In this document: positions 1-64,000 of the stretch, piece by piece | How the letters are laid out: the number at the start of each line of letters is the position of its first letter | Numbering within the stretch: the stretch's first letter is position 1 | Assembly (NCBI GenBank): GCA_026125795.1 | Contig: JAHCKM010000002.1 | Coordinates: 682,001 to 746,000 of the forward strand | DNA from: Burkholderiaceae bacterium | Lineage (GTDB): Bacteria; Pseudomonadota; Gammaproteobacteria; Burkholderiales; Burkholderiaceae_C | Direction: 5' to 3' | DNA length: 64,000 bases | The notes under the pieces: model-generated | Databases searched by the model: none | What the model was told of the DNA's origin: nothing | The model's input: only the letters and a program-made list of their open reading frames with translations | Position numbers and translations under genes: made by a program

Positions 1-859
1 GCGCGAGCGCGCCGTCGATCGCGGCAAAAGTGTGGCCGCATCCCACGTGGTTCTTGAAGGTGAGGCGCGTGATGTGGAACTCCCGCCCCAGGGTCGCACC
101 GATGGTCGACCAGTTCGGCCCGTCGCTCATCGCCCGGCCGAGGCCGGCCTCGCCGTCCAGCATGTCCAGCGTGCTGCGCATGCCGCGGGCGGCGAGCTGC
201 GCCGCCAGCACGCCGGCTTCGGCCGCACGGCCGGCGTGCAGCGGCTTGGCCATGCTCTCGTACCGGAAGGCCTGCTGCAGCCCGGCGGTGAAGGTCGCCG
301 CGAGTGCCAGCGCGTGCGCGGTGGCCAGCTCGTCCAACTGCAGCAGGCTCGCGGCGGCCGCGGCCGCGCCGAAGCTGCCCACTGTGCCGGTGTTGTGCCA
401 GTGTCGGTAGTGCGCAGGGCCCATCACGACACCGATGCGGGTCGAGATTTCGTAGCCCAGCACCACCGCGCGCAGGAACGCGGGGCCGCGCGCGTTCGTC
501 GCCTGCGCCACTGCGAGCGCCGCGGCGATGGTCGAAGCGCCGGGGTGAATCATCGCGTCGCGAAAACTGTCGTCGAGCTCCGCCGCATGCGCCGCGGTGC
601 CGTGATACAGCGCTGCGGCGCGGGCCGTGGCGGCGCGGCCTGCACCTTTGCCCACCAGGTGGCACGCGCCACGGTCGAAGTCCTCCGACAGCGTGCGTTC
701 CAGCAGCTGCACGGCCGGCATGTCCAGTCCGGGGTAGAGCGAGGCGTACCAATCGATCACCGCGCGCTGTGCCGCGTGCGCCACCGCCCGCGGCATCGGG
801 GTCGTCGCGAAGCCCGCGGCGAACCGCGCAAGGGTCTCGATGGCGTTGGTGGGCCTCAC
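1..859 (-). CDS. MmgE/PrpD family protein (3' end outside window)
   Basis: I translated this frame directly; it is open for about 286 codons from a GTG at 859 and runs off the window edge. The GTG overlaps the TGA of the upstream acyl-CoA synthetase gene (GTGA), so the two are translationally coupled. The N-terminal helices and the stretches AAELDDSFRDAMIHPG, YRHWHNTGTVGSFGAAAA and FKNHVGCGHTFAAIDG are typical of the MmgE/PrpD fold (2-methylcitrate dehydratase, cis-aconitate decarboxylase and relatives). The substrate cannot be told from sequence. Together with the neighbouring acyl-CoA synthetase, enoyl-CoA hydratase and Bug binding protein it suggests uptake and CoA-linked breakdown of an organic acid. 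Confidence 0.85.
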   Translation of the reverse strand, partial: MRPTNAIETLARFAAGFATTPMPRAVAHAAQRAVIDWYASLYPGLDMPAVQLLERTLSEDFDRGACHLVGKGAGRAATARAAALYHGTAAHAAELDDSFRDAMIHPGASTIAAALAVAQATNARGPAFLRAVVLGYEISTRIGVVMGPAHYRHWHNTGTVGSFGAAAAAASLLQLDELATAHALALAATFTAGLQQAFRYESMAKPLHAGRAAEAGVLAAQLAARGMRSTLDMLDGEAGLGRAMSDGPNWSTIGATLGREFHITRLTFKNHVGCGHTFAAIDGALA

Positions 860-2946
860 GGAGCGTCCGCCAGCACGGCGACGCCGTCGGCCGCGCGCAC
901 GCCCTGGCCCTGCGGCAGCACGAAGACCGGGTTGATCTCCGCCTCCAGCAGGCGCTCGCCGAGCTGCGCGACCATGTTGGAGAACGCGACGATCGTGTCG
1001 ACCAGCGCGTCCACATCGGCCTTCGGTCGGCCGCGGAATCCGTCGAGCAGCGGCCAGGTTCTGAGCTCCTGCGCCATGGCCAGCGCCTCGCCACGGGTGA
1101 GGCCGCCGTGCGTGGGCAGCAGGCGCATCGTCGTGTCCTTGAACAGCTCGGCCGTCACGCCCCCCATGCCCAGCAACACCGCGGTGCCCAGGGCGTCGCG
1201 GTGCATGCCGAGGATCAGCTCGTTGCCTCCGTCCACCATCTCCTGCACGAGGAAGGCGTCGGGCCGCACACCCGACTTGGCTTCGACATCGGCCGCCATC
1301 TGCACGAGCCGGTCGGCGATGGTTTGCGGCGTGAGCCCCACGGCCACACCGCCCACGTCGCTCTTGTGGGTGATCTGCGACGACAGGATCTTCAGCACGA
1401 CCCGCCCGCCGAGTGCCTGCGCCGCGGCCGGGGCCTGGGCCGGCGTGTGCACGATGCGCTCGGCCGCGCACGCGACGCCGAAGCGGCCGAAGAGCTGCTT
1501 GGCCTGCGCCTCGTCCAGCGAACCGCGCGGCAGCGCACCGGTGGCGACATCGGCCGCAGGTGCCGCGTCGCCCTGCGCATGGAAGCGCTCGACGCGCAGC
1601 ATGCCGTCGAGCGCCGCGGTGCAGCTCTCGGCGTCGGCAAAGGCCGGCACGCCACGGCGCGTCAGCAGCGCGCCGATGTCCGGTGCGTGCGGGCTCACGT
1701 AGGCGAGCACCGGCTTGTCGGTCTCGGGGAGACAGTCCTGGATCGCTCCGGCCATCAGCTCGGGCTGAGCGAGGCTCGACGAGCCGACGATGATGACCAA
1801 AGCGTCGTAGCCGGGGCTTGCGAGCAACGAGCGGATGGCGCCGCGCAGCAGGTCGGGGCGCAGGCCGGCCAGCGTGACATCGATCGGGTTGCGGTTGAGC
1901 ACCGCTTCGCTGCCGGTCTGCAGCGCGCGCAGCGCATTGGCCGTCGCAGCGTCGGGCGGAGGCGTCTCGAAGCCGGCCACGCCGAGGTCGTCGGAGACCA
2001 ATGTGCCGGCGCCGCCGGTCGATGTGAGGATCGCCACGCGTCGGCCGCGCAGGCGGCGCCCCGTGGCCAGCGCGGCGGGCACGTCGAGCAGATCCGCGAA
2101 GCGCTTTGCGCGGATCGCGCCGACCTGCTTGAACAGCGCGTCGTACATGCGATCGGCACCGGCCATCGCGCCGGTGTGCGAGACCGCCGCTTTCGCGCCG
2201 GCTTCCGAGCGGCCGATCTTGAAGGCCACCACGGGCTTGCCGGCGCGCGCGGCCTTCAGGCAGGCGGCCCGGAAGTTCGCGGGGTGACGCACCGTCTCGA
2301 CGTACAACGCGATCACCTTAGTGGCCGGGTCATCAGCCAGGTGGTCGATGAAGTCGGCCAGCTCCAGGTCGACCTCGTTGCTGGTTGAGATCAGCTTCGA
2401 CAGCCCGATGCCGCGCGCCGCGGCGCGCGACAGCAGCGAACCGAGGATGCCGCCGCTCTGCGACACGACGCCGATGCTGCCGACCGGAAAGTCGTCCATC
2501 TCGAGTGCGCCGGTGGCCGACAGCACGATCGAATCGGTCAGGTTCACCAGGCCGATCGTGTTCGGGCCGAGGATGCGCATCGTGCCGGCAGCCTCGACGA
2601 GCTGCTTCTGCCGGCGCGCGCCTTCCTCGCCGGTCTCGGTGTAGCCGCTGGCCAGCACGATCGCGGCAGCGCAGCCCCGTGCAGCGAGGTCACGCACCGC
2701 CAGGTGCGCGCGCTCGGCGCCGAGCAGCACGATCGCGACATCGGGCACCTCGGGCATCGAGTGGATGTCGGGGTGGCAGGTCAGGTCGCCGATGCGCTCG
2801 ACCTTCGGATTGACCGGGTAGATCGCGCCGGCGAAGCCGTGCTTGCGCAGATAGGCCACCGGGCGGCCGGCGGTCTTGTTCGGGTCGGCCGAGGCGCCGA
2901 TGACGGCGACGCTGCGCGGCGTCAGCAGGCGGGAAATCGCATCCAC
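856..2946 (-). CDS. Acetate--CoA ligase (ADP-forming) family protein
   Basis: A 696-aa single-chain NDP-forming acyl-CoA synthetase. The domain order is an N-terminal CoA-binding Rossmann domain (SVAVIGASADPNKTAGRP near residue 12), a succinyl-CoA-ligase-like domain (GVVSQSGGILGS, then the region with the phosphorylated His, AAVSHTGAMAGADRM) and a C-terminal ATP-grasp domain (VVLKILSSQITHKSDVGG). These enzymes interconvert acyl-CoA plus ADP and phosphate with acid plus CoA and ATP in the cytosol. I chose the GTG at 2946 because AGGGAG lies 8 bases upstream. Another GTG at 2955 overlaps the stop of the enoyl-CoA hydratase gene. It is the second gene of an operon with overlapping ends on both sides. 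The acyl substrate is unknown. Confidence 0.9.
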   Translation of the reverse strand: MDAISRLLTPRSVAVIGASADPNKTAGRPVAYLRKHGFAGAIYPVNPKVERIGDLTCHPDIHSMPEVPDVAIVLLGAERAHLAVRDLAARGCAAAIVLASGYTETGEEGARRQKQLVEAAGTMRILGPNTIGLVNLTDSIVLSATGALEMDDFPVGSIGVVSQSGGILGSLLSRAAARGIGLSKLISTSNEVDLELADFIDHLADDPATKVIALYVETVRHPANFRAACLKAARAGKPVVAFKIGRSEAGAKAAVSHTGAMAGADRMYDALFKQVGAIRAKRFADLLDVPAALATGRRLRGRRVAILTSTGGAGTLVSDDLGVAGFETPPPDAATANALRALQTGSEAVLNRNPIDVTLAGLRPDLLRGAIRSLLASPGYDALVIIVGSSSLAQPELMAGAIQDCLPETDKPVLAYVSPHAPDIGALLTRRGVPAFADAESCTAALDGMLRVERFHAQGDAAPAADVATGALPRGSLDEAQAKQLFGRFGVACAAERIVHTPAQAPAAAQALGGRVVLKILSSQITHKSDVGGVAVGLTPQTIADRLVQMAADVEAKSGVRPDAFLVQEMVDGGNELILGMHRDALGTAVLLGMGGVTAELFKDTTMRLLPTHGGLTRGEALAMAQELRTWPLLDGFRGRPKADVDALVDTIVAFSNMVAQLGERLLEAEINPVFVLPQGQGVRAADGVAVLADAP

Positions 2947-2951
2947 CGGTA

Positions 2952-3743
2952 TCACTCCCTGGCCGACCTGGCGAGAAATGCTTCGACGGCCGCTCGGTGC
3001 TCGCTGCTCGTGTAGCAAATGCCCTGCGCCTGACTGCCCTGGGCGAAGACGTCGTGCGCGCTGAGCTCGAAGCTCTGGTTGAGGATGGCCTTGGTCAGCG
3101 CCAGCGCGGTCGACGACGCGCGGCTCAGCTCGACGGCCCAGGCTCGTGCGTCGGCGAGCAGCCGATCCGCACTCGTCGTGCGGTCGACGATGCCGAGCGC
3201 AACGGCCTCGTCGACCTTGACTTGGCGGCCGCTGAAGATCAGCTCCTTCGCCTTCGCCAGTCCGACGCGGCGCGGCAGGAAGTACATCCCCCCACCATCG
3301 GGCACGATGCCGCGCAGCACGTAGCTCCACGCGAAGCTCGCCCACTCGCTGGCGATGATGAAGTCGCAGGCCAGTGCGGTGTCCGCCCCCAGGCCCGAGG
3401 CCGCCCCGTTGACGGCCGCGATGACCGGCTTGGGCAGGGTGTGCAGCATGGCCTGCGTGTGGTGCACGCGCTGCTGCCGGTGCCAGCCGTTGAAAGCGAC
3501 CTCACCGGCTGGCGCGTTCATGCGGCGTTGCATGCCGCTGATGTCGCCGCCCGCGCAGAAGCCCTTGCCGGCGCCGGTCAGCACCAGGGCCTTGATGGCC
3601 TTGTCGGCGGCCACGCGTTCGAGCGCCTCGATGAACTCGCTGCGCATGTCATCGCTCATCACGTTGCGCTTGTCGGGGCGGTTGAACGTGATCGTCGCGA
3701 TCGACTGGTCGTCGACCGCGAGATCGATCAGCGTGAAGCTCAT
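2952..3743 (-). CDS. Enoyl-CoA hydratase/isomerase family protein
   Basis: A 263-aa crotonase-fold protein of normal family length. The oxyanion-hole segments are visible as GAGKGFCAGGDISG near residue 58 and AAVNGAASGLGADTALACDF near residue 110, followed by GIVPDGGGMYFLPRRVG in the active-site region. Crotonase members hydrate or isomerise enoyl-CoA thioesters in beta-oxidation or aromatic-ring degradation; the exact reaction cannot be assigned. It lies 27 bases downstream of the Bug-protein gene and abuts the acyl-CoA synthetase gene, so all four genes are probably one transcript starting at the IclR-Bug divergent region. Confidence 0.9.
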   Translation of the reverse strand: MSFTLIDLAVDDQSIATITFNRPDKRNVMSDDMRSEFIEALERVAADKAIKALVLTGAGKGFCAGGDISGMQRRMNAPAGEVAFNGWHRQQRVHHTQAMLHTLPKPVIAAVNGAASGLGADTALACDFIIASEWASFAWSYVLRGIVPDGGGMYFLPRRVGLAKAKELIFSGRQVKVDEAVALGIVDRTTSADRLLADARAWAVELSRASSTALALTKAILNQSFELSAHDVFAQGSQAQGICYTSSEHRAAVEAFLARSARE

Positions 3744-3770
3744 ATCGCGTCTCCGGTGGGTCAGGAAGCG

Positions 3771-4748
3771 TCAGTCGGCCTTGAGGTTGTTTTCCTTGAC
3801 GACCTTGCCCCAGCGCGCCTGCTCCCCACGCACGTAGGCGTCCAGCTCAGCGGGCGATCCGGCGCTGATCACGAGGCCCTCATGCTCGACCTTGGTCTTG
3901 AACTCGGGCGATTGCGCCGCAGTCCTTGCGGCGGCGTTCAGCTTCGCGACCACGTCGGGCGGCGTGCCGGCCGGGGCGTAGATGCCGTACCAGCTCTCGA
4001 CCTGGAAGCCCGGGATCGTGTCGGCGATGGCGGGCACGCCCTTCAGTGCCGGCGACGGCTTCGGCGTCGTGACACCCAGTGCCCTGAGCTTGCCGCTGTC
4101 GACGAAGGTCGACACGGCGGCCGCAGTCCCGAAGAAGAGGTCCACCTGTCCGCCGAGCAGGTCTGTCATCGCGGGTCCTGCACCACGGTACGGCACGTGC
4201 GTGATGTCCACCTTGGCGAAGTTCTTGAACATCTCTCCGGCGAGATGCGCCGAGGTGCCGTTGCCCTGGGAGGCGAAGGTGAGCTTTCCCGGGTTGGCCT
4301 TGGCCGCTACGATCACGTCGGCGACGGTCTTGTACGGACTCTCGGGACGCACCACCAGCACGTTCGGACCGCGGCCGACTAGGATCACCGGCGTGAACGC
4401 CTTGTTGGTGTCGAAGGGCAGCTTCGGCTGCAGGGTCGGGTTGACCGCGTGCGCGAACGAGGCCATCACGAGCGTATAGCCGTCCGCCGGACTCTTGGCG
4501 ACCGCATCGGTGCCGATCATGGTGCCGGCACCCGGTTTGTTGTCGACCAGCACCTGCTGGCCGAGCGCCTGCGACATGCCAGCGCCCAGCGTGCGGGCGA
4601 TCAGATCGGTGCCGCCACCGGGTGCGAACGGGACGACGATTCTGATCGGCCTGTCGGGGTAGGCGGCGACGGCCACGGAGGTGGCCATCGTCAGCGTCGC
4701 GAGCAGGACCCGGGCGCGCAGTCGCAGGGGGCGGATCAATCCAAGCAT
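3771..4748 (-). CDS. Bug-type (TctC family) periplasmic substrate-binding protein
   Basis: A 325-aa protein with a Sec signal peptide (positively charged start, then a hydrophobic stretch, cleavage near VAVAAYPDRP) followed by the Bug hallmark IRIVVPFAPGGGTDLIART and KPGAGTMIGTDAVAKSPADG. Bug proteins bind carboxylates or amides in the periplasm, often for tripartite tricarboxylate transporters or as sensors; no TctA/TctB genes are visible here. The ATG at 4748 has AGGAGA six bases upstream. It is the first gene of the CoA-ligase operon and is transcribed divergently from the IclR-family gene, which probably controls it. Confidence 0.92.
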   Translation of the reverse strand: MLGLIRPLRLRARVLLATLTMATSVAVAAYPDRPIRIVVPFAPGGGTDLIARTLGAGMSQALGQQVLVDNKPGAGTMIGTDAVAKSPADGYTLVMASFAHAVNPTLQPKLPFDTNKAFTPVILVGRGPNVLVVRPESPYKTVADVIVAAKANPGKLTFASQGNGTSAHLAGEMFKNFAKVDITHVPYRGAGPAMTDLLGGQVDLFFGTAAAVSTFVDSGKLRALGVTTPKPSPALKGVPAIADTIPGFQVESWYGIYAPAGTPPDVVAKLNAAARTAAQSPEFKTKVEHEGLVISAGSPAELDAYVRGEQARWGKVVKENNLKAD

Positions 4749-4859
4749 CGGCTGTCTCCTGTATCGACGCGGCAGGTGCCGCGGAGGGTGGGACAACGCA
4801 TTCGCGCTGCCAAGGTGCTGCAAGCTTAGGAAGCCGCGCCACGGAATACACTGGGCCAA

Positions 4860-4874
4860 TTCCACTGTGTGGAA
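4860..4874. promoter_or_regulatory. Perfect inverted repeat, candidate IclR operator
   Basis: TTCCAC-TGT-GTGGAA is a perfect 6-bp inverted repeat with a 3-base centre. It lies between the divergent Bug-protein and IclR-family genes, 20 bases before the IclR start codon. IclR-family proteins commonly bind palindromes of the GGAA/TTCC type, so autoregulation plus control of the catabolic operon is a reasonable inference. Confidence 0.55.
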
Positions 4875-4894
4875 CTGAGTCGAGGGTTTGTCCC

Positions 4895-5698
4895 ATGCCT
4901 GATGCTCCGCGAGGCGGCCGCCGACGCAACGGCTCGTCGAAGTCCAATCGATCCCTGGAACGCGGCATCGAGATCCTTCGCGCCTTCCGTCCGGGCTCTG
5001 AGGTTCTCGGCAACGGTGAGCTGACCGAACGGACCGGACTTCCGAAAGCCACCGTCAGCCGGCTGACGCAGACCCTCGTCGGCGCCGGTCTGCTGCAGTC
5101 CGAATCGGCGTTGCGGGCGTACCGTCTTGCGCCGGCCGTACTGAGCCTCGCGCACGCAATGCGCTCCGGCTCGCGGGTCCTGGCGGTCGCGGCACCGCTG
5201 ATGCGGCGCGTGGCCGAGCGCGAGCGGCTCAACGTCGGGCTCGCCGCGCCGGATCGGGACGAAATGGTCTACCTGGAGTCGATTCGCTACGCGCGGCGGG
5301 TGGCGTTCAGAAGCGTCGTGTCGGGACAGCGCGTGCCAATCGAGCTGACCTCACTGGGGCGGGCCTATCTCGCGCAGTTGAGCGAGCCGCAACTGGCCGC
5401 GCTGATGTCGACCTTCCGCCGAAGAAGGTCGGGCCAGTGGAACGCGCTGAAGGCTGACATCGAACGAGCGATCCGGGAGGTGAGGGCGCACGGGTGGTGC
5501 ACGGCCTCGTGGCAACCCGAAGTGGTCGCAGTCGCCACGCCATTCGAAACGGTGGACGCGGTCTACGTGCTCAACATGAGCCTGTCGACCACCGAGGCCG
5601 TCAGCGCGGTCGCGAGGCGGCTCGCGCCGAAGCTTCTCGCCTTGAAGAACGACGTTGCCCTGGCGCTCGACAAGTCGACTTGGCATCTGATGAATTGA
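4895..5698 (+). CDS. IclR family transcriptional regulator
   Basis: 267 aa. The N-terminal winged helix-turn-helix covers roughly residues 20-80 (SLERGIEILRAF, then LTERTGLPKATVSRLTQTL and a short wing AYRLAPAVLSLA). The C-terminal effector domain runs from about 90 to 260 (GLAAPDRDEMVYLESI, PIELTSLGRAYLAQL). Family members are dimeric repressors or activators that respond to aromatic or organic acids. It is divergent from the Bug-protein operon and has a perfect palindrome just upstream of its start. The ligand is not predictable, but the operon points to an organic or aromatic acid. Confidence 0.92.
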   Translation: MPDAPRGGRRRNGSSKSNRSLERGIEILRAFRPGSEVLGNGELTERTGLPKATVSRLTQTLVGAGLLQSESALRAYRLAPAVLSLAHAMRSGSRVLAVAAPLMRRVAERERLNVGLAAPDRDEMVYLESIRYARRVAFRSVVSGQRVPIELTSLGRAYLAQLSEPQLAALMSTFRRRRSGQWNALKADIERAIREVRAHGWCTASWQPEVVAVATPFETVDAVYVLNMSLSTTEAVSAVARRLAPKLLALKNDVALALDKSTWHLMN

Positions 5699-5758
5699 TC
5701 CGCAATCGGCCAACGAAGGAGTCGCCGAGGTCTTTGACCATGGCCGAGCGCCTTTCAG

Positions 5759-7669
5759 TCACTTCAGGAAGCCGGCGAAAAAATCGGAAAGTTCGTCAAA
5801 TGCATCCAGCCGCAGGACGTGCGCAACGTACTGGTCTGGGCGCACCACAACCATGCATCCGGCTTCCCGGTCGATGCCGCGCATCTCGAAGATGTCGCCT
5901 GCGCCCTTGTGGTCGACGCAGAAGATCTTCTCGTGGTCCTGCAAGCCGAGCTTGCCGGTCTTCGGCTTCAGCAGCGACGGCATCTTCTCGTAGGCCAGCT
6001 GGTTGAAGATCTGCTGGAACACCGCGCGAAAGTCGATCACCGCGTCGATGTCCTCGCCTTCGCGGGTGTGCCTGACCACGGGCGACTTTGGGTCGCGTTC
6101 CAGCCAGTCGGCCAGCTTGTGAATCGCCGAACCGGCGTTCGAGCTGTCGGCCTTGCCGCCGAACGCGTAGAGGCGCCAGCGCGCGTCGGCCTCGGCGACG
6201 TGGCCCAGCTGCATCTGCTTGGCATCCGACAGGCGCACCACCGGCGCCGAGTGGAAGCGGCGGCCGATCTCCAGGCCCCGGGCCAGCGCCTGGTGCCTTG
6301 ACGCGGCGAAGAGTGCCGATGCGTCGTACTTGACGGCGATGCCGCCCGTGAACGGCAGGTTCGCCTTGAACTGGCGGATGATGCGCGGCTCCTCGGTGCC
6401 GTCGCGCTCGGCCTGGGTGGTCGGGGCTGACATGATGCGCGCCCACACGTGATCGGTCTCGACCAGCCGGCGGGCCTCGGTCAGGCGCTCCTTTGAATAG
6501 CTGCGTAGCAGGCTCGCGTCAGCCCGCCCCTTCAGCACGTGCACCAGCTTCCAGCCCAGGTTGAACGTGTCCTGCATCGAGACGTTCATGCCCTGGCCTG
6601 CCTTGGGAGAGTGCGTGTGGCAGGCGTCACCCGCAGTGAACACACGCGGGTTGCGGTCCGAGCCTTCGGGCACGTCGTCGAACTTGTCGGTGATGCTGTG
6701 ACCGATGTCGTAGATCGACCACCAGACGATCTCCTTCACGTCGATGGAGTAGGGTCGCAGGATGCGGTTGGCCGCCGCAATCATGTCTTCCTGGGTGAAC
6801 TTGCGGCTGGCCGCCTTCTCGTCCGGCCGGAGCTTGTCCAGCTCCACATACATGCGGAACACATAGCCGCCTTCGCGCGGCAGGATCAGCACGTTGCCTT
6901 CGTTGGCCGACGAGATCAGGCACTTCTGGCGCACGTCTGGGAAGTCGGTGTTGGCGAGGATGTCCATCACGCCCCAGGCCTGGTTTGCGGCGTCGCCGTG
7001 CAGCACGCCGCGAATCGCCTTGCGCACCGCGGAGTGCGCACCGTCGCAGCCCACCACGTAGTTCGCACGCACGGTGCGCGTGGCCCACCAGTTCACGCCG
7101 CTGGCGTCCTTGAGCGTCACGGTGACCGGGTGATCCTCGGTATTGGGGTCCACGCTCAGGCTCACCACCTCCCAGCTGTAGTCGGGCTCCAGGCGCGACG
7201 GAGAGTTCTTCATCACCTCGAGGAAGAGTTCGTGCAGCCGCGCTTGGTTGATCAGGATGTGCGGCATTTCCGAGCTGTCGTCGGCCACGTCCTGCACCCG
7301 GCCCACGCGGCGGATGTGATCGGGGTTGGCAGGGTCGGGCATCCAGAAGTTGGTCTGGTTCACCCAGTAGGTCTCGCGCTTGACCTTGTCGGCAAAGCCG
7401 AAGGCCTGGAACATCTCCATCGTGCGCGTGTTGATGCCGTCGGCCTTGCCCTTGATGATGTTGGTCGGCATTCGCTCGACGATCATCGTCTCGATCTCGG
7501 GGAACTGCGCCAGCTGTGCGGCCAGGCACAGGCCGGCCGGTCCCGTGCCGGAGATCAGCACGTCCACCTTCTCGGGCAGCGGTTCGTTGACGCCGCGGTT
7601 GCGCCGGTTGGGCGCGGCCTGCTTGACATCGGGGTTCCCGCCCCTGAAGCCATCCTTGTAGAACTGCAT
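5759..7669 (-). CDS. mobA: FAD-dependent monooxygenase, 3-hydroxybenzoate 4-monooxygenase-like (MobA type)
   Basis: 636 aa, the length of Comamonas MobA. The order is an N-terminal FAD motif GTGPAG at 41-46, the family pattern ADGINTRTMEMFQAFGFAD, the FAD-ribityl motif RVFTAGDACHTHSPKAGQGMN near 345, and a C-terminal thioredoxin-like domain ending in VVVRPDQYVAHVLRLD. These enzymes use NAD(P)H and O2 to hydroxylate phenolic acids. The wording of several segments, as I remember the Comamonas protein, is closer to MobA than to PobA or phenol 2-monooxygenase. The ATG at 7669 follows a strong AGGAGA. It is divergent from a marR gene with two operator-like sites between them. Substrate assignment is inference. 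Confidence 0.85.
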   Translation of the reverse strand: MQFYKDGFRGGNPDVKQAAPNRRNRGVNEPLPEKVDVLISGTGPAGLCLAAQLAQFPEIETMIVERMPTNIIKGKADGINTRTMEMFQAFGFADKVKRETYWVNQTNFWMPDPANPDHIRRVGRVQDVADDSSEMPHILINQARLHELFLEVMKNSPSRLEPDYSWEVVSLSVDPNTEDHPVTVTLKDASGVNWWATRTVRANYVVGCDGAHSAVRKAIRGVLHGDAANQAWGVMDILANTDFPDVRQKCLISSANEGNVLILPREGGYVFRMYVELDKLRPDEKAASRKFTQEDMIAAANRILRPYSIDVKEIVWWSIYDIGHSITDKFDDVPEGSDRNPRVFTAGDACHTHSPKAGQGMNVSMQDTFNLGWKLVHVLKGRADASLLRSYSKERLTEARRLVETDHVWARIMSAPTTQAERDGTEEPRIIRQFKANLPFTGGIAVKYDASALFAASRHQALARGLEIGRRFHSAPVVRLSDAKQMQLGHVAEADARWRLYAFGGKADSSNAGSAIHKLADWLERDPKSPVVRHTREGEDIDAVIDFRAVFQQIFNQLAYEKMPSLLKPKTGKLGLQDHEKIFCVDHKGAGDIFEMRGIDREAGCMVVVRPDQYVAHVLRLDAFDELSDFFAGFLK

Positions 7670-7728
7670 TTCTGTCTCCTGCGGTTGAGCAGCGCCACGG
7701 ACGGCCTGCCTGCGCACGCGGGCAAATA

Positions 7729-7773
7729 ATATCTATACGTATCGTCTGCGGTCAAGACCGTACGTATACTTAT
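7729..7773. promoter_or_regulatory. Two inverted MarR-type operator candidates between mobA-like gene and marR
   Basis: On the minus strand 7744-7729 reads CGATACGTATAGATAT and on the plus strand 7758-7773 reads CCGTACGTATACTTAT. The two 16-mers match at 12 positions around the palindromic core TACGTA, face opposite directions and have centres about 29 bp apart. They fill the AT-rich part of the divergent promoter region, where -10 elements of both genes should lie. This is what a repressor controlling both genes would need. Confidence 0.6.
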
Positions 7774-7831
7774 CAAAAACGCGGCCGCAGGTGTTGCACA
7801 TGCGAACTTCACCCCTCCACCGAGCGCAGTG

Positions 7832-8251
7832 ATGGACTCACTCGATATGGCGGGGCATCTCATTCGCCGCCTGCACCAGCAGTCCACCCAGGTTTTCGTC
7901 CAGAGGACGCAAGCTGCCGGGTTCGACCTGACGCCGGTCCAGTTTGCCGCCCTCGATGCCATTCATTCCCACCCCGCCACGGACCAGGCGCGCGTCGCGG
8001 AGATGATTGCCTACGACCGCGCCACGATCGGGGGTGTCATTGAGCGACTTGAGCAGAAGGGCTGGATCCGCCGAGTTGTCAGCGAGCGGGACCGAAGGGC
8101 ACGCGAACTGTCGCTGACCGCCAAGGGGGAGCGCGTCCGTTCGGCTCTGCTACCCATCGTTCGTGACCTGCAGGACGAGATACTCCAATCCCTGAGCAGC
8201 GCAGACCGCGCGAGTTTTCTCAAGCTCGTTCGTCGGGCTGTGGGGCAGTAA
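7832..8251 (+). CDS. MarR family transcriptional regulator
   Basis: 139 aa with the MarR winged-helix pattern: LTPVQFAALDAIHSHPATDQARVAEMIAYDRATIGGVIERLEQKGWIRR, then the wing VSERDRRARELSLTAKG. Dimerisation helices lie at both ends. Start is ambiguous: GTG at 7829 or ATG at 7832; both give essentially the same protein. Many MarR proteins next to aromatic monooxygenases are repressors released by the aromatic substrate. The divergent arrangement and paired operator-like repeats support that role here. Confidence 0.9.
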   Translation: MDSLDMAGHLIRRLHQQSTQVFVQRTQAAGFDLTPVQFAALDAIHSHPATDQARVAEMIAYDRATIGGVIERLEQKGWIRRVVSERDRRARELSLTAKGERVRSALLPIVRDLQDEILQSLSSADRASFLKLVRRAVGQ

Positions 8252-8351
8252 GGCTCGTTCACCGCGCTGAAGACTGTTCCGTAGCCGCCACTTCCGGCCA
8301 GGCGGCCAATGGGGCTTCGCGCGACCGACACTGTCGCGTTTGATCAAGCCC

Positions 8352-8376
8352 GCACGCACACGCGCCGTGTGCGTGC
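8352..8376. repeat. Perfect 11-bp inverted repeat, 3-base loop
   Basis: GCACGCACACG - CGC - CGTGTGCGTGC forms a 25-base perfect hairpin about 100 bases after the marR stop. It has no T-run, so it is not a canonical intrinsic terminator; it could be a protein site or a Rho-assisted 3' end. Confidence 0.6.
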
Positions 8377-8473
8377 CTCATCCGGTCGACGTGGCAGCCA
8401 GCGGCTTGCAGCCTTGAGCGCTTGCCGGAGCTCGCGCGTTGCATCGACAACACCACAGCAGTGCCTGCGATTT

Positions 8474-8505
8474 CGGACACGAGTCGGACACGAGTCGGAC
8501 ACGAG
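8474..8505. repeat. Three tandem copies of an 11-base unit
   Basis: CGGACACGAGT occurs three times head to tail, the third copy ending in C instead of T. Such short direct repeats beside an attachment site can be arm-binding sites for a tyrosine recombinase, but this is only a possibility. Confidence 0.6.
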
Positions 8506-8510
8506 CCCAG

Positions 8511-8557
8511 AAAGACAAAAGGGCCAGCGCGTCCAAAGCACTAACCCTTTGATTTGT
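8511..8557 (-). terminator. Possible intrinsic terminator of the tRNA-Asn remnant
   Basis: Reading the minus strand just after the tRNA 3' end, AAGACAA...AAGGG pairs with CCCTT..TTGTCTT across a loop of about 21 bases and the 3' side is T-rich. This fits a terminator belonging to the original chromosomal tRNA gene. Confidence 0.4.
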
Positions 8558-8558
8558 C

Positions 8559-8607
8559 TTGGCTCCCCGACCTGGGCTCGAACCAGGGACCTACGGATTA
8601 ACAGTCC
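8559..8607 (-). repeat. 3' fragment of tRNA-Asn(GTT), putative attachment site
   Basis: On the minus strand the sequence carries the anticodon loop CTGTTAA with anticodon GTT, the variable region, a complete T-arm (CCTGG-TTCGAGC-CCAGG) and the acceptor 3' strand followed by an encoded CCA. Upstream of the anticodon stem the match to tRNA stops, so D-arm and 5' acceptor are missing. A truncated tRNA 3' end beside an integrase gene is the normal product of site-specific integration into a tRNA gene. The reconstituted full tRNA-Asn should lie at the other end of the element and I do not see it in this window. Confidence 0.75.
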
Positions 8608-8759
8608 CTGGGACTGACATGTCCTGAGACTTCGCGGGACAGTTGACCGCCTTCCAAGCCTTTACAGAACAACGGCTTAGGTCCAGAGTCGTCGCGTCAC
8701 GTCCCGGACCATCACGCGCCAAAGTGGCACCAGAGTGGCACGGGAGAGACCCACGGACT

Positions 8760-10184
8760 ATGAGCGATCAACGCGTTTCGGAAATCGCGGCGGCACTGCA
8801 GTCGGTGCAGGGAGACGCCTTCGTCACGCTGCGCACCCGACTCGATCGCGGCGGCTCCCTGCAAGCGCGGCGCTTGGGGAACGGCACCGTGCAGCTGTAT
8901 TGGCGGTATTCGCACGCCGGGCGCAAGCACCGTGAACCGCTTGGTCCGTACGACGCTTCGGCCCCGCCCAAGAAGCTGGAGCCCACGCCGCGCGGGTACA
9001 GCATCGCTGCCGCGTTGGAAAAGTGCAGAGAACTGGCTGTAATCCACAGCGAGCGCGCAGATGCCGGCGGACTTCGTGGGCTGAAGGTCGAACGGCGGCA
9101 AATGCGCAAGGTGCAGCAGGAGTTGGCGGCAGAGCTGTCACAGCGCAGCCTGCGAAAGCTGCTCGAGACCTACGTCGATCACTTGAAGGCACAGCATCGA
9201 CGCAGCCACGTCGACGCGGGCCAGATCTTCAAGCGCCACGTGTTCGAGCCCTGGCCGAAGCTGGCCGACGCTCCAGCTGTGGAGCTGACGGCCGATCAAG
9301 TGCTCGACATGCTGCGTCGCCTGATCGAGGTCGGGAAAGGCCGAACGGCCAACAAGCTGCGTTCGTACCTGCGCGCTGCCTTCCAGTGTGCGCTCGACGT
9401 GCGGTTCGTCGCCTCCATACCGATGGCCTTCAAGACGTTCAGCGTCACCATGAATCCGGTGGCGCTGACGCGCCGCTCTCCTCAATACGATCGTGCGGAC
9501 AAGCGGCCTCTAACAAAGTCCGAGCTGTGTACCTACTGGCAACTGCTCACGCAAACGCCCGGAGCGCGCGCGGCTGCGTTGCGTCTGCACCTGTTGACTG
9601 GAGGGCAACGCATCGAGCAGTTCGTTCGGCTCCTGAGCGCTGATGCCAGCCAGGACGCTTTGCAGATCTACGACCTCAAGGGACGGCCAGGGCAGGGCGC
9701 TCGCCCGCACCGCGTACCGCTGGTACATCTGGCGCGCCACGCCCTGGCGGACATCGGCTCGCAAGGACAGTTCGCAATCTCCACGACGGGAGGCGTCAAG
9801 CCCATCAGCGTGCGCACCCTGGCGGGCTGGGCGCACGAGATCGTGGGCGACACGATCGCAGCTTTCACGCTGAAACGCATTCGCTCTGGGGTCGAAACGC
9901 TGCTGGCGGCAAGGGGTGTGACGCGCGAAGTCCGGGGACACCTACAATCGCATGGGATGAGCGGCGTGCAGGCGCGCCACTACGACGGCCACGACTACAT
10001 GGCCGAGAAGCGCAGGGCGCTAGAGATTCTTACGCGTGAGGTGTGCCAGCCGGCCACAGCGCCGCAGAAGAGAACGACGTTCCTGCGCAGTGCACGGTCT
10101 CGGTCGGCTTCCAGACGCAGGCCTCTGTCAACCGAGGGCGCGCCATCGGCCGACGTCCGGCTCAACGCTGATCGCTCGCGGTGA
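8760..10184 (+). CDS. Tyrosine recombinase/integrase
   Basis: 474 aa. An N-terminal arm-binding region and a SAM-like core-binding region (LRKLLETYVDHLKAQHRRSHVD near 140) precede the catalytic domain. Catalytic Arg I lies in LHLLTGGQRIEQFVRLL. The second Arg box reads LKRIRSG rather than HxLRRT, the following His is in GHLQSHGM and the nucleophilic Tyr is in ARHYDGHDYMAEKRRAL. The ATG at 8760 has GGGAGAG upstream; a TTG at 8643 would add 39 residues that look non-coding. It lies 150 bases from a tRNA-Asn 3' fragment and probably integrated the adjacent DNA. Box II lacks the usual His, which is tolerated in this family. Confidence 0.88.
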   Translation: MSDQRVSEIAAALQSVQGDAFVTLRTRLDRGGSLQARRLGNGTVQLYWRYSHAGRKHREPLGPYDASAPPKKLEPTPRGYSIAAALEKCRELAVIHSERADAGGLRGLKVERRQMRKVQQELAAELSQRSLRKLLETYVDHLKAQHRRSHVDAGQIFKRHVFEPWPKLADAPAVELTADQVLDMLRRLIEVGKGRTANKLRSYLRAAFQCALDVRFVASIPMAFKTFSVTMNPVALTRRSPQYDRADKRPLTKSELCTYWQLLTQTPGARAAALRLHLLTGGQRIEQFVRLLSADASQDALQIYDLKGRPGQGARPHRVPLVHLARHALADIGSQGQFAISTTGGVKPISVRTLAGWAHEIVGDTIAAFTLKRIRSGVETLLAARGVTREVRGHLQSHGMSGVQARHYDGHDYMAEKRRALEILTREVCQPATAPQKRTTFLRSARSRSASRRRPLSTEGAPSADVRLNADRSR

Positions 10185-10187
10185 CGT

Positions 10188-10397
10188 TCAGGCCGCCAGC
10201 CTTACCGAAGGTTCGAACTCGGCCCACTGAGACTGCAGGGCTTGCCACTCGGCATCCACTCTGACGGGTCGCCTCTTTGGCCCGGCAATAGCCGCGAATC
10301 TTCTCCGGCAACGCAGCGATCCGAGTGGCCAGTTCGAGCCGATCAATGGTAGTTCGGACAGCAAAGCGTCGACGCCTTGTTCGTAGCGGTCAACCAT
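10188..10397 (-). pseudogene. C-terminal remnant of indolepyruvate ferredoxin oxidoreductase-like protein
   Basis: Three pieces in shifting frames read as one protein tail: MVDRYEQGVDALLSELPLI, then DRLELATRIAALPEKIRGY plus CRAKEA, then VDAEWQALQSQWAEFEPS and a stop. The middle piece has the PEKIRGY..AKEA pattern I associate with the C-terminus of indolepyruvate/2-oxoacid ferredoxin oxidoreductases. Two frame changes and loss of all upstream sequence mark it as a decayed fragment, stranded directly after the integrase gene. A search with the joined peptide would confirm or reject the family. Confidence 0.5.
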
Positions 10398-10412
10398 CCA
10401 AGCTTTCTGCCA

Positions 10413-10838
10413 CTACTCCGCTAGCACTACATCACCAACTTTGATCACACCTCCGACGATGACTCGGGCCGTCATGCCACCATGTCCGCGCATTGCGGCA
10501 TAGCCACCCGGCCCAATGGCCTCTTCCATCCGGGAGCAGGGCTGACACGGGCCTACCACCTCGAGCACTGCTTTGCCAACCTTCAGCTTCGCATTCTTCA
10601 GTGCAAGCAGATTGATGCCTGAGACAACCAGGTTTCGGCGCAAGGCGCTTGCGTCCACGCGATCGACACGGGCCAGGTCGGCGATCACTGCGAGGTGCTC
10701 GGCCTGGATCAATGTGACCTGACGGGTTGACAGCTCGGACTCACCTCGCTTGCCCAGCCGATCGTCCGCAAGGCCGATACCCGCCAGCGCCACAGTGCTT
10801 GAAATCGAACGAGCCGGCTCTCGCGGAGATCCTCTCAC
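10413..10838 (-). CDS. MOSC domain protein
   Basis: About 141 aa, a minimal MOSC domain: STRQVTLIQAEHLAVI, ALRRNLVVSGINLLALK, then GPCQPCSRMEEAIGPGG and HGGMTARVIVGGVIKVGD. The Cys in GPCQPCSRM is the conserved MOSC cysteine thought to carry sulfur in molybdenum-cofactor sulfurases and YiiM-like proteins. Homology-like coding (HVEGRVESIIV) continues upstream of the only usable start, a GTG at 10838, back to a TGA with no ATG, GTG or TTG in frame. Either an unusual start is used or the 5' end is damaged. No Mo-enzyme gene is nearby. Confidence 0.75.
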   Translation of the reverse strand: MRGSPREPARSISSTVALAGIGLADDRLGKRGESELSTRQVTLIQAEHLAVIADLARVDRVDASALRRNLVVSGINLLALKNAKLKVGKAVLEVVGPCQPCSRMEEAIGPGGYAAMRGHGGMTARVIVGGVIKVGDVVLAE

Positions 10839-10940
10839 GATGATGGATTCGACCCGGCCTTCGACATGGGCGGCTTGTTGAGGTCACGTATGGTCTTCAT
10901 ACAAGAAAGGGCGTGGACGGATCAATTCTGCTTGACCGTT

Positions 10941-11176
10941 CTAAAGACTTTTACCGCCGCGGCCCACCGCTACCAAGCGGCTTAGCCGCTCGATCTCGCC
11001 GGTGGCCATCGAGAGGTCTTAACAGCGTCGCGGCTGAAGACGTTGATGATGCGCGTGCTGCGCTGCTGCTGCGCGCCATCTTGGTCGAGAAAGGTCACCT
11101 GAACCCACTCGCGCGTCGTCGCCACTGCCTCGAGCACGTCGTGAAGGTCGCAACTGATCGGAAGGCATTTGTGCAT
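10941..11176 (-). pseudogene. Frameshifted Rho-binding antiterminator (ROF-like) gene
   Basis: The first frame gives MHKCLPISCDLHDVLEAVAT, a textbook ROF start (PISCDLHD..EA), continuing to IINVFSRDAV. The next frame continues with DLSMATGEIERLSRLVAV and a stop, matching the expected ROF C-terminus. A single missing base near 11025-11030 (GTTAAGACC where GTTGAAGAC would keep frame) joins the two. ROF proteins bind Rho and relieve termination. The start abuts the stop of the 43-aa membrane protein gene, so the two probably formed an operon. Sequencing error is the alternative to a real mutation. Confidence 0.6.
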
Positions 11177-11308
11177 TCATCGCGCCAGCCATGCAACGAG
11201 CTCGCACAACAAGAACAACAGGTAGACAACAAGACAGACCGGCAGAATGACGAGGGCCGCGCCCCAGTCTTCAGGTGGCGCCGCGACATGCTTCCAAAGA
11301 CTCTTCAT
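11177..11308 (-). CDS. 43-aa single-span membrane protein (paralogue of 40183-40314)
   Basis: MKSLWKHVAAPPEDWGAALV begins a 43-residue protein whose second half is one hydrophobic span (ILPVCLVVYLLFLLCELVAW) ending in LAR. It aligns end to end, without gaps and at equal length, with the product at 40183-40314: MK-LW-(x)3-A(x)2-(E/D)WG-AL-LP, then the span, then AW. I know no named family for it. Both copies lie immediately upstream of and touch another minus-strand gene. The charged N-terminal helix followed by a membrane span suggests an inner-membrane microprotein. Confidence 0.65.
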   Translation of the reverse strand: MKSLWKHVAAPPEDWGAALVILPVCLVVYLLFLLCELVAWLAR

Positions 11309-11459
11309 CTCGTCGCTTCGCCAGTTCGGGAGATGGCTCTGCCGCGGTGGTGGCGCCATAGTCGATGGTGTTGCAAAGTACATCGTATGAACCAAGCCAG
11401 CGAAGACTGCTGTCCGGGGTCATCCGATTGAGGAATGAGCAAGTTGCCCAGCGGGGCCG

Positions 11460-12002
11460 TCAGCGTGAGTCCCCGGGCACTGTTGGCGACAGTTCCATGG
11501 TGAGCGCCGTAGTCGTCGCATGACCAGAGACGCGCGTCCGTTTGAACCCCAACCGACCGGCCAACTTGAGCATCGCGTGGTTGTCAGAAAGGGTCGTTCC
11601 AACGAGCCGCTCGAGCTCGACTTCTTGTGCGGCGTGGATCAGACACGACAGCAACTCGTGGCCCAGACCTTGTCTCTGCCACTCGTCCGCAATCACAATG
11701 GCGAATTCCGCATCTCTGTCCTTAGGCCCGCGCACATAGCGTGCAACACCGATCTGACGCTCGTGGCCGTCGGTAAGCACCGTTGCCACCAGGGCATGCT
11801 CACGCGCGGGGTCGATATCGGTCCAGCGGCGCAGCTCCTCCAGCGATGGCCTTCGCAATGACATCAGTCGCTGGTAGCCCGTCGAGGGCGACAGCCCGTT
11901 CACAAACTCCTGCGCGAGTGCGAAGTCATCGCTGCAGATGGGACGTATGGTCACTTGCGTTCCGTTCTTGGCCACCCAGGGGTGCGAATCGTGAGTGATC
12001 AT
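11460..12002 (-). CDS. GNAT family N-acetyltransferase
   Basis: 180 aa. The GNAT core is clear: VTIRPICSDDFALAQEFVNG at the start, AEFAIVIADEWQRQGLGHEL as the acetyl-CoA-binding motif A (Q/R-x-x-G-x-G/A) and LVGTTLSDNHAMLKLAGRLG as the C-terminal part. The pattern resembles the acetyltransferase domain of Pat/YfiQ-type protein lysine acetyltransferases, where it follows an acyl-CoA synthetase-like domain, but here it stands alone. The acceptor is unknown. No neighbouring gene shares its operon. Confidence 0.85.
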   Translation of the reverse strand: MITHDSHPWVAKNGTQVTIRPICSDDFALAQEFVNGLSPSTGYQRLMSLRRPSLEELRRWTDIDPAREHALVATVLTDGHERQIGVARYVRGPKDRDAEFAIVIADEWQRQGLGHELLSCLIHAAQEVELERLVGTTLSDNHAMLKLAGRLGFKRTRVSGHATTTALTMELSPTVPGDSR

Positions 12003-12659
12003 CGGGCGACTTCGAGAATCTGATCGGCTACTGCCCAGAATCGAGGTGAATCACGTGATCTGAAAGCGAACACTTGGCGGGTGGCGCTCTGATCAAAGTG
12101 AAACTCATGCTAGTCGCCGCCCTGCCAGGAGGCCTCTCCATCAAGCGCGGGGTGCACCTAGTTCCATCGACCTAGTCGCGCGTGCTTGTCGCGATCGCTC
12201 AAGGCTGCAGAGCATCCACCTGGCCGGAGAACTCAAGCCGAGGAGATCGCGAGCAAGTCCTGTAGCAGCGGGGCGGCAATCCGCCGGGCGTCGGCTCACG
12301 GCCACCAGGCATCGCCTCGAGATCGCTTTAGCTCTCTAGAGAGTGCGAACGTCGTGAAGAGGCCGGCTGCATGCCCAGCAAAGGAGTCGACGATACGTTC
12401 GTCTCATAGACGCCATGTCGCGCATCTGGTGTCATGCACAACACGACGTCCGCGGACGTATCAGTGCGACTGGCAAGCGCCAGCCTCGAGGCCGGTGTTG
12501 CGCAAGCAGCAACCGCATACATCAACCAAACCCGAAGGAGTGGACGCCACCGAGCGAGAGGGAGACAGCGAAGTGATGAAGGCGGCCGACCGCCCGTGGC
12601 CGCAGATTCAAAGCTTCAACCATCCACGCTGCACGGGAGGGATCCATGCAAGGTGTCGT
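12003..12659. other. 657-bp stretch without a recognisable gene
   Basis: Reading frames here are open by composition only and show no family pattern on either strand. The frame of the downstream epoxide hydrolase is open from 12186 but the residues before its signal peptide look non-coding. I see no repeat or RNA gene. It may be degraded sequence in the accessory segment. Confidence 0.5.
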
Positions 12660-13943
12660 GTGAAACGATTCGAACGGCTGATCCGCGCGATCAAGACTGG
12701 TGTCATCGCCACGGCCACGGTGACGTCTTTCATGCTTGCATCCACGGCAACCGCTGCCGAGAGCAACGACACTGCGGTCCGGCCGTTTCGGGTGACCATC
12801 CCCGAGAAGGAGATCGTCGAGCTTCGCCGCAGGATCTCGACCACGCGCTGGCCCACAAAGGAACTCGTGGGAGATCGCTCGCAGGGCGTGCAGCTCGCGA
12901 CGCTCAAGGCGCTTGCTCGTTTTTGGACGACCGACTACGACTGGCGCAAGGCGGAAGCGAGGCTGAACACCCTCCCGCAGTTCGTGACCAAGATCGACGG
13001 CACGGACATTCACTTCATCCACGTCAAATCGCCCCATGAGGGCGCGTTGCCGCTGATCATGACGCACGGTTGGCCCGGTTCGGTCATCGAGCTCCTCGAG
13101 ACGATCGGACCGTTGACGGACCCGACCAAGTACGGTGGTACCCCGGCCGATGCATTCCACGTGGTGCTTCCATCCTTGCCTGGCTACGGCTTTTCGGGCC
13201 AACCAACGGACCTCGGTTGGGACTCCGGCCGCATCGCGAGAGCTTGGGCCGTGCTGATGGAGCGTCTCGGCTACACCCGCTACGTCGCCCAAGGGGGCGA
13301 CGTCGGTGCCGACGTCACGGATGCAATGGCTCGCCAGGCGCCCAAGGGATTGATCGGCGTCCATCTCAACTTGCTCACCGGAGCCCTGGGCATCGTCGAC
13401 AAGCTGCCGAAGAAGTCGGAACAGGAACGCGCGGCGGCCAACGCTGTCGCGACCTTCAAGGCAAGCGGATTCGGCTACTTCTTGGAGCAGTCGACCCGCC
13501 CACAGACCATCGGCTACTCCCTGCTGGATTCACCCATAGGCCTCGCGGCCTGGATGCTCGACCATGACACGGACAGCTACTACAAGATCTCCCGCGCGTT
13601 TGTCGAGGGGAGGACCGTGGGCCGGCTTACCCGAGAGAGCATCGTCGACAACATCACGCTGTACTGGCTGACGGGCACCGGCGCGTCGGCGGCCCGCTGG
13701 TATTGGGAGTTCGGCCAGTTTCTGGCAAAGGTTGGCGATCAGGTGCCGCTGCCAGTCAGAGTTCCTGTTGGGTTCACCACCTTCCCTGGCGAGCTCTGGG
13801 CCGCCCCGCGCAGTTGGGTAGAGGCGGTCTATCCAGGCCTGGCCTACTTCAACCAGGTCGATCGCGGTGGACACTTCGCGGCATGGGAAGAGCCAACGCT
13901 CTTCGCTTCGGAGTTGCGCGCGGCCTTCAGACCGCTGCGCTAG
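12660..13943 (+). CDS. Secreted epoxide hydrolase-like alpha/beta hydrolase
   Basis: 427 aa from a GTG start chosen because a signal peptide follows at once (KRFERLIRAIKTGVIATATV, cleavage near ATAAES). The N-terminal epoxide-hydrolase domain (RPFRVTIPEKEIVELRRRIS ... TRWP) precedes the alpha/beta core: oxyanion region MTHGWPGSVIELLE, nucleophile Asp in AQGGDVGADVTDAM and the C-terminal His in RGGHFAAWEEP. These enzymes open epoxides by water addition. Export to the periplasm is unusual for the class but common in Burkholderiales paralogues. It is followed at 254 bases by a Bug-protein gene. Confidence 0.85.
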   Translation: MKRFERLIRAIKTGVIATATVTSFMLASTATAAESNDTAVRPFRVTIPEKEIVELRRRISTTRWPTKELVGDRSQGVQLATLKALARFWTTDYDWRKAEARLNTLPQFVTKIDGTDIHFIHVKSPHEGALPLIMTHGWPGSVIELLETIGPLTDPTKYGGTPADAFHVVLPSLPGYGFSGQPTDLGWDSGRIARAWAVLMERLGYTRYVAQGGDVGADVTDAMARQAPKGLIGVHLNLLTGALGIVDKLPKKSEQERAAANAVATFKASGFGYFLEQSTRPQTIGYSLLDSPIGLAAWMLDHDTDSYYKISRAFVEGRTVGRLTRESIVDNITLYWLTGTGASAARWYWEFGQFLAKVGDQVPLPVRVPVGFTTFPGELWAAPRSWVEAVYPGLAYFNQVDRGGHFAAWEEPTLFASELRAAFRPLR

Positions 13944-14197
13944 CTCTGGAAGCCGAGTCGTGTGCAACGAGACTTCTGCGGCGACTTTTTCCCCGGGCCT
14001 TGTTCGGCAGCAAGCTCGCGGATAGGGCCGAGCAACCCGCTGATCGCGCGCCGACCACCGGGGCCCCGGAGGATCGCTAGGCCTCTTCCTTCAGTGCGCG
14101 CGCAGTTGGCAACGCAGATGATCGACAGGAGGAGCTTCTCCTGCGAAGATCTCTACGCTGGAACGCATAGCAACTGGAGCCACCTGGAGGGCTGAGG

Positions 14198-15175
14198 ATG
14201 CGACGTCGCCGGTTCAGTACGCTAGTGGGCGTTCTTGCCGCAGCAAGTCTCGCTACGCAGGCAGTTGCGCAGGCATACCCGTCGCGCAGCATCACTTGGG
14301 TGGTCCCTTACACGCCGGGCGGCTCGACAGACACCGTTGCGCGAGCGTTGGCGAGAAGGATGGGCGAAGTCCTGGGCCAGCAGGTTGTGATTGACAACCG
14401 ACCCGGAGCAAGTGGGTCACTCGGGACGGAGCAAGTGGCGCGCGCGACACCGGATGGCTACACGCTGCTCTACATCACGATTGGAACGATGGCGACCAAC
14501 CTGTTCTTCTACAAGGACTTGAAGTACGACCCCTTGAGAGATTTCATTCCCGTGCACGGCATGTTTCGATCGCCGCTGCTCCTTGTAGTGGGCCAGGAGT
14601 CGCCGTTCACAAGCGTGGCTGACCTGGTAGAAGCTGCGAGGACTCAACCAGGCAAGCTGAATCTTGGCACGGCGGGTGCCGGCACGGGCGGTCATCTCGC
14701 AGGCTTGTTGCTCCAGGATGCCGCGGCAGTCAAGCTGCAAAACATCCCATACAAAGGAACTGCCCCGGCACTGCAGGATTTGTTCGGTGAAAGGGTGCAC
14801 TTGATGTTCGACTATACGACTGTGATGCTGCCGCACATCAAGGCGAAAAGGATGCGAGCCTTGGCAGTGATGTCTGACAAGCGTCTCGAAGCGCTGCCGG
14901 ATGTGCCGACCATTGTCGAGGCAGGCTATCCCGGGGCGCAGATCAGTGGCTGGTCCGGCATCGGCGTGCCGGCGGGCACGCCGCCCGACGTTGTCAGCAA
15001 ATTGGCCGGCGCTATCCGCGCCGCGCTTCAGCACGAAGAAACGGTGTCCTACTTCGTGGGCGTTGGTGATCAACCGCAGTTGGACCTAAACGAGTCGGCG
15101 TTTCACAAGCTCATAGTCGATGAGCAGAAGAAGTGGGGCGATGTGCTTCGAAAACCGGGCATCATCCCAGAGTAA
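14198..15175 (+). CDS. Bug-type (TctC family) periplasmic substrate-binding protein
   Basis: 325 aa with an N-terminal signal peptide (RRRRFSTLVGVLAAASLATQ, cleavage after AVAQA) and the Bug pattern SITWVVPYTPGGSTDTVARA, then RPGASGSLGTEQVARATPDGYTLL. GAGG precedes the ATG. It is the second Bug gene in the window and differs clearly from the one at 3771-4748. It stands between an epoxide hydrolase gene and a convergent giant sensor gene. Ligand unknown. Confidence 0.92.
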   Translation: MRRRRFSTLVGVLAAASLATQAVAQAYPSRSITWVVPYTPGGSTDTVARALARRMGEVLGQQVVIDNRPGASGSLGTEQVARATPDGYTLLYITIGTMATNLFFYKDLKYDPLRDFIPVHGMFRSPLLLVVGQESPFTSVADLVEAARTQPGKLNLGTAGAGTGGHLAGLLLQDAAAVKLQNIPYKGTAPALQDLFGERVHLMFDYTTVMLPHIKAKRMRALAVMSDKRLEALPDVPTIVEAGYPGAQISGWSGIGVPAGTPPDVVSKLAGAIRAALQHEETVSYFVGVGDQPQLDLNESAFHKLIVDEQKKWGDVLRKPGIIPE

Positions 15176-15276
15176 GCAGTACGACGATCGGGTTGAGCAC
15201 AACGGCAATGGAACTCGTTGTTCCGCAGTGCCCTGGCCCCGACCCGCAGGATCATCGCTTGAACCCTTCGCGAATC

Positions 15277-18200
15277 TCAACCAGGTGAGATGGTGCGATC
15301 TAGACGCGGGATGGAGAAAGTGAAGGTTGCCCCGGGCATGCCGCTGTTGTGCTCCGCCCAGATGCGACCTCGATGTCGCTCAATGATGGAGCGACTGACG
15401 AACAACCCAATCCCCATGCCACCGGTCTTCGTGGTATGGAATGCGTCAAACACTGATCCAACGTCTTCGCGAGGCAAGCCGACTCCGCTATCGCAGACCG
15501 AGAGGCAGACCTGACCCATGTCGTCGCAACGGGTGCTAAGAACCATTTGGCGCTGTCGATCGTAGACCTCTGCCATCGCGTCAGCGGCATTGCGGACAAG
15601 ATTCAATATGACCTGTTGGAGCTGAACACGATCACCGCTAACCATCGGCAAGTCTTCGGCCAATTGCGTCTCAACCGTAGTTTGATTGCGCTGCAGCTCT
15701 GCGAGCAGCAGAGCAATCACCTCTCTCGCCACCTCATTCAGCTCCAGAGGCTCAAGGGTGAGGCTTCGCTTGCTGAACATCTCTCGTAGACGCGCAATGA
15801 CATCGGCCGCCCGTGCACCATCCCGAATCGTGCGGCGCACCGTTTCGCGCGCACCATCAATGTTCGGCGGCCAAGAGTCCAACATCCGAAGACAAGTGTT
15901 GGCGTTGGTGAGGATGCCAGAAAGTGGCTGATTGACCTCGTGTGCGATTGACGCAGTGAGCGCTGTGAGCGCGCTGACTCTCGAAACATGAGCCAGCTCA
16001 AGAGCGGCGCGATCAAGGGCCTCCTGGGCCTGCTTGCGTTCCGTCAAGTCAACCACGTATGCCACCCCTTGGCTCGAGTTCTCACTAAAGCTCGCCACAC
16101 CAACCAGGACTGGTACACGGCTGCCATCCTTGCGAAGGTATTCCTTCTCAAATGGCTGCAAGGTTCCGCTGATCTTGAGATGAGGAATCATCTCCTCATC
16201 TCGCTCAAGCCACTCGGGAGGCGTCAGCTCGGTCCAGCGCAGTCCTTGTTCGACATACTCCTCACGGGCGTAGCCAACCATCTGAAGGAACGCGTCATTC
16301 GTCTCAACGATGCGACCATCGAGCTCCCAAATGAAGACCCCGATGATGTTGGCATCGACAAGGCGGCGAATCCGCGCCTCCCGCTCCGCGACGTCGCGAT
16401 ACAGGCGGCTGTTCTCCAACGAAATCGCTGCCTGAGACGCAATGAACTTCAGAAGCGCCGTGCGCGTGGGTGCAAAAACATGGGAGGCAAGGTTGTTCTC
16501 GAAGTACAAGAGCCCCAGTTTCCGACCTTGATTGGAAAGCGGCAGGCAGAGCGCAGAGCGCACCCTGTGCTGTTGAACGTACGGATCGAGCGAGAACAAG
16601 GAGTCTTTGAGTGCGTCGCCGACCACTACGGCATCTTGAGTGTGCAATGCGAAGCGCAGAATCGTCTCCGGAAGCACCGATGCGTTGACGGCCTCGTCAC
16701 ACGACCGAACGAGAACGTCTGCGGCGACACAGCTGGCTTCTGCCGATACCCACTGGTGATCCCCGCGCACAAGCAGCAACAGTGCCCTCTGTGCACCCGC
16801 ATGCTCCATTGCTGTTCGCATGATCGTATCGACCAGTGTGTCTAACACCATCTCCCGTGAGACGGCCTGCGATACCTTGATTACCGTGGCGAGATCGAGC
16901 TGATCTATGGGTGCGCTAATAGTGGCTGCCCGAACGGCGTCAGAAGTGTCCGCGAACAGCTGCGGGTGGAGAGCGTCCAGCTGACGGACCTTGCCGTCTG
17001 CGCCCCAGCGGAGGTACGCAAACCGCGCACTGTTGAGATGCGCGCGCGCGTTCGTCTCGTTGCCCCGCATTGCATAGAACCGGGCTGCCGTTTCGCAAGC
17101 GATCGCTTCGTTGTGGACGAGCTTGGAAGTCCTTGCTAGCTGGATCGCCTGTTCATACAGGTCCATTGCGTCCAGGGGACGACCTTCGACGCGAGCGATC
17201 TCGGCACCGACCAATGCCGCACGATCACTGAAGTTCTCGGGACACGTCTCTGCCCACGTATGCAGAGCCACGTGATGCTGATGAATGGCATCTCGATGCT
17301 TGGAGTACGGATCCGGTCCCAGAGGAAGACAGCACGCGGCCCGAGCCAATGCGGCGAAGAAACAGAAATCTGCCATCTCCACAAGGAACAGACGCAACAC
17401 CGCCGATGTCGCGTACCACGTCTCGGCTTTGCTCGCCGCCTCAGCTGCAGCCACGTAGTCGTTCGCGAGGAAGCGGGCCTGAAGCTTGCGGATCCAGTAG
17501 TAGCACTCCAGAAGGGCAAGTCTTGGGTCACCGGTGAGGCGCTGCTCGAACGCCGACTCCGCGAACGAGCCATCGTCGAGAGACCCAAACCTGCTGGTCT
17601 TCCCGCGCAGTGAGCGAATGAGAGCCAGAGGGGCTGATACTCTTTCGAGGAAAGATCCGAACGGTGAAGTTGACTCCAACGCCTTCTCGGCTTCGAGCTC
17701 TACTTGATCGAGCGGATGACCCAAGGCAAGGAGAAAGAAGATCAGAATGCGACTGGTGTGCGCTGCGGACGCGGGATTGCCTTGCTCCTTCGACAACTGA
17801 AAGGCGCGGTGGACCGGATCAATGGCGAACTCCAGCGGCCTCGTCCATGGCACCAAGACCGCGAAGTTCCAATACACCTTCCCGCCGAAGTGATTCAGAC
17901 CGCGGTCCTCCACCAACTGACAAGCCGCCTTAGCCAACCGATACGCTACCGCATGCTGGCCAAAGCGTGCGCCAGAAATCAGTGCCATCGCCGCGTACGC
18001 ATGCGGAGCGGCGTGGCTGTTTCCGCGCTGTAGGCTCAGACTAACAGCCGTGCTGACATTGAGCGCGTGCAAGTTCTCGTTGTTCAACATCGCCGGAAGC
18101 GTCAGCACGGCGAGCACATCAAGTACTGCAAGGGACTCTTGATCCTCCATCAGAGGGAGATCGACCAGATCCTCAATTGCGCTGCCTCCGAGCGCCGACC

Positions 18201-20835
18201 AGATCCGGTCATACTCGGCTCGCACCACCTCACTGGTCGGATTGAGCGGCCAATCAATACCAACGTGCCGTAGACAATCAAGGCCTATGTCTATCGCTCT
18301 GTCACTTGCACCCAGCATGGCGTGCAGCTCAACTCGACGCCGTGCGACGGCGCAACGTTGGGCGACTCCCTCGACTCGATTAGCAAGAGCTGTCAAGCGA
18401 TTGCCAGCTTGATCTAGCGCGCCCAGGCAGACCTCACAGTCCGCCGAGTGAAGCTCGAATTCAAACTTCAACTCCGCGACCTCGGCATCCGATCCTTCTG
18501 GCAGAAGGCTCGAGCCCGTTCTGAGGTAGGCCAGGGCGGCTGAGTACGCGGAGGATTCCTTTGCGTGCTTTCCGGCGGCGAGATCAATCCGCGCAACTTG
18601 CAGGCGATCCTTCCGGCCGGTGATGAGAGCCACGCCCAGATTGAGCTGATTTGCGACTTCAAAGAGCGCGTTGCTCTGCTTGTCAAATCCAGTTTGTCCG
18701 GCGAGGATCTTCCCGATGCGAAGATGCGCCGCCGCGCGACGTCCAGCTGGGACGAGGGAGTACGTGGCCTCTCGAACACGGTCATGGACAAACCGGTATC
18801 GTCCGTCCGAGTACTGAATCAGGTCTGCGTGAAGTGCCTGTGCCAATTCATCGTAAAGCTGCTCTTGCGGAACCTCACAGCACATGGCCAGGAATTCCTC
18901 GGCTGCGCTGCTTCCCAGACAGGCGAGTTGCTGCATGTGCGCCTTTGTGCGCTTCGCCAGCCGAGCCAGCTTTTCGACCATCAGTTCGATGACATTGTCG
19001 GCAAAGTCTTTTGCATGAATGCAAGACAGGTCCCACCTCCACTCCGACACACTTGGATCAAACCTGAGCAGATCCTCTTCGACCAATTCCGTCAGGAACT
19101 GAATCGCGAAGAAAGGGTTGCCTTCAGTCTTTTGATGAATGAGCGCAGCCAGCAGAGAGGTTCGCGCGCGGTCGCTCCGCAGAGCATCGGCGATCAATTG
19201 CGCCATGTGGTCTTGAGAAAGCGGCGCAAGGCGGATGGACCTGACGATGCCGCCTGCGTTTCGAACACTGTCGAGCGTTCGCGCCAGGGCATCGGTGGCT
19301 GTGACCTCGTTATCGCGATACGCGCCAATCACCAGGATGTGCCGTACATCCGGATCCCTGAGCAAGTCTTCGAGGAGCGCAAGGGAGGCGATGTCCAGCC
19401 ACTGCAGGTCATCGAGAAACAACACGAGCGGGCGGCCTGGCCGTGTGAAGACACCCAGGAAGCGCTTGAATACATTAGAGAACCGCCGTTGCGCGTCTAG
19501 CGGAGGAAGCTCGGGCACTGCCTGTGATTCCCCAATGATTAGCTTGAGCTCGGGGACCAGGCTCACGATGAGCTGTGCATTGGGACCTAGAGCACTGCGG
19601 ATTACCTCATGCCATTGGGTTAGTTCTCGGTCGCTGCTCGCGAGGAGAGCCCGGACAAGACCGCGAAGGACTTGTGCCCATGTGGCATACGGGATGTCGC
19701 GCTTGTACTGATCAAACTTGCCGGCGAACACCATTCCGCTTGGTGGTGCAAGCACCTTGTTCAACTCGCCAACCAGCGACGATTTGCCAATGCCGGCGTA
19801 GCCTGAGAGCAAGATCAACTCCGGGGTACCCTCTTTGGCTATCCTTTCAGAAGCATCAAGTAGAGCCTCGACATCTCGATCGCGCCCATACAACCTTTCA
19901 GGAATCAACAGTCGATCCGGGACATCGCCATCGCCCAGCGGAAACTCGTCCACGAACCCTTTGCCCTCGAATTGCGAGAGGCACCTCCGTAGATCGCGCT
20001 CCAGACCGGCTGCCGTCTGGTAGCGATCCTCGGCGGTCTTGGCGAGCAGCTTCATGACGATGGCTGACACCGTTGCAGGGACGCTCGGTATCCGCTCACG
20101 GGGAGAGATCGGCTGCCGGGCGATGTGGCAGTGCACCCATTCCATGGGATCAGATGCGGCGAATGGCAACGAGCCTATGAGCATCTCGTAGAGAGTCACT
20201 CCGACCGCATAGAGGTCACTACGGGCATCGACAGAACGGTTCATCCGCCCGGTCTGTTCGGGCGCGATGTAGGCGAGCGTGCCGGCGATCATCTCGGGCG
20301 GGCCTGGCGACTGTCGTTCACGCTGCAGGCGCGACGCGATACCGAAGCCGGTCAGCCAGACGTGGTGCGTCGTGGCGTTGACGAATATGTTCAACGGCTT
20401 GACGTTCTTGTGAATGATGCCGCGCCGGTGCACCTCGCCGAGAGCGGCTGCCAGGCTCACAGCGAATCCTAGAAACGTGCCGAGCTCCATGGCCGGTTCG
20501 GCGGGCGGCTGGTCCGTCAAAGCACGACGGAGCGGCTGCCTTTCGAGATGTCTGCTCAGGGGTTCGCCGAGCGGGTCCTCCAGGATCAGGGTGGTACGGC
20601 CTTGCAGTTGTCCGAGAGCCAGGGGACGGATAGCCCACGTGGGCTCGAGGTCCGAGCGGAAGCCAAACTCATGCTCAAGCAGCCGGATGCGATCGGGCGC
20701 AGGGCGATCCGAGGCCGGCATCAGCACGAGGACCGACGGCGGATGAGGTGTACGGCCAGCGGCCGCCTGCCCTCGGCACAACACGAAACCGTCGTCTTGA
20801 TGGACTGTCGAGAGTGCGTAATCTGACAGAACCAT
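15277..20835 (-). CDS. Giant sensor: degenerate kinase - AAA ATPase - GAF - PAS - histidine kinase
   Basis: 1852 aa from the ATG at 20835 (GGAGG seven bases before). Domains: a Ser/Thr-kinase-like fold at about 1-285, an AAA_16 ATPase at about 315-600 (Walker A GYAGIGKSS 345-353, Walker B LVLFLDDLQW 471-479), a long helical/TPR-like middle, GAF near 1315-1465, PAS near 1480-1600, HisKA with His at about 1632 (SIAHEVNQPLSG) and HATPase (NLVRNAADAM, CDSGVGLP, TGGMGIGL). The kinase fold lacks all three key residues: the VAIK Lys is Val (VLVLMP), the HRD Asp is Asn (IIHKNVKPLN) and the DFG Asp is Gly (LTGFGIAS). It therefore looks like a ligand- or partner-sensing pseudokinase. No receiver domain, so it must signal to a separate response regulator. 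Paralogue of 21866-27426. Confidence 0.9.
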   Translation of the reverse strand: MVLSDYALSTVHQDDGFVLCRGQAAAGRTPHPPSVLVLMPASDRPAPDRIRLLEHEFGFRSDLEPTWAIRPLALGQLQGRTTLILEDPLGEPLSRHLERQPLRRALTDQPPAEPAMELGTFLGFAVSLAAALGEVHRRGIIHKNVKPLNIFVNATTHHVWLTGFGIASRLQRERQSPGPPEMIAGTLAYIAPEQTGRMNRSVDARSDLYAVGVTLYEMLIGSLPFAASDPMEWVHCHIARQPISPRERIPSVPATVSAIVMKLLAKTAEDRYQTAAGLERDLRRCLSQFEGKGFVDEFPLGDGDVPDRLLIPERLYGRDRDVEALLDASERIAKEGTPELILLSGYAGIGKSSLVGELNKVLAPPSGMVFAGKFDQYKRDIPYATWAQVLRGLVRALLASSDRELTQWHEVIRSALGPNAQLIVSLVPELKLIIGESQAVPELPPLDAQRRFSNVFKRFLGVFTRPGRPLVLFLDDLQWLDIASLALLEDLLRDPDVRHILVIGAYRDNEVTATDALARTLDSVRNAGGIVRSIRLAPLSQDHMAQLIADALRSDRARTSLLAALIHQKTEGNPFFAIQFLTELVEEDLLRFDPSVSEWRWDLSCIHAKDFADNVIELMVEKLARLAKRTKAHMQQLACLGSSAAEEFLAMCCEVPQEQLYDELAQALHADLIQYSDGRYRFVHDRVREATYSLVPAGRRAAAHLRIGKILAGQTGFDKQSNALFEVANQLNLGVALITGRKDRLQVARIDLAAGKHAKESSAYSAALAYLRTGSSLLPEGSDAEVAELKFEFELHSADCEVCLGALDQAGNRLTALANRVEGVAQRCAVARRRVELHAMLGASDRAIDIGLDCLRHVGIDWPLNPTSEVVRAEYDRIWSALGGSAIEDLVDLPLMEDQESLAVLDVLAVLTLPAMLNNENLHALNVSTAVSLSLQRGNSHAAPHAYAAMALISGARFGQHAVAYRLAKAACQLVEDRGLNHFGGKVYWNFAVLVPWTRPLEFAIDPVHRAFQLSKEQGNPASAAHTSRILIFFLLALGHPLDQVELEAEKALESTSPFGSFLERVSAPLALIRSLRGKTSRFGSLDDGSFAESAFEQRLTGDPRLALLECYYWIRKLQARFLANDYVAAAEAASKAETWYATSAVLRLFLVEMADFCFFAALARAACCLPLGPDPYSKHRDAIHQHHVALHTWAETCPENFSDRAALVGAEIARVEGRPLDAMDLYEQAIQLARTSKLVHNEAIACETAARFYAMRGNETNARAHLNSARFAYLRWGADGKVRQLDALHPQLFADTSDAVRAATISAPIDQLDLATVIKVSQAVSREMVLDTLVDTIMRTAMEHAGAQRALLLLVRGDHQWVSAEASCVAADVLVRSCDEAVNASVLPETILRFALHTQDAVVVGDALKDSLFSLDPYVQQHRVRSALCLPLSNQGRKLGLLYFENNLASHVFAPTRTALLKFIASQAAISLENSRLYRDVAEREARIRRLVDANIIGVFIWELDGRIVETNDAFLQMVGYAREEYVEQGLRWTELTPPEWLERDEEMIPHLKISGTLQPFEKEYLRKDGSRVPVLVGVASFSENSSQGVAYVVDLTERKQAQEALDRAALELAHVSRVSALTALTASIAHEVNQPLSGILTNANTCLRMLDSWPPNIDGARETVRRTIRDGARAADVIARLREMFSKRSLTLEPLELNEVAREVIALLLAELQRNQTTVETQLAEDLPMVSGDRVQLQQVILNLVRNAADAMAEVYDRQRQMVLSTRCDDMGQVCLSVCDSGVGLPREDVGSVFDAFHTTKTGGMGIGLFVSRSIIERHRGRIWAEHNSGMPGATFTFSIPRLDRTISPG

Positions 20836-21209
20836 CCAAGATCCTCCGACAATGGCGATCACGGGGTCTGAACGCGCCGCGAGGAGTGCGGGCCCTTGGG
20901 CATTTGCGCTCCAGGACCCTGAATCCAAGAGTGCCGGGGTGCCACGAGGCTCACATGATCATAGCCAAATGGGCAAGCGCAGCTGACGAGCCTCGCGGAT
21001 AGGCAGCTGGTGACTCAGCGTCGAGTCGCATCGGTCATGACCTCCAGGTCGAAGAAGCATGACGTGGCATCGCCACTGCGGCCTGGCAACGAAGGGCGCG
21101 GTCCTCGCAAGGGGTGCCAAACCCACACGCCGGGCGTGATCCCCTTGAGCTGCTGTCTCCGCTGGATACACTTGACGCGTTCACCGCCACCACAACGGAG
21201 GATCCACTC
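20836..21209. other. Divergent promoter region between giant sensor 1 and NAD(P)-binding gene
   Basis: 374 bases with no convincing gene on either strand. Open frames here lack family patterns. It should contain promoters for the minus-strand sensor and the plus-strand NAD(P)-binding protein; I cannot place them with confidence, and no copy of the RATACC motif is present. Confidence 0.5.
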
Positions 21210-21821
21210 GTGAAGATCGCCGTCATCGGTGCCTCGGGCAGCGTAGGTTCCCGGATCGTGAGCGAAGCGCTCGGGCGTGGGCATGAGGTCACGGGCATTG
21301 CTCGCCGCGCGGACAGGATCGCTATCCGTCACAACCTTCGTGTCGCTGCATGCGACATCGCGCAGCCGCATGTGCTGGCCGAGGTCCTCGCCGGCCAAGA
21401 AGTCACTGTGAGCGCGGTTCGCTTCCTGAACTTTGACATCGCAGACCTCTTGAGGGCACTCAGCTTGGCGCGGGTTCCTAGATTGGTTATGGTCGGTGGC
21501 GCAGGTTCGTTGAAAACCGCATCGGGTGTCCGCTTCGTGGACACGCCGGCCTTCCCCGCGGTGGTGAAGGGCGAGTCGCTGGCGGGTGCAGAGAAGCTGA
21601 ACGCGCTGCGTGCGCAGCGCGACATCGACTGGACCTTTCTCTCGCCATCGGCGTTCTTCGAGCCGGGAGAACGGACCGGACACTACCGGGTCGGCAGCGA
21701 GGAACTCCTGACGGACTCGGCCGGCAACAGCCGCATCTCGCAGGAAGACTACGCAATCGCGTTGCTCGACGAGATTGAGTCGCCGCGTCACCGCCGCGAG
21801 CGGTTCACGGTCGGCTACTGA
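21210..21821 (+). CDS. NAD(P)H-binding (NmrA/YwnB-like) Rossmann protein
   Basis: 203 aa from a GTG at 21210 with GGAGG seven bases before. The N-terminus MKIAVIGASGSVGSRIVSEA is a dinucleotide-binding motif, and RVPRLVMVGGAGSLKTASG plus the IDWTFLSPSAFFEPGERTG region are typical of YwnB/YhfK-like atypical SDRs. These bind NADPH and act as reductases or redox sensors; the substrate is unknown. It sits between the two giant sensor genes and is convergent with the second. Confidence 0.85.
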   Translation: MKIAVIGASGSVGSRIVSEALGRGHEVTGIARRADRIAIRHNLRVAACDIAQPHVLAEVLAGQEVTVSAVRFLNFDIADLLRALSLARVPRLVMVGGAGSLKTASGVRFVDTPAFPAVVKGESLAGAEKLNALRAQRDIDWTFLSPSAFFEPGERTGHYRVGSEELLTDSAGNSRISQEDYAIALLDEIESPRHRRERFTVGY

Positions 21822-21865
21822 TCCTGGCGGCATCCCGCTTTGCGTGATCGCCTTGCTGGCGGGGA

Positions 21866-23395
21866 TCAACTCGCCTTGTCGCTGGGTTCCTGCGGGGCGC
21901 AAGGAATGGAGAACGCAAACGTAGTACCCGGCCCCGCGTTCGGCTCTGCCCAAAGTCGCCCGTGATGCCTTTCGACGATCGAGCGACTGATCGACAATCC
22001 GATGCCCATGCCGCCGCTCTTGGTCGAGTAGAAGGGCTCGAAGAGTTTGTCTATGTGGTTGGGGTCAACGCCGACTCCGCTGTCACGCACCATCACGCGC
22101 ACCCGGTCGCGGCCGTCGCGCTGGGTTCTGAGCAGCAGCATCCTCGGGCGATCGTCGACGCCGATCATCGCGTCGGAAGCGTTTCGCAGCAGGTTGAGAA
22201 CGACCTGCTGGAGTTGCACGCGGTCGCCGATAACCGTTGGAAGGTCTTCGGCCAGCTCAGACTGCAGGACCACCCGATCCCCCTGCAGATCGCTCAAGAT
22301 CAAAGCGATCACCTCGCGAGTCGCGTCGTTCAGGTCGAGAGCTTCCGCTGTGAACGCCTTCTTGCTGAACAGCGCACGCAGCCGCGTGACCACGTCCGCG
22401 GCACGGTTGCCGTCGCGGATGATCCGTCGCGCGGCCTCGCGCGCAGTCTCGACGTTCGAGGGATCGGCATCGAGGATCCGCAGGCAGGTGCTAGCGTTGG
22501 TGATGATTCCAGACAGGGGCTGGTTGACCTCATGGGCGATCGAGGCGGTCAGCGTGCTCAGGGTCGTGACACGGGCCACGTGCGCGAGATCGGAGCGAGC
22601 TCGGTTCAGCGCATCTTCGGCCAGCTTGCGCTCGGTTACGTCCTGAATAGCGCCGATGAACAAAGGGCGATCGGAGACCATCTCAGTCAGATGGCCGACC
22701 GAGTGGACATGCTTCACACCTCCTCCTGAGGTGACGATCCGGAAAGCGAGATCGAAGTCCGCCCCGCCGAGTGACTTCTCCAAGGCCACGTCGAACGCAG
22801 GCAGGTCGTCGGGGTGAATGAAGCGACGAACCGTCTGCATCCCGATCGTGGTCGCGGGATCGATCTCGAAGATGCGATAGAGCTCGGCAGACCAGGTGTG
22901 CTGGTCGGCCGCGATGTCCGCGGTGAAGTTGCCCGTCCGGCTCAGCCGCTGGGCGTCGGCAAAGCTGTCGTACGCCCGTCGGAGCCCCTCCTCGGCCTGC
23001 TCGCGGGCGCGGAACAAGCGCGCATTCTCGATGGCTGTCGCAGCCTGGCAGGCAATGAGCTTCAGCACGGTGGCGCGGGCAGGCACGAAGACGCGAGGCG
23101 CTAGCGTGTTCTCGAGATAGAGCGCACCAATGATCTGGGTCTGGTGCGCGAGCGGCAGGCAGAGCACCGAGCGAATGCGTTGCTTCTCGAAGTACGGATC
23201 CGTAGAGAACGGACTCTGGATGGCCGGATCGTCGAGGATCAGGGCATCGCGGCTGCGCAGGACGTAGTGGAGGACCGTCAGGGGCAGCACGGTCTCGGTG
23301 ACCGGCTCGTCGCGCAGGTGCACGACGACTGTGTTGTCACCGGTTGCGGCCTCTGCAGCAATCCGCTTTTCGGCCCCTCGCGCAAGCATCAACAC
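21866..23395 (-). CDS. C-terminal half of giant sensor 2: GAF - PAS-like - histidine kinase
   Basis: Up to 509 aa. GAF (PFSTDPYFEKQRIRSVLCLP, IGALYLENTLAPRVFVPARA), a PAS-like segment, HisKA (SIAHEVNQPLSGIITNASTC) and HATPase (NLLRNASDAM, RDSGVGVDP, SGGMGIGLSISRSI). It continues the protein encoded by 23389-27426 in a different frame. The upstream ORF stop and this ORF's ATG overlap as TGATG, and in the intact paralogue this point lies inside the start of GAF. Either one base was lost (GAAGTGCGG where GAACGTGCGG would keep frame) or the sensor is now made as two coupled polypeptides. The histidine kinase motifs are intact. Confidence 0.85.
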   Translation of the reverse strand: MLMLARGAEKRIAAEAATGDNTVVVHLRDEPVTETVLPLTVLHYVLRSRDALILDDPAIQSPFSTDPYFEKQRIRSVLCLPLAHQTQIIGALYLENTLAPRVFVPARATVLKLIACQAATAIENARLFRAREQAEEGLRRAYDSFADAQRLSRTGNFTADIAADQHTWSAELYRIFEIDPATTIGMQTVRRFIHPDDLPAFDVALEKSLGGADFDLAFRIVTSGGGVKHVHSVGHLTEMVSDRPLFIGAIQDVTERKLAEDALNRARSDLAHVARVTTLSTLTASIAHEVNQPLSGIITNASTCLRILDADPSNVETAREAARRIIRDGNRAADVVTRLRALFSKKAFTAEALDLNDATREVIALILSDLQGDRVVLQSELAEDLPTVIGDRVQLQQVVLNLLRNASDAMIGVDDRPRMLLLRTQRDGRDRVRVMVRDSGVGVDPNHIDKLFEPFYSTKSGGMGIGLSISRSIVERHHGRLWAEPNAGPGTTFAFSIPCAPQEPSDKAS

Positions 23396-26300
23396 CGCAC
23401 TTCGGCACCCGCATGCTCGATTGCACTGCGCATCAGCGAATCGAGCAGCTTCTCGAGGACCATCTCGCCCGACAATGCTTGGGACAGTGCGATGACCGTC
23501 GCCAAGTCGAGGTGCTCCGCCGACGTGGTGATCGTGCTCGTGGGAGTCGATGCTGCTTCAGGCCTCAGGTGGGGAAAGCGCCGGTCGAGATCCCTGACCT
23601 TGCCCTCCGCACCCCAGCGGAAGTAGGCATAGCGGGCACTTCGCAGATACGCATCCGCGATCGTCGTGAAGCCACGTGCAGCGTAGAAGCGAGACGCCAA
23701 CTCATTGGCAACTGCTTCGTTGTTGACAAAACCGTTCTCCCTTGCAGAGCTGATCGCCTCCTCGTAGAGGCGCTCGGCATCGAGCTCCCGGCCCTCCAGG
23801 CGTGCGATCTCTGCGCCGATCAACAGCCTGCGGTTCTCGAAGTTCTCTGGGCAATGCTGCGCCCATGTTTCGTGCTGCTCCTGGTGAGCAGCCAGCGCTT
23901 GGAAATGCAGCCGCCGGGAGTCGCGGGTCGCAGACCCAATTGCCGCAGCTCGCGCTAGGGCGCTGTAGAAACCATGTTCTGCCACTTCGAAGAAGCCGGG
24001 TGATGTCCAAAGCAGGCGTTGGGCGTTCTGCGATGACTCTATCGCCGCGGGATAGTCCCCGGCAAGAAAGCGCGCCTGTAGCTTTCGGATCCAGTACCAG
24101 CACTCCGGCAGCGCCAACGCCGGCTCGCTGGCCAGGTGATGCTCGAACCGCTGCTCGTCGAACGACTCGTCGTCGAAGGTGCCGAATCTTTCCGTCAGTC
24201 CACGAAGTGTCCGTACGAGCCTGAGCTGAGCAGTGATCTTGTCAATGACAAGACCGAAGTGAATGTGAGTTGCGAACCCGAGACCGGCTTCGGCTTCACG
24301 CTGCACCTCTGCCAGAGGATCTCCCGCGGCGAGAAGATTGGTGTACAGGGTGTTGCAGGAGTAGGCGGCGTAGGTGAGGTCTCCGGCCCTGTTCGCGTCA
24401 TCGAAGGAGCGACGCAGGAGATCTTGCGCTGACTTGATGTGGTTCGTCCAGCAGACGACGAGCGAGCCATAGGACATCTGCGTGCGGGCTTGATAGCGAC
24501 GCAATCCGCGTCGTTCCACAAGGTCGTTTGCAAGACTGCCGAAGCGGAATCCAGCCTGGTAGTCGCCGAAGTGATGCCCGGCGAGCACGCCAAAGTACAA
24601 GTACGCGGAGCAGGATCCATCGCTGTTGCCGTGCTCGAGGCTTAGAGCGACCATTCGGCACATCACGAGAGCAAACAAACCAATGTCGGTGAACGCCGCG
24701 GGATCCACGACGGCAGTGAGCACATCCAGCACATCGAGCGCATCCCGATCCGTCATCAGGGGCAGGTCGACGAGTTCCTCGATCTGTCGTTCTCCTAGCA
24801 GGGACCAGATCTGTCGGTACTCCCGCAAGACGTCCGCTTGGGCAGGGTGAATGGACCAGTCCGTCCCGCAGCCGCGCCAATACTCGAGGAACACTTCCAC
24901 GGCGCGGTCACTGCGGTCCAACACGGTGTAGAGCGTCAACCGCAGGCACGTGACCAGGGCGATCTCATGACCGCCCGTGGCCCGTGCTGCCAACCGCGAC
25001 AGCCGGGTCTCCGCCGCAGCTGTATCCGCTGCAAGCATCTCGCACTCGGCGAGAAGGCACTCGAGCGAGAACACGAGATCGCGCTTGCGCTGCCAGGTCT
25101 CTTCGGTCAGCAATCCGCGCCCAGCATGAAGGTACTTGAGCGCCGACGCGTACGCCGTTGAAGTCTTTGCACGCCTGCCGGCGATCAGATTCAGTTCGGC
25201 GACGCGTTCACGCTCAGCGGCCGACGTGAGCAGGTGCAGGCCGCCATTGAGGTGGCTGGCGATTTCGAAGATGACTTCCTCGAGCTTCTCCGGAGGTGTG
25301 CATGCCGCTATTGACCTGCCGATCTTCAGGTGAGCCTCCGCGCGCCGATTGTCCGGCGTCAGGGAGTAAGCCGCCTCCTGAACGCGGTCGTGCAGGAATG
25401 AGTACGAATCCTCCCCGGCAAAGACAAGGCCCGCCTTCAGCGCTTCATTCAGGTGGCGATGCAGTTCCTGTACCGAATCGCCGTGGACCATCTCGAGGAG
25501 GGTGAAGTCCGCCCGATTGCCCAGGTGCGCGAGCTGCTGCAACGCCTGTTGAGCTTCAGTCGACAGCCGGCCCAGCTTGCCCAGCATGAGATCGGCCACG
25601 TTGTCCGTGTACCTCTTGGCTTGTATGCGTGCGAGGTCCCACGCCCAGCGCGCCGCGGTGTGATCGAAGGTGAGCATGTCTTCCTCGACCAGCGCTGTCA
25701 GGAACTGGATGACGAAGAAGGGGTTGCCGGCCGTCCGCTCGTGTACAAGCACAGCAAGCGGCGCGGCGCTCTCGGGGTCGCAGCAAAGGGAGTCCGCTAC
25801 AAGCTGGCTCACGTGTTCTCGCGCCAGCGGCCCAAGAGCGATGCTGCTCACCAGCGCGCCCGAACGTCGGGTTCGATCGAGGGTCCGCATGAGCGGATGG
25901 TCGGAGTCGACCTCGTTGTTCCGATAAGCACCGACCAACAACAGATTCCGCACCTCGGTCTGGGTCAGCAGGTCCTCGAGCAGATCGAGGGTGGCTGCAT
26001 CGAGCCACTGCAGGTCATCGAGGAAGACGACCAGCGGATGCTCTGGCCGCGCGAACACGCCGATCAAGCGCCGGAAGGTCATCTGAAAACGCCGTTGTGC
26101 GTCCTGGGACGGCAGCTCCGGAACGGGCGGCTGGTCGCCGATGATGAGCTTCAGTTCGGGCACGAGATCGACCATGAGCTGCCCGTTCGGCCCCAGAGCC
26201 GTGCGAAGCGCGTCTCTCCAGAGCGCGAGCTCCAGATCGTTCTTGGTCAACAGCGCACGGACCAGGCTCTGGAGGGTCTGCGCCAAAGTGGAGTAGGGGA

Positions 26301-27426
26301 TGTCGCGCTTGTACTGGTCGAACTTGCCGGTAGAGAACAGCCCGCGCGGCGGCACCAAGACCTTGTGCAGCTCGTTCACGAAGGTGGACTTGCCGATCCC
26401 CGAGTAGCCGGAGACCAGCACCAGTTCCGGCCTTCCATCTCGGATGATGCGATCGAACGCGGCGAGCAGCGTCTGGAATTCGTCAGTGCGTCCATACAAC
26501 TGCTCCGGGATCAGCAGCCGATCGGCCGTGTCGTGCTCGCCAAGCGGAAAGTCGTCGGTGCTTCCTCGTTCCTCCCAGTGCGCCAGGCAGCGCCGCAGGT
26601 CACGCTCCAGGCCGGCTGCCGTCTGATACCGCTCCTCGGCTGTTTTTGCGAGCAGCTTCATGACGATCGCGGACACAGGTGCCGGGACGTTTCGCATCCG
26701 CTCAAGCGGTGGGATCGCCTGCCGGGCGATGTGACAGTGCACCCACTCCATCGGCTCAGCTGCAGCGAATGGCAGCGAGCCCGTAAGCATCTCGTACAGA
26801 GTCACGCCGAGCGCATAGAGGTCGCAGCGGGCGTCGATGGAGCGATTCATCCGCCCGGTCTGTTCGGGCGCGATGTAGGCGAGGGTGCCGGCGATCATTT
26901 CCGGGGGGCCCGGTGCGAGCCGTTCGCGCTGCAAACGTGAGGCGATCCCGAAACCCGTGAGCCAGACCCGGTGCGTCTCGGCTTGGACGAAGATGTTCGC
27001 CGGCTTGACGTTCTTGTGGATGATGCCACGCCGGTGCACCTCCCGGAGTGCGGCCGCCAGGCCCACGGCGAATCTCAGGAACGTCCCGAGCTCCATGGCC
27101 GGTTCGTCGGTTAGCTTGTCCCGCGGCCCGCTTGCGAGGTGTCTGACCAAGGGTTCGCCGAGCGGGTCCTCCAGGATCAGCGTGGTGCGGCCTTGATGCT
27201 TTTTGAGAGCCAGCGGACGGATGGCCCACGTCGATTCGAGATCGGATCGGAAAGCAAACTCATGCTCGAGCATTCGAATGCGATCGGGTGGGGGATGCTC
27301 CGAAACCGGCATCAGAGCAAGGACCGATGGAGGAACCGGCGTCCGACCAGCCACCGCTTGTCCTCGGCACAACACGAACCCGCCGTCTTGATGGATTGTC
27401 GAGAGTGCGTAGTCTGACAAGTCCAT
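23389..27426 (-). CDS. N-terminal part of giant sensor 2: degenerate kinase - AAA ATPase - helical region
   Basis: 1345 aa from the ATG at 27426, which has GGAGG upstream like its paralogue. The kinase-like domain again lacks the catalytic residues (VLALMP at the Lys site, IIHKNVKPAN, LTGFGIAS). The AAA_16 ATPase has Walker A GYSGIGKST and Walker B LVVFLDDLQW. It ends at HAGAE-VRC*, exactly where the paralogue continues into GAF (AGAQRALLLL); the missing part is the ORF at 21866-23395. Close end-to-end similarity with 15277-20835 indicates gene duplication around the NAD(P)-binding gene. Confidence 0.88.
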   Translation of the reverse strand: MDLSDYALSTIHQDGGFVLCRGQAVAGRTPVPPSVLALMPVSEHPPPDRIRMLEHEFAFRSDLESTWAIRPLALKKHQGRTTLILEDPLGEPLVRHLASGPRDKLTDEPAMELGTFLRFAVGLAAALREVHRRGIIHKNVKPANIFVQAETHRVWLTGFGIASRLQRERLAPGPPEMIAGTLAYIAPEQTGRMNRSIDARCDLYALGVTLYEMLTGSLPFAAAEPMEWVHCHIARQAIPPLERMRNVPAPVSAIVMKLLAKTAEERYQTAAGLERDLRRCLAHWEERGSTDDFPLGEHDTADRLLIPEQLYGRTDEFQTLLAAFDRIIRDGRPELVLVSGYSGIGKSTFVNELHKVLVPPRGLFSTGKFDQYKRDIPYSTLAQTLQSLVRALLTKNDLELALWRDALRTALGPNGQLMVDLVPELKLIIGDQPPVPELPSQDAQRRFQMTFRRLIGVFARPEHPLVVFLDDLQWLDAATLDLLEDLLTQTEVRNLLLVGAYRNNEVDSDHPLMRTLDRTRRSGALVSSIALGPLAREHVSQLVADSLCCDPESAAPLAVLVHERTAGNPFFVIQFLTALVEEDMLTFDHTAARWAWDLARIQAKRYTDNVADLMLGKLGRLSTEAQQALQQLAHLGNRADFTLLEMVHGDSVQELHRHLNEALKAGLVFAGEDSYSFLHDRVQEAAYSLTPDNRRAEAHLKIGRSIAACTPPEKLEEVIFEIASHLNGGLHLLTSAAERERVAELNLIAGRRAKTSTAYASALKYLHAGRGLLTEETWQRKRDLVFSLECLLAECEMLAADTAAAETRLSRLAARATGGHEIALVTCLRLTLYTVLDRSDRAVEVFLEYWRGCGTDWSIHPAQADVLREYRQIWSLLGERQIEELVDLPLMTDRDALDVLDVLTAVVDPAAFTDIGLFALVMCRMVALSLEHGNSDGSCSAYLYFGVLAGHHFGDYQAGFRFGSLANDLVERRGLRRYQARTQMSYGSLVVCWTNHIKSAQDLLRRSFDDANRAGDLTYAAYSCNTLYTNLLAAGDPLAEVQREAEAGLGFATHIHFGLVIDKITAQLRLVRTLRGLTERFGTFDDESFDEQRFEHHLASEPALALPECWYWIRKLQARFLAGDYPAAIESSQNAQRLLWTSPGFFEVAEHGFYSALARAAAIGSATRDSRRLHFQALAAHQEQHETWAQHCPENFENRRLLIGAEIARLEGRELDAERLYEEAISSARENGFVNNEAVANELASRFYAARGFTTIADAYLRSARYAYFRWGAEGKVRDLDRRFPHLRPEAASTPTSTITTSAEHLDLATVIALSQALSGEMVLEKLLDSLMRSAIEHAGAEVRC

Positions 27427-27570
27427 CCCAGAACCTCCGGCATTGAGGATCACGGAGTCTGAACACGCGAAGGAATACTGCGCGCCTGTTTCAGGCGTCG
27501 CCCACTGGACATCGTTTCAGTCCAGCCCCCGCGCGAGCGTTGGCGCAATGATAGCCAACAGGACCGCAAA

Positions 27571-27712
27571 CGTCCTTGTTCTTGGTCGAGCAGGGCGCGG
27601 CGCGTCCACGATGCTGCTCCTCTTGAGCAGCAGGCCCTTGCGCTCGAGGTGCTTGTTGACCGACTTGAGGATGTCCTAGGCCAGGTCGTTGGCTTCGAGC
27701 AGATGACGGCGG
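27571..27712 (-). pseudogene. IS5-family transposase fragment
   Basis: On the minus strand RRHLLEANDLA-stop-DILKSVNKHLERKGLLL, then SSIVDA and, after a frame change, APCSTKNKD. This is the well-known IS5/IS1182-type segment (RHLLE.N.L...I...VN.HL...GL......IVDATII.APSSTKNK). It contains an in-frame TAG and at least one frameshift and both ends are missing, so it is a dead remnant. It directly replaces the distal part of an attC-like site. Confidence 0.7.
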
Positions 27713-27714
27713 TC

Positions 27715-27757
27715 CGTCGAGCAGGCTGGTGTCGGCTCGAGAGATGGGTTAGGCGTC
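27715..27757 (-). other. Truncated attC-like site downstream of the VOC cassette gene
   Basis: Right after the VOC stop the minus strand reads TGACGCCTAACCCATCTC and then CTCGAGCCGAC. GCCTAAC (27754-27748) is a canonical attC R'' box and the following TCGAGCCGAC matches the usual L'' arm. The other half is missing; transposase remnant sequence begins within about 40 bases. Confidence 0.6.
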
Positions 27758-27758
27758 A

Positions 27759-28151
27759 TCAAGCCGCTCGGAATGCCTGATGCTCGTACGTTGTGATCTC
27801 GTACGGATTGCCGTCCGGATCAGAGAAGTAGATGGAAAGAGCAACCTCATGGTCCTCGAAGTTCACCTTGAGGTCCGGGAATCCGGCGAGATGTGCCTGC
27901 CACGCGCGAAGGCCCTCCGCTGTTGTGCGCAGCGCTACTGTGGCCCTGTTGGCTTGCCTCGGCCGCTCGAACAAGGCGATGTGCACCGTGTTGGCCGAGT
28001 CTTGAAGCGTCAGGGGGCCACCGTCACTTGCCCAGAACTCCAGGCCTGGGTTGCGCGAGAGCCCCATGACCTTGGCGTACCACCCTTCTGCGGCGGCGCG
28101 GTCCTGTACGAAGACGTGGATGTGATCGATGCCTTGAAGAGATGTGGTCAT
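27759..28151 (-). CDS. VOC family (glyoxalase/bleomycin-resistance-like) protein, cassette gene
   Basis: 130 aa. Typical VOC half-domains: GIDHIHVFVQDRAAAEGWYA at the start and ALSIYFSDPDGNPYEITTYE at the end, with metal-ligand positions His (IDHIHV) and Glu (YEITTYE). Such proteins include glyoxalases, thiol transferases and antibiotic-binding proteins; no specific role can be given. GAGG precedes the ATG. The gene is bounded by attC-like sites at both ends in the order gene-then-attC, which is the structure of an integron cassette. Confidence 0.85.
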   Translation of the reverse strand: MTTSLQGIDHIHVFVQDRAAAEGWYAKVMGLSRNPGLEFWASDGGPLTLQDSANTVHIALFERPRQANRATVALRTTAEGLRAWQAHLAGFPDLKVNFEDHEVALSIYFSDPDGNPYEITTYEHQAFRAA

Positions 28152-28181
28152 GGAAACCTCACGAATCGCAGAGTGGTGCTT

Positions 28182-28269
28182 GTGACGCCTAGCGTTCGAG
28201 CTCAGCTGCCTGCGGAAGCTGGCGAAGCCAGCCGTAGCAGGTAGGCTGCAGCGAAGGGCTAGGCGTCAC
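28182..28269 (-). other. Complete attC-like recombination site (88 bases)
   Basis: GTGACGCCTAGC at 28182-28193 and its exact complement GCTAGGCGTCAC at 28258-28269 close a long imperfect hairpin. Inside, CAGCTGCCTGC faces GCAGGTAGGCTG with extra-helical bases and a central perfect hairpin GCTGGC-GAA-GCCAGC (28218-28232) forms the tip. On the minus strand the ends read GCCTAGC and GCTAGGC, one compensated base away from the canonical attC boxes GCCTAAC and GTTAGGC, and GAGCTCGAAC matches the L' arm style. The stop TAG of the upstream cassette gene lies inside R'', as is usual for cassettes. Confidence 0.7.
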
Positions 28270-28540
28270 GTTTACTGCCAAAGTCTTCGCGTGTTCGTGG
28301 CGCTTCAGACGCTTGCACGTCGAGCGACTGCCGGTACTTGATGCAGCCACGCATGAACTGCGGGCATTCCGGAACAGCTATGGCCGGGCTCACCTTCTCT
28401 GGCAACAACTCCCATAGATCTGGATGGTGCCAGCACAGCTCATGGCCACTAGAGTCGCGATGCCTCCGGATCGCGTTCCGAAGCCGCACTGTTTCCGCGA
28501 TCAGTTGCTCACGAGAGAGATTGTTGAGATCTTCGTCCAC
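28259..28540 (-). CDS. Hypothetical integron-cassette protein
   Basis: 93 aa starting VDEDLNNLSREQLIAETVRL and ending APRTREDFGSKRDA. The pattern LIAE..RLRN.IR.HRDS.GHELCWHHPDLW..LPE and PEWPQFMRGCIKYRQSLD-like text is, from memory, common in hypothetical cassette proteins of chromosomal integrons; here it reads VPECPQFMRGCIKYRQSLD. Function unknown. I prefer GTG 28540 (GAGG ten bases before) over TTG 28546. Its stop overlaps the attC R'' box. Confidence 0.75.
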   Translation of the reverse strand: MDEDLNNLSREQLIAETVRLRNAIRRHRDSSGHELCWHHPDLWELLPEKVSPAIAVPECPQFMRGCIKYRQSLDVQASEAPRTREDFGSKRDA

Positions 28541-28703
28541 GATCAAGCCGCCTCACCAATGACTTCAACCGAACGATGGTAGGAAGCTGCGGTAACTGCA
28601 ATGGCGGAGGGGCGATGCCCACAACAAACTGAACCTCTGACCGCCGCCATTGGTGTCGTGGCTGACGAGGCGTTGGTCGTGCCGGTCGTGAGCTGGGCCG
28701 CGC

Positions 28704-28726
28704 CAATACCATTGGTCAATTGATTC
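28704..28726 (+). promoter_or_regulatory. RATACC motif, site A (VOC-ALDH operon)
   Basis: CAATACCATTGGTCAATTGA followed by TTC, about 50 bases upstream of the VOC gene start. It matches site B (35541-35563) at 20 of 23 positions. The core ATACC-ATT-GGTCA is a near-palindrome. Placement fits an activator site at or above a -35 region. Confidence 0.6.
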
Positions 28727-28774
28727 AAGCGCCGCGCCCTGGTCCCATAGCGCTCCCGAACACAGGAGCGAATC

Positions 28775-29431
28775 ATGAACACGACCGTGCTGCAGAGCGA
28801 AGCCGCGACTGGAGGGCCGAAAGGACGGACGATCGACATGAAGCTCGAGGTCACCGTCATTCCGGTATCCGACGTCGAGCGTGCAAAGCGCTTTTACGGC
28901 AGTCTGGGCTGGAGGCTTGACGCTGACTTCGACAAGGGCGAGTCCTTCCGTGGGGTGCAGATGACGCCGCCGGGGTCGTCTTGCTCGATCCACTTCGGAC
29001 GAGGCATCACGTCGGCCGCTCCTGGCTCGGCACACGGGTTGTTTCTCGCCGTGTCCGACATCGAGGCTGCGCGCGCCCACTTGATGGCGTGTGATGTGGC
29101 AGTGAGCGAGATCTTCCACCGGGCCCCTGGCGAGCCTCCGAAGGACGGCTTGGACCCGGAGCGGCACAGCTACGCGTCGTTCGCGACGTTCAAGGACCCG
29201 GACGGCAACACCTGGCTGCTGCAGGAGGTCACGGCACGAGCGCCGGGGCGTGTGGATGCAATCCATGCGACCTTCACCGGCGTCAGCGAACTGGCACTTG
29301 CACTACGGCGTGCAGCGAGCGCGCACCACGTGCACGAGCTGCGGATCCAGAAACGCGACACGGCAGGATGGCCGGAGTGGTACGCGGAGTACATGGTCGC
29401 CGAACAGACCGGAAAGCCGCTACCGACATGA
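28775..29431 (+). CDS. VOC family protein (glyoxalase-like)
   Basis: 218 aa; AGGAG lies eight bases before the ATG. A 21-residue lead is followed by the VOC domain: MKLEVTVIPVSDVERAKRFY, SCSIHFGRGITS, GLFLAVSDIEAARAHL and FATFKDPDGNTWLLQEVTAR. A C-terminal extension of about 60 residues after the domain is outside the usual VOC fold and ends in WPEWYAEYMVAEQTGKPLPT. The stop overlaps the aldehyde dehydrogenase start as ATGA, so the pair is coupled and probably acts on one substrate, perhaps an aldehyde or thiol conjugate. Site A lies just upstream. Confidence 0.88.
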   Translation: MNTTVLQSEAATGGPKGRTIDMKLEVTVIPVSDVERAKRFYGSLGWRLDADFDKGESFRGVQMTPPGSSCSIHFGRGITSAAPGSAHGLFLAVSDIEAARAHLMACDVAVSEIFHRAPGEPPKDGLDPERHSYASFATFKDPDGNTWLLQEVTARAPGRVDAIHATFTGVSELALALRRAASAHHVHELRIQKRDTAGWPEWYAEYMVAEQTGKPLPT

Positions 29432-30903
29432 ATCGTACAGCCACACTCGCCGCCACGCGCCACGCTTGCCACTGGATCGACGGGCAGTGGCGCGACTCTG
29501 CCGATCGTCGCCACAGCTTCAATCCGGCCACCGGTGAGACGATCGGCTCGTATGCGGTCGGCAAGGAGGAAGACGCAGCAGCCGCAGTGGCAGCTGCTGT
29601 GCGTGCCTTCCGCGACACCAACTGGCGGATCAGCCGTGATCTGAGAACCCGTGTGCTTCACGAGATGGCGCAACGATTCGAGGCGCGCGCATCGGAGCTT
29701 GCCGAAGCGCTTGCTGCCGAGAACGGCAAGCTTCTCTCGGAGGCCGCCTTTGAGGTTGCACTGGCGGCTCCTGGGCTGCGCTACGCTGCGTCGCTCGTCA
29801 ACACCGACTACGGCCGCGCTGCAGAGTGGGAACCGGGGCGCATGTCAGTCCTGCTGCGCGAGGCCGTGGGGGTCGCAGGGATCAGCGTGCCGTGGAATGC
29901 CCCGGTCGCATTGCTCACGCGCTCGCTGGCGCCAGCCCTGGCCGCCGGTTGCACCGCCGTTGTCAAGATGCCAGGCCTGACCGCGCAATTGAATGCACTC
30001 GTCAGCGAGGTCATCAGCGAAGTGCCAGGCCTTCCAAGAGGCGTGGTCAACATGGTCACCGGCGAGCGGGAGGTCCTGGGCTTTCTGGTGGAGTCTCCCG
30101 ATGTCCCGACGATCAGCTTCACGGGCAGCACGCGGGTTGCCCGGGAGATCAGCAAGGCCGGCGCCTCGCGGCTGAAGCGGTTGGGACTTGAGCTTGGCGG
30201 CAAGACGCCGCTGATTGTCTTCGACGATGCGGATCTCGACGCGGCCTTGCCCAAGATCGTGAAGGCCTTGACGGTCTTTGCCGGACAGTTCTGCATGACC
30301 GGAAGCCGGTTGCTCGTGCAACGTGGCATCGCGGACGAGGTGCGCCGGCGTCTGGCCGATCAGCTGACAAAGGTCAGGGTCGGTCCTGCTTTCGATCCCG
30401 AGAGCCAGATGGGACCGCTGATCAACAAGGCCAATGTCGATCGCGTGAACAACGTGGTGGAAGCTGCCATTGCCGCGGGTGCAAAGGTCGTCGTGCGAGG
30501 CGGTCCTGTCCGCAGCGGGCCGCTCGCGCAGGGTTCGTTCTACGAGCCGACGCTTCTCGAGGTGGCGGACTCCAGGTTGCCCATCGTGCAAGAAGAGGTG
30601 TTCGGTCCAGTGATGACCATGCAGCTCTTTGGCAGCGAGGCCGACGCGATCTCGTTGGCGAACGACAGCGAGTACGGCTTGGCAGCCAGCGTCTGGTCGC
30701 GCGACGTCGACCGTCCGTTGCGCATTGCGCGCGAGCTCCAGGCGGGCACGGTCTGGATCAACGACTGGGTCGTCATGCGCGACGAGTTCGAGGAAGGTGG
30801 CTACAAGCAGAGCGGGCGCGGGCGCCTGAGGGGCCTGGCGTCGCTCGAGGATTTCATCGAGTACAAGCACCTCGTCCTGCAGCCCGGCGTCGCTGAGCGC
30901 TGA
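29428..30903 (+). CDS. NAD(P)-dependent aldehyde dehydrogenase
   Basis: 491 aa, full length for the family. Key residues are present: oxyanion Asn157 in VPWNAPVALL, cofactor-binding Lys180, FTGSTRVAREI for NAD(P) binding, general base Glu255 in LELGGKTP and nucleophile Cys289 in FAGQFCMTGSRL. It oxidises an aldehyde to the acid in the cytosol. The segment after Lys180 is MPGLTAQ in place of the common PSE/PAE. ATGA overlap with the VOC gene marks an operon. Aldehyde specificity is unknown; the nearby aryl-alcohol dehydrogenase gene shares the same promoter motif and could feed it. Confidence 0.92.
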   Translation: MNRTATLAATRHACHWIDGQWRDSADRRHSFNPATGETIGSYAVGKEEDAAAAVAAAVRAFRDTNWRISRDLRTRVLHEMAQRFEARASELAEALAAENGKLLSEAAFEVALAAPGLRYAASLVNTDYGRAAEWEPGRMSVLLREAVGVAGISVPWNAPVALLTRSLAPALAAGCTAVVKMPGLTAQLNALVSEVISEVPGLPRGVVNMVTGEREVLGFLVESPDVPTISFTGSTRVAREISKAGASRLKRLGLELGGKTPLIVFDDADLDAALPKIVKALTVFAGQFCMTGSRLLVQRGIADEVRRRLADQLTKVRVGPAFDPESQMGPLINKANVDRVNNVVEAAIAAGAKVVVRGGPVRSGPLAQGSFYEPTLLEVADSRLPIVQEEVFGPVMTMQLFGSEADAISLANDSEYGLAASVWSRDVDRPLRIARELQAGTVWINDWVVMRDEFEEGGYKQSGRGRLRGLASLEDFIEYKHLVLQPGVAER

Positions 30904-31371
30904 TGCGCCTTGACATTGATTGACCGCACGCTGATCCAACCGCTAGGGGATCTGGCAAGCGCGAGCGTCGGATCCGGCCCGGCGGCATCGAGCCAGCAGC
31001 CGTCAGCACTGCGTCCGAACGCGCGTGCGCCCGCGTTCGGTCGGTTCTGCGATGGTCATCCTCGCTCGTTGGTCACACGCGAAGTGCAAGGCTTCTTGCA
31101 GGCTCATCGCTGACCCTTGCGCCCATGCGGCCTCGAACTCATCGTCGCCCAGCGCGGTCCGCGCTGGACGCATCTGGTCCGCTTCAACCCCTGGAGCCGC
31201 GTACGGTGAGTGCACGCCGCGCAGCTGTCGTGACTGCATCACGGCGCCGCGATGCCATCGGCATAGTTTGGCTGCGTCAGCGCACCCTGCCATCGCAGCG
31301 CGATGCCCATTGGCCGCGATCGAATCCTTCGGAGTCGGCGGACCCGCGCCGACCTCGCGGCCGCGTAGCAA
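30904..31371. other. Convergent intergenic stretch with a decayed gene tail
   Basis: 468 bases between the ALDH gene and the minus-strand cytochrome c gene. Apart from the remnant at 31060-31161, I see no gene, RNA or repeat here. Confidence 0.5.
31060..31161 (-). pseudogene. Possible C-terminal remnant of an ATPase/LuxR-type regulator
   Basis: The minus strand encodes RTALGDDEFEAAWAQGSAMS followed by LQEALHFACDQRAR. LG...F..AWA.G..MSL.EA...A is the usual extreme C-terminus of large AAA ATPase regulators of the LuxR/cyclase-coupled type. Nothing upstream resembles the rest of such a protein, so it would be a residual tail. The match is short and could be coincidental. Confidence 0.35.
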
Positions 31372-31722
31372 TCACTTCAAGACCTTGAGGTACCTGACGA
31401 TCTCGGACCGCTGCAAGGGGTCCGCGATGCCCGCGAACGGCATCACATTCCCGGGGATCGATCGTTGCGGATCAGCAATGAACGCGTCCAGTGTCTCTTC
31501 ATCCCACACCACGTTGATCCTTTTCATTGCGACGCTGAAGTTGAATCCCTTCACGCTGCCGGCCTTTCTACCATAGACACCGTTGATACTCGGGCCCAGG
31601 CCGTGCGCACCGTCCGACGCATGGCAGGCCGCACACACGGCGAACGCGGCAGGGGGCTCCGCGGAAGCGAGCCGGGTGCAAGCCAGTGCAAGGATCGAGC
31701 AGACCAGAACGCTTGGACTCAT
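31372..31722 (-). CDS. Class I cytochrome c, likely electron acceptor of the GMC dehydrogenase
   Basis: 116 aa with a signal peptide (cleavage near LASAEP), heme-binding CAACH at residues 30-34 and an axial Met in GNVMPFAGIADP. The length and the order heme-GPSINGVYGRKAGS-Met are those of a mitochondrial-type soluble cytochrome c. It lies directly downstream of the GMC oxidoreductase gene in the same direction and probably takes electrons from it in the periplasm. Confidence 0.9.
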   Translation of the reverse strand: MSPSVLVCSILALACTRLASAEPPAAFAVCAACHASDGAHGLGPSINGVYGRKAGSVKGFNFSVAMKRINVVWDEETLDAFIADPQRSIPGNVMPFAGIADPLQRSEIVRYLKVLK

Positions 31723-31743
31723 CGAAGAATCTCCTGGGTGTTG

Positions 31744-33501
31744 CTACAGCTGTCTCGGACGCTCGAGGTAGCGCTTCAAGTCGTCGCCAAGTCGCAGCGC
31801 GAGTGCAGCGAGAGGTCCGGTCGGGTTGTATCCAGCGTTGTGCGGATAGACGGACGCGCCAACGACGAACAGGTTCTGCGCGTCCCAGTGCTGCAGATGT
31901 GGGGACAGCACGCTCGTCTTCGGGTCTGTGCCCATGATCGTGCCTCCGGTGGTGTGCGTGGTCTGATAGATGCGTGCGTCAAAGTCACCGCGGCGGGGAT
32001 TGGGCTGTGCCACGATCGTGGCACCGGACGCGCGTGCGAGCTCATGGGCCTTGTTCGTCACGTAATCACTCATGCGGTAGTCGTTGTCCTTGAAGTTGTA
32101 GGTCATCCGCAGCAGCGGCTGGCCATAGGCATCGCGGTAGTCCGGATCGAGATCAAGATAGTTGTCGCGGTGCGGGTAGTTGCTGCCGTGCACGCTGTAC
32201 TGGAATGCGTGCGCGTACCAGTCGGCGTTCGCCTGCTTCCACTTCGTGCCCCAGCGCGGCGTGCCGGCGGGGACCAGACGCGAGCCGATCGGGCGGCCGT
32301 TGGTCACATTGGCGTAGATGTAGCCACCACCCAAGAAGCCGAGGCCCGTGTGATCGAAGTTGTCTCCATTGAACTCGTCGATCACCGTCTGCGAGGCGCC
32401 AGAGGCCATGAATGGGTTGATCCACGCGTCCTTGTAGAACGCGGGCGTGTGCGACATGACCTGGTAGCAGAAGTTCTTGCCCACTACGCCTTTGCCGGTG
32501 GCGGGGTCGTACGGTTTTCCGATTCGGTCCTGTAGCAGGAGCCGGGTGCTTGTCATCGAGTACGCGGCGATCACCACGACATCGGCCGGTTGCTCGTACT
32601 CGCGCCCAGTCTGCAGATCCAGGTAACGGACACCGGTGACGCGTCTCGCGTGACGGTCAAAGCCGACGTTGAGCACGTGTGCGCGCAGTCTCAGCTCGAA
32701 CCCCTTGCGATTGAGCAGCGGCGGATAGAGCAGCAGCTGGGGGCTCGCCTTCGCGTTCGCTTCGCAGATGAATCGTTCGCAATGACCGCAGTATTGACAT
32801 GGGGCGAGACGCTGACCGTCTGGATTCGTGTACGAGTCCGGTGAATTGCCCGCGGGCATCGGGAACGGCTTGTAGCCGAGGCTTTCGGCCGCTGCCTTGA
32901 AGATCCGGCCGGCTTCAGTGATCTCGAGCGGGCGTTGCGGGTACTCGCGACTGCGCGGCCCTTCGAAAGGGTTGCCTCCGGGCTGGATCACGCCGTTGAT
33001 GTTGCCCGCCTTGCCGGCGATACCAAAGAGCCGCTCGAAGAGGTCGTGATACGGCTCCATCTCGGCCCACGTCAGGCCCCAGTCCTGGATCGTCATCTCG
33101 GCCGGGATCGACGTTTTGCCGTAGCGCCTTTCGAGGTGCGTACGCAATACCGGGTCGTACTCTGCCCAACGCCACGTCTGGCCGTTCCAGTGATTGGCCG
33201 CACCGCCCATGCCCTCGCCAGGAAGGAACGCTTCCATACGGCGCACCGGCAGAGACGCTTCGGCGCGCGAGTGGCGTAGCGCATAGGTTTCTATCGCCCA
33301 GTCCTGCGCCAACGCATTGTGAATGGCCCAGCGCAGTTCGTCGCGCTGTGCTGGCAGGCGTTGTGGAGCGGTACCACGATGATCGATGCCTCGCTCGAGC
33401 ACCAGAATGTCGGTACCTTCCGATAACTGACGCGAGACGAGTGCAGCGGTCAGTCCGCCGCCGACGATGACGACGCTTCGTTTTGGCAGTCTGGTGGCCA
33501 T
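31744..33501 (-). CDS. GMC-type FAD oxidoreductase, large subunit of a periplasmic dehydrogenase
   Basis: 585 aa. FAD motif SVVIVGGGLTAALVSRQL at the N-terminus, GMGGAANHWNGQTWRWAEYD in the flavin-attachment region, and C-terminal catalytic His/Asn in HTTGGTIMGT and GASVYPHNAGYNPTGPLAAL. A four-Cys cluster CQYCGHCERFIC near residues 215-226 could hold an Fe-S centre, as in the catalytic subunit of FAD glucose dehydrogenase; that is inference. Related to gluconate 2-dehydrogenase large subunits. The ATG overlaps the stop of the subunit-3 gene (ATGA). It has no signal peptide and is probably co-exported with subunit 3. Substrate unknown. Confidence 0.9.
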   Translation of the reverse strand: MATRLPKRSVVIVGGGLTAALVSRQLSEGTDILVLERGIDHRGTAPQRLPAQRDELRWAIHNALAQDWAIETYALRHSRAEASLPVRRMEAFLPGEGMGGAANHWNGQTWRWAEYDPVLRTHLERRYGKTSIPAEMTIQDWGLTWAEMEPYHDLFERLFGIAGKAGNINGVIQPGGNPFEGPRSREYPQRPLEITEAGRIFKAAAESLGYKPFPMPAGNSPDSYTNPDGQRLAPCQYCGHCERFICEANAKASPQLLLYPPLLNRKGFELRLRAHVLNVGFDRHARRVTGVRYLDLQTGREYEQPADVVVIAAYSMTSTRLLLQDRIGKPYDPATGKGVVGKNFCYQVMSHTPAFYKDAWINPFMASGASQTVIDEFNGDNFDHTGLGFLGGGYIYANVTNGRPIGSRLVPAGTPRWGTKWKQANADWYAHAFQYSVHGSNYPHRDNYLDLDPDYRDAYGQPLLRMTYNFKDNDYRMSDYVTNKAHELARASGATIVAQPNPRRGDFDARIYQTTHTTGGTIMGTDPKTSVLSPHLQHWDAQNLFVVGASVYPHNAGYNPTGPLAALALRLGDDLKRYLERPRQL

Positions 33502-34208
33502 CAGCTGAAGTCCTGAATCGATTTGGGAGCGGCAGCGCCGGGGAACGGCCTGCCTCGGTACGTCACCATGTCTTGTGTGTGGAACGCGGGCAGACCCGGA
33601 TAGCCGATCAGCTTCCAGAACACCTTGCCGCGGTTGCCACCGTAAAGCGGATCCGCGAAGCACGCCTGCGCGAACAACGGGTAGACGAGCTCGTTGAACC
33701 ATTGCTCCAGCGGCACGCGACCGCCGTCTATCTTTCCGGCGGTAATCTCCTGCAGGAACGCGTCGGCGCTCGCGGCGTCGAGTTCTTCGAACTTCACGGC
33801 GAAACGGCTTACGCACGCGGTCTGCGCGGCCGCAACACCAGCCTTGTAGAACTGTTCCGGCGTCAGCGGCAACTGAAAGCCGGCCTGAGGCTTGCCGCTC
33901 CGCACAGGCGGCTGGCGGTAGAGGCGATCGCCGCGGCCGAAGCCGCCCGCGAGCTGGCGGTCAAAGAATGTTGCGAGGCCGCAGTCGACCCCGTTAGGTG
34001 TCATGCCATCGGCGGGACACATCACTTTTAGAAGCGCTTCGGTGAACGCGCCTTCGTCCGGACTCAGCGACTGGTATCCGGTCAAAGGCACAGCGATTGG
34101 CGCTACCGCCTGCGCTGCGCTCGCATCGGTGGCCACTCCGATAGTGAGCGCGCCCGAGGCCGTGGTCACTTGCTTCAGGAACATCCGGCGTGGCACTTCG
34201 CTACTCAT
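33501..34208 (-). CDS. Gluconate 2-dehydrogenase subunit 3 family protein
   Basis: 235 aa with a Tat-like signal (PRRMFLKQVTTASGALTIGV) and the subunit-3 pattern LSPDEGAFTEALLKVMCPAD near residue 47, then DCGLATFFDRQLAGGFG. The family provides the export signal and a chaperone or electron-transfer function to the GMC large subunit. It is first in a three-gene set with the GMC subunit and cytochrome c; the stop and next start overlap. The N-terminal twin-Arg (RR) matches transport of an already folded flavoprotein complex. Confidence 0.88.
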   Translation of the reverse strand: MSSEVPRRMFLKQVTTASGALTIGVATDASAAQAVAPIAVPLTGYQSLSPDEGAFTEALLKVMCPADGMTPNGVDCGLATFFDRQLAGGFGRGDRLYRQPPVRSGKPQAGFQLPLTPEQFYKAGVAAAQTACVSRFAVKFEELDAASADAFLQEITAGKIDGGRVPLEQWFNELVYPLFAQACFADPLYGGNRGKVFWKLIGYPGLPAFHTQDMVTYRGRPFPGAAAPKSIQDFS

Positions 34209-34335
34209 GGCGGTTCACTCCTTTCAGCGAAAAGTGTCGGTGAGTGGTCAGCAGTTGGCCTTTTGAACGATGGTCGTGGAGCTGCGCATGTGGGACTGCA
34301 CCTCATCAGGTCCCGGCCAGACCCCAGTCGCGCCC

Positions 34336-35612
<1,277 letters not shown>

Positions 35613-35699
35613 ATGCGAATTGCGATCGTCACTGAGGTCATCTCGTGGGCGCACGCCCTCCGAACGTTGCGGTCGGCCCCCGCGAAGCAAGCCGCTTGA
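35613..35699 (+). CDS. 28-aa leader ORF upstream of the alcohol dehydrogenase gene
   Basis: ATG at 35613 is preceded by CAGGAGAG eight bases earlier, and the frame encodes MRIAIVTEVISWAHALRTLR followed by SAPAKQAA. Its TGA lies nine bases before the dehydrogenase ATG and its last bases form part of that gene's Shine-Dalgarno sequence (TTGAGG), so translation of the two would be coupled. No regulatory codon run is visible. It may be a leader peptide, a microprotein or the rest of a lost gene. Confidence 0.45.
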   Translation: MRIAIVTEVISWAHALRTLRSAPAKQAA

Positions 35700-35708
35700 G
35701 GACACATC

Positions 35709-36818
35709 ATGACCACCATCACGGCGGCCGTCGCCCGCAAACACAAGACTCCGCTCTTGATCGAGACCCTGTACCTCGACGACATTCGACCCAACGAGGC
35801 GCGAGTGCGCTTGATCTCCAGCGGCGTCTGCCATACGGATGCCATCGTGCGTGACGGCATCTACCCCACGCCGCTGCCCGCCGTGCTGGGCCATGAGGGT
35901 GCTGGTATTGTCGAGAAGGTCGGAGAGGCGGTCCGGACGGTCAAACCCGGCGACCACGTCGTACTCTCGGCCGCCTACTGCAGCTACTGCACCCAGTGCC
36001 GCTCCGGAAATGTCGCCTACTGCGAGAACCTCTTCGCGCAGGACTTCGGTGGCCGGCGAACGAGCGACGGGACGACCTCACTCGCGACGGCCAACGGCGA
36101 GGTCGTGTCCTCGCACTTCTTCGGTCAATCCTCCTTTGCCACGCACGCGAACGTCGTCGACAGCACGCTGGTTCTCGTTCCGAAGGACGTGCCACTCGAG
36201 TCCGTGGGTTTCCTTGGCTGTGGCATGCAGACTGGAGCAGGTTCGATCTTGAACGAGCTGCGTCCACCCGCCGGATCCTCTGTTGCCATATCCGGCGCTG
36301 GTGCTGTCGGTCTTGCAGCCGTCATGGCCGCGCGCATCGCGGGCGCTACGACCGTGGTCGCCGTCGATATCCACGATTCGAGGCTGGACCTGGCCAAGGA
36401 GCTCGGAGCGACCCACGTCATCAACGCCCGATCATCGGATGTCGTCGCGGAGCTGAAGCGGGCGACGCTCGACCGGGGCGTGAACTACATCCTGGACACG
36501 ACCGCGGTGCCACAGGTCCTGGCCGATCTTTCCCGGGCGCTCAGCATCAGGGGCACGTTGGCACTCGTCGGCGCCGGACGTCCCGGCACGCAAGCGGCGT
36601 TTGAGGTCGGTGCGTCGCTCACGCGTGGCTGGACGTTCAAGACCATCGTCCAGGGCAGCTCCGTCCCGCAGCAGTTCATCCCTCGTCTTCTCAGCCTGTG
36701 GCAGCAGGGGCGCTTCCCGATCGAGAAGCTGGTCAAGCCCTATCGTTTTCAGGACATCAACCAGGCGTTCGAGGACTCAGCCTCTGGGGCGGTCGTGAAG
36801 CCGGTGATTGTCTTCTAG
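35709..36818 (+). CDS. Zinc-dependent aryl/benzyl-alcohol dehydrogenase (XylB/AreB-like)
   Basis: 369 aa, class III-like zinc alcohol dehydrogenase. Catalytic zinc ligands Cys41 (SGVCHTD) and His62 (GHEGAG), structural-zinc cysteines 91, 94, 97 and 105 (CSYCTQCRSGNVAYC) and the NAD site SGAGAVGLAAVMAARIAG. The pattern LFAQDFGGRR and the overall layout match benzyl-alcohol dehydrogenases that interconvert aromatic alcohols and aldehydes with NAD. Site B of the shared motif lies about 150 bases upstream, before a leader ORF. Product aldehydes could go to the ALDH at 29428-30903. Confidence 0.9.
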   Translation: MTTITAAVARKHKTPLLIETLYLDDIRPNEARVRLISSGVCHTDAIVRDGIYPTPLPAVLGHEGAGIVEKVGEAVRTVKPGDHVVLSAAYCSYCTQCRSGNVAYCENLFAQDFGGRRTSDGTTSLATANGEVVSSHFFGQSSFATHANVVDSTLVLVPKDVPLESVGFLGCGMQTGAGSILNELRPPAGSSVAISGAGAVGLAAVMAARIAGATTVVAVDIHDSRLDLAKELGATHVINARSSDVVAELKRATLDRGVNYILDTTAVPQVLADLSRALSIRGTLALVGAGRPGTQAAFEVGASLTRGWTFKTIVQGSSVPQQFIPRLLSLWQQGRFPIEKLVKPYRFQDINQAFEDSASGAVVKPVIVF

Positions 36819-36833
36819 CGGAAGCAGCACCGA

Positions 36834-38513
36834 TCAGATCGTTGAATGAGCCCGACACGGAAGAGCAAGCGAAAACGTGGCTCCCGGGCCGTCGTTGAGC
36901 GCCGCCCATAGGCGTCCCTGGTGCTTCTCGATGATGGAGCGGCTGACTGCCAGTCCGACGCCCATCCCGTCCTTCTTGGTACTGTAGAACGCTTCAAATA
37001 GTCTGTCCACGGTGTGAGGGTCAAAACCGACCCCCGAGTCTTTCACGCTCAACCGCACCCAATCGCTTCCGTCCCGTTCGGTTCGAATCAGCAACTCTCT
37101 TGGGCGATCGTCGACTGCGTCCATCGCGTCCAATGCGTTCTGGAGAAGGTTCAACACGACCTGCTGCAGTTGAACCCGATCTGACGTGACACATGCAAGA
37201 TCGTCGGCGAGTTCCATTCGCACGATCGCCCGCCTGTTCTGGATTTCTGCACGCGAAAGCGCGATCACCTCTCGTGTTGCCTCATTGAGGTCAACTGGCT
37301 CCGATGCGGGTTGGTTTCTGCTAAACAGCGCGCGCAGCCGCGCAATGACTTTCGAGGCGCGCTGAGCATCCCGTGTGGTGCGCCGAACGGTTTCTCGCGC
37401 GCCGTCGAGGTTTGGGGTATCGCTTGTCAGCATTCGCAAGCAGGTCTCGCAGTTGGCCGTGATGCCTGTCAGCGGCTGGTTCAGCTCGTGCGCAATCGAC
37501 GCGGACAGCTGCCCCAGCGTCGCAATACGGTTCGCGTGGGCGAGTTCCAGCTGGATCTCGTGGTATCGCCGCTGCTGGTCCTCGAGCCGCTTCGTTTCCG
37601 TGATGTCGCGATAGATCACGTAGCCAGTGTTCTCACGGCCACTGAACGATACGGGCACGCCAATCAGCGAGACCGGAACACGCGTGCCATTCTTGTGGCG
37701 CCGCACGGTCTCGACGGAGATGATCTCTTCCGTCTCGACTATCCGGTACATGAAGCTTTCGACCTCCTCTTGAAGATCGTCTGGCGCAATCAGGTCTTTG
37801 ACTCGTTGACCGATCGCTTCTTCTGCGGTGTACCCGAAGATCCTTGTGAATGCCGGATTCACGCGCGTGATCCTGGAGTGGCCATCGACCATCACGACAG
37901 CCTCCGGAACCCGCGCGAACAGTTCGCTTAGATGTGCCCTTTGCTCCTCGAGCTCGTTACCCAGGCGGAACAGGGTTTGCAGGTCCCCTTGAAGGACATC
38001 GCGGCATTGCAGCAGCAGTTCCTGGTAGGCGTCGCTGTAACGGTTGGCCTTGTCATCGAGAACGCAGATGGTCCCGAATACCTTGCCGTCGGGCCAGAGC
38101 ACGGGGAATCCCAGGTACGAGACCACCCCTGCCCGGATCTCGGGCGCGGACAGCCACCGATCGCCTTCCAGGGCATTGGCGACCAGCATGGGTTCTCGGT
38201 TCTTGATCACGGTCTCGCAGAACGCGCCGATATCCATGGCGAACATGGCATCGACGGGAAAAGGGTTGCCCTTCGAATTGCTGGACGTGATGATCTTGCG
38301 ATGGGTGTAGCGCGGTGGCTCCAGTTTGGTCACCACCGCCGAACGGACGCTCATGATCTTCGCCATGAGGTCAACGACTCGCTGCCACTTCCGAAGCACA
38401 TCGGACGGAATGGCGATCTCCGGAGTACCTGAGCTTGCGGCGCGGTCTGTGTGCGTCCCGTCGGTTCGTGACCCCTCGAGCGAAACACCACTTGCTTGAG
38501 CCGATTCAGTCAC
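36834..38513 (-). CDS. GAF-PAS sensor histidine kinase
   Basis: 559 aa from a GTG at 38513 with AGGAGGT seven bases before it. GAF at about 50-190 (VVSYLGFPVLWPDGKVFGTI), PAS at about 205-325 (ITRVNPAFTRIFGYTAEEAI), HisKA with His near 342 (SASIAHELNQPLTGI) and HATPase (NLLQNALDAM, KDSGVGFDP, KDGMGVGLAVSRSI). There is no membrane span, so it senses something in the cytosol, and no receiver, so it needs a separate regulator. Its kinase core is closely similar to those at 15277, 21866 and 50439. Site E of the RATACC motif lies 130 bases upstream. Confidence 0.9.
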   Translation of the reverse strand: MTESAQASGVSLEGSRTDGTHTDRAASSGTPEIAIPSDVLRKWQRVVDLMAKIMSVRSAVVTKLEPPRYTHRKIITSSNSKGNPFPVDAMFAMDIGAFCETVIKNREPMLVANALEGDRWLSAPEIRAGVVSYLGFPVLWPDGKVFGTICVLDDKANRYSDAYQELLLQCRDVLQGDLQTLFRLGNELEEQRAHLSELFARVPEAVVMVDGHSRITRVNPAFTRIFGYTAEEAIGQRVKDLIAPDDLQEEVESFMYRIVETEEIISVETVRRHKNGTRVPVSLIGVPVSFSGRENTGYVIYRDITETKRLEDQQRRYHEIQLELAHANRIATLGQLSASIAHELNQPLTGITANCETCLRMLTSDTPNLDGARETVRRTTRDAQRASKVIARLRALFSRNQPASEPVDLNEATREVIALSRAEIQNRRAIVRMELADDLACVTSDRVQLQQVVLNLLQNALDAMDAVDDRPRELLIRTERDGSDWVRLSVKDSGVGFDPHTVDRLFEAFYSTKKDGMGVGLAVSRSIIEKHQGRLWAALNDGPGATFSLALPCRAHSTI

Positions 38514-38643
38514 TTTGACCACCTCCTGCTGGCCCAACGACGGGCCAGAGTCGGAGCACTCACACCGGCAATCAACCCATGCCCGACGCCGGGAGCGTGC
38601 AACGCGACTGGCTAGTATGTCGGCACCGCTCCCATCGAGTCCA

Positions 38644-38661
38644 TGGGACTTAGGTATCGGT
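38644..38661 (-). promoter_or_regulatory. RATACC motif, site E (GAF-PAS histidine kinase gene)
   Basis: Minus strand CCGATACCTAAGTCCCATGG. It keeps RATACC and the GTC half but has A for the first G of GGTC. It lies between the tRNA-like gene and the histidine kinase gene that it would control. Confidence 0.4.
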
Positions 38662-38711
38662 TCCCTTGCGTGGTCCCGTCACCGTGGCTGGTGCGATGAC
38701 CCCTTTTGGGC

Positions 38712-38784
38712 TGGCCGGCGATGGGATTCGAACCCATGACCTCGCCCTCGATGACGTGCTCTATCCACTTTAGCTACGCCGGCC
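38712..38784 (-). tRNA. Degenerate tRNA or tRNA-like element
   Basis: The minus strand reads GCCGGCGTAGCTA at the 5' side and ends ATGGG-TTCGAAT-CCCAT-CGCCGGC. The acceptor stem is a perfect 7-bp match plus one extra G:C pair before position 1, and the T-arm is perfect. The anticodon arm is about three bases short: only CGTC/GGCG with a six-base loop can form, the anticodon is unclear, and no CCA is encoded (CAG follows). The D-stem has one mismatch. It is probably a tRNA pseudogene or a mobile-element tRNA mimic. A tRNA-gene finder with isotype models would decide. Confidence 0.55.
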
Positions 38785-38829
38785 AATGGTCCGAGATGCC
38801 TTGACGAGCGGTCCTCACGCTCCGTGGCT

Positions 38830-39441
38830 TCAATGGGCGGCAGGTTGCCCGTTTTCCCGGGCAGGTGCTTCGCCGGCAATCGGGGCGTTGCGCTGCAAGG
38901 CCGGCACATCAAAGGTGGTGAGGTGCTCGCCGACGAACCAGCTCTGCAACTCGTAGGTGCGCACCAACGAGCCGATGATCAAGTCGGCTGTTCCGTCGTC
39001 ACCGGCTTCGTCAGCCCTTCGTGCAAGCGCGCGCGCCTCCCGAAGCACCAACGCGTGGCAGCCGACGAGCCGCTGGAGCTGTTGCTCGGGCGCTTCGCGC
39101 CCGCGCGGCGCGTGCGCGATACGGGACTCATCGACGACGTCCTGCGCCAGTGCAAGCGCGACACCACCCAGAGTCTGCACTCGTTCGGCCAGTTGGTCGA
39201 TCAAGGCGAGCTGCTCCTGGTAGTGCTTGTCGAACAGGAGATGCAGCGCATAGAAGGACGGCCCGGAAATCTGCCAGTGCGCCTTCTTGTACAGGTCGCG
39301 CATGGCCATCGCGTGCGCCAGCAGGCGATTCAGCGCCGTCACGCTGCGCTGTCGCACGTCGGTCGACAGATCGAGGAACACGGGCTTGACGGTGCCGAAC
39401 TCTTGTGTGAGCGGCGCGTCATAAATGGCATCGAGGGTCAT
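38830..39441 (-). CDS. dps: Dps family ferritin-like DNA-protection protein
   Basis: 203 aa. Ferroxidase ligands occur in the Dps order: LYKKAHWQISGPSFYALHLL with the conserved His, then FDKHYQEQLALIDQLAERVQ with Asp and Glu. N- and C-terminal tails are longer than in E. coli Dps and could bind DNA. Dps oxidises Fe(II) with H2O2 inside a 12-mer and shields DNA. It is the last gene of a minus-strand unit cupin - 43-aa protein - LolA-like protein - dps, whose promoter carries motif site C. Confidence 0.9.
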   Translation of the reverse strand: MTLDAIYDAPLTQEFGTVKPVFLDLSTDVRQRSVTALNRLLAHAMAMRDLYKKAHWQISGPSFYALHLLFDKHYQEQLALIDQLAERVQTLGGVALALAQDVVDESRIAHAPRGREAPEQQLQRLVGCHALVLREARALARRADEAGDDGTADLIIGSLVRTYELQSWFVGEHLTTFDVPALQRNAPIAGEAPARENGQPAAH

Positions 39442-39466
39442 GGTTGGTTCCGGCGTGGTGGTTCAA

Positions 39467-40186
39467 CTAGGCGAAGCGGAAGTCGCTCAGATCGATCGAA
39501 ACAAGCAGCACGTCCCGCACCGGTTGTCCGTCCGGGCCGCGCAGGTAGGCGCGACGTCGGGTCGGGTACTTGATTCCATCCACGTCGATCGTGTCGTGGA
39601 CGTACTGTGTCGCACCGAACGCACCGGAGACATCGACCAGGTAGTCGTGTCTGCGCAGCAGGAAGTCGGGACCGAAGTAGAAGTCCTGCTCCGTACTGTG
39701 AGTCGCGACGTCCTCCGGAAAGCGCACCCTCAGGCCGTGCCAGGTTTCGCTGCCTTCCTTCCAAGGTTCGATCTCCCTGACCTGGAATCCAGGCATCAGC
39801 ATGAAGAAGGGTGTTGTCAGATAGGTCCACATCGCATAGCCGTTGAAGTAGGCGCGGTGCAGCGGATCCCATGGCGTGTTCATGGTGTGGCCGCTGAACG
39901 AGTCCCTGGGTGTCAGACGCTCCTGAACCAGGGCGCCTTCGCAAGTCACGATGGCAACCCGATGGGGAGTGAACTCCGTGCGCAGGTCGGGTCCCCCGAA
40001 GGGCCCGACGGAAGCCCGTTGCTCGTGCAACGATATGCGCATCGTTCGAGGGTTCGGTTCCTGCACAAGCCCCTTCATCGCCCAGAGGCCGCCGCCGGTT
40101 ACGATGGTCGCCGTGAGCGTGCTGTGTCGCATCCAGTGATCCATTCCGCCGTGCGCCTCGATGACGCGAGCAAGCAGAGCATTCAT
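39467..40186 (-). CDS. LolA-like conserved hypothetical protein
   Basis: 239 aa from an ATG at 40186 that overlaps the stop of the 43-aa membrane protein (ATGA). It begins MNALLARVIEAHGGMDHWMR and continues with alternating beta segments (TATIVTGGGLWAMKGLV, RVRFPEDVATHSTEQDFYFG, HDYLVDVSGAFGATQYVHDT), a layout like the unclosed beta-barrel of LolA/LppX-type lipid or hydrophobic-ligand binders. It has no signal peptide, so it would be cytosolic or membrane-tethered through its small partner. Function unknown. Confidence 0.8.
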   Translation of the reverse strand: MNALLARVIEAHGGMDHWMRHSTLTATIVTGGGLWAMKGLVQEPNPRTMRISLHEQRASVGPFGGPDLRTEFTPHRVAIVTCEGALVQERLTPRDSFSGHTMNTPWDPLHRAYFNGYAMWTYLTTPFFMLMPGFQVREIEPWKEGSETWHGLRVRFPEDVATHSTEQDFYFGPDFLLRRHDYLVDVSGAFGATQYVHDTIDVDGIKYPTRRRAYLRGPDGQPVRDVLLVSIDLSDFRFA

Positions 40187-40314
40187 GGCATGACCCATGC
40201 CACGATTGCCCACACCAACCACACCATCGCGACCAAAAGCAGGGGTGGGAGGACGAAGAGAGCGACACCCCACTCCTCGCGGTGCGCTTCGATGTATCGC
40301 CATAGGGCTTTCAC
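40183..40314 (-). CDS. 43-aa single-span membrane protein (paralogue of 11177-11308)
   Basis: GTG at 40314 follows GGAGAGAGGATAGAA. The product is 43 residues: a charged helix (KALWRYIEAHREEWGVALFV) and one hydrophobic span ending in AIVAWVMP. It aligns gap-free with the 43-aa product at 11177-11308. The stop overlaps the start of the LolA-like gene as ATGA. This coupling and the conserved length show it is a real gene. I do not recognise a named family. Confidence 0.7.
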   Translation of the reverse strand: MKALWRYIEAHREEWGVALFVLPPLLLVAMVWLVWAIVAWVMP

Positions 40315-40356
40315 TTCTATCCTCTCTCCATCAACGACAGACGGAAGGACACGTGC

Positions 40357-40761
40357 CTACTGGCTGAGTACGAGCAGCGGACGACCCTTTTCGACGATGT
40401 ACGTCGCCAGCTCTGCTGCGTTGGTCGTGCCCACGTTGCGCGCCGCGTGAACAGCGCCGGGCGGTATGAACAGTGCCTCTCCGGCCTTGAGCACCACTGG
40501 TGGCCGGCCCTCGAGCCGATACTCGAGCGTTCCCTCAAGGACATAGGCGACCTCGGCTCCCGGATGCGTGTGATTGCCGAACGAGGCACCCGGGGCGAAG
40601 TCCACGCGCACCTGAATGACCTCGCGCTCGGCGACTCCAAGATCGTGCCGCAGCGCATCGGTGCGCTTGATTCCCGATGGTTGCTGCGCCTGGCTGAGAT
40701 GCACGGCGAAGCCGACTCCGGCGATCAGCACCGCCGCCGCAACCAACTTGACTGCTTTCAT
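40357..40761 (-). CDS. Secreted cupin-domain protein
   Basis: 134 aa with an N-terminal signal or anchor (KAVKLVAAAVLIAGVGFAVH) and a single cupin: RVDFAPGASFGNHTHPGAEV with metal-ligand His-x-His and Glu, then PPVVLKAGEALFIPPGAVHA with the last His. Such small periplasmic cupins are frequent in stress and detoxification operons; catalytic role unknown. AAGGA lies seven bases before the ATG. It is first in a unit leading to dps; motif site C is about 90 bases upstream. A second cupin of similar design is at 60371-60778. Confidence 0.88.
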   Translation of the reverse strand: MKAVKLVAAAVLIAGVGFAVHLSQAQQPSGIKRTDALRHDLGVAEREVIQVRVDFAPGASFGNHTHPGAEVAYVLEGTLEYRLEGRPPVVLKAGEALFIPPGAVHAARNVGTTNAAELATYIVEKGRPLLVLSQ

Positions 40762-40840
40762 ACGAGAGTCCTTTCGTCCGATCAGGCGTTGCGACCGGCA
40801 ACGCGGGACCCGATGACAACAGGTCGAGCGTGCTTGGGCT

Positions 40841-40877
40841 ATTGGCCAATGGTGTTGCCGATACCTTCGTATGGATC
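40841..40877 (-). promoter_or_regulatory. RATACC motif, site C (cupin-dps operon)
   Basis: On the plus strand ATTGGCCAATGGTGTTGCCG is followed by ATACCTTCGTATGGATC. GGTGT and ATACC form an imperfect inverted repeat separated by five bases, and the minus strand also reads AACACCATTGGCCAATAG, similar to site A. The block ATACCTTCGTATGGAT is identical to one in site D. It sits 80-115 bases upstream of the cupin start. Confidence 0.55.
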
Positions 40878-41469
40878 AGAAATCCTCTGCCGGAACGAAG
40901 GCCTGACCCCACAACGCGACAGTCAGCGTGAGCACCTTGAACCATGCGTGGTACATCTTGTCGACGACTTCCGCGCCGTGCCCTTTCCGCGCGAGAAACG
41001 GCCGAATCGTGACCGTGAGAGGAACGATGAACGCCACCAAGTAGCGAAAGTGGATCACGTCGGATGCGGAACGGACACCGTCTGTCTTGTTCTTCTTCAG
41101 GCGTGTGTGGCGCAGGCCAAGCTCATGCTGGTAGTCCAACCACACCCGGTCGTACCTGGCCGCGCAGAGGTCGCGTATCCATTGTCCGAAACGCTTGCGC
41201 ACAGCGCCGAGATAGGCCACGTTGGGCTGACCGTCACCGCCACTGAAGTACTTCAGCAGGTGCGGATGACTACCGACAAAGCCGTACCACACGTCGAGCA
41301 CGGCCTCGACTTGGTCATCGAGCACTTCGCCGGCAAGGCGCAGGTGATCGATGTCGTCCTGGCTCAGGAGGATGGTCTTCTTGAGCAACTCGAAGTCGGC
41401 GTCGCTCAGGGGTGACGCTTCAACTTCAGCGGTGCCTTTGGTGTAGCCGGGTATGGAAGAGGTGTCCAT
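40876..41469 (-). CDS. Protoglobin-domain protein
   Basis: 197 aa. It begins with a short lead and SPLSDADFELLKKTILLSQD, followed by EVLDDQVEAVLDVWYGFVGS and HPHLLKYFSGGDG, then YDRVWLDYQHELGLRHTRLK. This order is that of single-domain protoglobins, heme proteins that bind O2, CO or NO and in sensors are fused to output domains. The His in YQHELGLRHT is a good proximal-ligand candidate. Here it stands alone, last in a unit with two alpha/beta hydrolase genes, and may detoxify or sense NO or carry out heme-based peroxide or carbene-like chemistry. Confidence 0.88.
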   Translation of the reverse strand: MDTSSIPGYTKGTAEVEASPLSDADFELLKKTILLSQDDIDHLRLAGEVLDDQVEAVLDVWYGFVGSHPHLLKYFSGGDGQPNVAYLGAVRKRFGQWIRDLCAARYDRVWLDYQHELGLRHTRLKKNKTDGVRSASDVIHFRYLVAFIVPLTVTIRPFLARKGHGAEVVDKMYHAWFKVLTLTVALWGQAFVPAEDF

Positions 41470-41494
41470 GTGGTTCCTCCGTTGTGGTCATCGA

Positions 41495-42532
41495 TCAGAG
41501 CCGATCGACATCCAGGATTGCTTGAGCGAAGGCTCGAGGTGCCTCTTGAGGCACGTTGTGTCCGATGTCTCGCAATACCCGATGCTGATGCTTCCCGGTG
41601 AACTTCGCCGCGTATGCGGCGCCATCGGCCGCCGCGCCATCGAAGTCACTGGCGATCGTGATGGTCGGGACGCCGATCACCGGCGCCGCACTGAGCCGCC
41701 GTTCGAACGACTCATACTGATCCTCGCCTCTCGCCAGCCCCAAGCGCCATCGATAGTTGTGAATGACGATGCTGACGTGATCTGGGTTGTCGAAGGACTG
41801 CGCCGTCCGATTGAAGGTGGCTTCATCGAAGCGCCACTTTGGAGAAGTGGTCCTCCAGATCAGTTCGGCGAGCGCCCGGCGGTGTTTCTGATAACCCAGC
41901 ACGCCGCGTTCGGTCGCAAAGTAGTACTGGTACCACCAGGCCAGCTCAGTCTGCGGAGGGAGCGGTCGCGTGTTGGCCTCGAGGTTGTTGATCAGGTAGC
42001 CGCTCACGGCGACCAAGGACTTGCAGCGCTCAGGCCACAGCGCTGCGACGATGTCCGCTGTGCGGGTACCCCAATCGAACCCGGCAAGAACGGCGCGCTC
42101 GATCTTGAGCGCATCCATCAGCGCGACGACGTCCAGGGCAACGGCTGCTTGCTGAGCGTTTCGGAAGGTGTCGTTCGAGAGAAAGCGCGTGGTACCGAAC
42201 CCCCTGAGGTAGGGAACGATCACTCGATAGTTCGCCGAGGCGAGCAAGGGCGCGACGTCTTCGAAGCTGTGAACGTCGTACGGCCATCCGTGCAAGAGAA
42301 TGACCGCTTGTCCGTCGCGCGGGCCGACCTCGACATAGCCGACATTCAGGACACCTGCCGCGGCGTGCTTCAAGGGCCCGAACGACGACTGTATCCCGAG
42401 CCGCCCAGGCGGTGCAGTCGAGGCGCTCCCGTTGCCCTGCGCAGATGCTGCTCCGATCCCGCCAAGCTGCGTGACTGCCAACGCCGTGGCGGCGGTACCC
42501 AGGAAGCGTCGGCGCTCGGATGTCGGATCCAT
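41495..42532 (-). CDS. Tat-exported alpha/beta hydrolase (epoxide hydrolase/dehalogenase-like)
   Basis: 345 aa with a Tat signal (SERRRFLGTAATALAVTQLG). The alpha/beta core has oxyanion motif VILLHGWPYDVHSFEDVAP, nucleophile Asp in AGFDWGTRTADIV, acid region IASDFDGAAAD and His in RDIGHNVPQEAPRAF. An Asp nucleophile in G-x-D-x-G context is typical of epoxide hydrolases and haloalkane dehalogenases rather than esterases. It lies between a second such hydrolase and the protoglobin gene, with gaps of about 25 bases on each side, so one operon is likely. Confidence 0.85.
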   Translation of the reverse strand: MDPTSERRRFLGTAATALAVTQLGGIGAASAQGNGSASTAPPGRLGIQSSFGPLKHAAAGVLNVGYVEVGPRDGQAVILLHGWPYDVHSFEDVAPLLASANYRVIVPYLRGFGTTRFLSNDTFRNAQQAAVALDVVALMDALKIERAVLAGFDWGTRTADIVAALWPERCKSLVAVSGYLINNLEANTRPLPPQTELAWWYQYYFATERGVLGYQKHRRALAELIWRTTSPKWRFDEATFNRTAQSFDNPDHVSIVIHNYRWRLGLARGEDQYESFERRLSAAPVIGVPTITIASDFDGAAADGAAYAAKFTGKHQHRVLRDIGHNVPQEAPRAFAQAILDVDRL

Positions 42533-42558
42533 GGTGGCTTTCCTGGTGCGCGACGCCT

Positions 42559-43551
42559 CTAACGGACAAACAGGGCCCGAACTTCTTCGATGGTTTGCTT
42601 CGGTACCTGCAGATGCGGGTAGTGACCCACGCCAGGAAGAACGAGCAGGTCCGAGCGCGTCCTGCTGGCGAGCTCAATGCCCATGTCGGGCTTGATGTAG
42701 ATGTCGCGTTCACCCCAGATGACCTTGACCGGGGTCTTCAGGCGGCTCAGGTTTGCTTCGAAGTAGTTCTGATCACGCGTGAAGTGCGAGTAGTAGTGGT
42801 AGAAGGCATCGGCTGAGGTCATGGTTGCCTGGCTCCATCCCCGGGACAGGTCTTCCCTGAGTGCCCGCGGGAGGTCGAACTGCGAATGCCTGGGCAGGCC
42901 GCGTCGAAACGCGTTATCCAGGATCTCGTCCATTGTTCTGTTCATATAGACACGTGTTGCCTCGGCAGCTGGCATGGACTTGAGGCTTTGCAGGCCGGGG
43001 TACATGTACTCGGGCCTGTTGAAAGGTGCGAAGTCACCGACAACGATCGTCCTGGCAATGTCGGGTTGATCCAAGGCCAGAAGGAGAGCCGGCAGCGCAC
43101 CTATGTCCGTTGAATAGATGACGAGCTTTGAAGTGTCGATGTCCGACTTGTCGATGTACGCCTTGAGCACACGCGCATAGTCCCTGGGCGAGTACGAGAA
43201 GCGATCGACGGGAGGCCTCGATGACAGGCCATAGCCCGGCCAGTCAAAGGCGTGCACCTCGAACTCGTCGCCGAGCGTCGTGGCGATGTCCTTCCAGATC
43301 CACAACGTTTCTGGGAACCCGTGCAGGAACAGCACGACGCCTTTGGCGTTCGGGTTGCGAACCAGCATGCGCCGCAGCTTGATGTCGTTGCCGATGTCGA
43401 GAGCGCCGATGTCCACCTTGGCAGCGTGAGTCTGAGTACACGCTGCGAGCAGAACAAGGCACAGCAAGAGGGCCGTCACGCAGAGCTCTTTGGTCGCGAT
43501 CTGCAAGCGAGAGCGAGTACGGACGGTACCGGCATGGATGTGTGGGCTCAT
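42559..43551 (-). CDS. Alpha/beta hydrolase lipoprotein with Asp nucleophile
   Basis: 330 aa from the ATG at 43551; a GTG at 43620 would leave no room for a promoter below site D. A signal peptide with a lipobox (CLVLLAAC) predicts a lipoprotein. The core reads LFLHGFPETLWIWKDIA, then VIYSTDIGALPALLLA with the nucleophile position Asp, acid in VIWGERDIYIKP and His in GVGHYPHLQVPKQ. It resembles haloalkane dehalogenase/epoxide hydrolase proteins. It is the first gene of the hydrolase-hydrolase-protoglobin unit; site D of the RATACC motif is about 80 bases before the start. Confidence 0.82.
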   Translation of the reverse strand: MSPHIHAGTVRTRSRLQIATKELCVTALLLCLVLLAACTQTHAAKVDIGALDIGNDIKLRRMLVRNPNAKGVVLFLHGFPETLWIWKDIATTLGDEFEVHAFDWPGYGLSSRPPVDRFSYSPRDYARVLKAYIDKSDIDTSKLVIYSTDIGALPALLLALDQPDIARTIVVGDFAPFNRPEYMYPGLQSLKSMPAAEATRVYMNRTMDEILDNAFRRGLPRHSQFDLPRALREDLSRGWSQATMTSADAFYHYYSHFTRDQNYFEANLSRLKTPVKVIWGERDIYIKPDMGIELASRTRSDLLVLPGVGHYPHLQVPKQTIEEVRALFVR

Positions 43552-43628
43552 TGGGTACTCGGTTGGCGCTCTTGTGTTTGGACCCGACGATTTGAACGGC
43601 TCGTGGTCGACCAAGACCACTAGACGCT

Positions 43629-43651
43629 GGTATCGGTCAATACCTTCGTAT
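43629..43651. promoter_or_regulatory. RATACC motif, site D (hydrolase operon and RND pump, divergent)
   Basis: GGTAT-CGGTCA-ATACC is a perfect inverted repeat (43629-43644), continued by TTCGTATGGATTGG. The 16-base block ATACCTTCGTATGGAT is identical to site C. It lies in the 226-bp gap between the minus-strand hydrolase operon and the plus-strand efflux operon and could serve both. Confidence 0.6.
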
Positions 43652-43777
43652 GGATTGGCGCCCTGCTCGCCGCTCTTCCTACCCTGGAAGGATGAGGCGC
43701 GACTAACGCCTCAGGGCGTGGGGCTGCGATACGCCGGCTTCTAGATTTCCGCAGTCATCACTCGCGGAGATCGCTCC

Positions 43778-44956
43778 ATGTCTGTGTACCAGCGTTCGTT
43801 GGCAGCGCGCTTCGCCGCTTGGCTTGGCGCACTCCTCGGCATGGCCGTCCTTGCCGCATGCGGCCGGAACCAGGCCGCTTCGGAGCCGGCTGGCGCGGCG
43901 GAGGTCATGGTTGCCGTTGCGGTGGAGCGAGAGGTGCAGGACATCGAGGAGGTGACGGCACGATTGGAAGCACCGGACACGGTCGAGTTGCGTGCACGAG
44001 TTGCCGGAGTCGTAGAAAAGGTGCATTTCACCGAGGGGCGCCAGGTACGGCAAGGCAACCTGCTGATGACGATCGATCCACGGCCGTTCATGGCTGAGGT
44101 TGCGCAACGCGAGGCGCAACTGGCTTCGAGCCGCACCCAGGCGGAGCTCGCCGCGAGCGAACTCGCGCGCGCCGAGCGTCTGCTTCCGATCGATGGTGTG
44201 AGCCGGCAGGAGGTCGACCAGTTGCGTGCCGGTCTGGCCAACTCGCGTTCCGCGGTTCGGGCAGCGGAAGCCGCGCTGACACAGGCGAGGCTGAACCTGG
44301 AGTTCACGAGCATCCGTGCACCCATCTCCGGGCGCATCTCGCGCGCGCACGTGACCGCAGGCAATCTGGTTGGTGTCGGGAATCCGGTGCTGACGACGAT
44401 CGTGTCGAGCGATCGTGTCTACGCGTACTTCGACGTCAGAGAGGCGGTCTTTCTACGCCACGTGCAGGAGGTTCGGGCAAGCCGGATGCCGGTGCGGATG
44501 GGGCTGGCCCACGAGGCCGGCTTTCCGCACGAAGGTCGGCTCGACTTCGTCGACAACCAGTTGAATCCGGTCACGGCCACGATCCGCGGTCGCGCGCTTT
44601 TCGACAACTCGCACGGGCACTTCACCCCGGGCCTCTTCGCGCGTGTGCGCCTGGCCGGAAGTGCACGCTACCCGGCGACACTGGTTCCAGAGCGCGCAGT
44701 TACGACCGACCAGACGCGCAAGGTCGTCCTGGCCGTCGGCGATGACAACGTCGTGCGACCGCGCGAGGTGAGGCCGGGCGCCCTGATCGAAGGCATGCGG
44801 GTCGTGCAAGGCCTTCAAGCCGGCGAGCGTGTTGTCGTCGAAGGCCTGCATCGGGCTTTGCCGGGCTCGAAGGTGACCCCTCGAATGCTTCAGATGGATG
44901 TCACCGGCCTTCCGGTAAAGGCGCCCGCGCCCGGCGCCGCAACGCTGGGCAGCTAG
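43778..44956 (+). CDS. RND efflux periplasmic adaptor (MFP) lipoprotein
   Basis: 392 aa with lipobox MAVLAACGRN. Membrane-fusion layout: barrel-sandwich half LRARVAGVVEKVHFTEGRQV, alpha-hairpin (AQREAQLASSRTQAELAASE to RLNLEF), second half TSIRAPISGRISRAHVTAGN, then beta-barrel and C-terminal domain (LVPERAVTTDQTRKVVLAVG). It links the inner-membrane RND pump to the outer-membrane channel. First of a three-gene pump operon; motif site D lies about 130 bases upstream. Confidence 0.92.
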   Translation: MSVYQRSLAARFAAWLGALLGMAVLAACGRNQAASEPAGAAEVMVAVAVEREVQDIEEVTARLEAPDTVELRARVAGVVEKVHFTEGRQVRQGNLLMTIDPRPFMAEVAQREAQLASSRTQAELAASELARAERLLPIDGVSRQEVDQLRAGLANSRSAVRAAEAALTQARLNLEFTSIRAPISGRISRAHVTAGNLVGVGNPVLTTIVSSDRVYAYFDVREAVFLRHVQEVRASRMPVRMGLAHEAGFPHEGRLDFVDNQLNPVTATIRGRALFDNSHGHFTPGLFARVRLAGSARYPATLVPERAVTTDQTRKVVLAVGDDNVVRPREVRPGALIEGMRVVQGLQAGERVVVEGLHRALPGSKVTPRMLQMDVTGLPVKAPAPGAATLGS

Positions 44957-44965
44957 GCGTATCGC

Positions 44966-47900
44966 ATGGATATCTCTCGCTTCTTCATCGCACGTCCGCG
45001 CATGGCGTCGGTGCTCGCGATGTTCGTGTCCCTCGTCGGGACGTTGGCGATCTTCCGGCTGCCGGTCTCCGAGTACCCGGATGTCGTGCCGCCGCAGATC
45101 GTCGTGAGGGCGCAGTTTCCGGGCGCGAACCCGCGTGTGATCTCCGAAGCTGTGGCCACGCCACTGGAGGAACAGATCAACGGCCTGGACGGAATGCTCT
45201 ACTTCGAGAGTCAGGCCACCGCCGACGGCACGATGACATTGACCGTGACGTTTCGGATCGGCACGTCACCTGAGCAGGCCGAGACAGCAGTCCAGAACCG
45301 TGTCAACCGCGCATTGCCGCGTTTGCCGGAGATCGTGCGCCAGATCGGCGTGACGACCGAGAAGCAGTCGCCCAACTTGACGATGGTCGTCCACATGATC
45401 AGCGTCGACGACAGCCGTGACTCGCTCTACCTGCGCAACTATGCGCACCAGCAGGTGCGCGACGAGCTGCTCCGCATTCCGGGCATGGGGTCGGTGCAGT
45501 TGTTCGGAAGCGGTGACTACGCCATGCGTTTGTGGCTGGATCCTCAACGGCTGGCCGGCCAGGGCATGACGGCGACCGACGTCGTGGGTGCCGTGCGCGA
45601 GCAGAACGCTCCAGTGGCGGCGGGGGTGGTGGGCGCATCGCCCAGCGTCGAGGGGACCGACTTCCAGCTGCCGATCAACACCCAGGGCCGCCTGGTCACC
45701 GAGCGGGAGTTCGAGGAAATCATCGTGCGCACCGATCCGAACACCGGCGCCGTGGTGCGCCTGCGCGACGTCGGGCGGGCCGAGATGAGCTCCAACAGTT
45801 ACGCGGCGCGCAGCCTGCTGAACAACCAGGTGTCCGCCGCGATCGGCATCTTTCAGGCTCCCGGATCGAACGCGCTGGCGATTTCCGACGCCGTGCGCTC
45901 GACCATGGAGCGGCTCAAGCCGATGTTCCCGGCGGGCGTCGACTACCGGATCATGTACGACCCGACGCGCTTTGTGCGGACGTCGATCTCCAAGGTCGTG
46001 CAGACACTGGCCGAAGCCGTCTTGCTGGTCGTGCTCGTCGTGATCCTGTTCCTGCAGACCTGGAGAGCATCGATCATTCCGTTCCTGGCCGTGCCGGTGT
46101 CCGTCGTCGGTACGTTTGGCGTGCTGTTGGCGCTGGGCTTCTCGATCAACACGCTGACGCTGTTCGGGTTGGTGCTGGCGATCGGCATCGTGGTCGACGA
46201 CACGATCGTCGTGGTGGAGAACGTCGAGCGCAGCCTGGAAGACGGGATGACACCCCTTGAGGCCACCTTGAAGGCCATGCGCGAGGTGAGCGGTGCGATC
46301 GTCGCGATTGCGCTCGTGTTGTGCGCTGTATTCGTGCCGCTGACGCTGGTGCCCGGCTTGTCGGGCCAGTTCTACAAGCAGTTCGCGGCCACGATCGCCA
46401 TCTCGACGGTGATCTCGGCGATCACGTCGCTGACGCTGTCGCCAGCGCTGGCGGCGCTGCTGCTGCGGCCGCACGATGCTCCGAAGGACGCCTTGTCGCG
46501 CGGCATCGATCGATTATTTGGCCGGTTCTTCAGGCGATTCAACGCCTTCTTCCACCGGGGCAGCACGGCTTACGGGCGTGGCGTCACGGGCTTGCTTCGA
46601 CGCAAATCATTGGCGATCGCGGCCTACGGCGTGCTGCTGATCACGACGGCGCTGCTTTTCGTGCGCGTGCCGACGGGCTTCGTGCCTGCACCGGACAAGC
46701 AGTACCTGATCGGCATCGTCCAACTGCCGGCTGGCTCGACGCTGGATCGAACCGAGCAGGTGATCCGGCGGATGACCGAGATCGCGTTGGCAGTGCCGGG
46801 CATCATCGAGGCGAGCGCGTATCCCGGGCTGTCGATCGCCGGCTTCTCCGCAGCGACGAACGAGGGAATCATCTTCTTTGGGTTGTCGCCCTTCGAGGAA
46901 CGACGCTCGCCGAGCCTGTCCAAGGACGCGATCCTCGCGAAGGTCAACGGCGCGATTCAGCAGATCGGCGAGGCGCGTCTGTTCGTTGTGCCGCCGCCTG
47001 CAGTCGACGGGCTGGGCAATGTCGGCGGCTTCAAGCTCCAGCTGCAGGATCGCACCGGGCAGGGCGAGCAGGCTCTGTTCGGTGCCGTGCTCGAGGTGCT
47101 GGCGCAGGTACAGACCAAACCGGAATCCAAGGTCGGCACACCGTATTCGACCTATGACATCAATGTCCCCCAACTCTACGCCGACGTCGATCGCGTCAAG
47201 GCCAAGCAGATGGGCGTGGCGTTGCGCGACGTCTACGACACGCTGCAGATCAATCTCGGCTCGCTGTATGTGAACGATTTCAACCGGTTCGGTCGCACCT
47301 ATCAAGTGATCGTTCAAGCCGATGCGGCGCACCGCGCCAGCGCAGACAACATACCGGAGTTGAAGACGCGCAACGCCACCGGCGAGATGGTGCCGTTGGG
47401 TGCCCTGCTGAAGGTGGATCCGACGTTCGGCCCCACGCGCGTCACGCGTTTCAACGGCTTTCCATCGGCCGATTTCAACGGCGCGCCGAAGGCCGGCTAC
47501 TCCAGCGGAGCGGCCGAGGCCGAGATGGAGCGCCTGCTGCGCTCACTGCCTCGCGGCATGACGTACGAATGGACCGAGCTCTCCTACCAGGACCGGCTCA
47601 CCCGCGATGTCGCCGTGCCTGGCACCGATTTGCGCGTTCCCACGCTGGTGGCCGTGCTGACGCTCTCTGTTGTGCTGGTCATCCTGGTGCTGGCCGCGCT
47701 GTACGAGAGCTGGAGCCTGCCGCTGGCCATCATCCTGATCGTGCCGATGTGCATCCTGTCGGCGCTGGCGGGGCTCGCGCTGTCGAGGCAGGGGCTGTTC
47801 GGCCAACCGGGTGACCTGAACCTGTTCACGCAGGTTGCGCTGGTGGTGTTGGTGGGACTGGCCTGCAAGAACGCCATCCTGATCGTCGAGTTCGCAAAGG

Positions 47901-48256
47901 AGCTGGAAGAGCGCGGCAAGTCGACCATCGACGCGGTGGTGGAGGCCTGCGCTCTTCGCTTGCGGCCGATCTTGATGACGTCGTTTGCGTTCTGTGCTGG
48001 GGCGCTGCCGCTCATTCTTGGCAGTGGCGCTGGCAGCGAGATGCGCCGGGCCATGGGCGTCGCCGTGTTCTCGGGCATGGTGGGGGTGACTCTGTTCGGC
48101 ATCTTCTTCACGCCGGTGTTCTATGTCCTGCTGCGCAAGAGCACGGAGAGCAAACGCGCCCATGCGCAGGAGCTGCGGCGCGAGATCGACGCGTCCGCAC
48201 ACCCGTTCCACCCGGGCGTCGACGATGCGCCTCCGACACGAGAGGCCACCCGGTGA
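44966..48256 (+). CDS. RND efflux permease, HAE1 (AcrB/MexB) family
   Basis: 1096 aa, slightly longer than AcrB because of a C-terminal tail. MDISRFFIARPRMASVLAMF is the usual first span and IGIVVDDTIVVVENVERSLE carries the proton-relay Asp pair. The large periplasmic loops sit between spans 1-2 and 7-8 (ASAYPGLSIAGF, VGGFKLQLQDRTG), and GLACKNAILIVEFAKELEER is the span-10/11 motif with the relay Lys position replaced in the usual way. HAE1 pumps export hydrophobic compounds, solvents and drugs. Starts nine bases after the adaptor gene. Confidence 0.93.
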   Translation: MDISRFFIARPRMASVLAMFVSLVGTLAIFRLPVSEYPDVVPPQIVVRAQFPGANPRVISEAVATPLEEQINGLDGMLYFESQATADGTMTLTVTFRIGTSPEQAETAVQNRVNRALPRLPEIVRQIGVTTEKQSPNLTMVVHMISVDDSRDSLYLRNYAHQQVRDELLRIPGMGSVQLFGSGDYAMRLWLDPQRLAGQGMTATDVVGAVREQNAPVAAGVVGASPSVEGTDFQLPINTQGRLVTEREFEEIIVRTDPNTGAVVRLRDVGRAEMSSNSYAARSLLNNQVSAAIGIFQAPGSNALAISDAVRSTMERLKPMFPAGVDYRIMYDPTRFVRTSISKVVQTLAEAVLLVVLVVILFLQTWRASIIPFLAVPVSVVGTFGVLLALGFSINTLTLFGLVLAIGIVVDDTIVVVENVERSLEDGMTPLEATLKAMREVSGAIVAIALVLCAVFVPLTLVPGLSGQFYKQFAATIAISTVISAITSLTLSPALAALLLRPHDAPKDALSRGIDRLFGRFFRRFNAFFHRGSTAYGRGVTGLLRRKSLAIAAYGVLLITTALLFVRVPTGFVPAPDKQYLIGIVQLPAGSTLDRTEQVIRRMTEIALAVPGIIEASAYPGLSIAGFSAATNEGIIFFGLSPFEERRSPSLSKDAILAKVNGAIQQIGEARLFVVPPPAVDGLGNVGGFKLQLQDRTGQGEQALFGAVLEVLAQVQTKPESKVGTPYSTYDINVPQLYADVDRVKAKQMGVALRDVYDTLQINLGSLYVNDFNRFGRTYQVIVQADAAHRASADNIPELKTRNATGEMVPLGALLKVDPTFGPTRVTRFNGFPSADFNGAPKAGYSSGAAEAEMERLLRSLPRGMTYEWTELSYQDRLTRDVAVPGTDLRVPTLVAVLTLSVVLVILVLAALYESWSLPLAIILIVPMCILSALAGLALSRQGLFGQPGDLNLFTQVALVVLVGLACKNAILIVEFAKELEERGKSTIDAVVEACALRLRPILMTSFAFCAGALPLILGSGAGSEMRRAMGVAVFSGMVGVTLFGIFFTPVFYVLLRKSTESKRAHAQELRREIDASAHPFHPGVDDAPPTREATR

Positions 48257-49626
48257 AGCTCCTGACGACGGGATTGCTGGCCGCTGCACTGGCCGGGTGC
48301 TCAACGCCGCAGTTGCCTTCGCGCCGAGACCTGGCGCTCGACGCGAAATTCGCCAACCAGCCCGTCGACGCCGAGCAGGGCGAACCGGCGGGGCGCTTCT
48401 GGGAGCGGTTCGGCGACCCGCAGCTCAATGCGCTCGTTGCGCGCGCATCCGAGGTCAACCACGACCTCCGCATCGCGACCGCAAACCTACAGGAAGCCAG
48501 GGCGCTGGCGCGCGACGCCGACGCCCAGCGCTGGCCGCAGGTCAACGCGGTGGCCGCCGCTGGCCGGTTGCGCGACCGCATGGCCCCCGGTCGCAGCCTT
48601 TACGTGGTGGGTTTTGACGCGGCGTGGGAGGCCGATCTGTTCGGACGTTTGTCTGGCGCGCAGGATGCCGCCCGTGCCACGGTGCGCGCCACAGAGGCCG
48701 ATCTTCAAGCGGTACGGCTGAGCCTGACTGCGGAAGTGGCACGCACGTACTTCGATTTGCGTGGACTGCAGGAGCGGCTTCGTGTGTCGCAGGCGGCGCT
48801 GAAGACCCAGGAGACGGTGCTCCGGTTGGTGCAAGCACGGTACGAGTCGGGCCGTGGCGTCGCGCTCGATGCCGAGCGTGCACGTGCACTGGCGGAAACC
48901 ACGGCAGCCAGCATCCCAGTGCTCGAAACGGCCCTTATGCGCGCGCGTTACCGCCTGGCGGTTCTGTGCGGTCAAGCGCCGACGGCACTGGATACCGAAC
49001 TCATGGATGCGCGACCGCTTCCTGGCTTGCGCAGCGTGCCGCTGGGCAGCGTCGGATCGCCGGAGAGTCTGCTGATGCGCCGGCCCGAAGTGCGAGCTGC
49101 TCTGCATGCGGCAGCGGCCGCTGCCGCACAAGCAGGGGTGGCCCGCAGCGCGCTCCTTCCGCGCATCACGCTCGGCGGCACCATCGGTCAAAACGCCTCG
49201 CAGCCGGGCAACTTGCTCGATGGCAGTGCATACGTCTACAACCTGGGCGCGCAGCTCGTGTGGAACATGCTCGACTTCGGCCGCGTCCGTGCGCAGATCG
49301 CGGCAGCCGATGCGCGCGTCGAAGCCGTGCTTGCGGCGTGGGAGCGCACGGTGCTGACGGCGCTTGAGGAAACCGAAGCTGCGCTTGCAACCTATACGCG
49401 CACACAACAGCAAGCCGAACGTCTGTTCGAGGCGGCTCGATCGGCCGAGGCCGCAGCCCGCATCGCGCGAGCGCGCTTCGATGCCGGTGTGATCGACTTC
49501 CTGGTCGTGCTCGATGCCGAGCGCGAGTTACTGGCTGCGCGCGATCGACTGGCGCTGTCGCAATCGAATGCCGCAACCTCGCTGGTTGGCGTGTACAAGG
49601 CGCTGGCGGGAGACCTGAGCTCGTAG
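48253..49626 (+). CDS. Outer-membrane efflux lipoprotein (NodT/OprM family)
   Basis: 457 aa from a GTG overlapping the permease stop (GTGA). Lipobox LAAALAGCST, then two OEP repeats (FWERFGDPQLNALVARASEV ... LTAEVARTYFDLRGLQERL; and ARSALLPRITLGGTIGQNAS ... LTALEETEAALATYTRTQQQ). The product is a trimeric outer-membrane channel completing the tripartite pump. Convergent with the response regulator gene, 18 bases apart. Confidence 0.93.
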   Translation: MKLLTTGLLAAALAGCSTPQLPSRRDLALDAKFANQPVDAEQGEPAGRFWERFGDPQLNALVARASEVNHDLRIATANLQEARALARDADAQRWPQVNAVAAAGRLRDRMAPGRSLYVVGFDAAWEADLFGRLSGAQDAARATVRATEADLQAVRLSLTAEVARTYFDLRGLQERLRVSQAALKTQETVLRLVQARYESGRGVALDAERARALAETTAASIPVLETALMRARYRLAVLCGQAPTALDTELMDARPLPGLRSVPLGSVGSPESLLMRRPEVRAALHAAAAAAAQAGVARSALLPRITLGGTIGQNASQPGNLLDGSAYVYNLGAQLVWNMLDFGRVRAQIAAADARVEAVLAAWERTVLTALEETEAALATYTRTQQQAERLFEAARSAEAAARIARARFDAGVIDFLVVLDAERELLAARDRLALSQSNAATSLVGVYKALAGDLSS

Positions 49627-49644
49627 CAAGAGGGACATGCAGCT

Positions 49645-50442
49645 TCAGCGGCCCGGGCCGCGCTGCGTACGGCTTGAGCCGGACGACCTGCCCTCCGGCC
49701 GCTGCTTGATGCCCAGTTGTGCGGCCATGGTCACGAGCTCAGGCAGGGACCGTGCTTCCATCTTGCGCATCAGGCTGCCGCGGTGTGCCTTGACGGTGAT
49801 CTCGCTGATGCCCAGTTCGCCTCCGACCTGCTTGTTCAGCAAGCCGGCCACGACCAGCTCCATGACCTCGCGTTCGCGTCGGCTCAGCGACGCGTAGCGA
49901 TCACGCAGCGCGTTGACTTGGAGTTGGTGGTCCAGCGCGGTCCGGCTGCGTTGGAGCGCCCCCGAGATCGCAGCGATGAGCACGTCGTCGTTCAGCGGCT
50001 TGGTGAGAAACTCCACGGCACCCGCCTTCATCGCCTGCACCGTCAACGGCACGTCGCCGTAGCCGGTGATGAAGATGATCGGCATGTCGGGGCGCTCGAC
50101 CGCCACCTGCTTCTGCAGCTCCAGGCCATTCAAGCCCGGCATGGAGAAATCGAGGATCAGGCAGCACGGCACGAGGCGACGCGGACTGGCAAGGAACTCC
50201 TGCGCCGACTCGAACGTCTGCGGTTGCCAGCCGGCCGAGAGCACGAGAAGCTCCAACGACTCGCGCACCGAGACGTCATCGTCGACGACGAACACCACCG
50301 CGGCCATGTCCGCGGCCTGGCCCGGCTTCGATCCCGAGGTCTCTCGCGATGGCATGGTCGACCGAGGGTTGTCGTGCGCAACCTCGCGCAGGTGGAAAGT
50401 ATAGGAGTCAGTGCCGATACTGGCGGTGTGGACGGCTTTCAT
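49645..50442 (-). CDS. FixJ/TodT-type response regulator (receiver - LuxR HTH)
   Basis: 265 aa. A 45-residue lead precedes the receiver: acidic triad Asp54-56 (VVDDDVSVRESLE), phospho-acceptor Asp98 (CLILDFSMPGLNG), Thr/Ala switch (IIFITGYGDVPLTV) and Lys148 (FLTKPLNDD). The LuxR-type HTH at about 185-245 reads LSRREREVMELVVAGLLNKQ and GISEITVKAHRGSLMRKM. It overlaps the stop of the upstream histidine kinase gene (ATGA), so they are a cognate pair. It is the only full-length DNA-binding response regulator in the window and the best candidate to bind the repeated RATACC motif. Confidence 0.93.
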   Translation of the reverse strand: MKAVHTASIGTDSYTFHLREVAHDNPRSTMPSRETSGSKPGQAADMAAVVFVVDDDVSVRESLELLVLSAGWQPQTFESAQEFLASPRRLVPCCLILDFSMPGLNGLELQKQVAVERPDMPIIFITGYGDVPLTVQAMKAGAVEFLTKPLNDDVLIAAISGALQRSRTALDHQLQVNALRDRYASLSRREREVMELVVAGLLNKQVGGELGISEITVKAHRGSLMRKMEARSLPELVTMAAQLGIKQRPEGRSSGSSRTQRGPGR

Positions 50443-52085
50443 GCTTGGACCTCGCTCGAAGGGCAAACGTGATCTGCGCTGGTTGACGTGCCGGGTTGCG
50501 GAGCGCGGGGAATGGAGATACAGAAGGTCGCACCGGGTCCGTCGTTGGCCTCTGCCCAGATGCGTCCATGGTGTCTCTCGACGATCGACCGCCCGACGGA
50601 CAGGCCGATGCCCAGGCCGTCGCTCTTGGTCGTGAAGAACGGATCGAACACCTTGTCCACGCTGTGAGGATCGAGGCCGATGCCCACGTCCCGCACGGCC
50701 ACCCGCACCCGCTCGGCGTCTTCGCGTTCGGTTCTGATCACCAACAGCCTTGGTCGATCGCTAATGTCGTTCAACGCGTCCGAGGCGTTGCGCAGCAGCG
50801 TCAGCAGAACCTGCTGGAGGTGGATGCGGTCTCCGGTGACGGGCGGCAGGTCGGCCGCGAGTTCCAACTGGACCACCACGCGGTTTCGCTGGAGCTCGTT
50901 CAACGACAGTGAAACGACCTCTTTCGTTGCCTCGTTCAGGTCCATTGGCTCGAGCGACATCTCTCTCCTGCTGAACAGGGCGCGCAGGTGTGTGATCACC
51001 TCGGCAGCGCGGTTGCCGTCGCGGATGGTCCGCCTGGCCGTCTCGCATGCGCCGGTGATGTTCGGCGGATCGGCAGCCAGCATGCGAAGGCACGCGCTGG
51101 CGTTGGCAATGATGCCGGCCAGCGGCTGGCTCACCTGGTGAGCGACGGAAGCGGTCAGCGTGCTCAGGGTGACGACTCGTGCCACATAGGCGAGATCCGC
51201 GCGAGCCCGGCTCAGCGCCTCCTCGGCAGCCTTGCTCGCCGTCACGTCATGGATCGCGCCGACGATCACCGGCCTGGTGTCCTGTCCGACGCGGTGCGCC
51301 GCGCCGATCAGATGCTTGACGGTGCCTTGTGAAGTGACGATGCGGAAGTCGAAGCGGGAGTCCGCGCCCGCCCGGGCACGCTGGATTGCGTTCTGCAACG
51401 TGGCCATGTCCTCAGGATGGACGATCTCCTGCAGCCGTTGCATCCCGGCCTGCGACCCGACCGTGAGCTCGCAGATGCGATAGAACTCGTCCGACCAGGT
51501 TTGCTCCTGCGTCAGCAGATCCACAGTGAAGCTGCCGGTCCGGCTCAGACGCTGGGCCTCGGTCATGTGCTCGTTGGCGCGTTGGACCTTCGCCTCGGCA
51601 CTCTTGCGATCCTCGACGTCGGTGTTCACGCCGTACCACTGCGTGATTTGGCCGTTGTCGTCGCGCAGCGGGCTCGCTCGCATCAGGAACCAGCGGTAGA
51701 CGCCGTCGTGGCGTCGCAGGCGCGCTTCGGCTTCGCCCGGCAGACCGGAGGCCATGATGCGCTGCCAGGCTGCAACCAGATCACTCAGATCATCCGGATG
51801 GACGGCAACCGCCCAGCCCCAGTCCCTCACCCGTGCCAGCGGCAGACCCACAAAGTCGAGGTAGTGCTGGTTGAAGAACTCGGCACCTCCATCCGGTCGA
51901 GCGGACCAGGCCAGCGCGGGAATCGTGTCGATGATCAGCTTGAGCCTTTGCTCGCTGGCCCTCACGGCGTTCTCGATCAGGCGTGACTCCGCCTCGCTCG
52001 TTCCACCCGCCGGCTCCGTTCGAGAAGGTCTGATGACCTCGATTCCTCGCCGATCGGTGACGGCCGCAAGCTTGCCGGTGCGCAT
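50439..52085 (-). CDS. PAS sensor histidine kinase, partner of the FixJ-type regulator
   Basis: 548 aa from the ATG at 52085 (GGAGG eight bases before). Two PAS modules (residues about 45-170, IDTIPALAWSARPDGGAEFF; and about 190-310, LSRTGSFTVDLLTQEQTWSD), then HisKA (ASVAHQVSQPLAGIIANASA) and HATPase (TLLRNASDAL, RDVGIGLDP, SDGLGIGLSVGRSI). The H-box reads AHQVSQPL where paralogues have AHEVNQPL, so the acidic residue after His is Gln, which may lower phosphatase or kinase activity. It is cytosolic. Site F of the RATACC motif lies about 90 bases upstream, which suggests autoregulation of the pair. Confidence 0.9.
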   Translation of the reverse strand: MRTGKLAAVTDRRGIEVIRPSRTEPAGGTSEAESRLIENAVRASEQRLKLIIDTIPALAWSARPDGGAEFFNQHYLDFVGLPLARVRDWGWAVAVHPDDLSDLVAAWQRIMASGLPGEAEARLRRHDGVYRWFLMRASPLRDDNGQITQWYGVNTDVEDRKSAEAKVQRANEHMTEAQRLSRTGSFTVDLLTQEQTWSDEFYRICELTVGSQAGMQRLQEIVHPEDMATLQNAIQRARAGADSRFDFRIVTSQGTVKHLIGAAHRVGQDTRPVIVGAIHDVTASKAAEEALSRARADLAYVARVVTLSTLTASVAHQVSQPLAGIIANASACLRMLAADPPNITGACETARRTIRDGNRAAEVITHLRALFSRREMSLEPMDLNEATKEVVSLSLNELQRNRVVVQLELAADLPPVTGDRIHLQQVLLTLLRNASDALNDISDRPRLLVIRTEREDAERVRVAVRDVGIGLDPHSVDKVFDPFFTTKSDGLGIGLSVGRSIVERHHGRIWAEANDGPGATFCISIPRAPQPGTSTSADHVCPSSEVQA

Positions 52086-52173
52086 GGGAGGGCCTCCATG
52101 TGTGTCGGGCGCGGGAGCCGGGCGCAGCCCGCGCTGGGGAGGCAGGAGGATGCGCGCGCGCGCGCGCACGGTC

Positions 52174-52194
52174 GATAAGACCTTGGTATCGATC
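52174..52194 (-). promoter_or_regulatory. RATACC motif, site F (histidine kinase-regulator operon)
   Basis: Minus strand CGATACCAAGGTCTTATCGA, with core ATACC-AA-GGTCT. It lies between the disulfide reductase gene end and the histidine kinase start, in the only possible promoter region of the kinase-regulator pair. Confidence 0.55.
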
Positions 52195-52233
52195 TCGTCG
52201 CGGGCGCCGATAGCGCGCGGCACCCGGGCCGCT

Positions 52234-53613
52234 TCAGAGCGGCTTGGCCTGCTGTAGCAGCGTGGGAATCAACTCGGACACCGTGGGATGGATCGGGACG
52301 GATTGCGCGAGCGCCGTGTAGGGAAGGCTGGCCGACATCGCCCACAACAAACCATGAATGGCCTCGTCTCCGTTCAGCCCGAAGATCGCCGCGCCGAGGA
52401 TGCGTTGAGTCTGCACGTCGATCAGTGCCTTCATCATGCCTCGCGTTTCACCGGCCTCCCTGGCCCGGCCCACGCGTCGCATGGGCATGGTCGCGACCAG
52501 CGCAGGTCGGCCGGTCGCCCGCACCTCGCGCTCCGTCATACCCACACGCCCCAGCGGCGGGTCGATGAACATGCCGTAGCATGGGATGCGCTGGCCGATG
52601 CCGAGCGAGCGCTTGCCAAACAGGCGATCGACGACGATCTCGTGATCGTTCCACGCCGTGTGCGTGAAGGCACCCCGTCCATTGCAGTCGCCCATCGCCC
52701 ACACGCCTTCCGCGCTGGTGCGGCACTGGTCATCCACTTCGACATGCCCGAACGCGTTGGCCCGGATGCCCGCGGCTTCCAAGCCGAGATCGTCGGTGTT
52801 GGGCGTGCGCCCCACGGCCAGCAGCACATGGCTGCCTTCGACGAAGGGTTGATCATCCACACAGTCCACGCGCATCCGCACGCTTCCATGCGGGCCTCTC
52901 TCGAGTGCCATGCATTCCGCACCGAGGCGGAAACGGATGCCTTCGTCCTCCAGGACGGAGCGCACTTCGGTGGCGATGTCGTCGTCCTCGCGAGGCAGAA
53001 GACGATTGGAACGCTCCACCACCGTCACGTCCGAGCCGAACCGGCGCATCACCTGCGCGAACTCCAAGCCGATGTAGCCGGCACCCACGATGACCAGGTG
53101 CGAGGGCACCTCTTCGAGATCGAGCACGGAGACGTTGTCGAGCGTCGGGACTGAGTCGATCCCGTCCAGTGCCGGACGTGTCGCCCGCGCGCCGACATTG
53201 AGAAAGACATGCTCGGCCGTCAGGGTGCGCTCGCCAACCCGCACGGTGCGCGGCGCCACGAAGCGGGCATGACCGCGGATCCACTCGACGCCCTTCATCC
53301 CGCTCACCCAGGCTTCGACGTTGGCGCGCGTCGCACTGACGATCTCGTCCTTTCTTTGCTTGACGCGGCGCATGTCGACCCGCACGCCGGCGGCCTCGAA
53401 GCCGAACTCCGCACCACGACGCGCCAAGTGCAGCGCGCGGGCGCTCGCCACGAGCGTCTTGGTCGGGTAGCAGCCCGTGTTGACGCAGGTGCCACCGAGG
53501 TGCTGGCGTTCCACGAGCGCGACGCGCATGCCCGCCTCGCCACAGCGGGCAGCCACTGAGGGACCGGCCTGACCGGCGCCGATCACCAGCGCATCGAAAC
53601 GCTCAACTGCCAT
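52234..53613 (-). CDS. Class I pyridine nucleotide-disulfide oxidoreductase (mercuric reductase/Lpd-like)
   Basis: 459 aa. FAD motif DALVIGAGQAGPSVAARC, redox-active Cys43/Cys48 in GGTCVNTGCYPTKTLV, NAD motif LVIVGAGYIGLEFAQVM, second FAD motif SAEGVWAMGDCNGRGAFTHT and the dimer domain with IHPTVSEL in place of the usual His-Glu pair HPTxxE (present as HPTVSE). There is no C-terminal Cys pair, so it is not MerA proper. The closest known type is the RclA-like/soluble flavoprotein reductase group that responds to reactive chlorine or metals; that is inference. Divergent from msrB with an 18-bp palindrome between them. Confidence 0.88.
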   Translation of the reverse strand: MAVERFDALVIGAGQAGPSVAARCGEAGMRVALVERQHLGGTCVNTGCYPTKTLVASARALHLARRGAEFGFEAAGVRVDMRRVKQRKDEIVSATRANVEAWVSGMKGVEWIRGHARFVAPRTVRVGERTLTAEHVFLNVGARATRPALDGIDSVPTLDNVSVLDLEEVPSHLVIVGAGYIGLEFAQVMRRFGSDVTVVERSNRLLPREDDDIATEVRSVLEDEGIRFRLGAECMALERGPHGSVRMRVDCVDDQPFVEGSHVLLAVGRTPNTDDLGLEAAGIRANAFGHVEVDDQCRTSAEGVWAMGDCNGRGAFTHTAWNDHEIVVDRLFGKRSLGIGQRIPCYGMFIDPPLGRVGMTEREVRATGRPALVATMPMRRVGRAREAGETRGMMKALIDVQTQRILGAAIFGLNGDEAIHGLLWAMSASLPYTALAQSVPIHPTVSELIPTLLQQAKPL

Positions 53614-53697
53614 CTTCGCTCCTCGTTCGTTGGGTCACAAGCCTGCTGCCGGTAGTGGCAGGTGTCCGTGACTCTCCGGGACATCGATCGACCCCGC

Positions 53698-53715
53698 TTC
53701 GACCGATCGGTCGAA
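53698..53715. promoter_or_regulatory. 18-bp perfect palindrome, candidate TetR-type operator
   Basis: TTCGACCGATCGGTCGAA is its own reverse complement. It lies between the divergent disulfide reductase and msrB genes, 85 bases from the former. The GACCGATCGGTC core resembles operators of TetR-family repressors. No such regulator is encoded in this window. Confidence 0.55.
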
Positions 53716-53872
53716 CGTCGCCTACCTCGAACGAAGGCCGACGCGGCTGGTCATCTCAGGTGCCTATGCCCACGCCCATGGCGGCATGCGCTCCATCGGC
53801 AACGACGCCACCCTGCACGCGTGCTGCGGGCGCGCCGCTCGCGGTGCGTGCATCTCGACATCAGGAGAAAGA

Positions 53873-54325
53873 ATGCTCAAGTTCAGCAAAGACGCGGAGG
53901 TCATCCGCAAGCTCTCGCGGGAGCAGTACCGGGTCACCCAGCAGAACGGGACTGAGATCGCGGGAACCGGTGAGTACCTGGACAACAAGGAGCCCGGCAT
54001 CTACGTGGACGTGGTGTCGGGCGAACCGCTGTTTGCCTCGTCTGCCAAGTACGACTCCGGTTCCGGTTGGCCCAGCTTCACCAAACCGATCGATCCGGCC
54101 CACATCAACGAACGACGCGACACGGCCCATGGGCTGATCCGGACCGAGGTCCGGTCGGTGCACGGCGACAGCCATCTCGGGCACGTGTTTCCGGACGGCC
54201 CGACGGACCGCGGGGGGCTGCGCTACTGCATCAACTCGGCCGCGCTGCGATTCGTCCATCGCGACGACATGCAGGCCGAAGGCTATGGGGCTTACCTGGA
54301 CCAAGTGGAGGATTCCAATGGCTGA
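53873..54325 (+). CDS. msrB: Peptide-methionine (R)-S-oxide reductase
   Basis: 150 aa; CAGGAGAAAGA precedes the ATG. Catalytic Cys119 sits in [14 protein letters not shown], with the substrate motif GWPSFTKPI and [14 protein letters not shown]. The four zinc cysteines of many MsrB proteins are absent (the first site reads [10 protein letters not shown]), so this is the zinc-free type. It reduces methionine-R-sulfoxide in proteins with thioredoxin. It overlaps msrA by eight bases. Confidence 0.93.
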
Positions 54326-54833
54326 AGAACGCGCTGTACTCGCTGGAGGTTGCTTCTGGGGCATGCAGGATCTCTTCCGGCGCCAAGACGGTGTCTTGTC
54401 GACGCGGGTCGGCTACACCGGAGGCACCACGCGCAACGCGACCTACCGCAACCATGGCGGACACGCCGAAGCGATCGAGATCGTCTTCGACCCGTCACGC
54501 ATCGGCTACCGGAAGCTTCTCGAGTTCTTCTTCCAGATCCACGATCCGACCACGCGCGACAGGCAGGGCAACGACGTCGGATCGAGCTACCGCTCGGCCA
54601 TCTTCTACACCTCCGACGTGCAGAAGCAGATCGCGGAAGACACCATCGCCGATGTCGACGCTTCGGGCCTCTGGCCTGGCAAGGTCGTGACGCAGGTGGC
54701 GCCGGCGAGCGAGTTCTGGGAGGCCGAACCGGAACACCAGGACTACCTGCTGAAGAACGTCGGCGGCTACACCTGCCACTACGTCCGTCTCGAGTGGAAG
54801 CTGCCGAGACGGAACTCCGTCGCTCTGGGCTGA
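54318..54833 (+). CDS. msrA: Peptide-methionine (S)-S-oxide reductase
   Basis: 171 aa. Active-site Cys12 in [13 protein letters not shown], then [20 protein letters not shown] with the conserved His and Glu and the segment [20 protein letters not shown]. It reduces methionine-S-sulfoxide. The start overlaps the msrB end, so the two reductases are coupled. A NuoF-like gene follows 14 bases downstream. Confidence 0.93.
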
Positions 54834-54847
54834 CGAAGGCCGAAGGC

Positions 54848-56182
54848 ATGAGCGCAGGCCTGGACCTTTCGCGGTTCCAGGCCTCCGGCATGCAGACATG
54901 CTTTCATGGCCGCCACATCACCCCGCAGATCCTCGCAGGCCTGGACGGCATGAACTGGCGCCTGTCCGACTACGAGGCACGAGACGGCTACCAGGCGCTG
55001 CGCAAGATCCTCGCCGAGGGCATGACGCCGGACCAGGTGATCGCCACCGTCAAGGACAGCGCGCTGCGCGGGCGTGGTGGGGCAGGATTTCCCACCGGCC
55101 TCAAGTGGAGCTTCGTGCCGAGTCAACTGCCGACGCAGAAGTACTTGGTGTGCAACTCCGACGAGGGCGAACCGGGCACCTTCAAGGACCGGGACATCCT
55201 GCTCTACAACCCGCACATCGTGATCGAGGGGATGCTCATCGCGGCCTACGCGATGGGCATCACGGTGGGCTACAACTACATCCACGGCGAGATCTTCGGC
55301 GCCTACGAGCGCTTCGAGCAGGCCTTGGAGGAAGCGCGAGCCGCGGGTTATCTGGGCCACGGCATCCTGGGGTCGGACTTCAGCTTCCAGTTGCACGCGC
55401 ACCATGGCTTCGGTGCCTACATCTGCGGGGAGGAGACCGCGCTGATCGAGTCGCTGGAAGGCAAGAAGGGACATCCGCGATTCAAGCCGCCGTTTCCGGC
55501 CCGCTTCGGGCTCTATGGCAAGCCAACCATCGTCAACAACACCGAGACCTTTGCGGCGGTGCCCTGGATCATCCGCCACGGCGCCCAGGCCTACTTGCAG
55601 TGCGGCAAGCCGAACAACGGCGGCACCAAGATCTTCTCGGTCTGCGGTGACGTCGAATGGCCTGGCAACTACGAGATGCCGCTTGGCACGCCCTTCACCA
55701 AGCTGCTGGAACTCGCCGGTGGCGTGCGGGGCGGCCGCAAGCTCAAGGCCGTGATTCCCGGCGGCGCGTCAGCGCCCGTGCTGCCCGCCAGCGTGATCGC
55801 GGATTGCACGATGGACTACGACGCCGTCGCCAAGGCCGGCTCGATGTTGGGGCCGGCCGCGGTCATCGTGATGGACGAGACACGCGACATGGTCGAAAGC
55901 CTCCTGCGCCTGTCGTCCTTCTACATGCACGAGTCCTGTGGCCAATGCACACCGTGCCGCGAAGGCACGGGCTGGCTCTGGCGCGTGGTGGATCGCATCC
56001 ACAGGGGACACGGCCGACCCGCTGACCTGGAACTGCTCAACTCCGTGGCGCAGAACATCCAGGGCCACACCATCTGCGCGCTGGGCGACTCGGCGGCAAC
56101 TCCGGTGCGCACCATGCTCAGGCACTTTCGGCAGGAGTTCGTGGCGAAGGTCGTGCCTGCTGGTGATGCTCAAACCCGGTAA
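54848..56182 (+). CDS. Stand-alone NADH dehydrogenase subunit F (NuoF)-like protein
   Basis: 444 aa, full NuoF length. NADH/FMN sites: [35 protein letters not shown] and [19 protein letters not shown]. The 4Fe-4S cluster ligands are in [12 protein letters not shown] plus the last Cys in [10 protein letters not shown]. NuoF normally works inside complex I next to NuoE and NuoG; none is encoded here. In this place, 14 bases after msrA, it may be an NADH diaphorase that feeds electrons to a redox partner in the oxidative-repair unit. The last 13 bases overlap the convergent SDR gene. Confidence 0.9.
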
Positions 56183-56967
56183 CGCGCTGCCGCGGTGGAT
56201 CGCGACAGTTCGGGGGCCATCGCCCTGCGAGCGGCGTCGAAGGCCTCCCACTGGGCGGAGTCCGGCAACGATGGAATGGTGACGAGCTCCTTGCGGTCGA
56301 AACCCACCAGGGCTGCGTCGACCATCTCCTGCGCACTCATCACGATCGACTGCGGCAGCTCGGCCAACGGCGTGCCGGCGACCGTCCAGAAGTCGGTGCT
56401 CGTGGCGCCGGGCAACACCACCTGGATCTGAATGCCCTTGGCGCTCAGCTCGTGGTCGAGCGACTGCGACAGCGCGAGCACGAACGCCTTCGTGCCTGCA
56501 TAGGTGCCGTTCAGCACTTCGGGCGCCAGTGCCACCACGGAGCCGATGTTGACGATGGCGCCGCTGCCGCGCGCCACGAAAGCCGCAGCCGCGGCGTGCG
56601 CGAGGCGGGTCAGCGCGGTGACGTTGAGCTGGATCATGTGCTCCAGCGACTCGATATCCGAGTCGACCAGTGATCGGGTCGCCCCCACGCCGGCGTTGTT
56701 CACCAGCAGCTTGATGCGGCTGTCGGTTTGCAGGATGCGTTCGACACGCTGCTGGTCCGCGGCGATCGTGAGATCGGCGCGCACCGCTTCGACGGCACGC
56801 CCGGTGGCTGCGGCGACGCGTTCGGCCACGAGCTGCAGCCGCTGTTCATCGCGTGCGACCAGGATCAGATCGTGTCCGCGCCGTGCCAGCCGGTCGGCGT
56901 AGACAGCGCCGATGCCGCCGGAGGCACCGGTGATCAGCGCGGTTCCAATGGTGTGAGCGGGCGTCAT
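56170..56967 (-). CDS. Short-chain dehydrogenase/reductase (SDR)
   Basis: 265 aa. Cofactor site [24 protein letters not shown] in [14 protein letters not shown], catalytic Ser in [13 protein letters not shown] and Tyr/Lys in [15 protein letters not shown]. The Arg in the second strand (LVARDEQRL) favours NADP(H). DltE/classical SDR type with unknown substrate. Its ATG overlaps the stop of the DUF2798 gene. The tail overlaps the convergent NuoF-like gene by 13 bases. Confidence 0.9.
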
Positions 56968-57446
56968 GTTGGGCTCCTGCGAGATGGATGGCCGAAGGCC
57001 CTGTCGACCAGGCGCTGCACAGGCGGCGCGAGGGCAAGAATCATCGGGACGACCACCCCGTAGCCGAGCGCCCAGGCCCGCAGCCAGAGCCGGACAAAGT
57101 CTTCCCTGAGCCCCAGGTTTCTGAACAGGACAGCAAACGAAATGACGCCCGTCGTGATCACGCCCATGAGGAGAGCAAACACGAGCCGTTGCCGCATCGC
57201 TCCCATGACGATCGATCCGGTGTCGTGGTCCGGTTTGGGTATGAACAGCGTGGCAGTCAGGCGCTGAATCTTCGGGGCGATCAGCAACATGATCGGGATG
57301 ACGATGAGATACGCCAGCCCCCAAGAAGTCAGCCAGGCGGCCAACAGCTGCCCGCCCGATCCCACGTGCAAGTAGACGAGCGCGAACGAGATCGCGCCGG
57401 TGGTGATGGCGCCCATCAGGAGCGCGAACGCGATCCGGTTCTTCAT
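56964..57446 (-). CDS. DUF2798 family membrane protein (two repeats)
   Basis: 160 aa consisting of two tandem units of about 70 residues: NRIAFALLMGAITTGAISFA and RLVFALLMGVITTGVISFAV, each followed by a second span. Four predicted membrane spans in total. DUF2798 has no known function; single-unit versions occur beside TetR and SDR genes. The stop overlaps the SDR start (ATGA). It lies 12 bases downstream of wrbA, so wrbA - DUF2798 - SDR is one unit. Confidence 0.88.
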   Translation of the reverse strand: MKNRIAFALLMGAITTGAISFALVYLHVGSGGQLLAAWLTSWGLAYLIVIPIMLLIAPKIQRLTATLFIPKPDHDTGSIVMGAMRQRLVFALLMGVITTGVISFAVLFRNLGLREDFVRLWLRAWALGYGVVVPMILALAPPVQRLVDRAFGHPSRRSPT

Positions 57447-57458
57447 CGGCGTACCGAT

Positions 57459-58067
57459 TCAGCGGGCAGTCGCGAGCCGTGACGCCAGAGTGGCGACGTG
57501 ACGGCCTTGGAAGCGTGCCATCGCGCGCTCCTGCTCGCTGGGCTTGCGTTCGCCGTCACTGCCGGCGATGGTCGACGCGCCGTACGGGCTGCCGCCCTTG
57601 ATTTCGTCGGTGCCCGTCTGCCGCTGCTCGCTGTACGGCAGACCGACCAGCACCATGCCGTGGTGCAGCAGCGTGATGTGAAAGCTGAGGATGGTGCTCT
57701 CCTGGCCGCCGTGCTGCGTTCCGGTCGATGTGAAGACGCTGCCCAGCTTGCCGATCAGGGCGCCTTTCGCCCACAGACCGCCGGTCTGGTCGAGAAAGGT
57801 CCGCATTTGCCCGCACATGTTTCCAAAGCGGGTCGGCGTGCCGAACACGATGGCGTCGTGGCTCGCAAGATCGTCGGGCGTCGCGACGGCCGTGTTGTTG
57901 TCCACCTTGGCGCCCATCTGCCGCAGCGCCTCCGGCGACATCGTCTCGGGCACGCGCTTCACCGTCACCACCGCGCCGGGCACCTCACGGGCTCCTTCGG
58001 CGACGGCCTGCGCCATGACTTCGATGTGTCCGTAGGCGCTGTAGTAGAGAACCAGGATCTTCGACAT
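57459..58067 (-). CDS. wrbA: NAD(P)H:quinone oxidoreductase, WrbA type
   Basis: 202 aa flavodoxin fold. Flavin-phosphate loop [20 protein letters not shown], the WrbA insertion and the segments [23 protein letters not shown] and [18 protein letters not shown] are diagnostic. It reduces quinones by two electrons and prevents semiquinone cycling. It heads the wrbA - DUF2798 - SDR unit. The promoter region is shared with a receiver-only regulator gene and contains motif site G. Confidence 0.92.
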
Positions 58068-58403
58068 GGGTTACCTCGAGGCAGAGGGATTGAAGGGGTT
58101 GGTCCGCCTGTTCCGCGAACCACGTCAACGTGCTCGGACGAGCGGCTTGTTCACGTGTGAACGAAGGCTAGTGGCCGACCCCGGGGGCTGCCACATGCTT
58201 TGGAACAGGTTGGCGCTACCGCTTTCGAGCGAGCCGTCGCGTCCGGTCCGTCACCGCGCCTGCCGTTGCGCAGCTGCGCCGACATCCTCGCGACCGGCGC
58301 TTGACTGGCGTCAAGGCCGGCGCAACGCAATCAGACCAAGGTATTGTTTACGGCCGCGCCGGCATGGTGCAAGCTTGCCCAAGCGGCTGCAACAGGGTCC
58401 ACG
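58068..58403. other. Divergent regulatory stretch between wrbA and the receiver gene
   Basis: 336 bases with no credible gene. It contains motif site G at 58332-58350, near the receiver gene. A second TGGTATCG-like sequence occurs after the receiver gene at about 58857 but has no gene to control. Confidence 0.5.
58332..58350. promoter_or_regulatory. RATACC motif, site G (receiver-only regulator)
   Basis: Plus strand CAGACCAAGGTATTGTTTA; on the minus strand CAATACCTTGGTCTG. Core ATACC-TT-GGTCT, matching site F at 10 of 12 core positions. It lies about 55 bases before the receiver gene start. Confidence 0.5.
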
Positions 58404-58784
58404 ATGAACGCGATCGGCAGGCGCGCACTCGTTACGGTGATCGACGATGACGAGTCCGTGCGGGAGGCGCTGCCCGACCTGCTGGGCGAGTTCGGGTTTT
58501 CCGCAAGCGCCTACGCGTCAGCCGAAGCCTTCTTGGCCTCCGGCCGGGTTGGGCAAGCGGACTGTCTCGTGGTCGACGTCGCAATGCCGGGCATGACTGG
58601 CCCCGAACTGCAACAGGAGCTCAAACGCCGCGGGGTTGAGACGCCCATCGTGTTCATCACTGCATACTCGGATGATGATCTGCAGCGTCGCCTCATTCAG
58701 CAAGGCGCGGCAACGTGCCTTTTGAAGCCCTTCAGTGCCGAGGCGCTCTTCGAGGCGGTGACAGCAGCCCTGTCGTCGGGGTAG
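58404..58784 (+). CDS. Receiver-only response regulator (FixJ-type receiver)
   Basis: 126 aa, a receiver with no output domain. Acidic triad Asp14-16 (VTVIDDDESVREAL), phospho-acceptor Asp58 (CLVVDVAMPGMTG), Thr switch (PIVFITAYSDDDL) and Lys108 (CLLKPFSAEAL). Single-domain receivers act as phosphate sinks, relays or allosteric partners. The sequence style is that of FixJ/TodT regulators and of the full-length regulator at 49645-50442, so it could compete for the same histidine kinases. Motif site G precedes it. Confidence 0.9.
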   Translation: MNAIGRRALVTVIDDDESVREALPDLLGEFGFSASAYASAEAFLASGRVGQADCLVVDVAMPGMTGPELQQELKRRGVETPIVFITAYSDDDLQRRLIQQGAATCLLKPFSAEALFEAVTAALSSG

Positions 58785-58881
58785 AGCCGGCATGACAGCG
58801 ACTTCCCACGAGAAGCGCAACTGTCTTGGCAATGGCGCGGCTGAACAATTGCACTTTGGTATCGCAAGCTGCGTCGAGCCT

Positions 58882-59232
58882 TCAGCAAGGTACAGATGCG
58901 TTGCATCGGTGTACAGAGATGTTTTCGGGATAGTGGATGTCTGCTGTCAGTCCGTCTGTGCCGTCGCATAAGACAAAACGGCCGCGCATGTGCACAGCCA
59001 ACTCCGGCAGGGGTTCAATGTCGAGGAGGTCGGCCCAGTCCCCAGCGCGCACCGCCTCCAGCGCAACGCTCGACACCCAGACTGTGAGAGGGCTGCCGTT
59101 GCGCGCAGTCTCGCGCATCGTCAACATGCGATGCCTGCCGAGCCGTGTCACGGACGCGATGCGGCCCCGGTACCATCGATGACGGCCGAGATCAGCGTAG
59201 GTCAGGCCGCCCAGCGCGAGAGCGTGTTCCAT
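58882..59232 (-). CDS. Hypothetical protein, downstream partner of antitoxin-like gene
   Basis: 116 aa from an ATG at 59232 that overlaps the stop of the upstream gene (TAATG). Readable segments are TYADLGRHRWYRGRIASVTR, SPLTVWVSSVALEAVRAGDW and VHMRGRFVLCDGTDGLTADI, suggesting a small mixed beta protein. It is not a RES toxin (no RES signature and too short). In a normal Xre/MbcA-type pair the second gene is the toxin, so a toxin or a different effector role is possible. Family unknown. Confidence 0.7.
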   Translation of the reverse strand: MEHALALGGLTYADLGRHRWYRGRIASVTRLGRHRMLTMRETARNGSPLTVWVSSVALEAVRAGDWADLLDIEPLPELAVHMRGRFVLCDGTDGLTADIHYPENISVHRCNASVPC

Positions 59233-59711
59233 TACCCGACCGCAATGAACCGATCCGCGCGCGCCGCCTGAAGCGCCGCATCGGCTTGCGTCCATACGCA
59301 GGCGATCGGCGGCTGATCGCCGAGCCATGTGTTGGGCGTCAGGAACCAAAGCGCGACTTCCCAATCGGCCATGACCGACGTCAACTCCCGTGCCACCCGG
59401 GCAACCTCGGGACGTACCGCCATGTCGGCATCGAACTGGAACAGCGGCCACCACTGGACGCCCCGCAGACTGAAGTTCACGGAGGCTCTTGCGTCGGGCA
59501 GGTCGCTGCCGCGCTCCGGTGAATGGCGGCGCGCCGTTGCGATCCGGCGCAGCAGTCCTTCACCGTCTGCAATGCCGTCGGCAAGGCGATAGGCATCGAA
59601 CAGCTGCACCAGGCTGCCATCGCTGGCTTGTCGCGCACTCGGCGGCAACGGCGTCGCCGGGCCGGAAGCATTCCCGCTTTGTCGCGTCTTGGTCCCGGGC
59701 GGTGTGCTCAT
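59232..59711 (-). CDS. Antitoxin-like protein with Xre/MbcA/ParS toxin-binding-type C-terminus
   Basis: 159 aa. The region WWPLFQFDADMAVRPEVARV followed by LTSVMADWEVALWFLTPNTWLGDQPPIACV and AALQAARAD has the FQF...R..V......W..A.W...PN..L....P pattern of the DUF2384 (Xre/MbcA/ParS) toxin-binding domain. The N-terminal 35 residues are Pro/Ser-rich and no clear HTH is visible. It overlaps the following gene as TAATG, as antitoxin-toxin pairs do. Start ATG 59711 is preferred; its ribosome site is weak. Confidence 0.65.
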   Translation of the reverse strand: MSTPPGTKTRQSGNASGPATPLPPSARQASDGSLVQLFDAYRLADGIADGEGLLRRIATARRHSPERGSDLPDARASVNFSLRGVQWWPLFQFDADMAVRPEVARVARELTSVMADWEVALWFLTPNTWLGDQPPIACVWTQADAALQAARADRFIAVG

Positions 59712-59896
59712 GGGTTGCCGACGGTTGCCTGTCAACAAGGAGTCTCGCCAGGGATCGGTTCGTTCACGTCTGCCGCTTGGTGAGGGCGTGCCTACCTCTG
59801 TTGGCGTACATCCGGATTCGCAGACTGGGTGGTCAAACGATCGAGCGTTGCCGTCAAGAATGTCGGCACCGTCAACCGGCCGTCAACGTCCACACG

Positions 59897-60337
59897 ATGA
59901 AGCAGCGACTCGACTTCTACAAGGCCTCTCCAGACGCGCTCAAACCGGTGATCGCACTGGAGGCGGCCGTCTCCAAGCTTGGTATCGACCCTGTTCTGCT
60001 CGATCTACTCAAATTGCGCGCCTCTCAGATCAACGAGTGTGCCTACTGCGTGGACCTGCATGCGACCGACCTGCGCAAGAAGGGCGAGAGCGAGCGTCGC
60101 GTGTTCGGCGCGTCCGTCTGGCGCGAGACCCCCTTTTTCACCGAGCGCGAGCGCGCAGCACTGGCATGGACAGAGGCTTTGACGCTACTGCCCGAGACCC
60201 ATGCACCGGACGCCGACTATGAAGTGCTGAGTCAGCACTTCAACGAGCAGGAGAGGGTCGACCTGACGGTGGCCGTCGGGCTCATCAACGTCTGGAACCG
60301 CTTGGCGGTGGCGTTCCGCAAGTCGCCGAGCGTCTGA
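59897..60337 (+). CDS. Carboxymuconolactone decarboxylase family (AhpD-like) protein
   Basis: 146 aa. The peroxidase-type motif is Cys48-x-x-Cys51 followed by His55 in NECAYCVDLHATDLRKKGES. The ALAWTEALTLLPETHAPDAD segment is also typical. CxxC-type members are alkylhydroperoxidases that work with thiol reductants. It is a plausible organic-peroxide detoxifier and is followed 33 bases on by a secreted cupin gene. Start ATG 59897; upstream in-frame codons look non-coding. Confidence 0.9.
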   Translation: MKQRLDFYKASPDALKPVIALEAAVSKLGIDPVLLDLLKLRASQINECAYCVDLHATDLRKKGESERRVFGASVWRETPFFTERERAALAWTEALTLLPETHAPDADYEVLSQHFNEQERVDLTVAVGLINVWNRLAVAFRKSPSV

Positions 60338-60370
60338 GAACCACACCGTCGTCACCCCAAAAGGATCATC

Positions 60371-60778
60371 ATGAATCGCCTGAACCACCTCGCATCCAGC
60401 CTGTTGCTCATGTTCGCCACCTTGGGTGCGCAACTCGCCAGCGCTGCGCCAGGGCCAGCCCTGACACAGCTTCTCTCCAAGGAGATGGCCGACATCCCCG
60501 GGAAGGAGTTGTTGGCAATCACGGTCGAGTACCCGCCCGGTGGCGCTGACCCCATCCACCGACACGATGCGCATGTGTTCGTCTATGTCCTGGAGGGGTC
60601 CGTCGTGATGGGCCTGCGCGGTGGAAAGGAAGTGACCCTTTCGAAGGGACAGACCTACTACGAAGGCCCTCTCGACGTTCACACGGTGTCGCGCAACGCG
60701 AGCAGCACCAAACCCGCAAGGTTTCTTGTCGTCTTTGTCAAGAACAAGGGCCTGGACGCAGTGCTACCGGCGCGCTGA
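60371..60778 (+). CDS. Secreted cupin-domain protein
   Basis: 135 aa with a Sec signal peptide (LLLMFATLGAQLASAAPGPA) and one cupin: VEYPPGGADPIHRHDAHVFV with His-x-His, then Glu in VLEGSVVMGLRGGKEVTLSK and the distal His in GPLDVHTVSRNASS. Similar in size and location to the cupin at 40357-40761. The AhpD-like gene lies just upstream, and the pair may work on reactive organic compounds. Function unknown. Confidence 0.88.
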   Translation: MNRLNHLASSLLLMFATLGAQLASAAPGPALTQLLSKEMADIPGKELLAITVEYPPGGADPIHRHDAHVFVYVLEGSVVMGLRGGKEVTLSKGQTYYEGPLDVHTVSRNASSTKPARFLVVFVKNKGLDAVLPAR

Positions 60779-60931
60779 ACGGAGACCGATCTCCTCAGGC
60801 TCGGGCGCGCAACCGCTCGGTGATCAGGACCGTAGGTTGCGGAACGCCGCAACCGTGAGAACACGCGGGCTTCGCCAGGTCCGCGCGCGTCGGTCGAGCC
60901 TCATCAAGTCCGGGAATAGCCGACCGAGGTG

Positions 60932-61885
60932 TCAATCAGCGCTAGGCGATCGCTCAATCGGCAAACCGGCGGCCACCCACGCTTCGATTCCACCGACGAG
61001 TGGACGCACGGTGACGAAGCCTGCGCGCCGAAGGCGACGGGCCACCTGGGCCGCCGATACCTCGTTCGGACACGCGCAATAGACGACTACCTCTGCATCG
61101 CGCGGGAGATCCTTGGTCTGCTCAGCGGCATTTTCCAGCGAGAGGCGCAGTGCACCGGGGATCGTGCCCTCTAGCGTGCGGGGATCGACCGGACGCACGT
61201 CAAGAAGCGTTGGTTGTTCCCCAGCCTCGATCAACTGGTGCAGCTCCGGCACGGTGATGCTGACGCCACGTATCTCGCGCAGCAGGCGATCGCGTTGCCA
61301 CCACTTGACGATCAACCAGAGCGCCAGCGCTCCGAAGACGACCACGAGTCCCGAGCGCCCAAGGCGCTCAAGGACGGCCACCACGTCCTGCACCGCCGCA
61401 TGGAAGTAAACACCGAGCCATAGCCAGGTTCCGACGTATAGCGCCGCGCCAACGGTATCGAACGCAATGAACAGTGAGAGCCGATGTCGAACGTCTCCTG
61501 ATAGTGCGGTGGCGAGGGTTGCCAGGCCCGGCACAAACTTCGCCACCAACAACGACCAAATGCCCCACCGCGCAAAGAGCGATTGGGTCTCACGCACGCA
61601 GCTGTCCGGGTTGAGCGAGACGCGACAGATTGTGCGAAGTACCTTGTCACCATGGAGGCGCCCGGCTGCATACCAGCCGAGGTCCGCGATCAGACACGCG
61701 GCTATCGCGACCGCATGCAAAGCGAGCGCGGAGTGATGACGACCAACGCTCAATGCGCCGGCCAGCAAGAGCAAAGGGGGCGCCGGCAATGGCAAGCCCA
61801 CCTGCTCGATGAGGACGGCAAGGAACACGATCGCCAAGCCGTGCTCGGTCAGCAGACCCAATATGCCGTCCAGGGCTAGGTTCAT
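60932..61885 (-). CDS. DedA-family membrane protein fused to a rhodanese domain
   Basis: 317 aa. Residues 1-200 form the DedA (SNARE-associated) domain: FLAVLIEQVGLPLPAPPLLL, RWGIWSLLVAKFVPGLATLA and a final span FGALALWLIVKWW. A C-terminal rhodanese follows (TLLDVRPVDPRTLEGTIPGA, active-site Cys in VVYCACPNEVSAAQVARRLR, and VRPLVGGIEAWVAAGLP). DedA proteins support lipid flipping and envelope stress tolerance; rhodaneses move sulfane sulfur. The fusion places sulfur transfer at the inner face of the membrane. Confidence 0.9.
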   Translation of the reverse strand: MNLALDGILGLLTEHGLAIVFLAVLIEQVGLPLPAPPLLLLAGALSVGRHHSALALHAVAIAACLIADLGWYAAGRLHGDKVLRTICRVSLNPDSCVRETQSLFARWGIWSLLVAKFVPGLATLATALSGDVRHRLSLFIAFDTVGAALYVGTWLWLGVYFHAAVQDVVAVLERLGRSGLVVVFGALALWLIVKWWQRDRLLREIRGVSITVPELHQLIEAGEQPTLLDVRPVDPRTLEGTIPGALRLSLENAAEQTKDLPRDAEVVVYCACPNEVSAAQVARRLRRAGFVTVRPLVGGIEAWVAAGLPIERSPSAD

Positions 61886-62015
61886 CCGGACATTCCCAAG
61901 GGGCGAGGTTCACAACTCGTGCAGCTCAGCGGGATTGGCGCCCGCTGATGCGGGCATCGGAAATCAAAAGTGGAACGTGAAGCGAGTTGGCTCTTGAAAA
62001 GCACGCATTGTTTCG

Positions 62016-62261
62016 TCAGCCGTCAGTCCAGCCGATCGCACCTTCAGCCACATAGCGCCGGAAATCACCGTACGGCATGGCCGCCTGGCCGCGGTAGTTG
62101 CCATCGGTCCAGCTCAGCGTGACATCGGAACGCGTGATCGCGATCTCGATCGGGCCCTTGCGGATCCCAAGCATGATGCCTTCGCCTTCGCGAAATTCGA
62201 CCCTGCCGATGATCATGCCGGCACGCCGCAGTGAAGGCGTGGCAGTCGCCGCATGGGCCAT
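62016..62261 (-). CDS. Small conserved-type hypothetical protein
   Basis: 81 aa from an ATG at 62261; a GTG nine bases upstream is possible. Body: MIIGRVEFREGEGIMLGIRK, then ITRSDVTLSWTDGNYRGQAA and MPYGDFRRYVAEGAIGW. Mixed beta protein without signal or membrane span. It starts 24 bases after the stop of the Rieske-FAD gene and is probably cotranscribed. Family not recognised. Confidence 0.65.
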   Translation of the reverse strand: MAHAATATPSLRRAGMIIGRVEFREGEGIMLGIRKGPIEIAITRSDVTLSWTDGNYRGQAAMPYGDFRRYVAEGAIGWTDG

Positions 62262-62284
62262 CTGAACCACGGTGTTGGTTGAGT

Positions 62285-63886
62285 TCAGGCGATCGACCGA
62301 TCGATTGCGACGGGGTCGCTCGCCGGAAACGTCATGGCCAAGGCCTCGTCCAGCTCGGTATCGCGCTGCGTGGAGGTTTGAGCGTTGCCGCTTTTGATTG
62401 CGCGCTCGGCGGCCAGACTGGACGCGTCGCGACCAATGGTCGCCAGCGCCAGCCTTTGGCCGGCCAGCAGGTACGTCACCCCGCAATCCCTGGCCGCGAC
62501 GGATCCTTCTATCACCATCGCGTCCCAGCGTTCGGCGTGTCCGATGTACTGGATCGCCACGTCGTAGTGCTGGCTCCAGAAGAACGGCACGGCGTCGAAG
62601 CGCTGGCGCATGCCCAGCATGTTGAGGGCGGCAACCTGACCCTGCCGTTGGGCCAGTGCCCAGTGTTCCACCCGGATGCGCTGTCCGGTGTACGGATCCG
62701 GATAGCGCGCGATGTCACCGGCGGCATAGATGCCGGGCGCACTCGTTTGCAGGTACTCGTCGACCACGACGCCGCGGTCGATCGCCAGGCCCGCTTTTTC
62801 AGCCAGCCCAAGACGCGGGCGCACGCCCACGCCGGCAATGATCAGGTCGGCGCGCAGCCGCGTGCCATCCGCGAGCGTGACGAGGGTTCCGTTCACCTCG
62901 CGCACCATCGTGCCCAGGTGAAAGGTCACGCCTTGCGACTCGTGAAACCGCTGCAAGAACTGCCCGATCTCCGAACCGAACGTGCGCAGCATCGGCACGG
63001 TGTCGGTCGACACCACGTGCACCTTGAGCCCGCGCCCTACCAGGGAGGCCGCCACCTCGAGGCCGACGAAGCTCGAGCCGATCACCACTGCGCTGTGCGA
63101 GCGCGCGGCTTGCGCGATGATCCGTCGGCAATCCGCGAAGCTGCGCAGCGTGAACACTTGGTCGAGCGTGGCCCCGGGGATCACCAGTTCTACCGGCTTG
63201 GCGCCGGTGGCGAGGAGCAGCCTGTCGAAGGGCAGGTCGGTACCTCTGGAGACCCGTAGTCGCTTCGCTGCGGTATCGACCGCAAGCGCGGAGGTGTTCA
63301 ACAACAGTTCGACCTGCTGTTCCTTGTACCAGGCCGGTGATCTTAGTGGCATCCACTCGTCCGGTACGCCACCGGCGAGATAGTCCTTGGACAGGTTTGG
63401 GCGATCGATCGGTGGATCCGCATCGGCGCTGACCATCGTCAACGCGCCGTTGTAGCCCTTGCGGCGCAACATCTCCGCTGCGGCGAGACCGGCGGCACCG
63501 CCGCCCACGATGACGATGCTGTTGGGCGATCCGCAGACGGGCCCCCCGATGGGCGCTTCGATCCGTTTGCGAACGAGCGCTTTACCATCGACCACCTCGA
63601 CGTGCCAGCAGGGCAGTGCGTCCAGCGCGGGCGCGCCGACCGCCTCGCCGGTGCTGATGTCGAACCTGGAGTGGTGCAGCGGACAGCGCAGAACATGGTC
63701 TGCGAGCAGTCCGTCGCACAGGTTTGCCTGGTAGTGCGTGCAACGCGCACCGAGCGCGAACACGCCCTCGTCCGAGCGGACCAGCATGGCCGGCACACCG
63801 TCGACTTGGCCCGGAACCATCACACCCGGTCGCAGATCCCGCAGCGGGACACCATGGCGCAGGTCACGCGTGTCGCTTGTGTTCAT
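62285..63886 (-). CDS. Rieske-FAD pyridine nucleotide oxidoreductase (AIFL/ferredoxin reductase-like)
   Basis: 533 aa. N-terminal Rieske domain with 2Fe-2S ligands Cys49, His51, Cys68 and His71 (CTH ... CPLHH), then FAD motif IVIVGGGAAGLAAAEMLRRK at about 124-143, NAD motif SAVVIGSSFVGLEVAASLVG and second FAD motif APGIYAAGDIARYPDP. A C-terminal reductase domain and a tail follow. The fusion resembles apoptosis-inducing-factor-like reductases and ferredoxin reductases of ring-hydroxylating systems. It accepts electrons from NAD(P)H; acceptor unknown. No oxygenase gene is adjacent. Confidence 0.9.
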   Translation of the reverse strand: MNTSDTRDLRHGVPLRDLRPGVMVPGQVDGVPAMLVRSDEGVFALGARCTHYQANLCDGLLADHVLRCPLHHSRFDISTGEAVGAPALDALPCWHVEVVDGKALVRKRIEAPIGGPVCGSPNSIVIVGGGAAGLAAAEMLRRKGYNGALTMVSADADPPIDRPNLSKDYLAGGVPDEWMPLRSPAWYKEQQVELLLNTSALAVDTAAKRLRVSRGTDLPFDRLLLATGAKPVELVIPGATLDQVFTLRSFADCRRIIAQAARSHSAVVIGSSFVGLEVAASLVGRGLKVHVVSTDTVPMLRTFGSEIGQFLQRFHESQGVTFHLGTMVREVNGTLVTLADGTRLRADLIIAGVGVRPRLGLAEKAGLAIDRGVVVDEYLQTSAPGIYAAGDIARYPDPYTGQRIRVEHWALAQRQGQVAALNMLGMRQRFDAVPFFWSQHYDVAIQYIGHAERWDAMVIEGSVAARDCGVTYLLAGQRLALATIGRDASSLAAERAIKSGNAQTSTQRDTELDEALAMTFPASDPVAIDRSIA

Positions 63887-64000
63887 GAGCTTTCCTTAAC
63901 ACGACGATTGGTCACCCTTTCGGCCCATCTCGGTGCTCTGCTGTTCATGGCGACTCATTCCTTCAGAACGGCAGTTTCAGCTGGCGTTCGGAGTCCGTCC

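Follow-up and report, generated by a model that had tools for sequence, protein, structure and literature searches.

StySR and TodST, the two-component systems of aerobic styrene and toluene catabolism, use regulators of the same family as the one described here. Both StyR and TodT read a six-N4-six palindrome, given as ATAAAC-N4-GTTTAT in PMC5874301, and the activating StyR site STY2 is placed at about −40 in PMC2442086. Their known targets are single catabolic operons. For TdiSR, a system of anaerobic toluene catabolism, PMC5874301 describes a kinase that has a pair of tandem PAS domains and a single transmitter, and a palindrome upstream of the −35 region with GGTGTTCGCACC as the proposed site. 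FixLJ and hFixL–FxkR also share their regulator and transmitter families with the present system. According to PMC4999443, the FxkR site consists of two six-base words around N4, and a site is predicted at fxkR itself. The targets of these systems are fixK-type genes and respiration.

We analysed a 64,000-nucleotide stretch of a Burkholderiaceae genome (the window), in which a sequence-only reading had proposed an autoregulated regulon with RATACC-type sites around a FixJ-type protein. The regulator (49645–50442, minus strand) matched PF00072 (receiver) and PF00196 (GerE) above cut-off and is thus of the NarL/FixJ type, whereas it scored 208.6 bits against the FixJ equivalog NF006900, under the cut-off of 255. 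The kinase gene of its operon (50439–52223, minus strand; likely ATG at 52088, judged by eye) encodes PAS_3 in two stretches, HisKA and HATPase_c, the TdiS-type layout of two PAS domains and one transmitter, and scored 195.1 bits against the FixL equivalog NF041777 (cut-off 850). The closest solved structure to the regulator by sequence was 1yio/1zn2, which we take to be StyR. The recognition helix reads TVKAHRG in the window regulator and in 70 of 80 relatives, compared with TVKVHRH in StyR (1yio); as we read the alignment, two of the three named contact residues (Lys175, Val176, and His179, numbered by eye) differ.

The site word was derived from 80 loci of other genomes, each encoding a relative of the regulator with 59–75% identity. 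A symmetric matrix trained on these loci defined the full site as the palindrome YRATAC-CWWG-GTATYR and found 390 sites at ≥12 bits, compared with 20.0 in shuffled loci (2.0 sites at ≥16 bits in 1.4 Mb of shuffled loci). The matrix scan, proposed earlier as a test that could refute the regulon, thus gave strong enrichment. A seedless search for split words returned fragments of the same motif, and only 6 of 322 sites fell within called genes. The GGTC right half of the earlier description survives as one form of the half-site, the full site being the palindrome instead. Its three-base centre was mistaken, as RATACC-N3-GGTC was hardly enriched (15 intergenic sites at ≥12 bits in the 80 loci, compared with 312 having a 2-bp centre); by eye, its occurrences in the loci lay mostly in coding sequence. 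The frame of the window site is that of the StyR/TodT box, but its letters, YRATAC-N4-GTATYR, differ from those of StyR/TodT and of FixLJ/hFixL–FxkR, and the TdiR site of PMC5874301 is unlike the trained matrix; TdiSR also has other targets. A search of the open-access literature, a scope that leaves out most subscription papers, returned no description of the site, in agreement with the earlier statement that no such regulon had been described.

An asymmetric promoter model, trained without the window and comprising the site, the −35 box, a 17-bp spacer and the −10 box, showed that the gene-proximal site copy abuts the −35 box. The site centre lies about 8.5 bp before the −35 hexamer and roughly 43 bp upstream of the expected start, and a second copy stands 17 or 18 bp away in 112 tandem pairs. 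Half-site order and the sigma-70-like spacing do not suit an operator of the GntR/PdhR type or a promoter of the ECF type, and both ideas were set aside on these grounds.

In the window, the promoter model found nine sites at ≥18 bits, compared with an average of 0.0 in 100 window shuffles (in the 80 loci, 286 versus 2 at 14 bits); the nine include sites E, F and G of the earlier reading and two sites formerly parsed with a three-base centre. E, F and G were where they had been placed and scored 17.0, 20.9 and 20.8 bits, respectively, with the symmetric matrix from other genomes only. Site F (GATACCAAGGTCT; 52174–52193, minus strand; 27.7 bits in the promoter model) precedes the kinase–regulator operon, as proposed autoregulation predicts, and the genes behind sites in the 80 loci are often those of kinases (32) and receiver-type proteins (28). 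Site E (GATACCTAAGTCC; 38642–38661, minus strand; 25.7 bits) precedes a GAF-PAS histidine kinase gene (36834–38537, minus strand; start codon uncertain) whose product is 45% identical to that of 50439–52088 over 343 columns. Site G (AATACCTTGGTCT; 58329–58348, minus strand) had been assigned to the receiver-only gene (58404–58784, plus strand; Response_reg only). The site is there, but the promoter model favours the flavodoxin-like gene as its possible target (57459–58067, minus strand; product presumably WrbA-like), with 19.4 bits towards 58067 versus 8.8 towards 58404.

Sites A–D of that reading, taken as 28705, 35542, 40860 and 43639, fared unevenly. The latter two are the upstream members of tandem pairs at 40849 and 43627 (40857–40876, 19.3 bits, and 43636–43655, 18.3 bits, in the symmetric matrix), the proximal members being 40840–40859 (20.4 bits) and 43618–43637 (18.1 bits) in the promoter model, all on the minus strand. 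The first pair precedes genes for a cupin (40357–40761), an unnamed protein (39467–40303) and a Dps/ferritin-like protein (38830–39441), which, from their order on the minus strand, probably form an operon; the second precedes two alpha/beta hydrolase genes and a protoglobin gene (40876–43620, minus strand), also a putative operon. The 43636–43655 site also lies before RND pump genes (43778–49626), a possible further target. Site A (28702–28721, plus strand) and the site at 35542 (35539–35558, plus strand) were at chance level in the symmetric matrix (7.7 and 8.0 bits) and were recovered only by the asymmetric promoter model (23.0 and 19.4 bits). Behind them lie, respectively, genes for a glyoxalase-fold protein and an aldehyde dehydrogenase (28775–30903, plus strand), homologues of which stand behind sites in other loci, and a zinc alcohol dehydrogenase gene (35709–36818, plus strand).

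The seven promoters claimed were therefore present, but the count was too low. The strongest site of all (30.8 bits; 12389–12408, centred at 12399, plus strand) precedes an EHN-type epoxide hydrolase/alpha-beta hydrolase gene (12540–13943, plus strand; Pfam EHN; start codon uncertain), both overlooked in the earlier reading. At 58856 (58847–58866, minus strand; 22.2 bits) stands a site that faces into the receiver gene from its 3′ end and has no sensible target. Another spans the window end (63998–64017, C2:745998–746017, minus strand; pattern with one mismatch) before a Rieske-FAD reductase gene (62285–63886, minus strand), and two more lie 5–6 kb beyond the window. The "stress enzymes" of the earlier reading are present as gene families, and the label is based on these families only.

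Sites clustered at this locus: 12 of the 18 pattern matches in the 6.57-Mb genome fell within 58 kb, and the reversed pattern gave 1. The genome has four exact copies of ATACCWWGGTMT, each with receiver or kinase genes as neighbours, either at this locus or at that of a paralogue. Besides one DNA-binding FixJ-type regulator, the 58-kb stretch encodes one receiver-only protein, and five kinases whose transmitters are related. Two of the kinases, a Ser/Thr kinase-AAA-GAF-PAS-histidine kinase (15277–20928, minus strand; transmitter 57% identical to that of 50439–52088) and a GAF-PAS histidine kinase (21866–23395, minus strand; 45% identical to the end of 15277–20928), may also belong to the regulon. 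The latter gene shares 7 bases with an overlapping gene (23389–27453) for a Ser/Thr kinase-AAA protein that lacks a transmitter. A phage-integrase match (8643–10184) was below cut-off and had no NCBIfam match, so it was not used as an island border.

The motif also accompanied the regulator in other genomes, in line with its proposed tie to the FixJ-type protein. Of 299 family genomes sampled, 4 carried the regulator; pattern matches occurred in all three other carriers (5, 3 and 4), versus 2 altogether in 20 family genomes without it. A site lay ≤1.5 kb from the regulator in 21 of 30 regulator loci tested, with none in that range for the window's own regulator, L142 or L143. L033 and L052 had no site at 14 bits, the L031 genome had no pattern match, and 29 loci around another FixJ-type paralogue contained no site.

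That these promoters resemble one another by chance, having been picked by eye, is virtually inconceivable. The window does contain 37 copies of RATACC by itself, and neither 28702 nor 35539 passes the symmetric matrix; nevertheless, the shuffle counts for the window and the 80 loci, together with the clustering in the genome, contradict this reading. It is very unlikely that a DNA-binding protein other than the FixJ-type regulator reads the sites. Because the loci were chosen for carrying the regulator, any protein linked to it would give the same picture, and a paralogue with 50% identity (C2:588739) has similar sites alongside and may share them. Against this, when the 25 gene clusters most widely shared by the 80 loci are compared, the other DNA-binding families reach only 7 and 8 loci, only 2 of the genome's 92 response-regulator matches fall in the 58-kb stretch (the FixJ-type regulator and the receiver-only protein), and the site frame is that given for StyR-type relatives in PMC5874301.

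Repression instead of activation at the predicted sites also seems unlikely. Like some repressor sites, this one reaches the −35 box, but its centre lies near the position given for STY2 in PMC2442086, and the −35 and −10 boxes of several window promoters are far from consensus, as where an activator is needed.

An autoregulated regulon around the FixJ-type protein is thus predicted from sequence with good support, and we consider it likely that most of a single compact two-component regulon lies within the window. In this regulon, kinases with related transmitters would signal to one regulator that acts on the palindrome by class II activation. Against this reading stand the poor −10 boxes of E, F, G and the sites at 43627 and 58856, the lack of a sensible target for the last of these, the similar sites beside the paralogue, and the regulator loci and carriers noted here that have no site or none close to the regulator. 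Several sensor kinases would phosphorylate the regulator, and the phosphorylated dimer would occupy the site next to the −35 hexamer and help RNA polymerase to start, with a second dimer 17 or 18 bp further upstream at many promoters. Predicted targets include the regulator's own operon, another kinase and probably the receiver-only protein, which would provide feedback, as well as enzymes handling epoxides, aldehydes, alcohols and redox stress. Whereas the known targets of StySR and TodST are single catabolic operons, this regulator appears to use one DNA word to govern both its own sensors and some dozen promoters, many of which belong to detoxification enzymes.

A bolder reading, which we hold tentatively, is that of a portable regulon: the regulator, its near-invariant helix, the DNA word, the receiver, the kinases and a dozen promoters would move between phyla largely as a block, with sensor front ends and enzymes swapped and the protein–DNA code fixed, and several kinases with one type of transmitter would feed one regulator running a general response to reactive chemicals. 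The regulator recurs in eight phyla, and this patchy presence is a better hint of transfer than the regulator tree. That tree comprised 89 regulators, and 16 of its 85 inner branches were starred; its phylum labels were mostly clustered with some mixing (13 changes; minimum 7, shuffled mean 32.6), so the tree is no proof of transfer. This clustering and the scattered matches of one carrier, G408, lower the odds of such a portable regulon; in G408, the four pattern matches lie on contigs other than the regulator's, and one model match (29.9 bits) lies near the regulator.

If our reading is correct, a large unnamed group of FixJ-type regulators, with at least 546 confirmed relatives, part of which the site tests cover, would at once have its DNA code, the rule for its promoters and a list of targets. 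The layout of many kinases to one regulator would offer a handle on signal pooling. The usual view is that a regulon has to be rebuilt once its regulator enters a new host. Here, the same pair of regulator and word recurs patchily in very distant bacteria; the sites would seem to travel with the regulator, so that the transfer of an entire small network could be put to the test.

Eighty training loci were drawn from other genomes as the best 80 of at least 546 relatives of the FixJ-type response regulator encoded at 49645–50442 (1.40 Mb; regulators 59–75% identical to the window's protein over the best segment). A symmetric matrix for the palindrome YRATAC-N4-GTATYR was iterated from the seed ATACC-WW-GGT; genes were called with a simple script, so gene-based counts are approximate. 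ATACC-N2-GGTAT occurred 44 times over both strands (22 places), versus 0–4 times at every other spacing between 0 and 11. The sequence-only reading had named a matrix scan without enrichment near promoters as a refuting outcome; the enrichment was instead strong, the symmetric matrix finding 390 sites at ≥12 bits versus 20.0 in shuffled sequence (256 versus 2.0 at ≥16 bits). Of 284 proximal sites, 212 had a gene start no more than 400 bp away on the promoter side, and 108 had one on the opposite side. At ≥14 bits, 78 of the 80 loci carried at least one site, with none in L033 and L052, and only 6 of 322 sites fell within called genes while called coding sequence made up 77% of the total. A seedless search for over-represented intergenic split words returned pieces of the motif at the top (ATAC-2-TGGT, ATAC-4-GTAT, and ATAC-7-CAAT).

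The gene-proximal site was asymmetric once oriented to its gene, as seen in 167 sites that had a gene on just one flank. The promoter model built from these proximal sites, turned towards the gene, reads approximately YRAYACCWWNGTVYAATNGAYT, a 17-bp spacer, and a TATNAT-like box. Its −35 hexamer starts 8.5 bp past the site centre, and therefore the centre lies about 43 bp ahead of the expected start, a position that would suit a class II activator. A second palindrome was present within 60 bp upstream at 152 of the 284 proximal sites; 77 of these pairs were spaced by 17 bp and 35 by 18 bp. Five of the 284 were inside a gene.

We applied the promoter model, trained without the window, to the window itself, which covers G000:C2:682001–746000. 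At ≥18 bits it found nine sites (mean of 0.0 in 100 shuffles): 12399 (+, 30.8 bits), 28712 (+, 23.0), 35549 (+, 19.4), E at 38651 (−, 25.7), 40849 (−, 20.4), 43627 (−, 18.1), F at 52183 (−, 27.7), G at 58338 (−, 19.4), and 58856 (−, 22.2). The RATACC-GGTC sites E, F, and G, previously noticed ahead of the sensor and regulator genes, were among those recovered. At ≥14 bits there were ten matches (mean of 0.01 in 100 shuffles); the tenth, 18263 (+; 18253–18272; 14.6 bits), lies within the large kinase gene 15277–20928 and was not counted. Sites 28712 and 35549 differ from the 22-letter consensus at two and three positions, with TTGATT/TCCCAT and TTGATC/TCTGAT, respectively, as boxes at the fixed spacing; their right halves are poor, and the symmetric matrix scores them at chance level. 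E, F, G, 43627, and 58856 match a −10 box poorly. The last of these, a strong site spanning 58847–58866, is oriented into the receiver-only gene at its 3′ end, and no sensible target was found for it. No upstream site of ≥7 bits in the promoter model preceded the window's MsrB/MsrA and disulphide-oxidoreductase genes. At 38712–38784, in the interval separating the Dps-like gene from site E, ARAGORN reported a tRNA-like gene whose anticodon has two bases.

Over 280 kb of flanking sequence, the promoter model at ≥14 bits found two sites, C2:750763 and C2:751985, both just beyond the window end; the symmetric matrix found five, two in genes and two at a paralogous locus. Across the window's genome (6.57 Mb, 6 contigs), CRAYACCWWNGTVYAATNGA with at most two mismatches matched 18 times, 12 of them in the 58-kb stretch C2:694391–751995 (including the in-gene 18263 and excluding 43627) and six elsewhere, versus one match for the backward-read control. 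ATACCWWGGTMT without mismatch occurred at four places: F, G, C2:588222, and C2:588713. The latter two adjoin the regulator's nearest paralogue in this genome (50% identical; helix TVKVHRG), whose locus runs kinase, regulator, site, receiver-only gene, site, and hybrid kinase–receiver gene. This locus (C2:586773–591836; L108:5773–10836), with its two palindromic sites and kinases, resembles the main locus in layout, and cross-talk between the two is possible.

The site follows the regulator across genomes. The regulator was found in one of 200 sampled genomes of the order, the window's own (E up to 1e-60), and in 4 of 299 family genomes (E up to 1e-65), and was not found in the three other sampled genomes of the genus at the latter threshold. 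Allowing one mismatch, the site pattern matched 45 times across the 199 other order genomes and five times in the window's own; 20 training-locus genomes, standing for 20 of the 80 loci, held 87 matches (control, 3), with at least one in 19. Three regulator-bearing family genomes held 12 matches versus two in 20 genomes without the regulator; G413 and G408 were outside the training set, and training locus L033 (Scleromatobacter) apparently comes from G355, whose regulator fragment is identical. The four matches in G408 were all off the regulator's contig, with one 29.9-bit model match about 3 kb from the regulator, and the seven in genome G210 were spread over five contigs; targets therefore do not always form a single block. 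In G217, the genome of Granulicella locus L076, many of 21 matches lay in C5:85661–133863 and 272084–291658 of one contig, as if a block had been doubled. A control FixJ-type paralogue (helix TVEAHR), present in 82 of 100 family genomes, had no sites in 29 loci (102 kb). Of 30 regulator loci drawn from the 80, 21 had a site within 1.5 kb of the regulator; the window's regulator and those of L142 and L143 had none in that range, the window's nearest being F, which precedes the kinase gene. Protein searches also turned up plasmid loci in S. fredii and M. ciceri, and these carry sites as well. Relatives (E up to 1e-40) occurred in 337 plasmid records (167 Rhizobium, 79 Sinorhizobium); the best place was <60% identical in 331, so many may be other paralogues.

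Clustering of the proteins, with cluster names given by eye and all 80 loci encoding the regulator by selection, placed the regulator family, joined with receiver-only proteins, in 79 loci, kinases in 58, and an epoxide-hydrolase type in 27; other DNA-binding families among the 25 widest clusters reached eight and seven loci. Seventy of the 80 regulators share the recognition helix TVKAHRG. Among solved structures, 1yio/1zn2, taken as StyR, is nearest in sequence. PMC5874301 gives ATAAAC-N4-GTTTAT as the site of StyR-type regulators, recognised through Lys175, Val176, and His179; in an alignment read by eye against these contacts, our regulator keeps the first residue and has Ala and Gly for the others. 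Such changes would fit a site with a StyR-like frame and other outer letters.

Five kinases in the 58-kb stretch have related transmitters: that of 50439–52088 is 45% identical to 36834–38537, 46% to L113:3838–4629, and 57% to 15277–20928, which is 45% identical to 21866–23395. The stretch holds two of the genome's 92 response-regulator matches, the regulator and the receiver-only protein. This layout suggests that several sensors may feed one regulator, with the receiver-only protein as putative feedback. At 21866–27453, the gene for a Ser/Thr kinase–AAA protein shares seven bases with that for a GAF-PAS-histidine kinase, and the two together resemble the neighbouring one-piece kinase 15277–20928. 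The histidine kinase L113:3838–4629, in which no PAS or GAF domain was found, adjoins a strong site just beyond the window.

A FixJ-family two-component regulon is of a kind already known. Searches of an open-access library, which omits most subscription papers, listed no recognised description of this site or regulon. The features that look new are the DNA word, the tandem rule, and an occurrence across eight phyla; that count includes several metagenome bins, in which foreign contigs may be present. In the 80 loci, 207 genes followed a site; with names given partly by eye, these were most frequently kinases (32), receiver-type genes (28), and the epoxide-hydrolase type (27), then short-chain dehydrogenases and the cytochrome P460 type (10 each), an alpha/beta-hydrolase cluster and the enoyl-CoA hydratase type (7 each), MEDS sensors (5), and glyoxalases (3); others, including MsrB, aldehyde dehydrogenase, and disulphide-oxidoreductase resembling window genes, occurred once or twice each. 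In the window, with operons deduced from gene order, sites precede an EHN epoxide hydrolase, a glyoxalase with an aldehyde dehydrogenase, a zinc alcohol dehydrogenase, a Rieske-FAD reductase, two alpha/beta hydrolases with a protoglobin, and a cupin with a Dps/ferritin-like protein, as well as two kinase genes with the regulator; site G may serve a flavodoxin-like gene or the receiver-only gene. Past the window end, sites precede genes for a molybdenum hydroxylase and a thioredoxin-like protein. Judged from these gene assignments, the target set reads as one for handling reactive organic chemicals.
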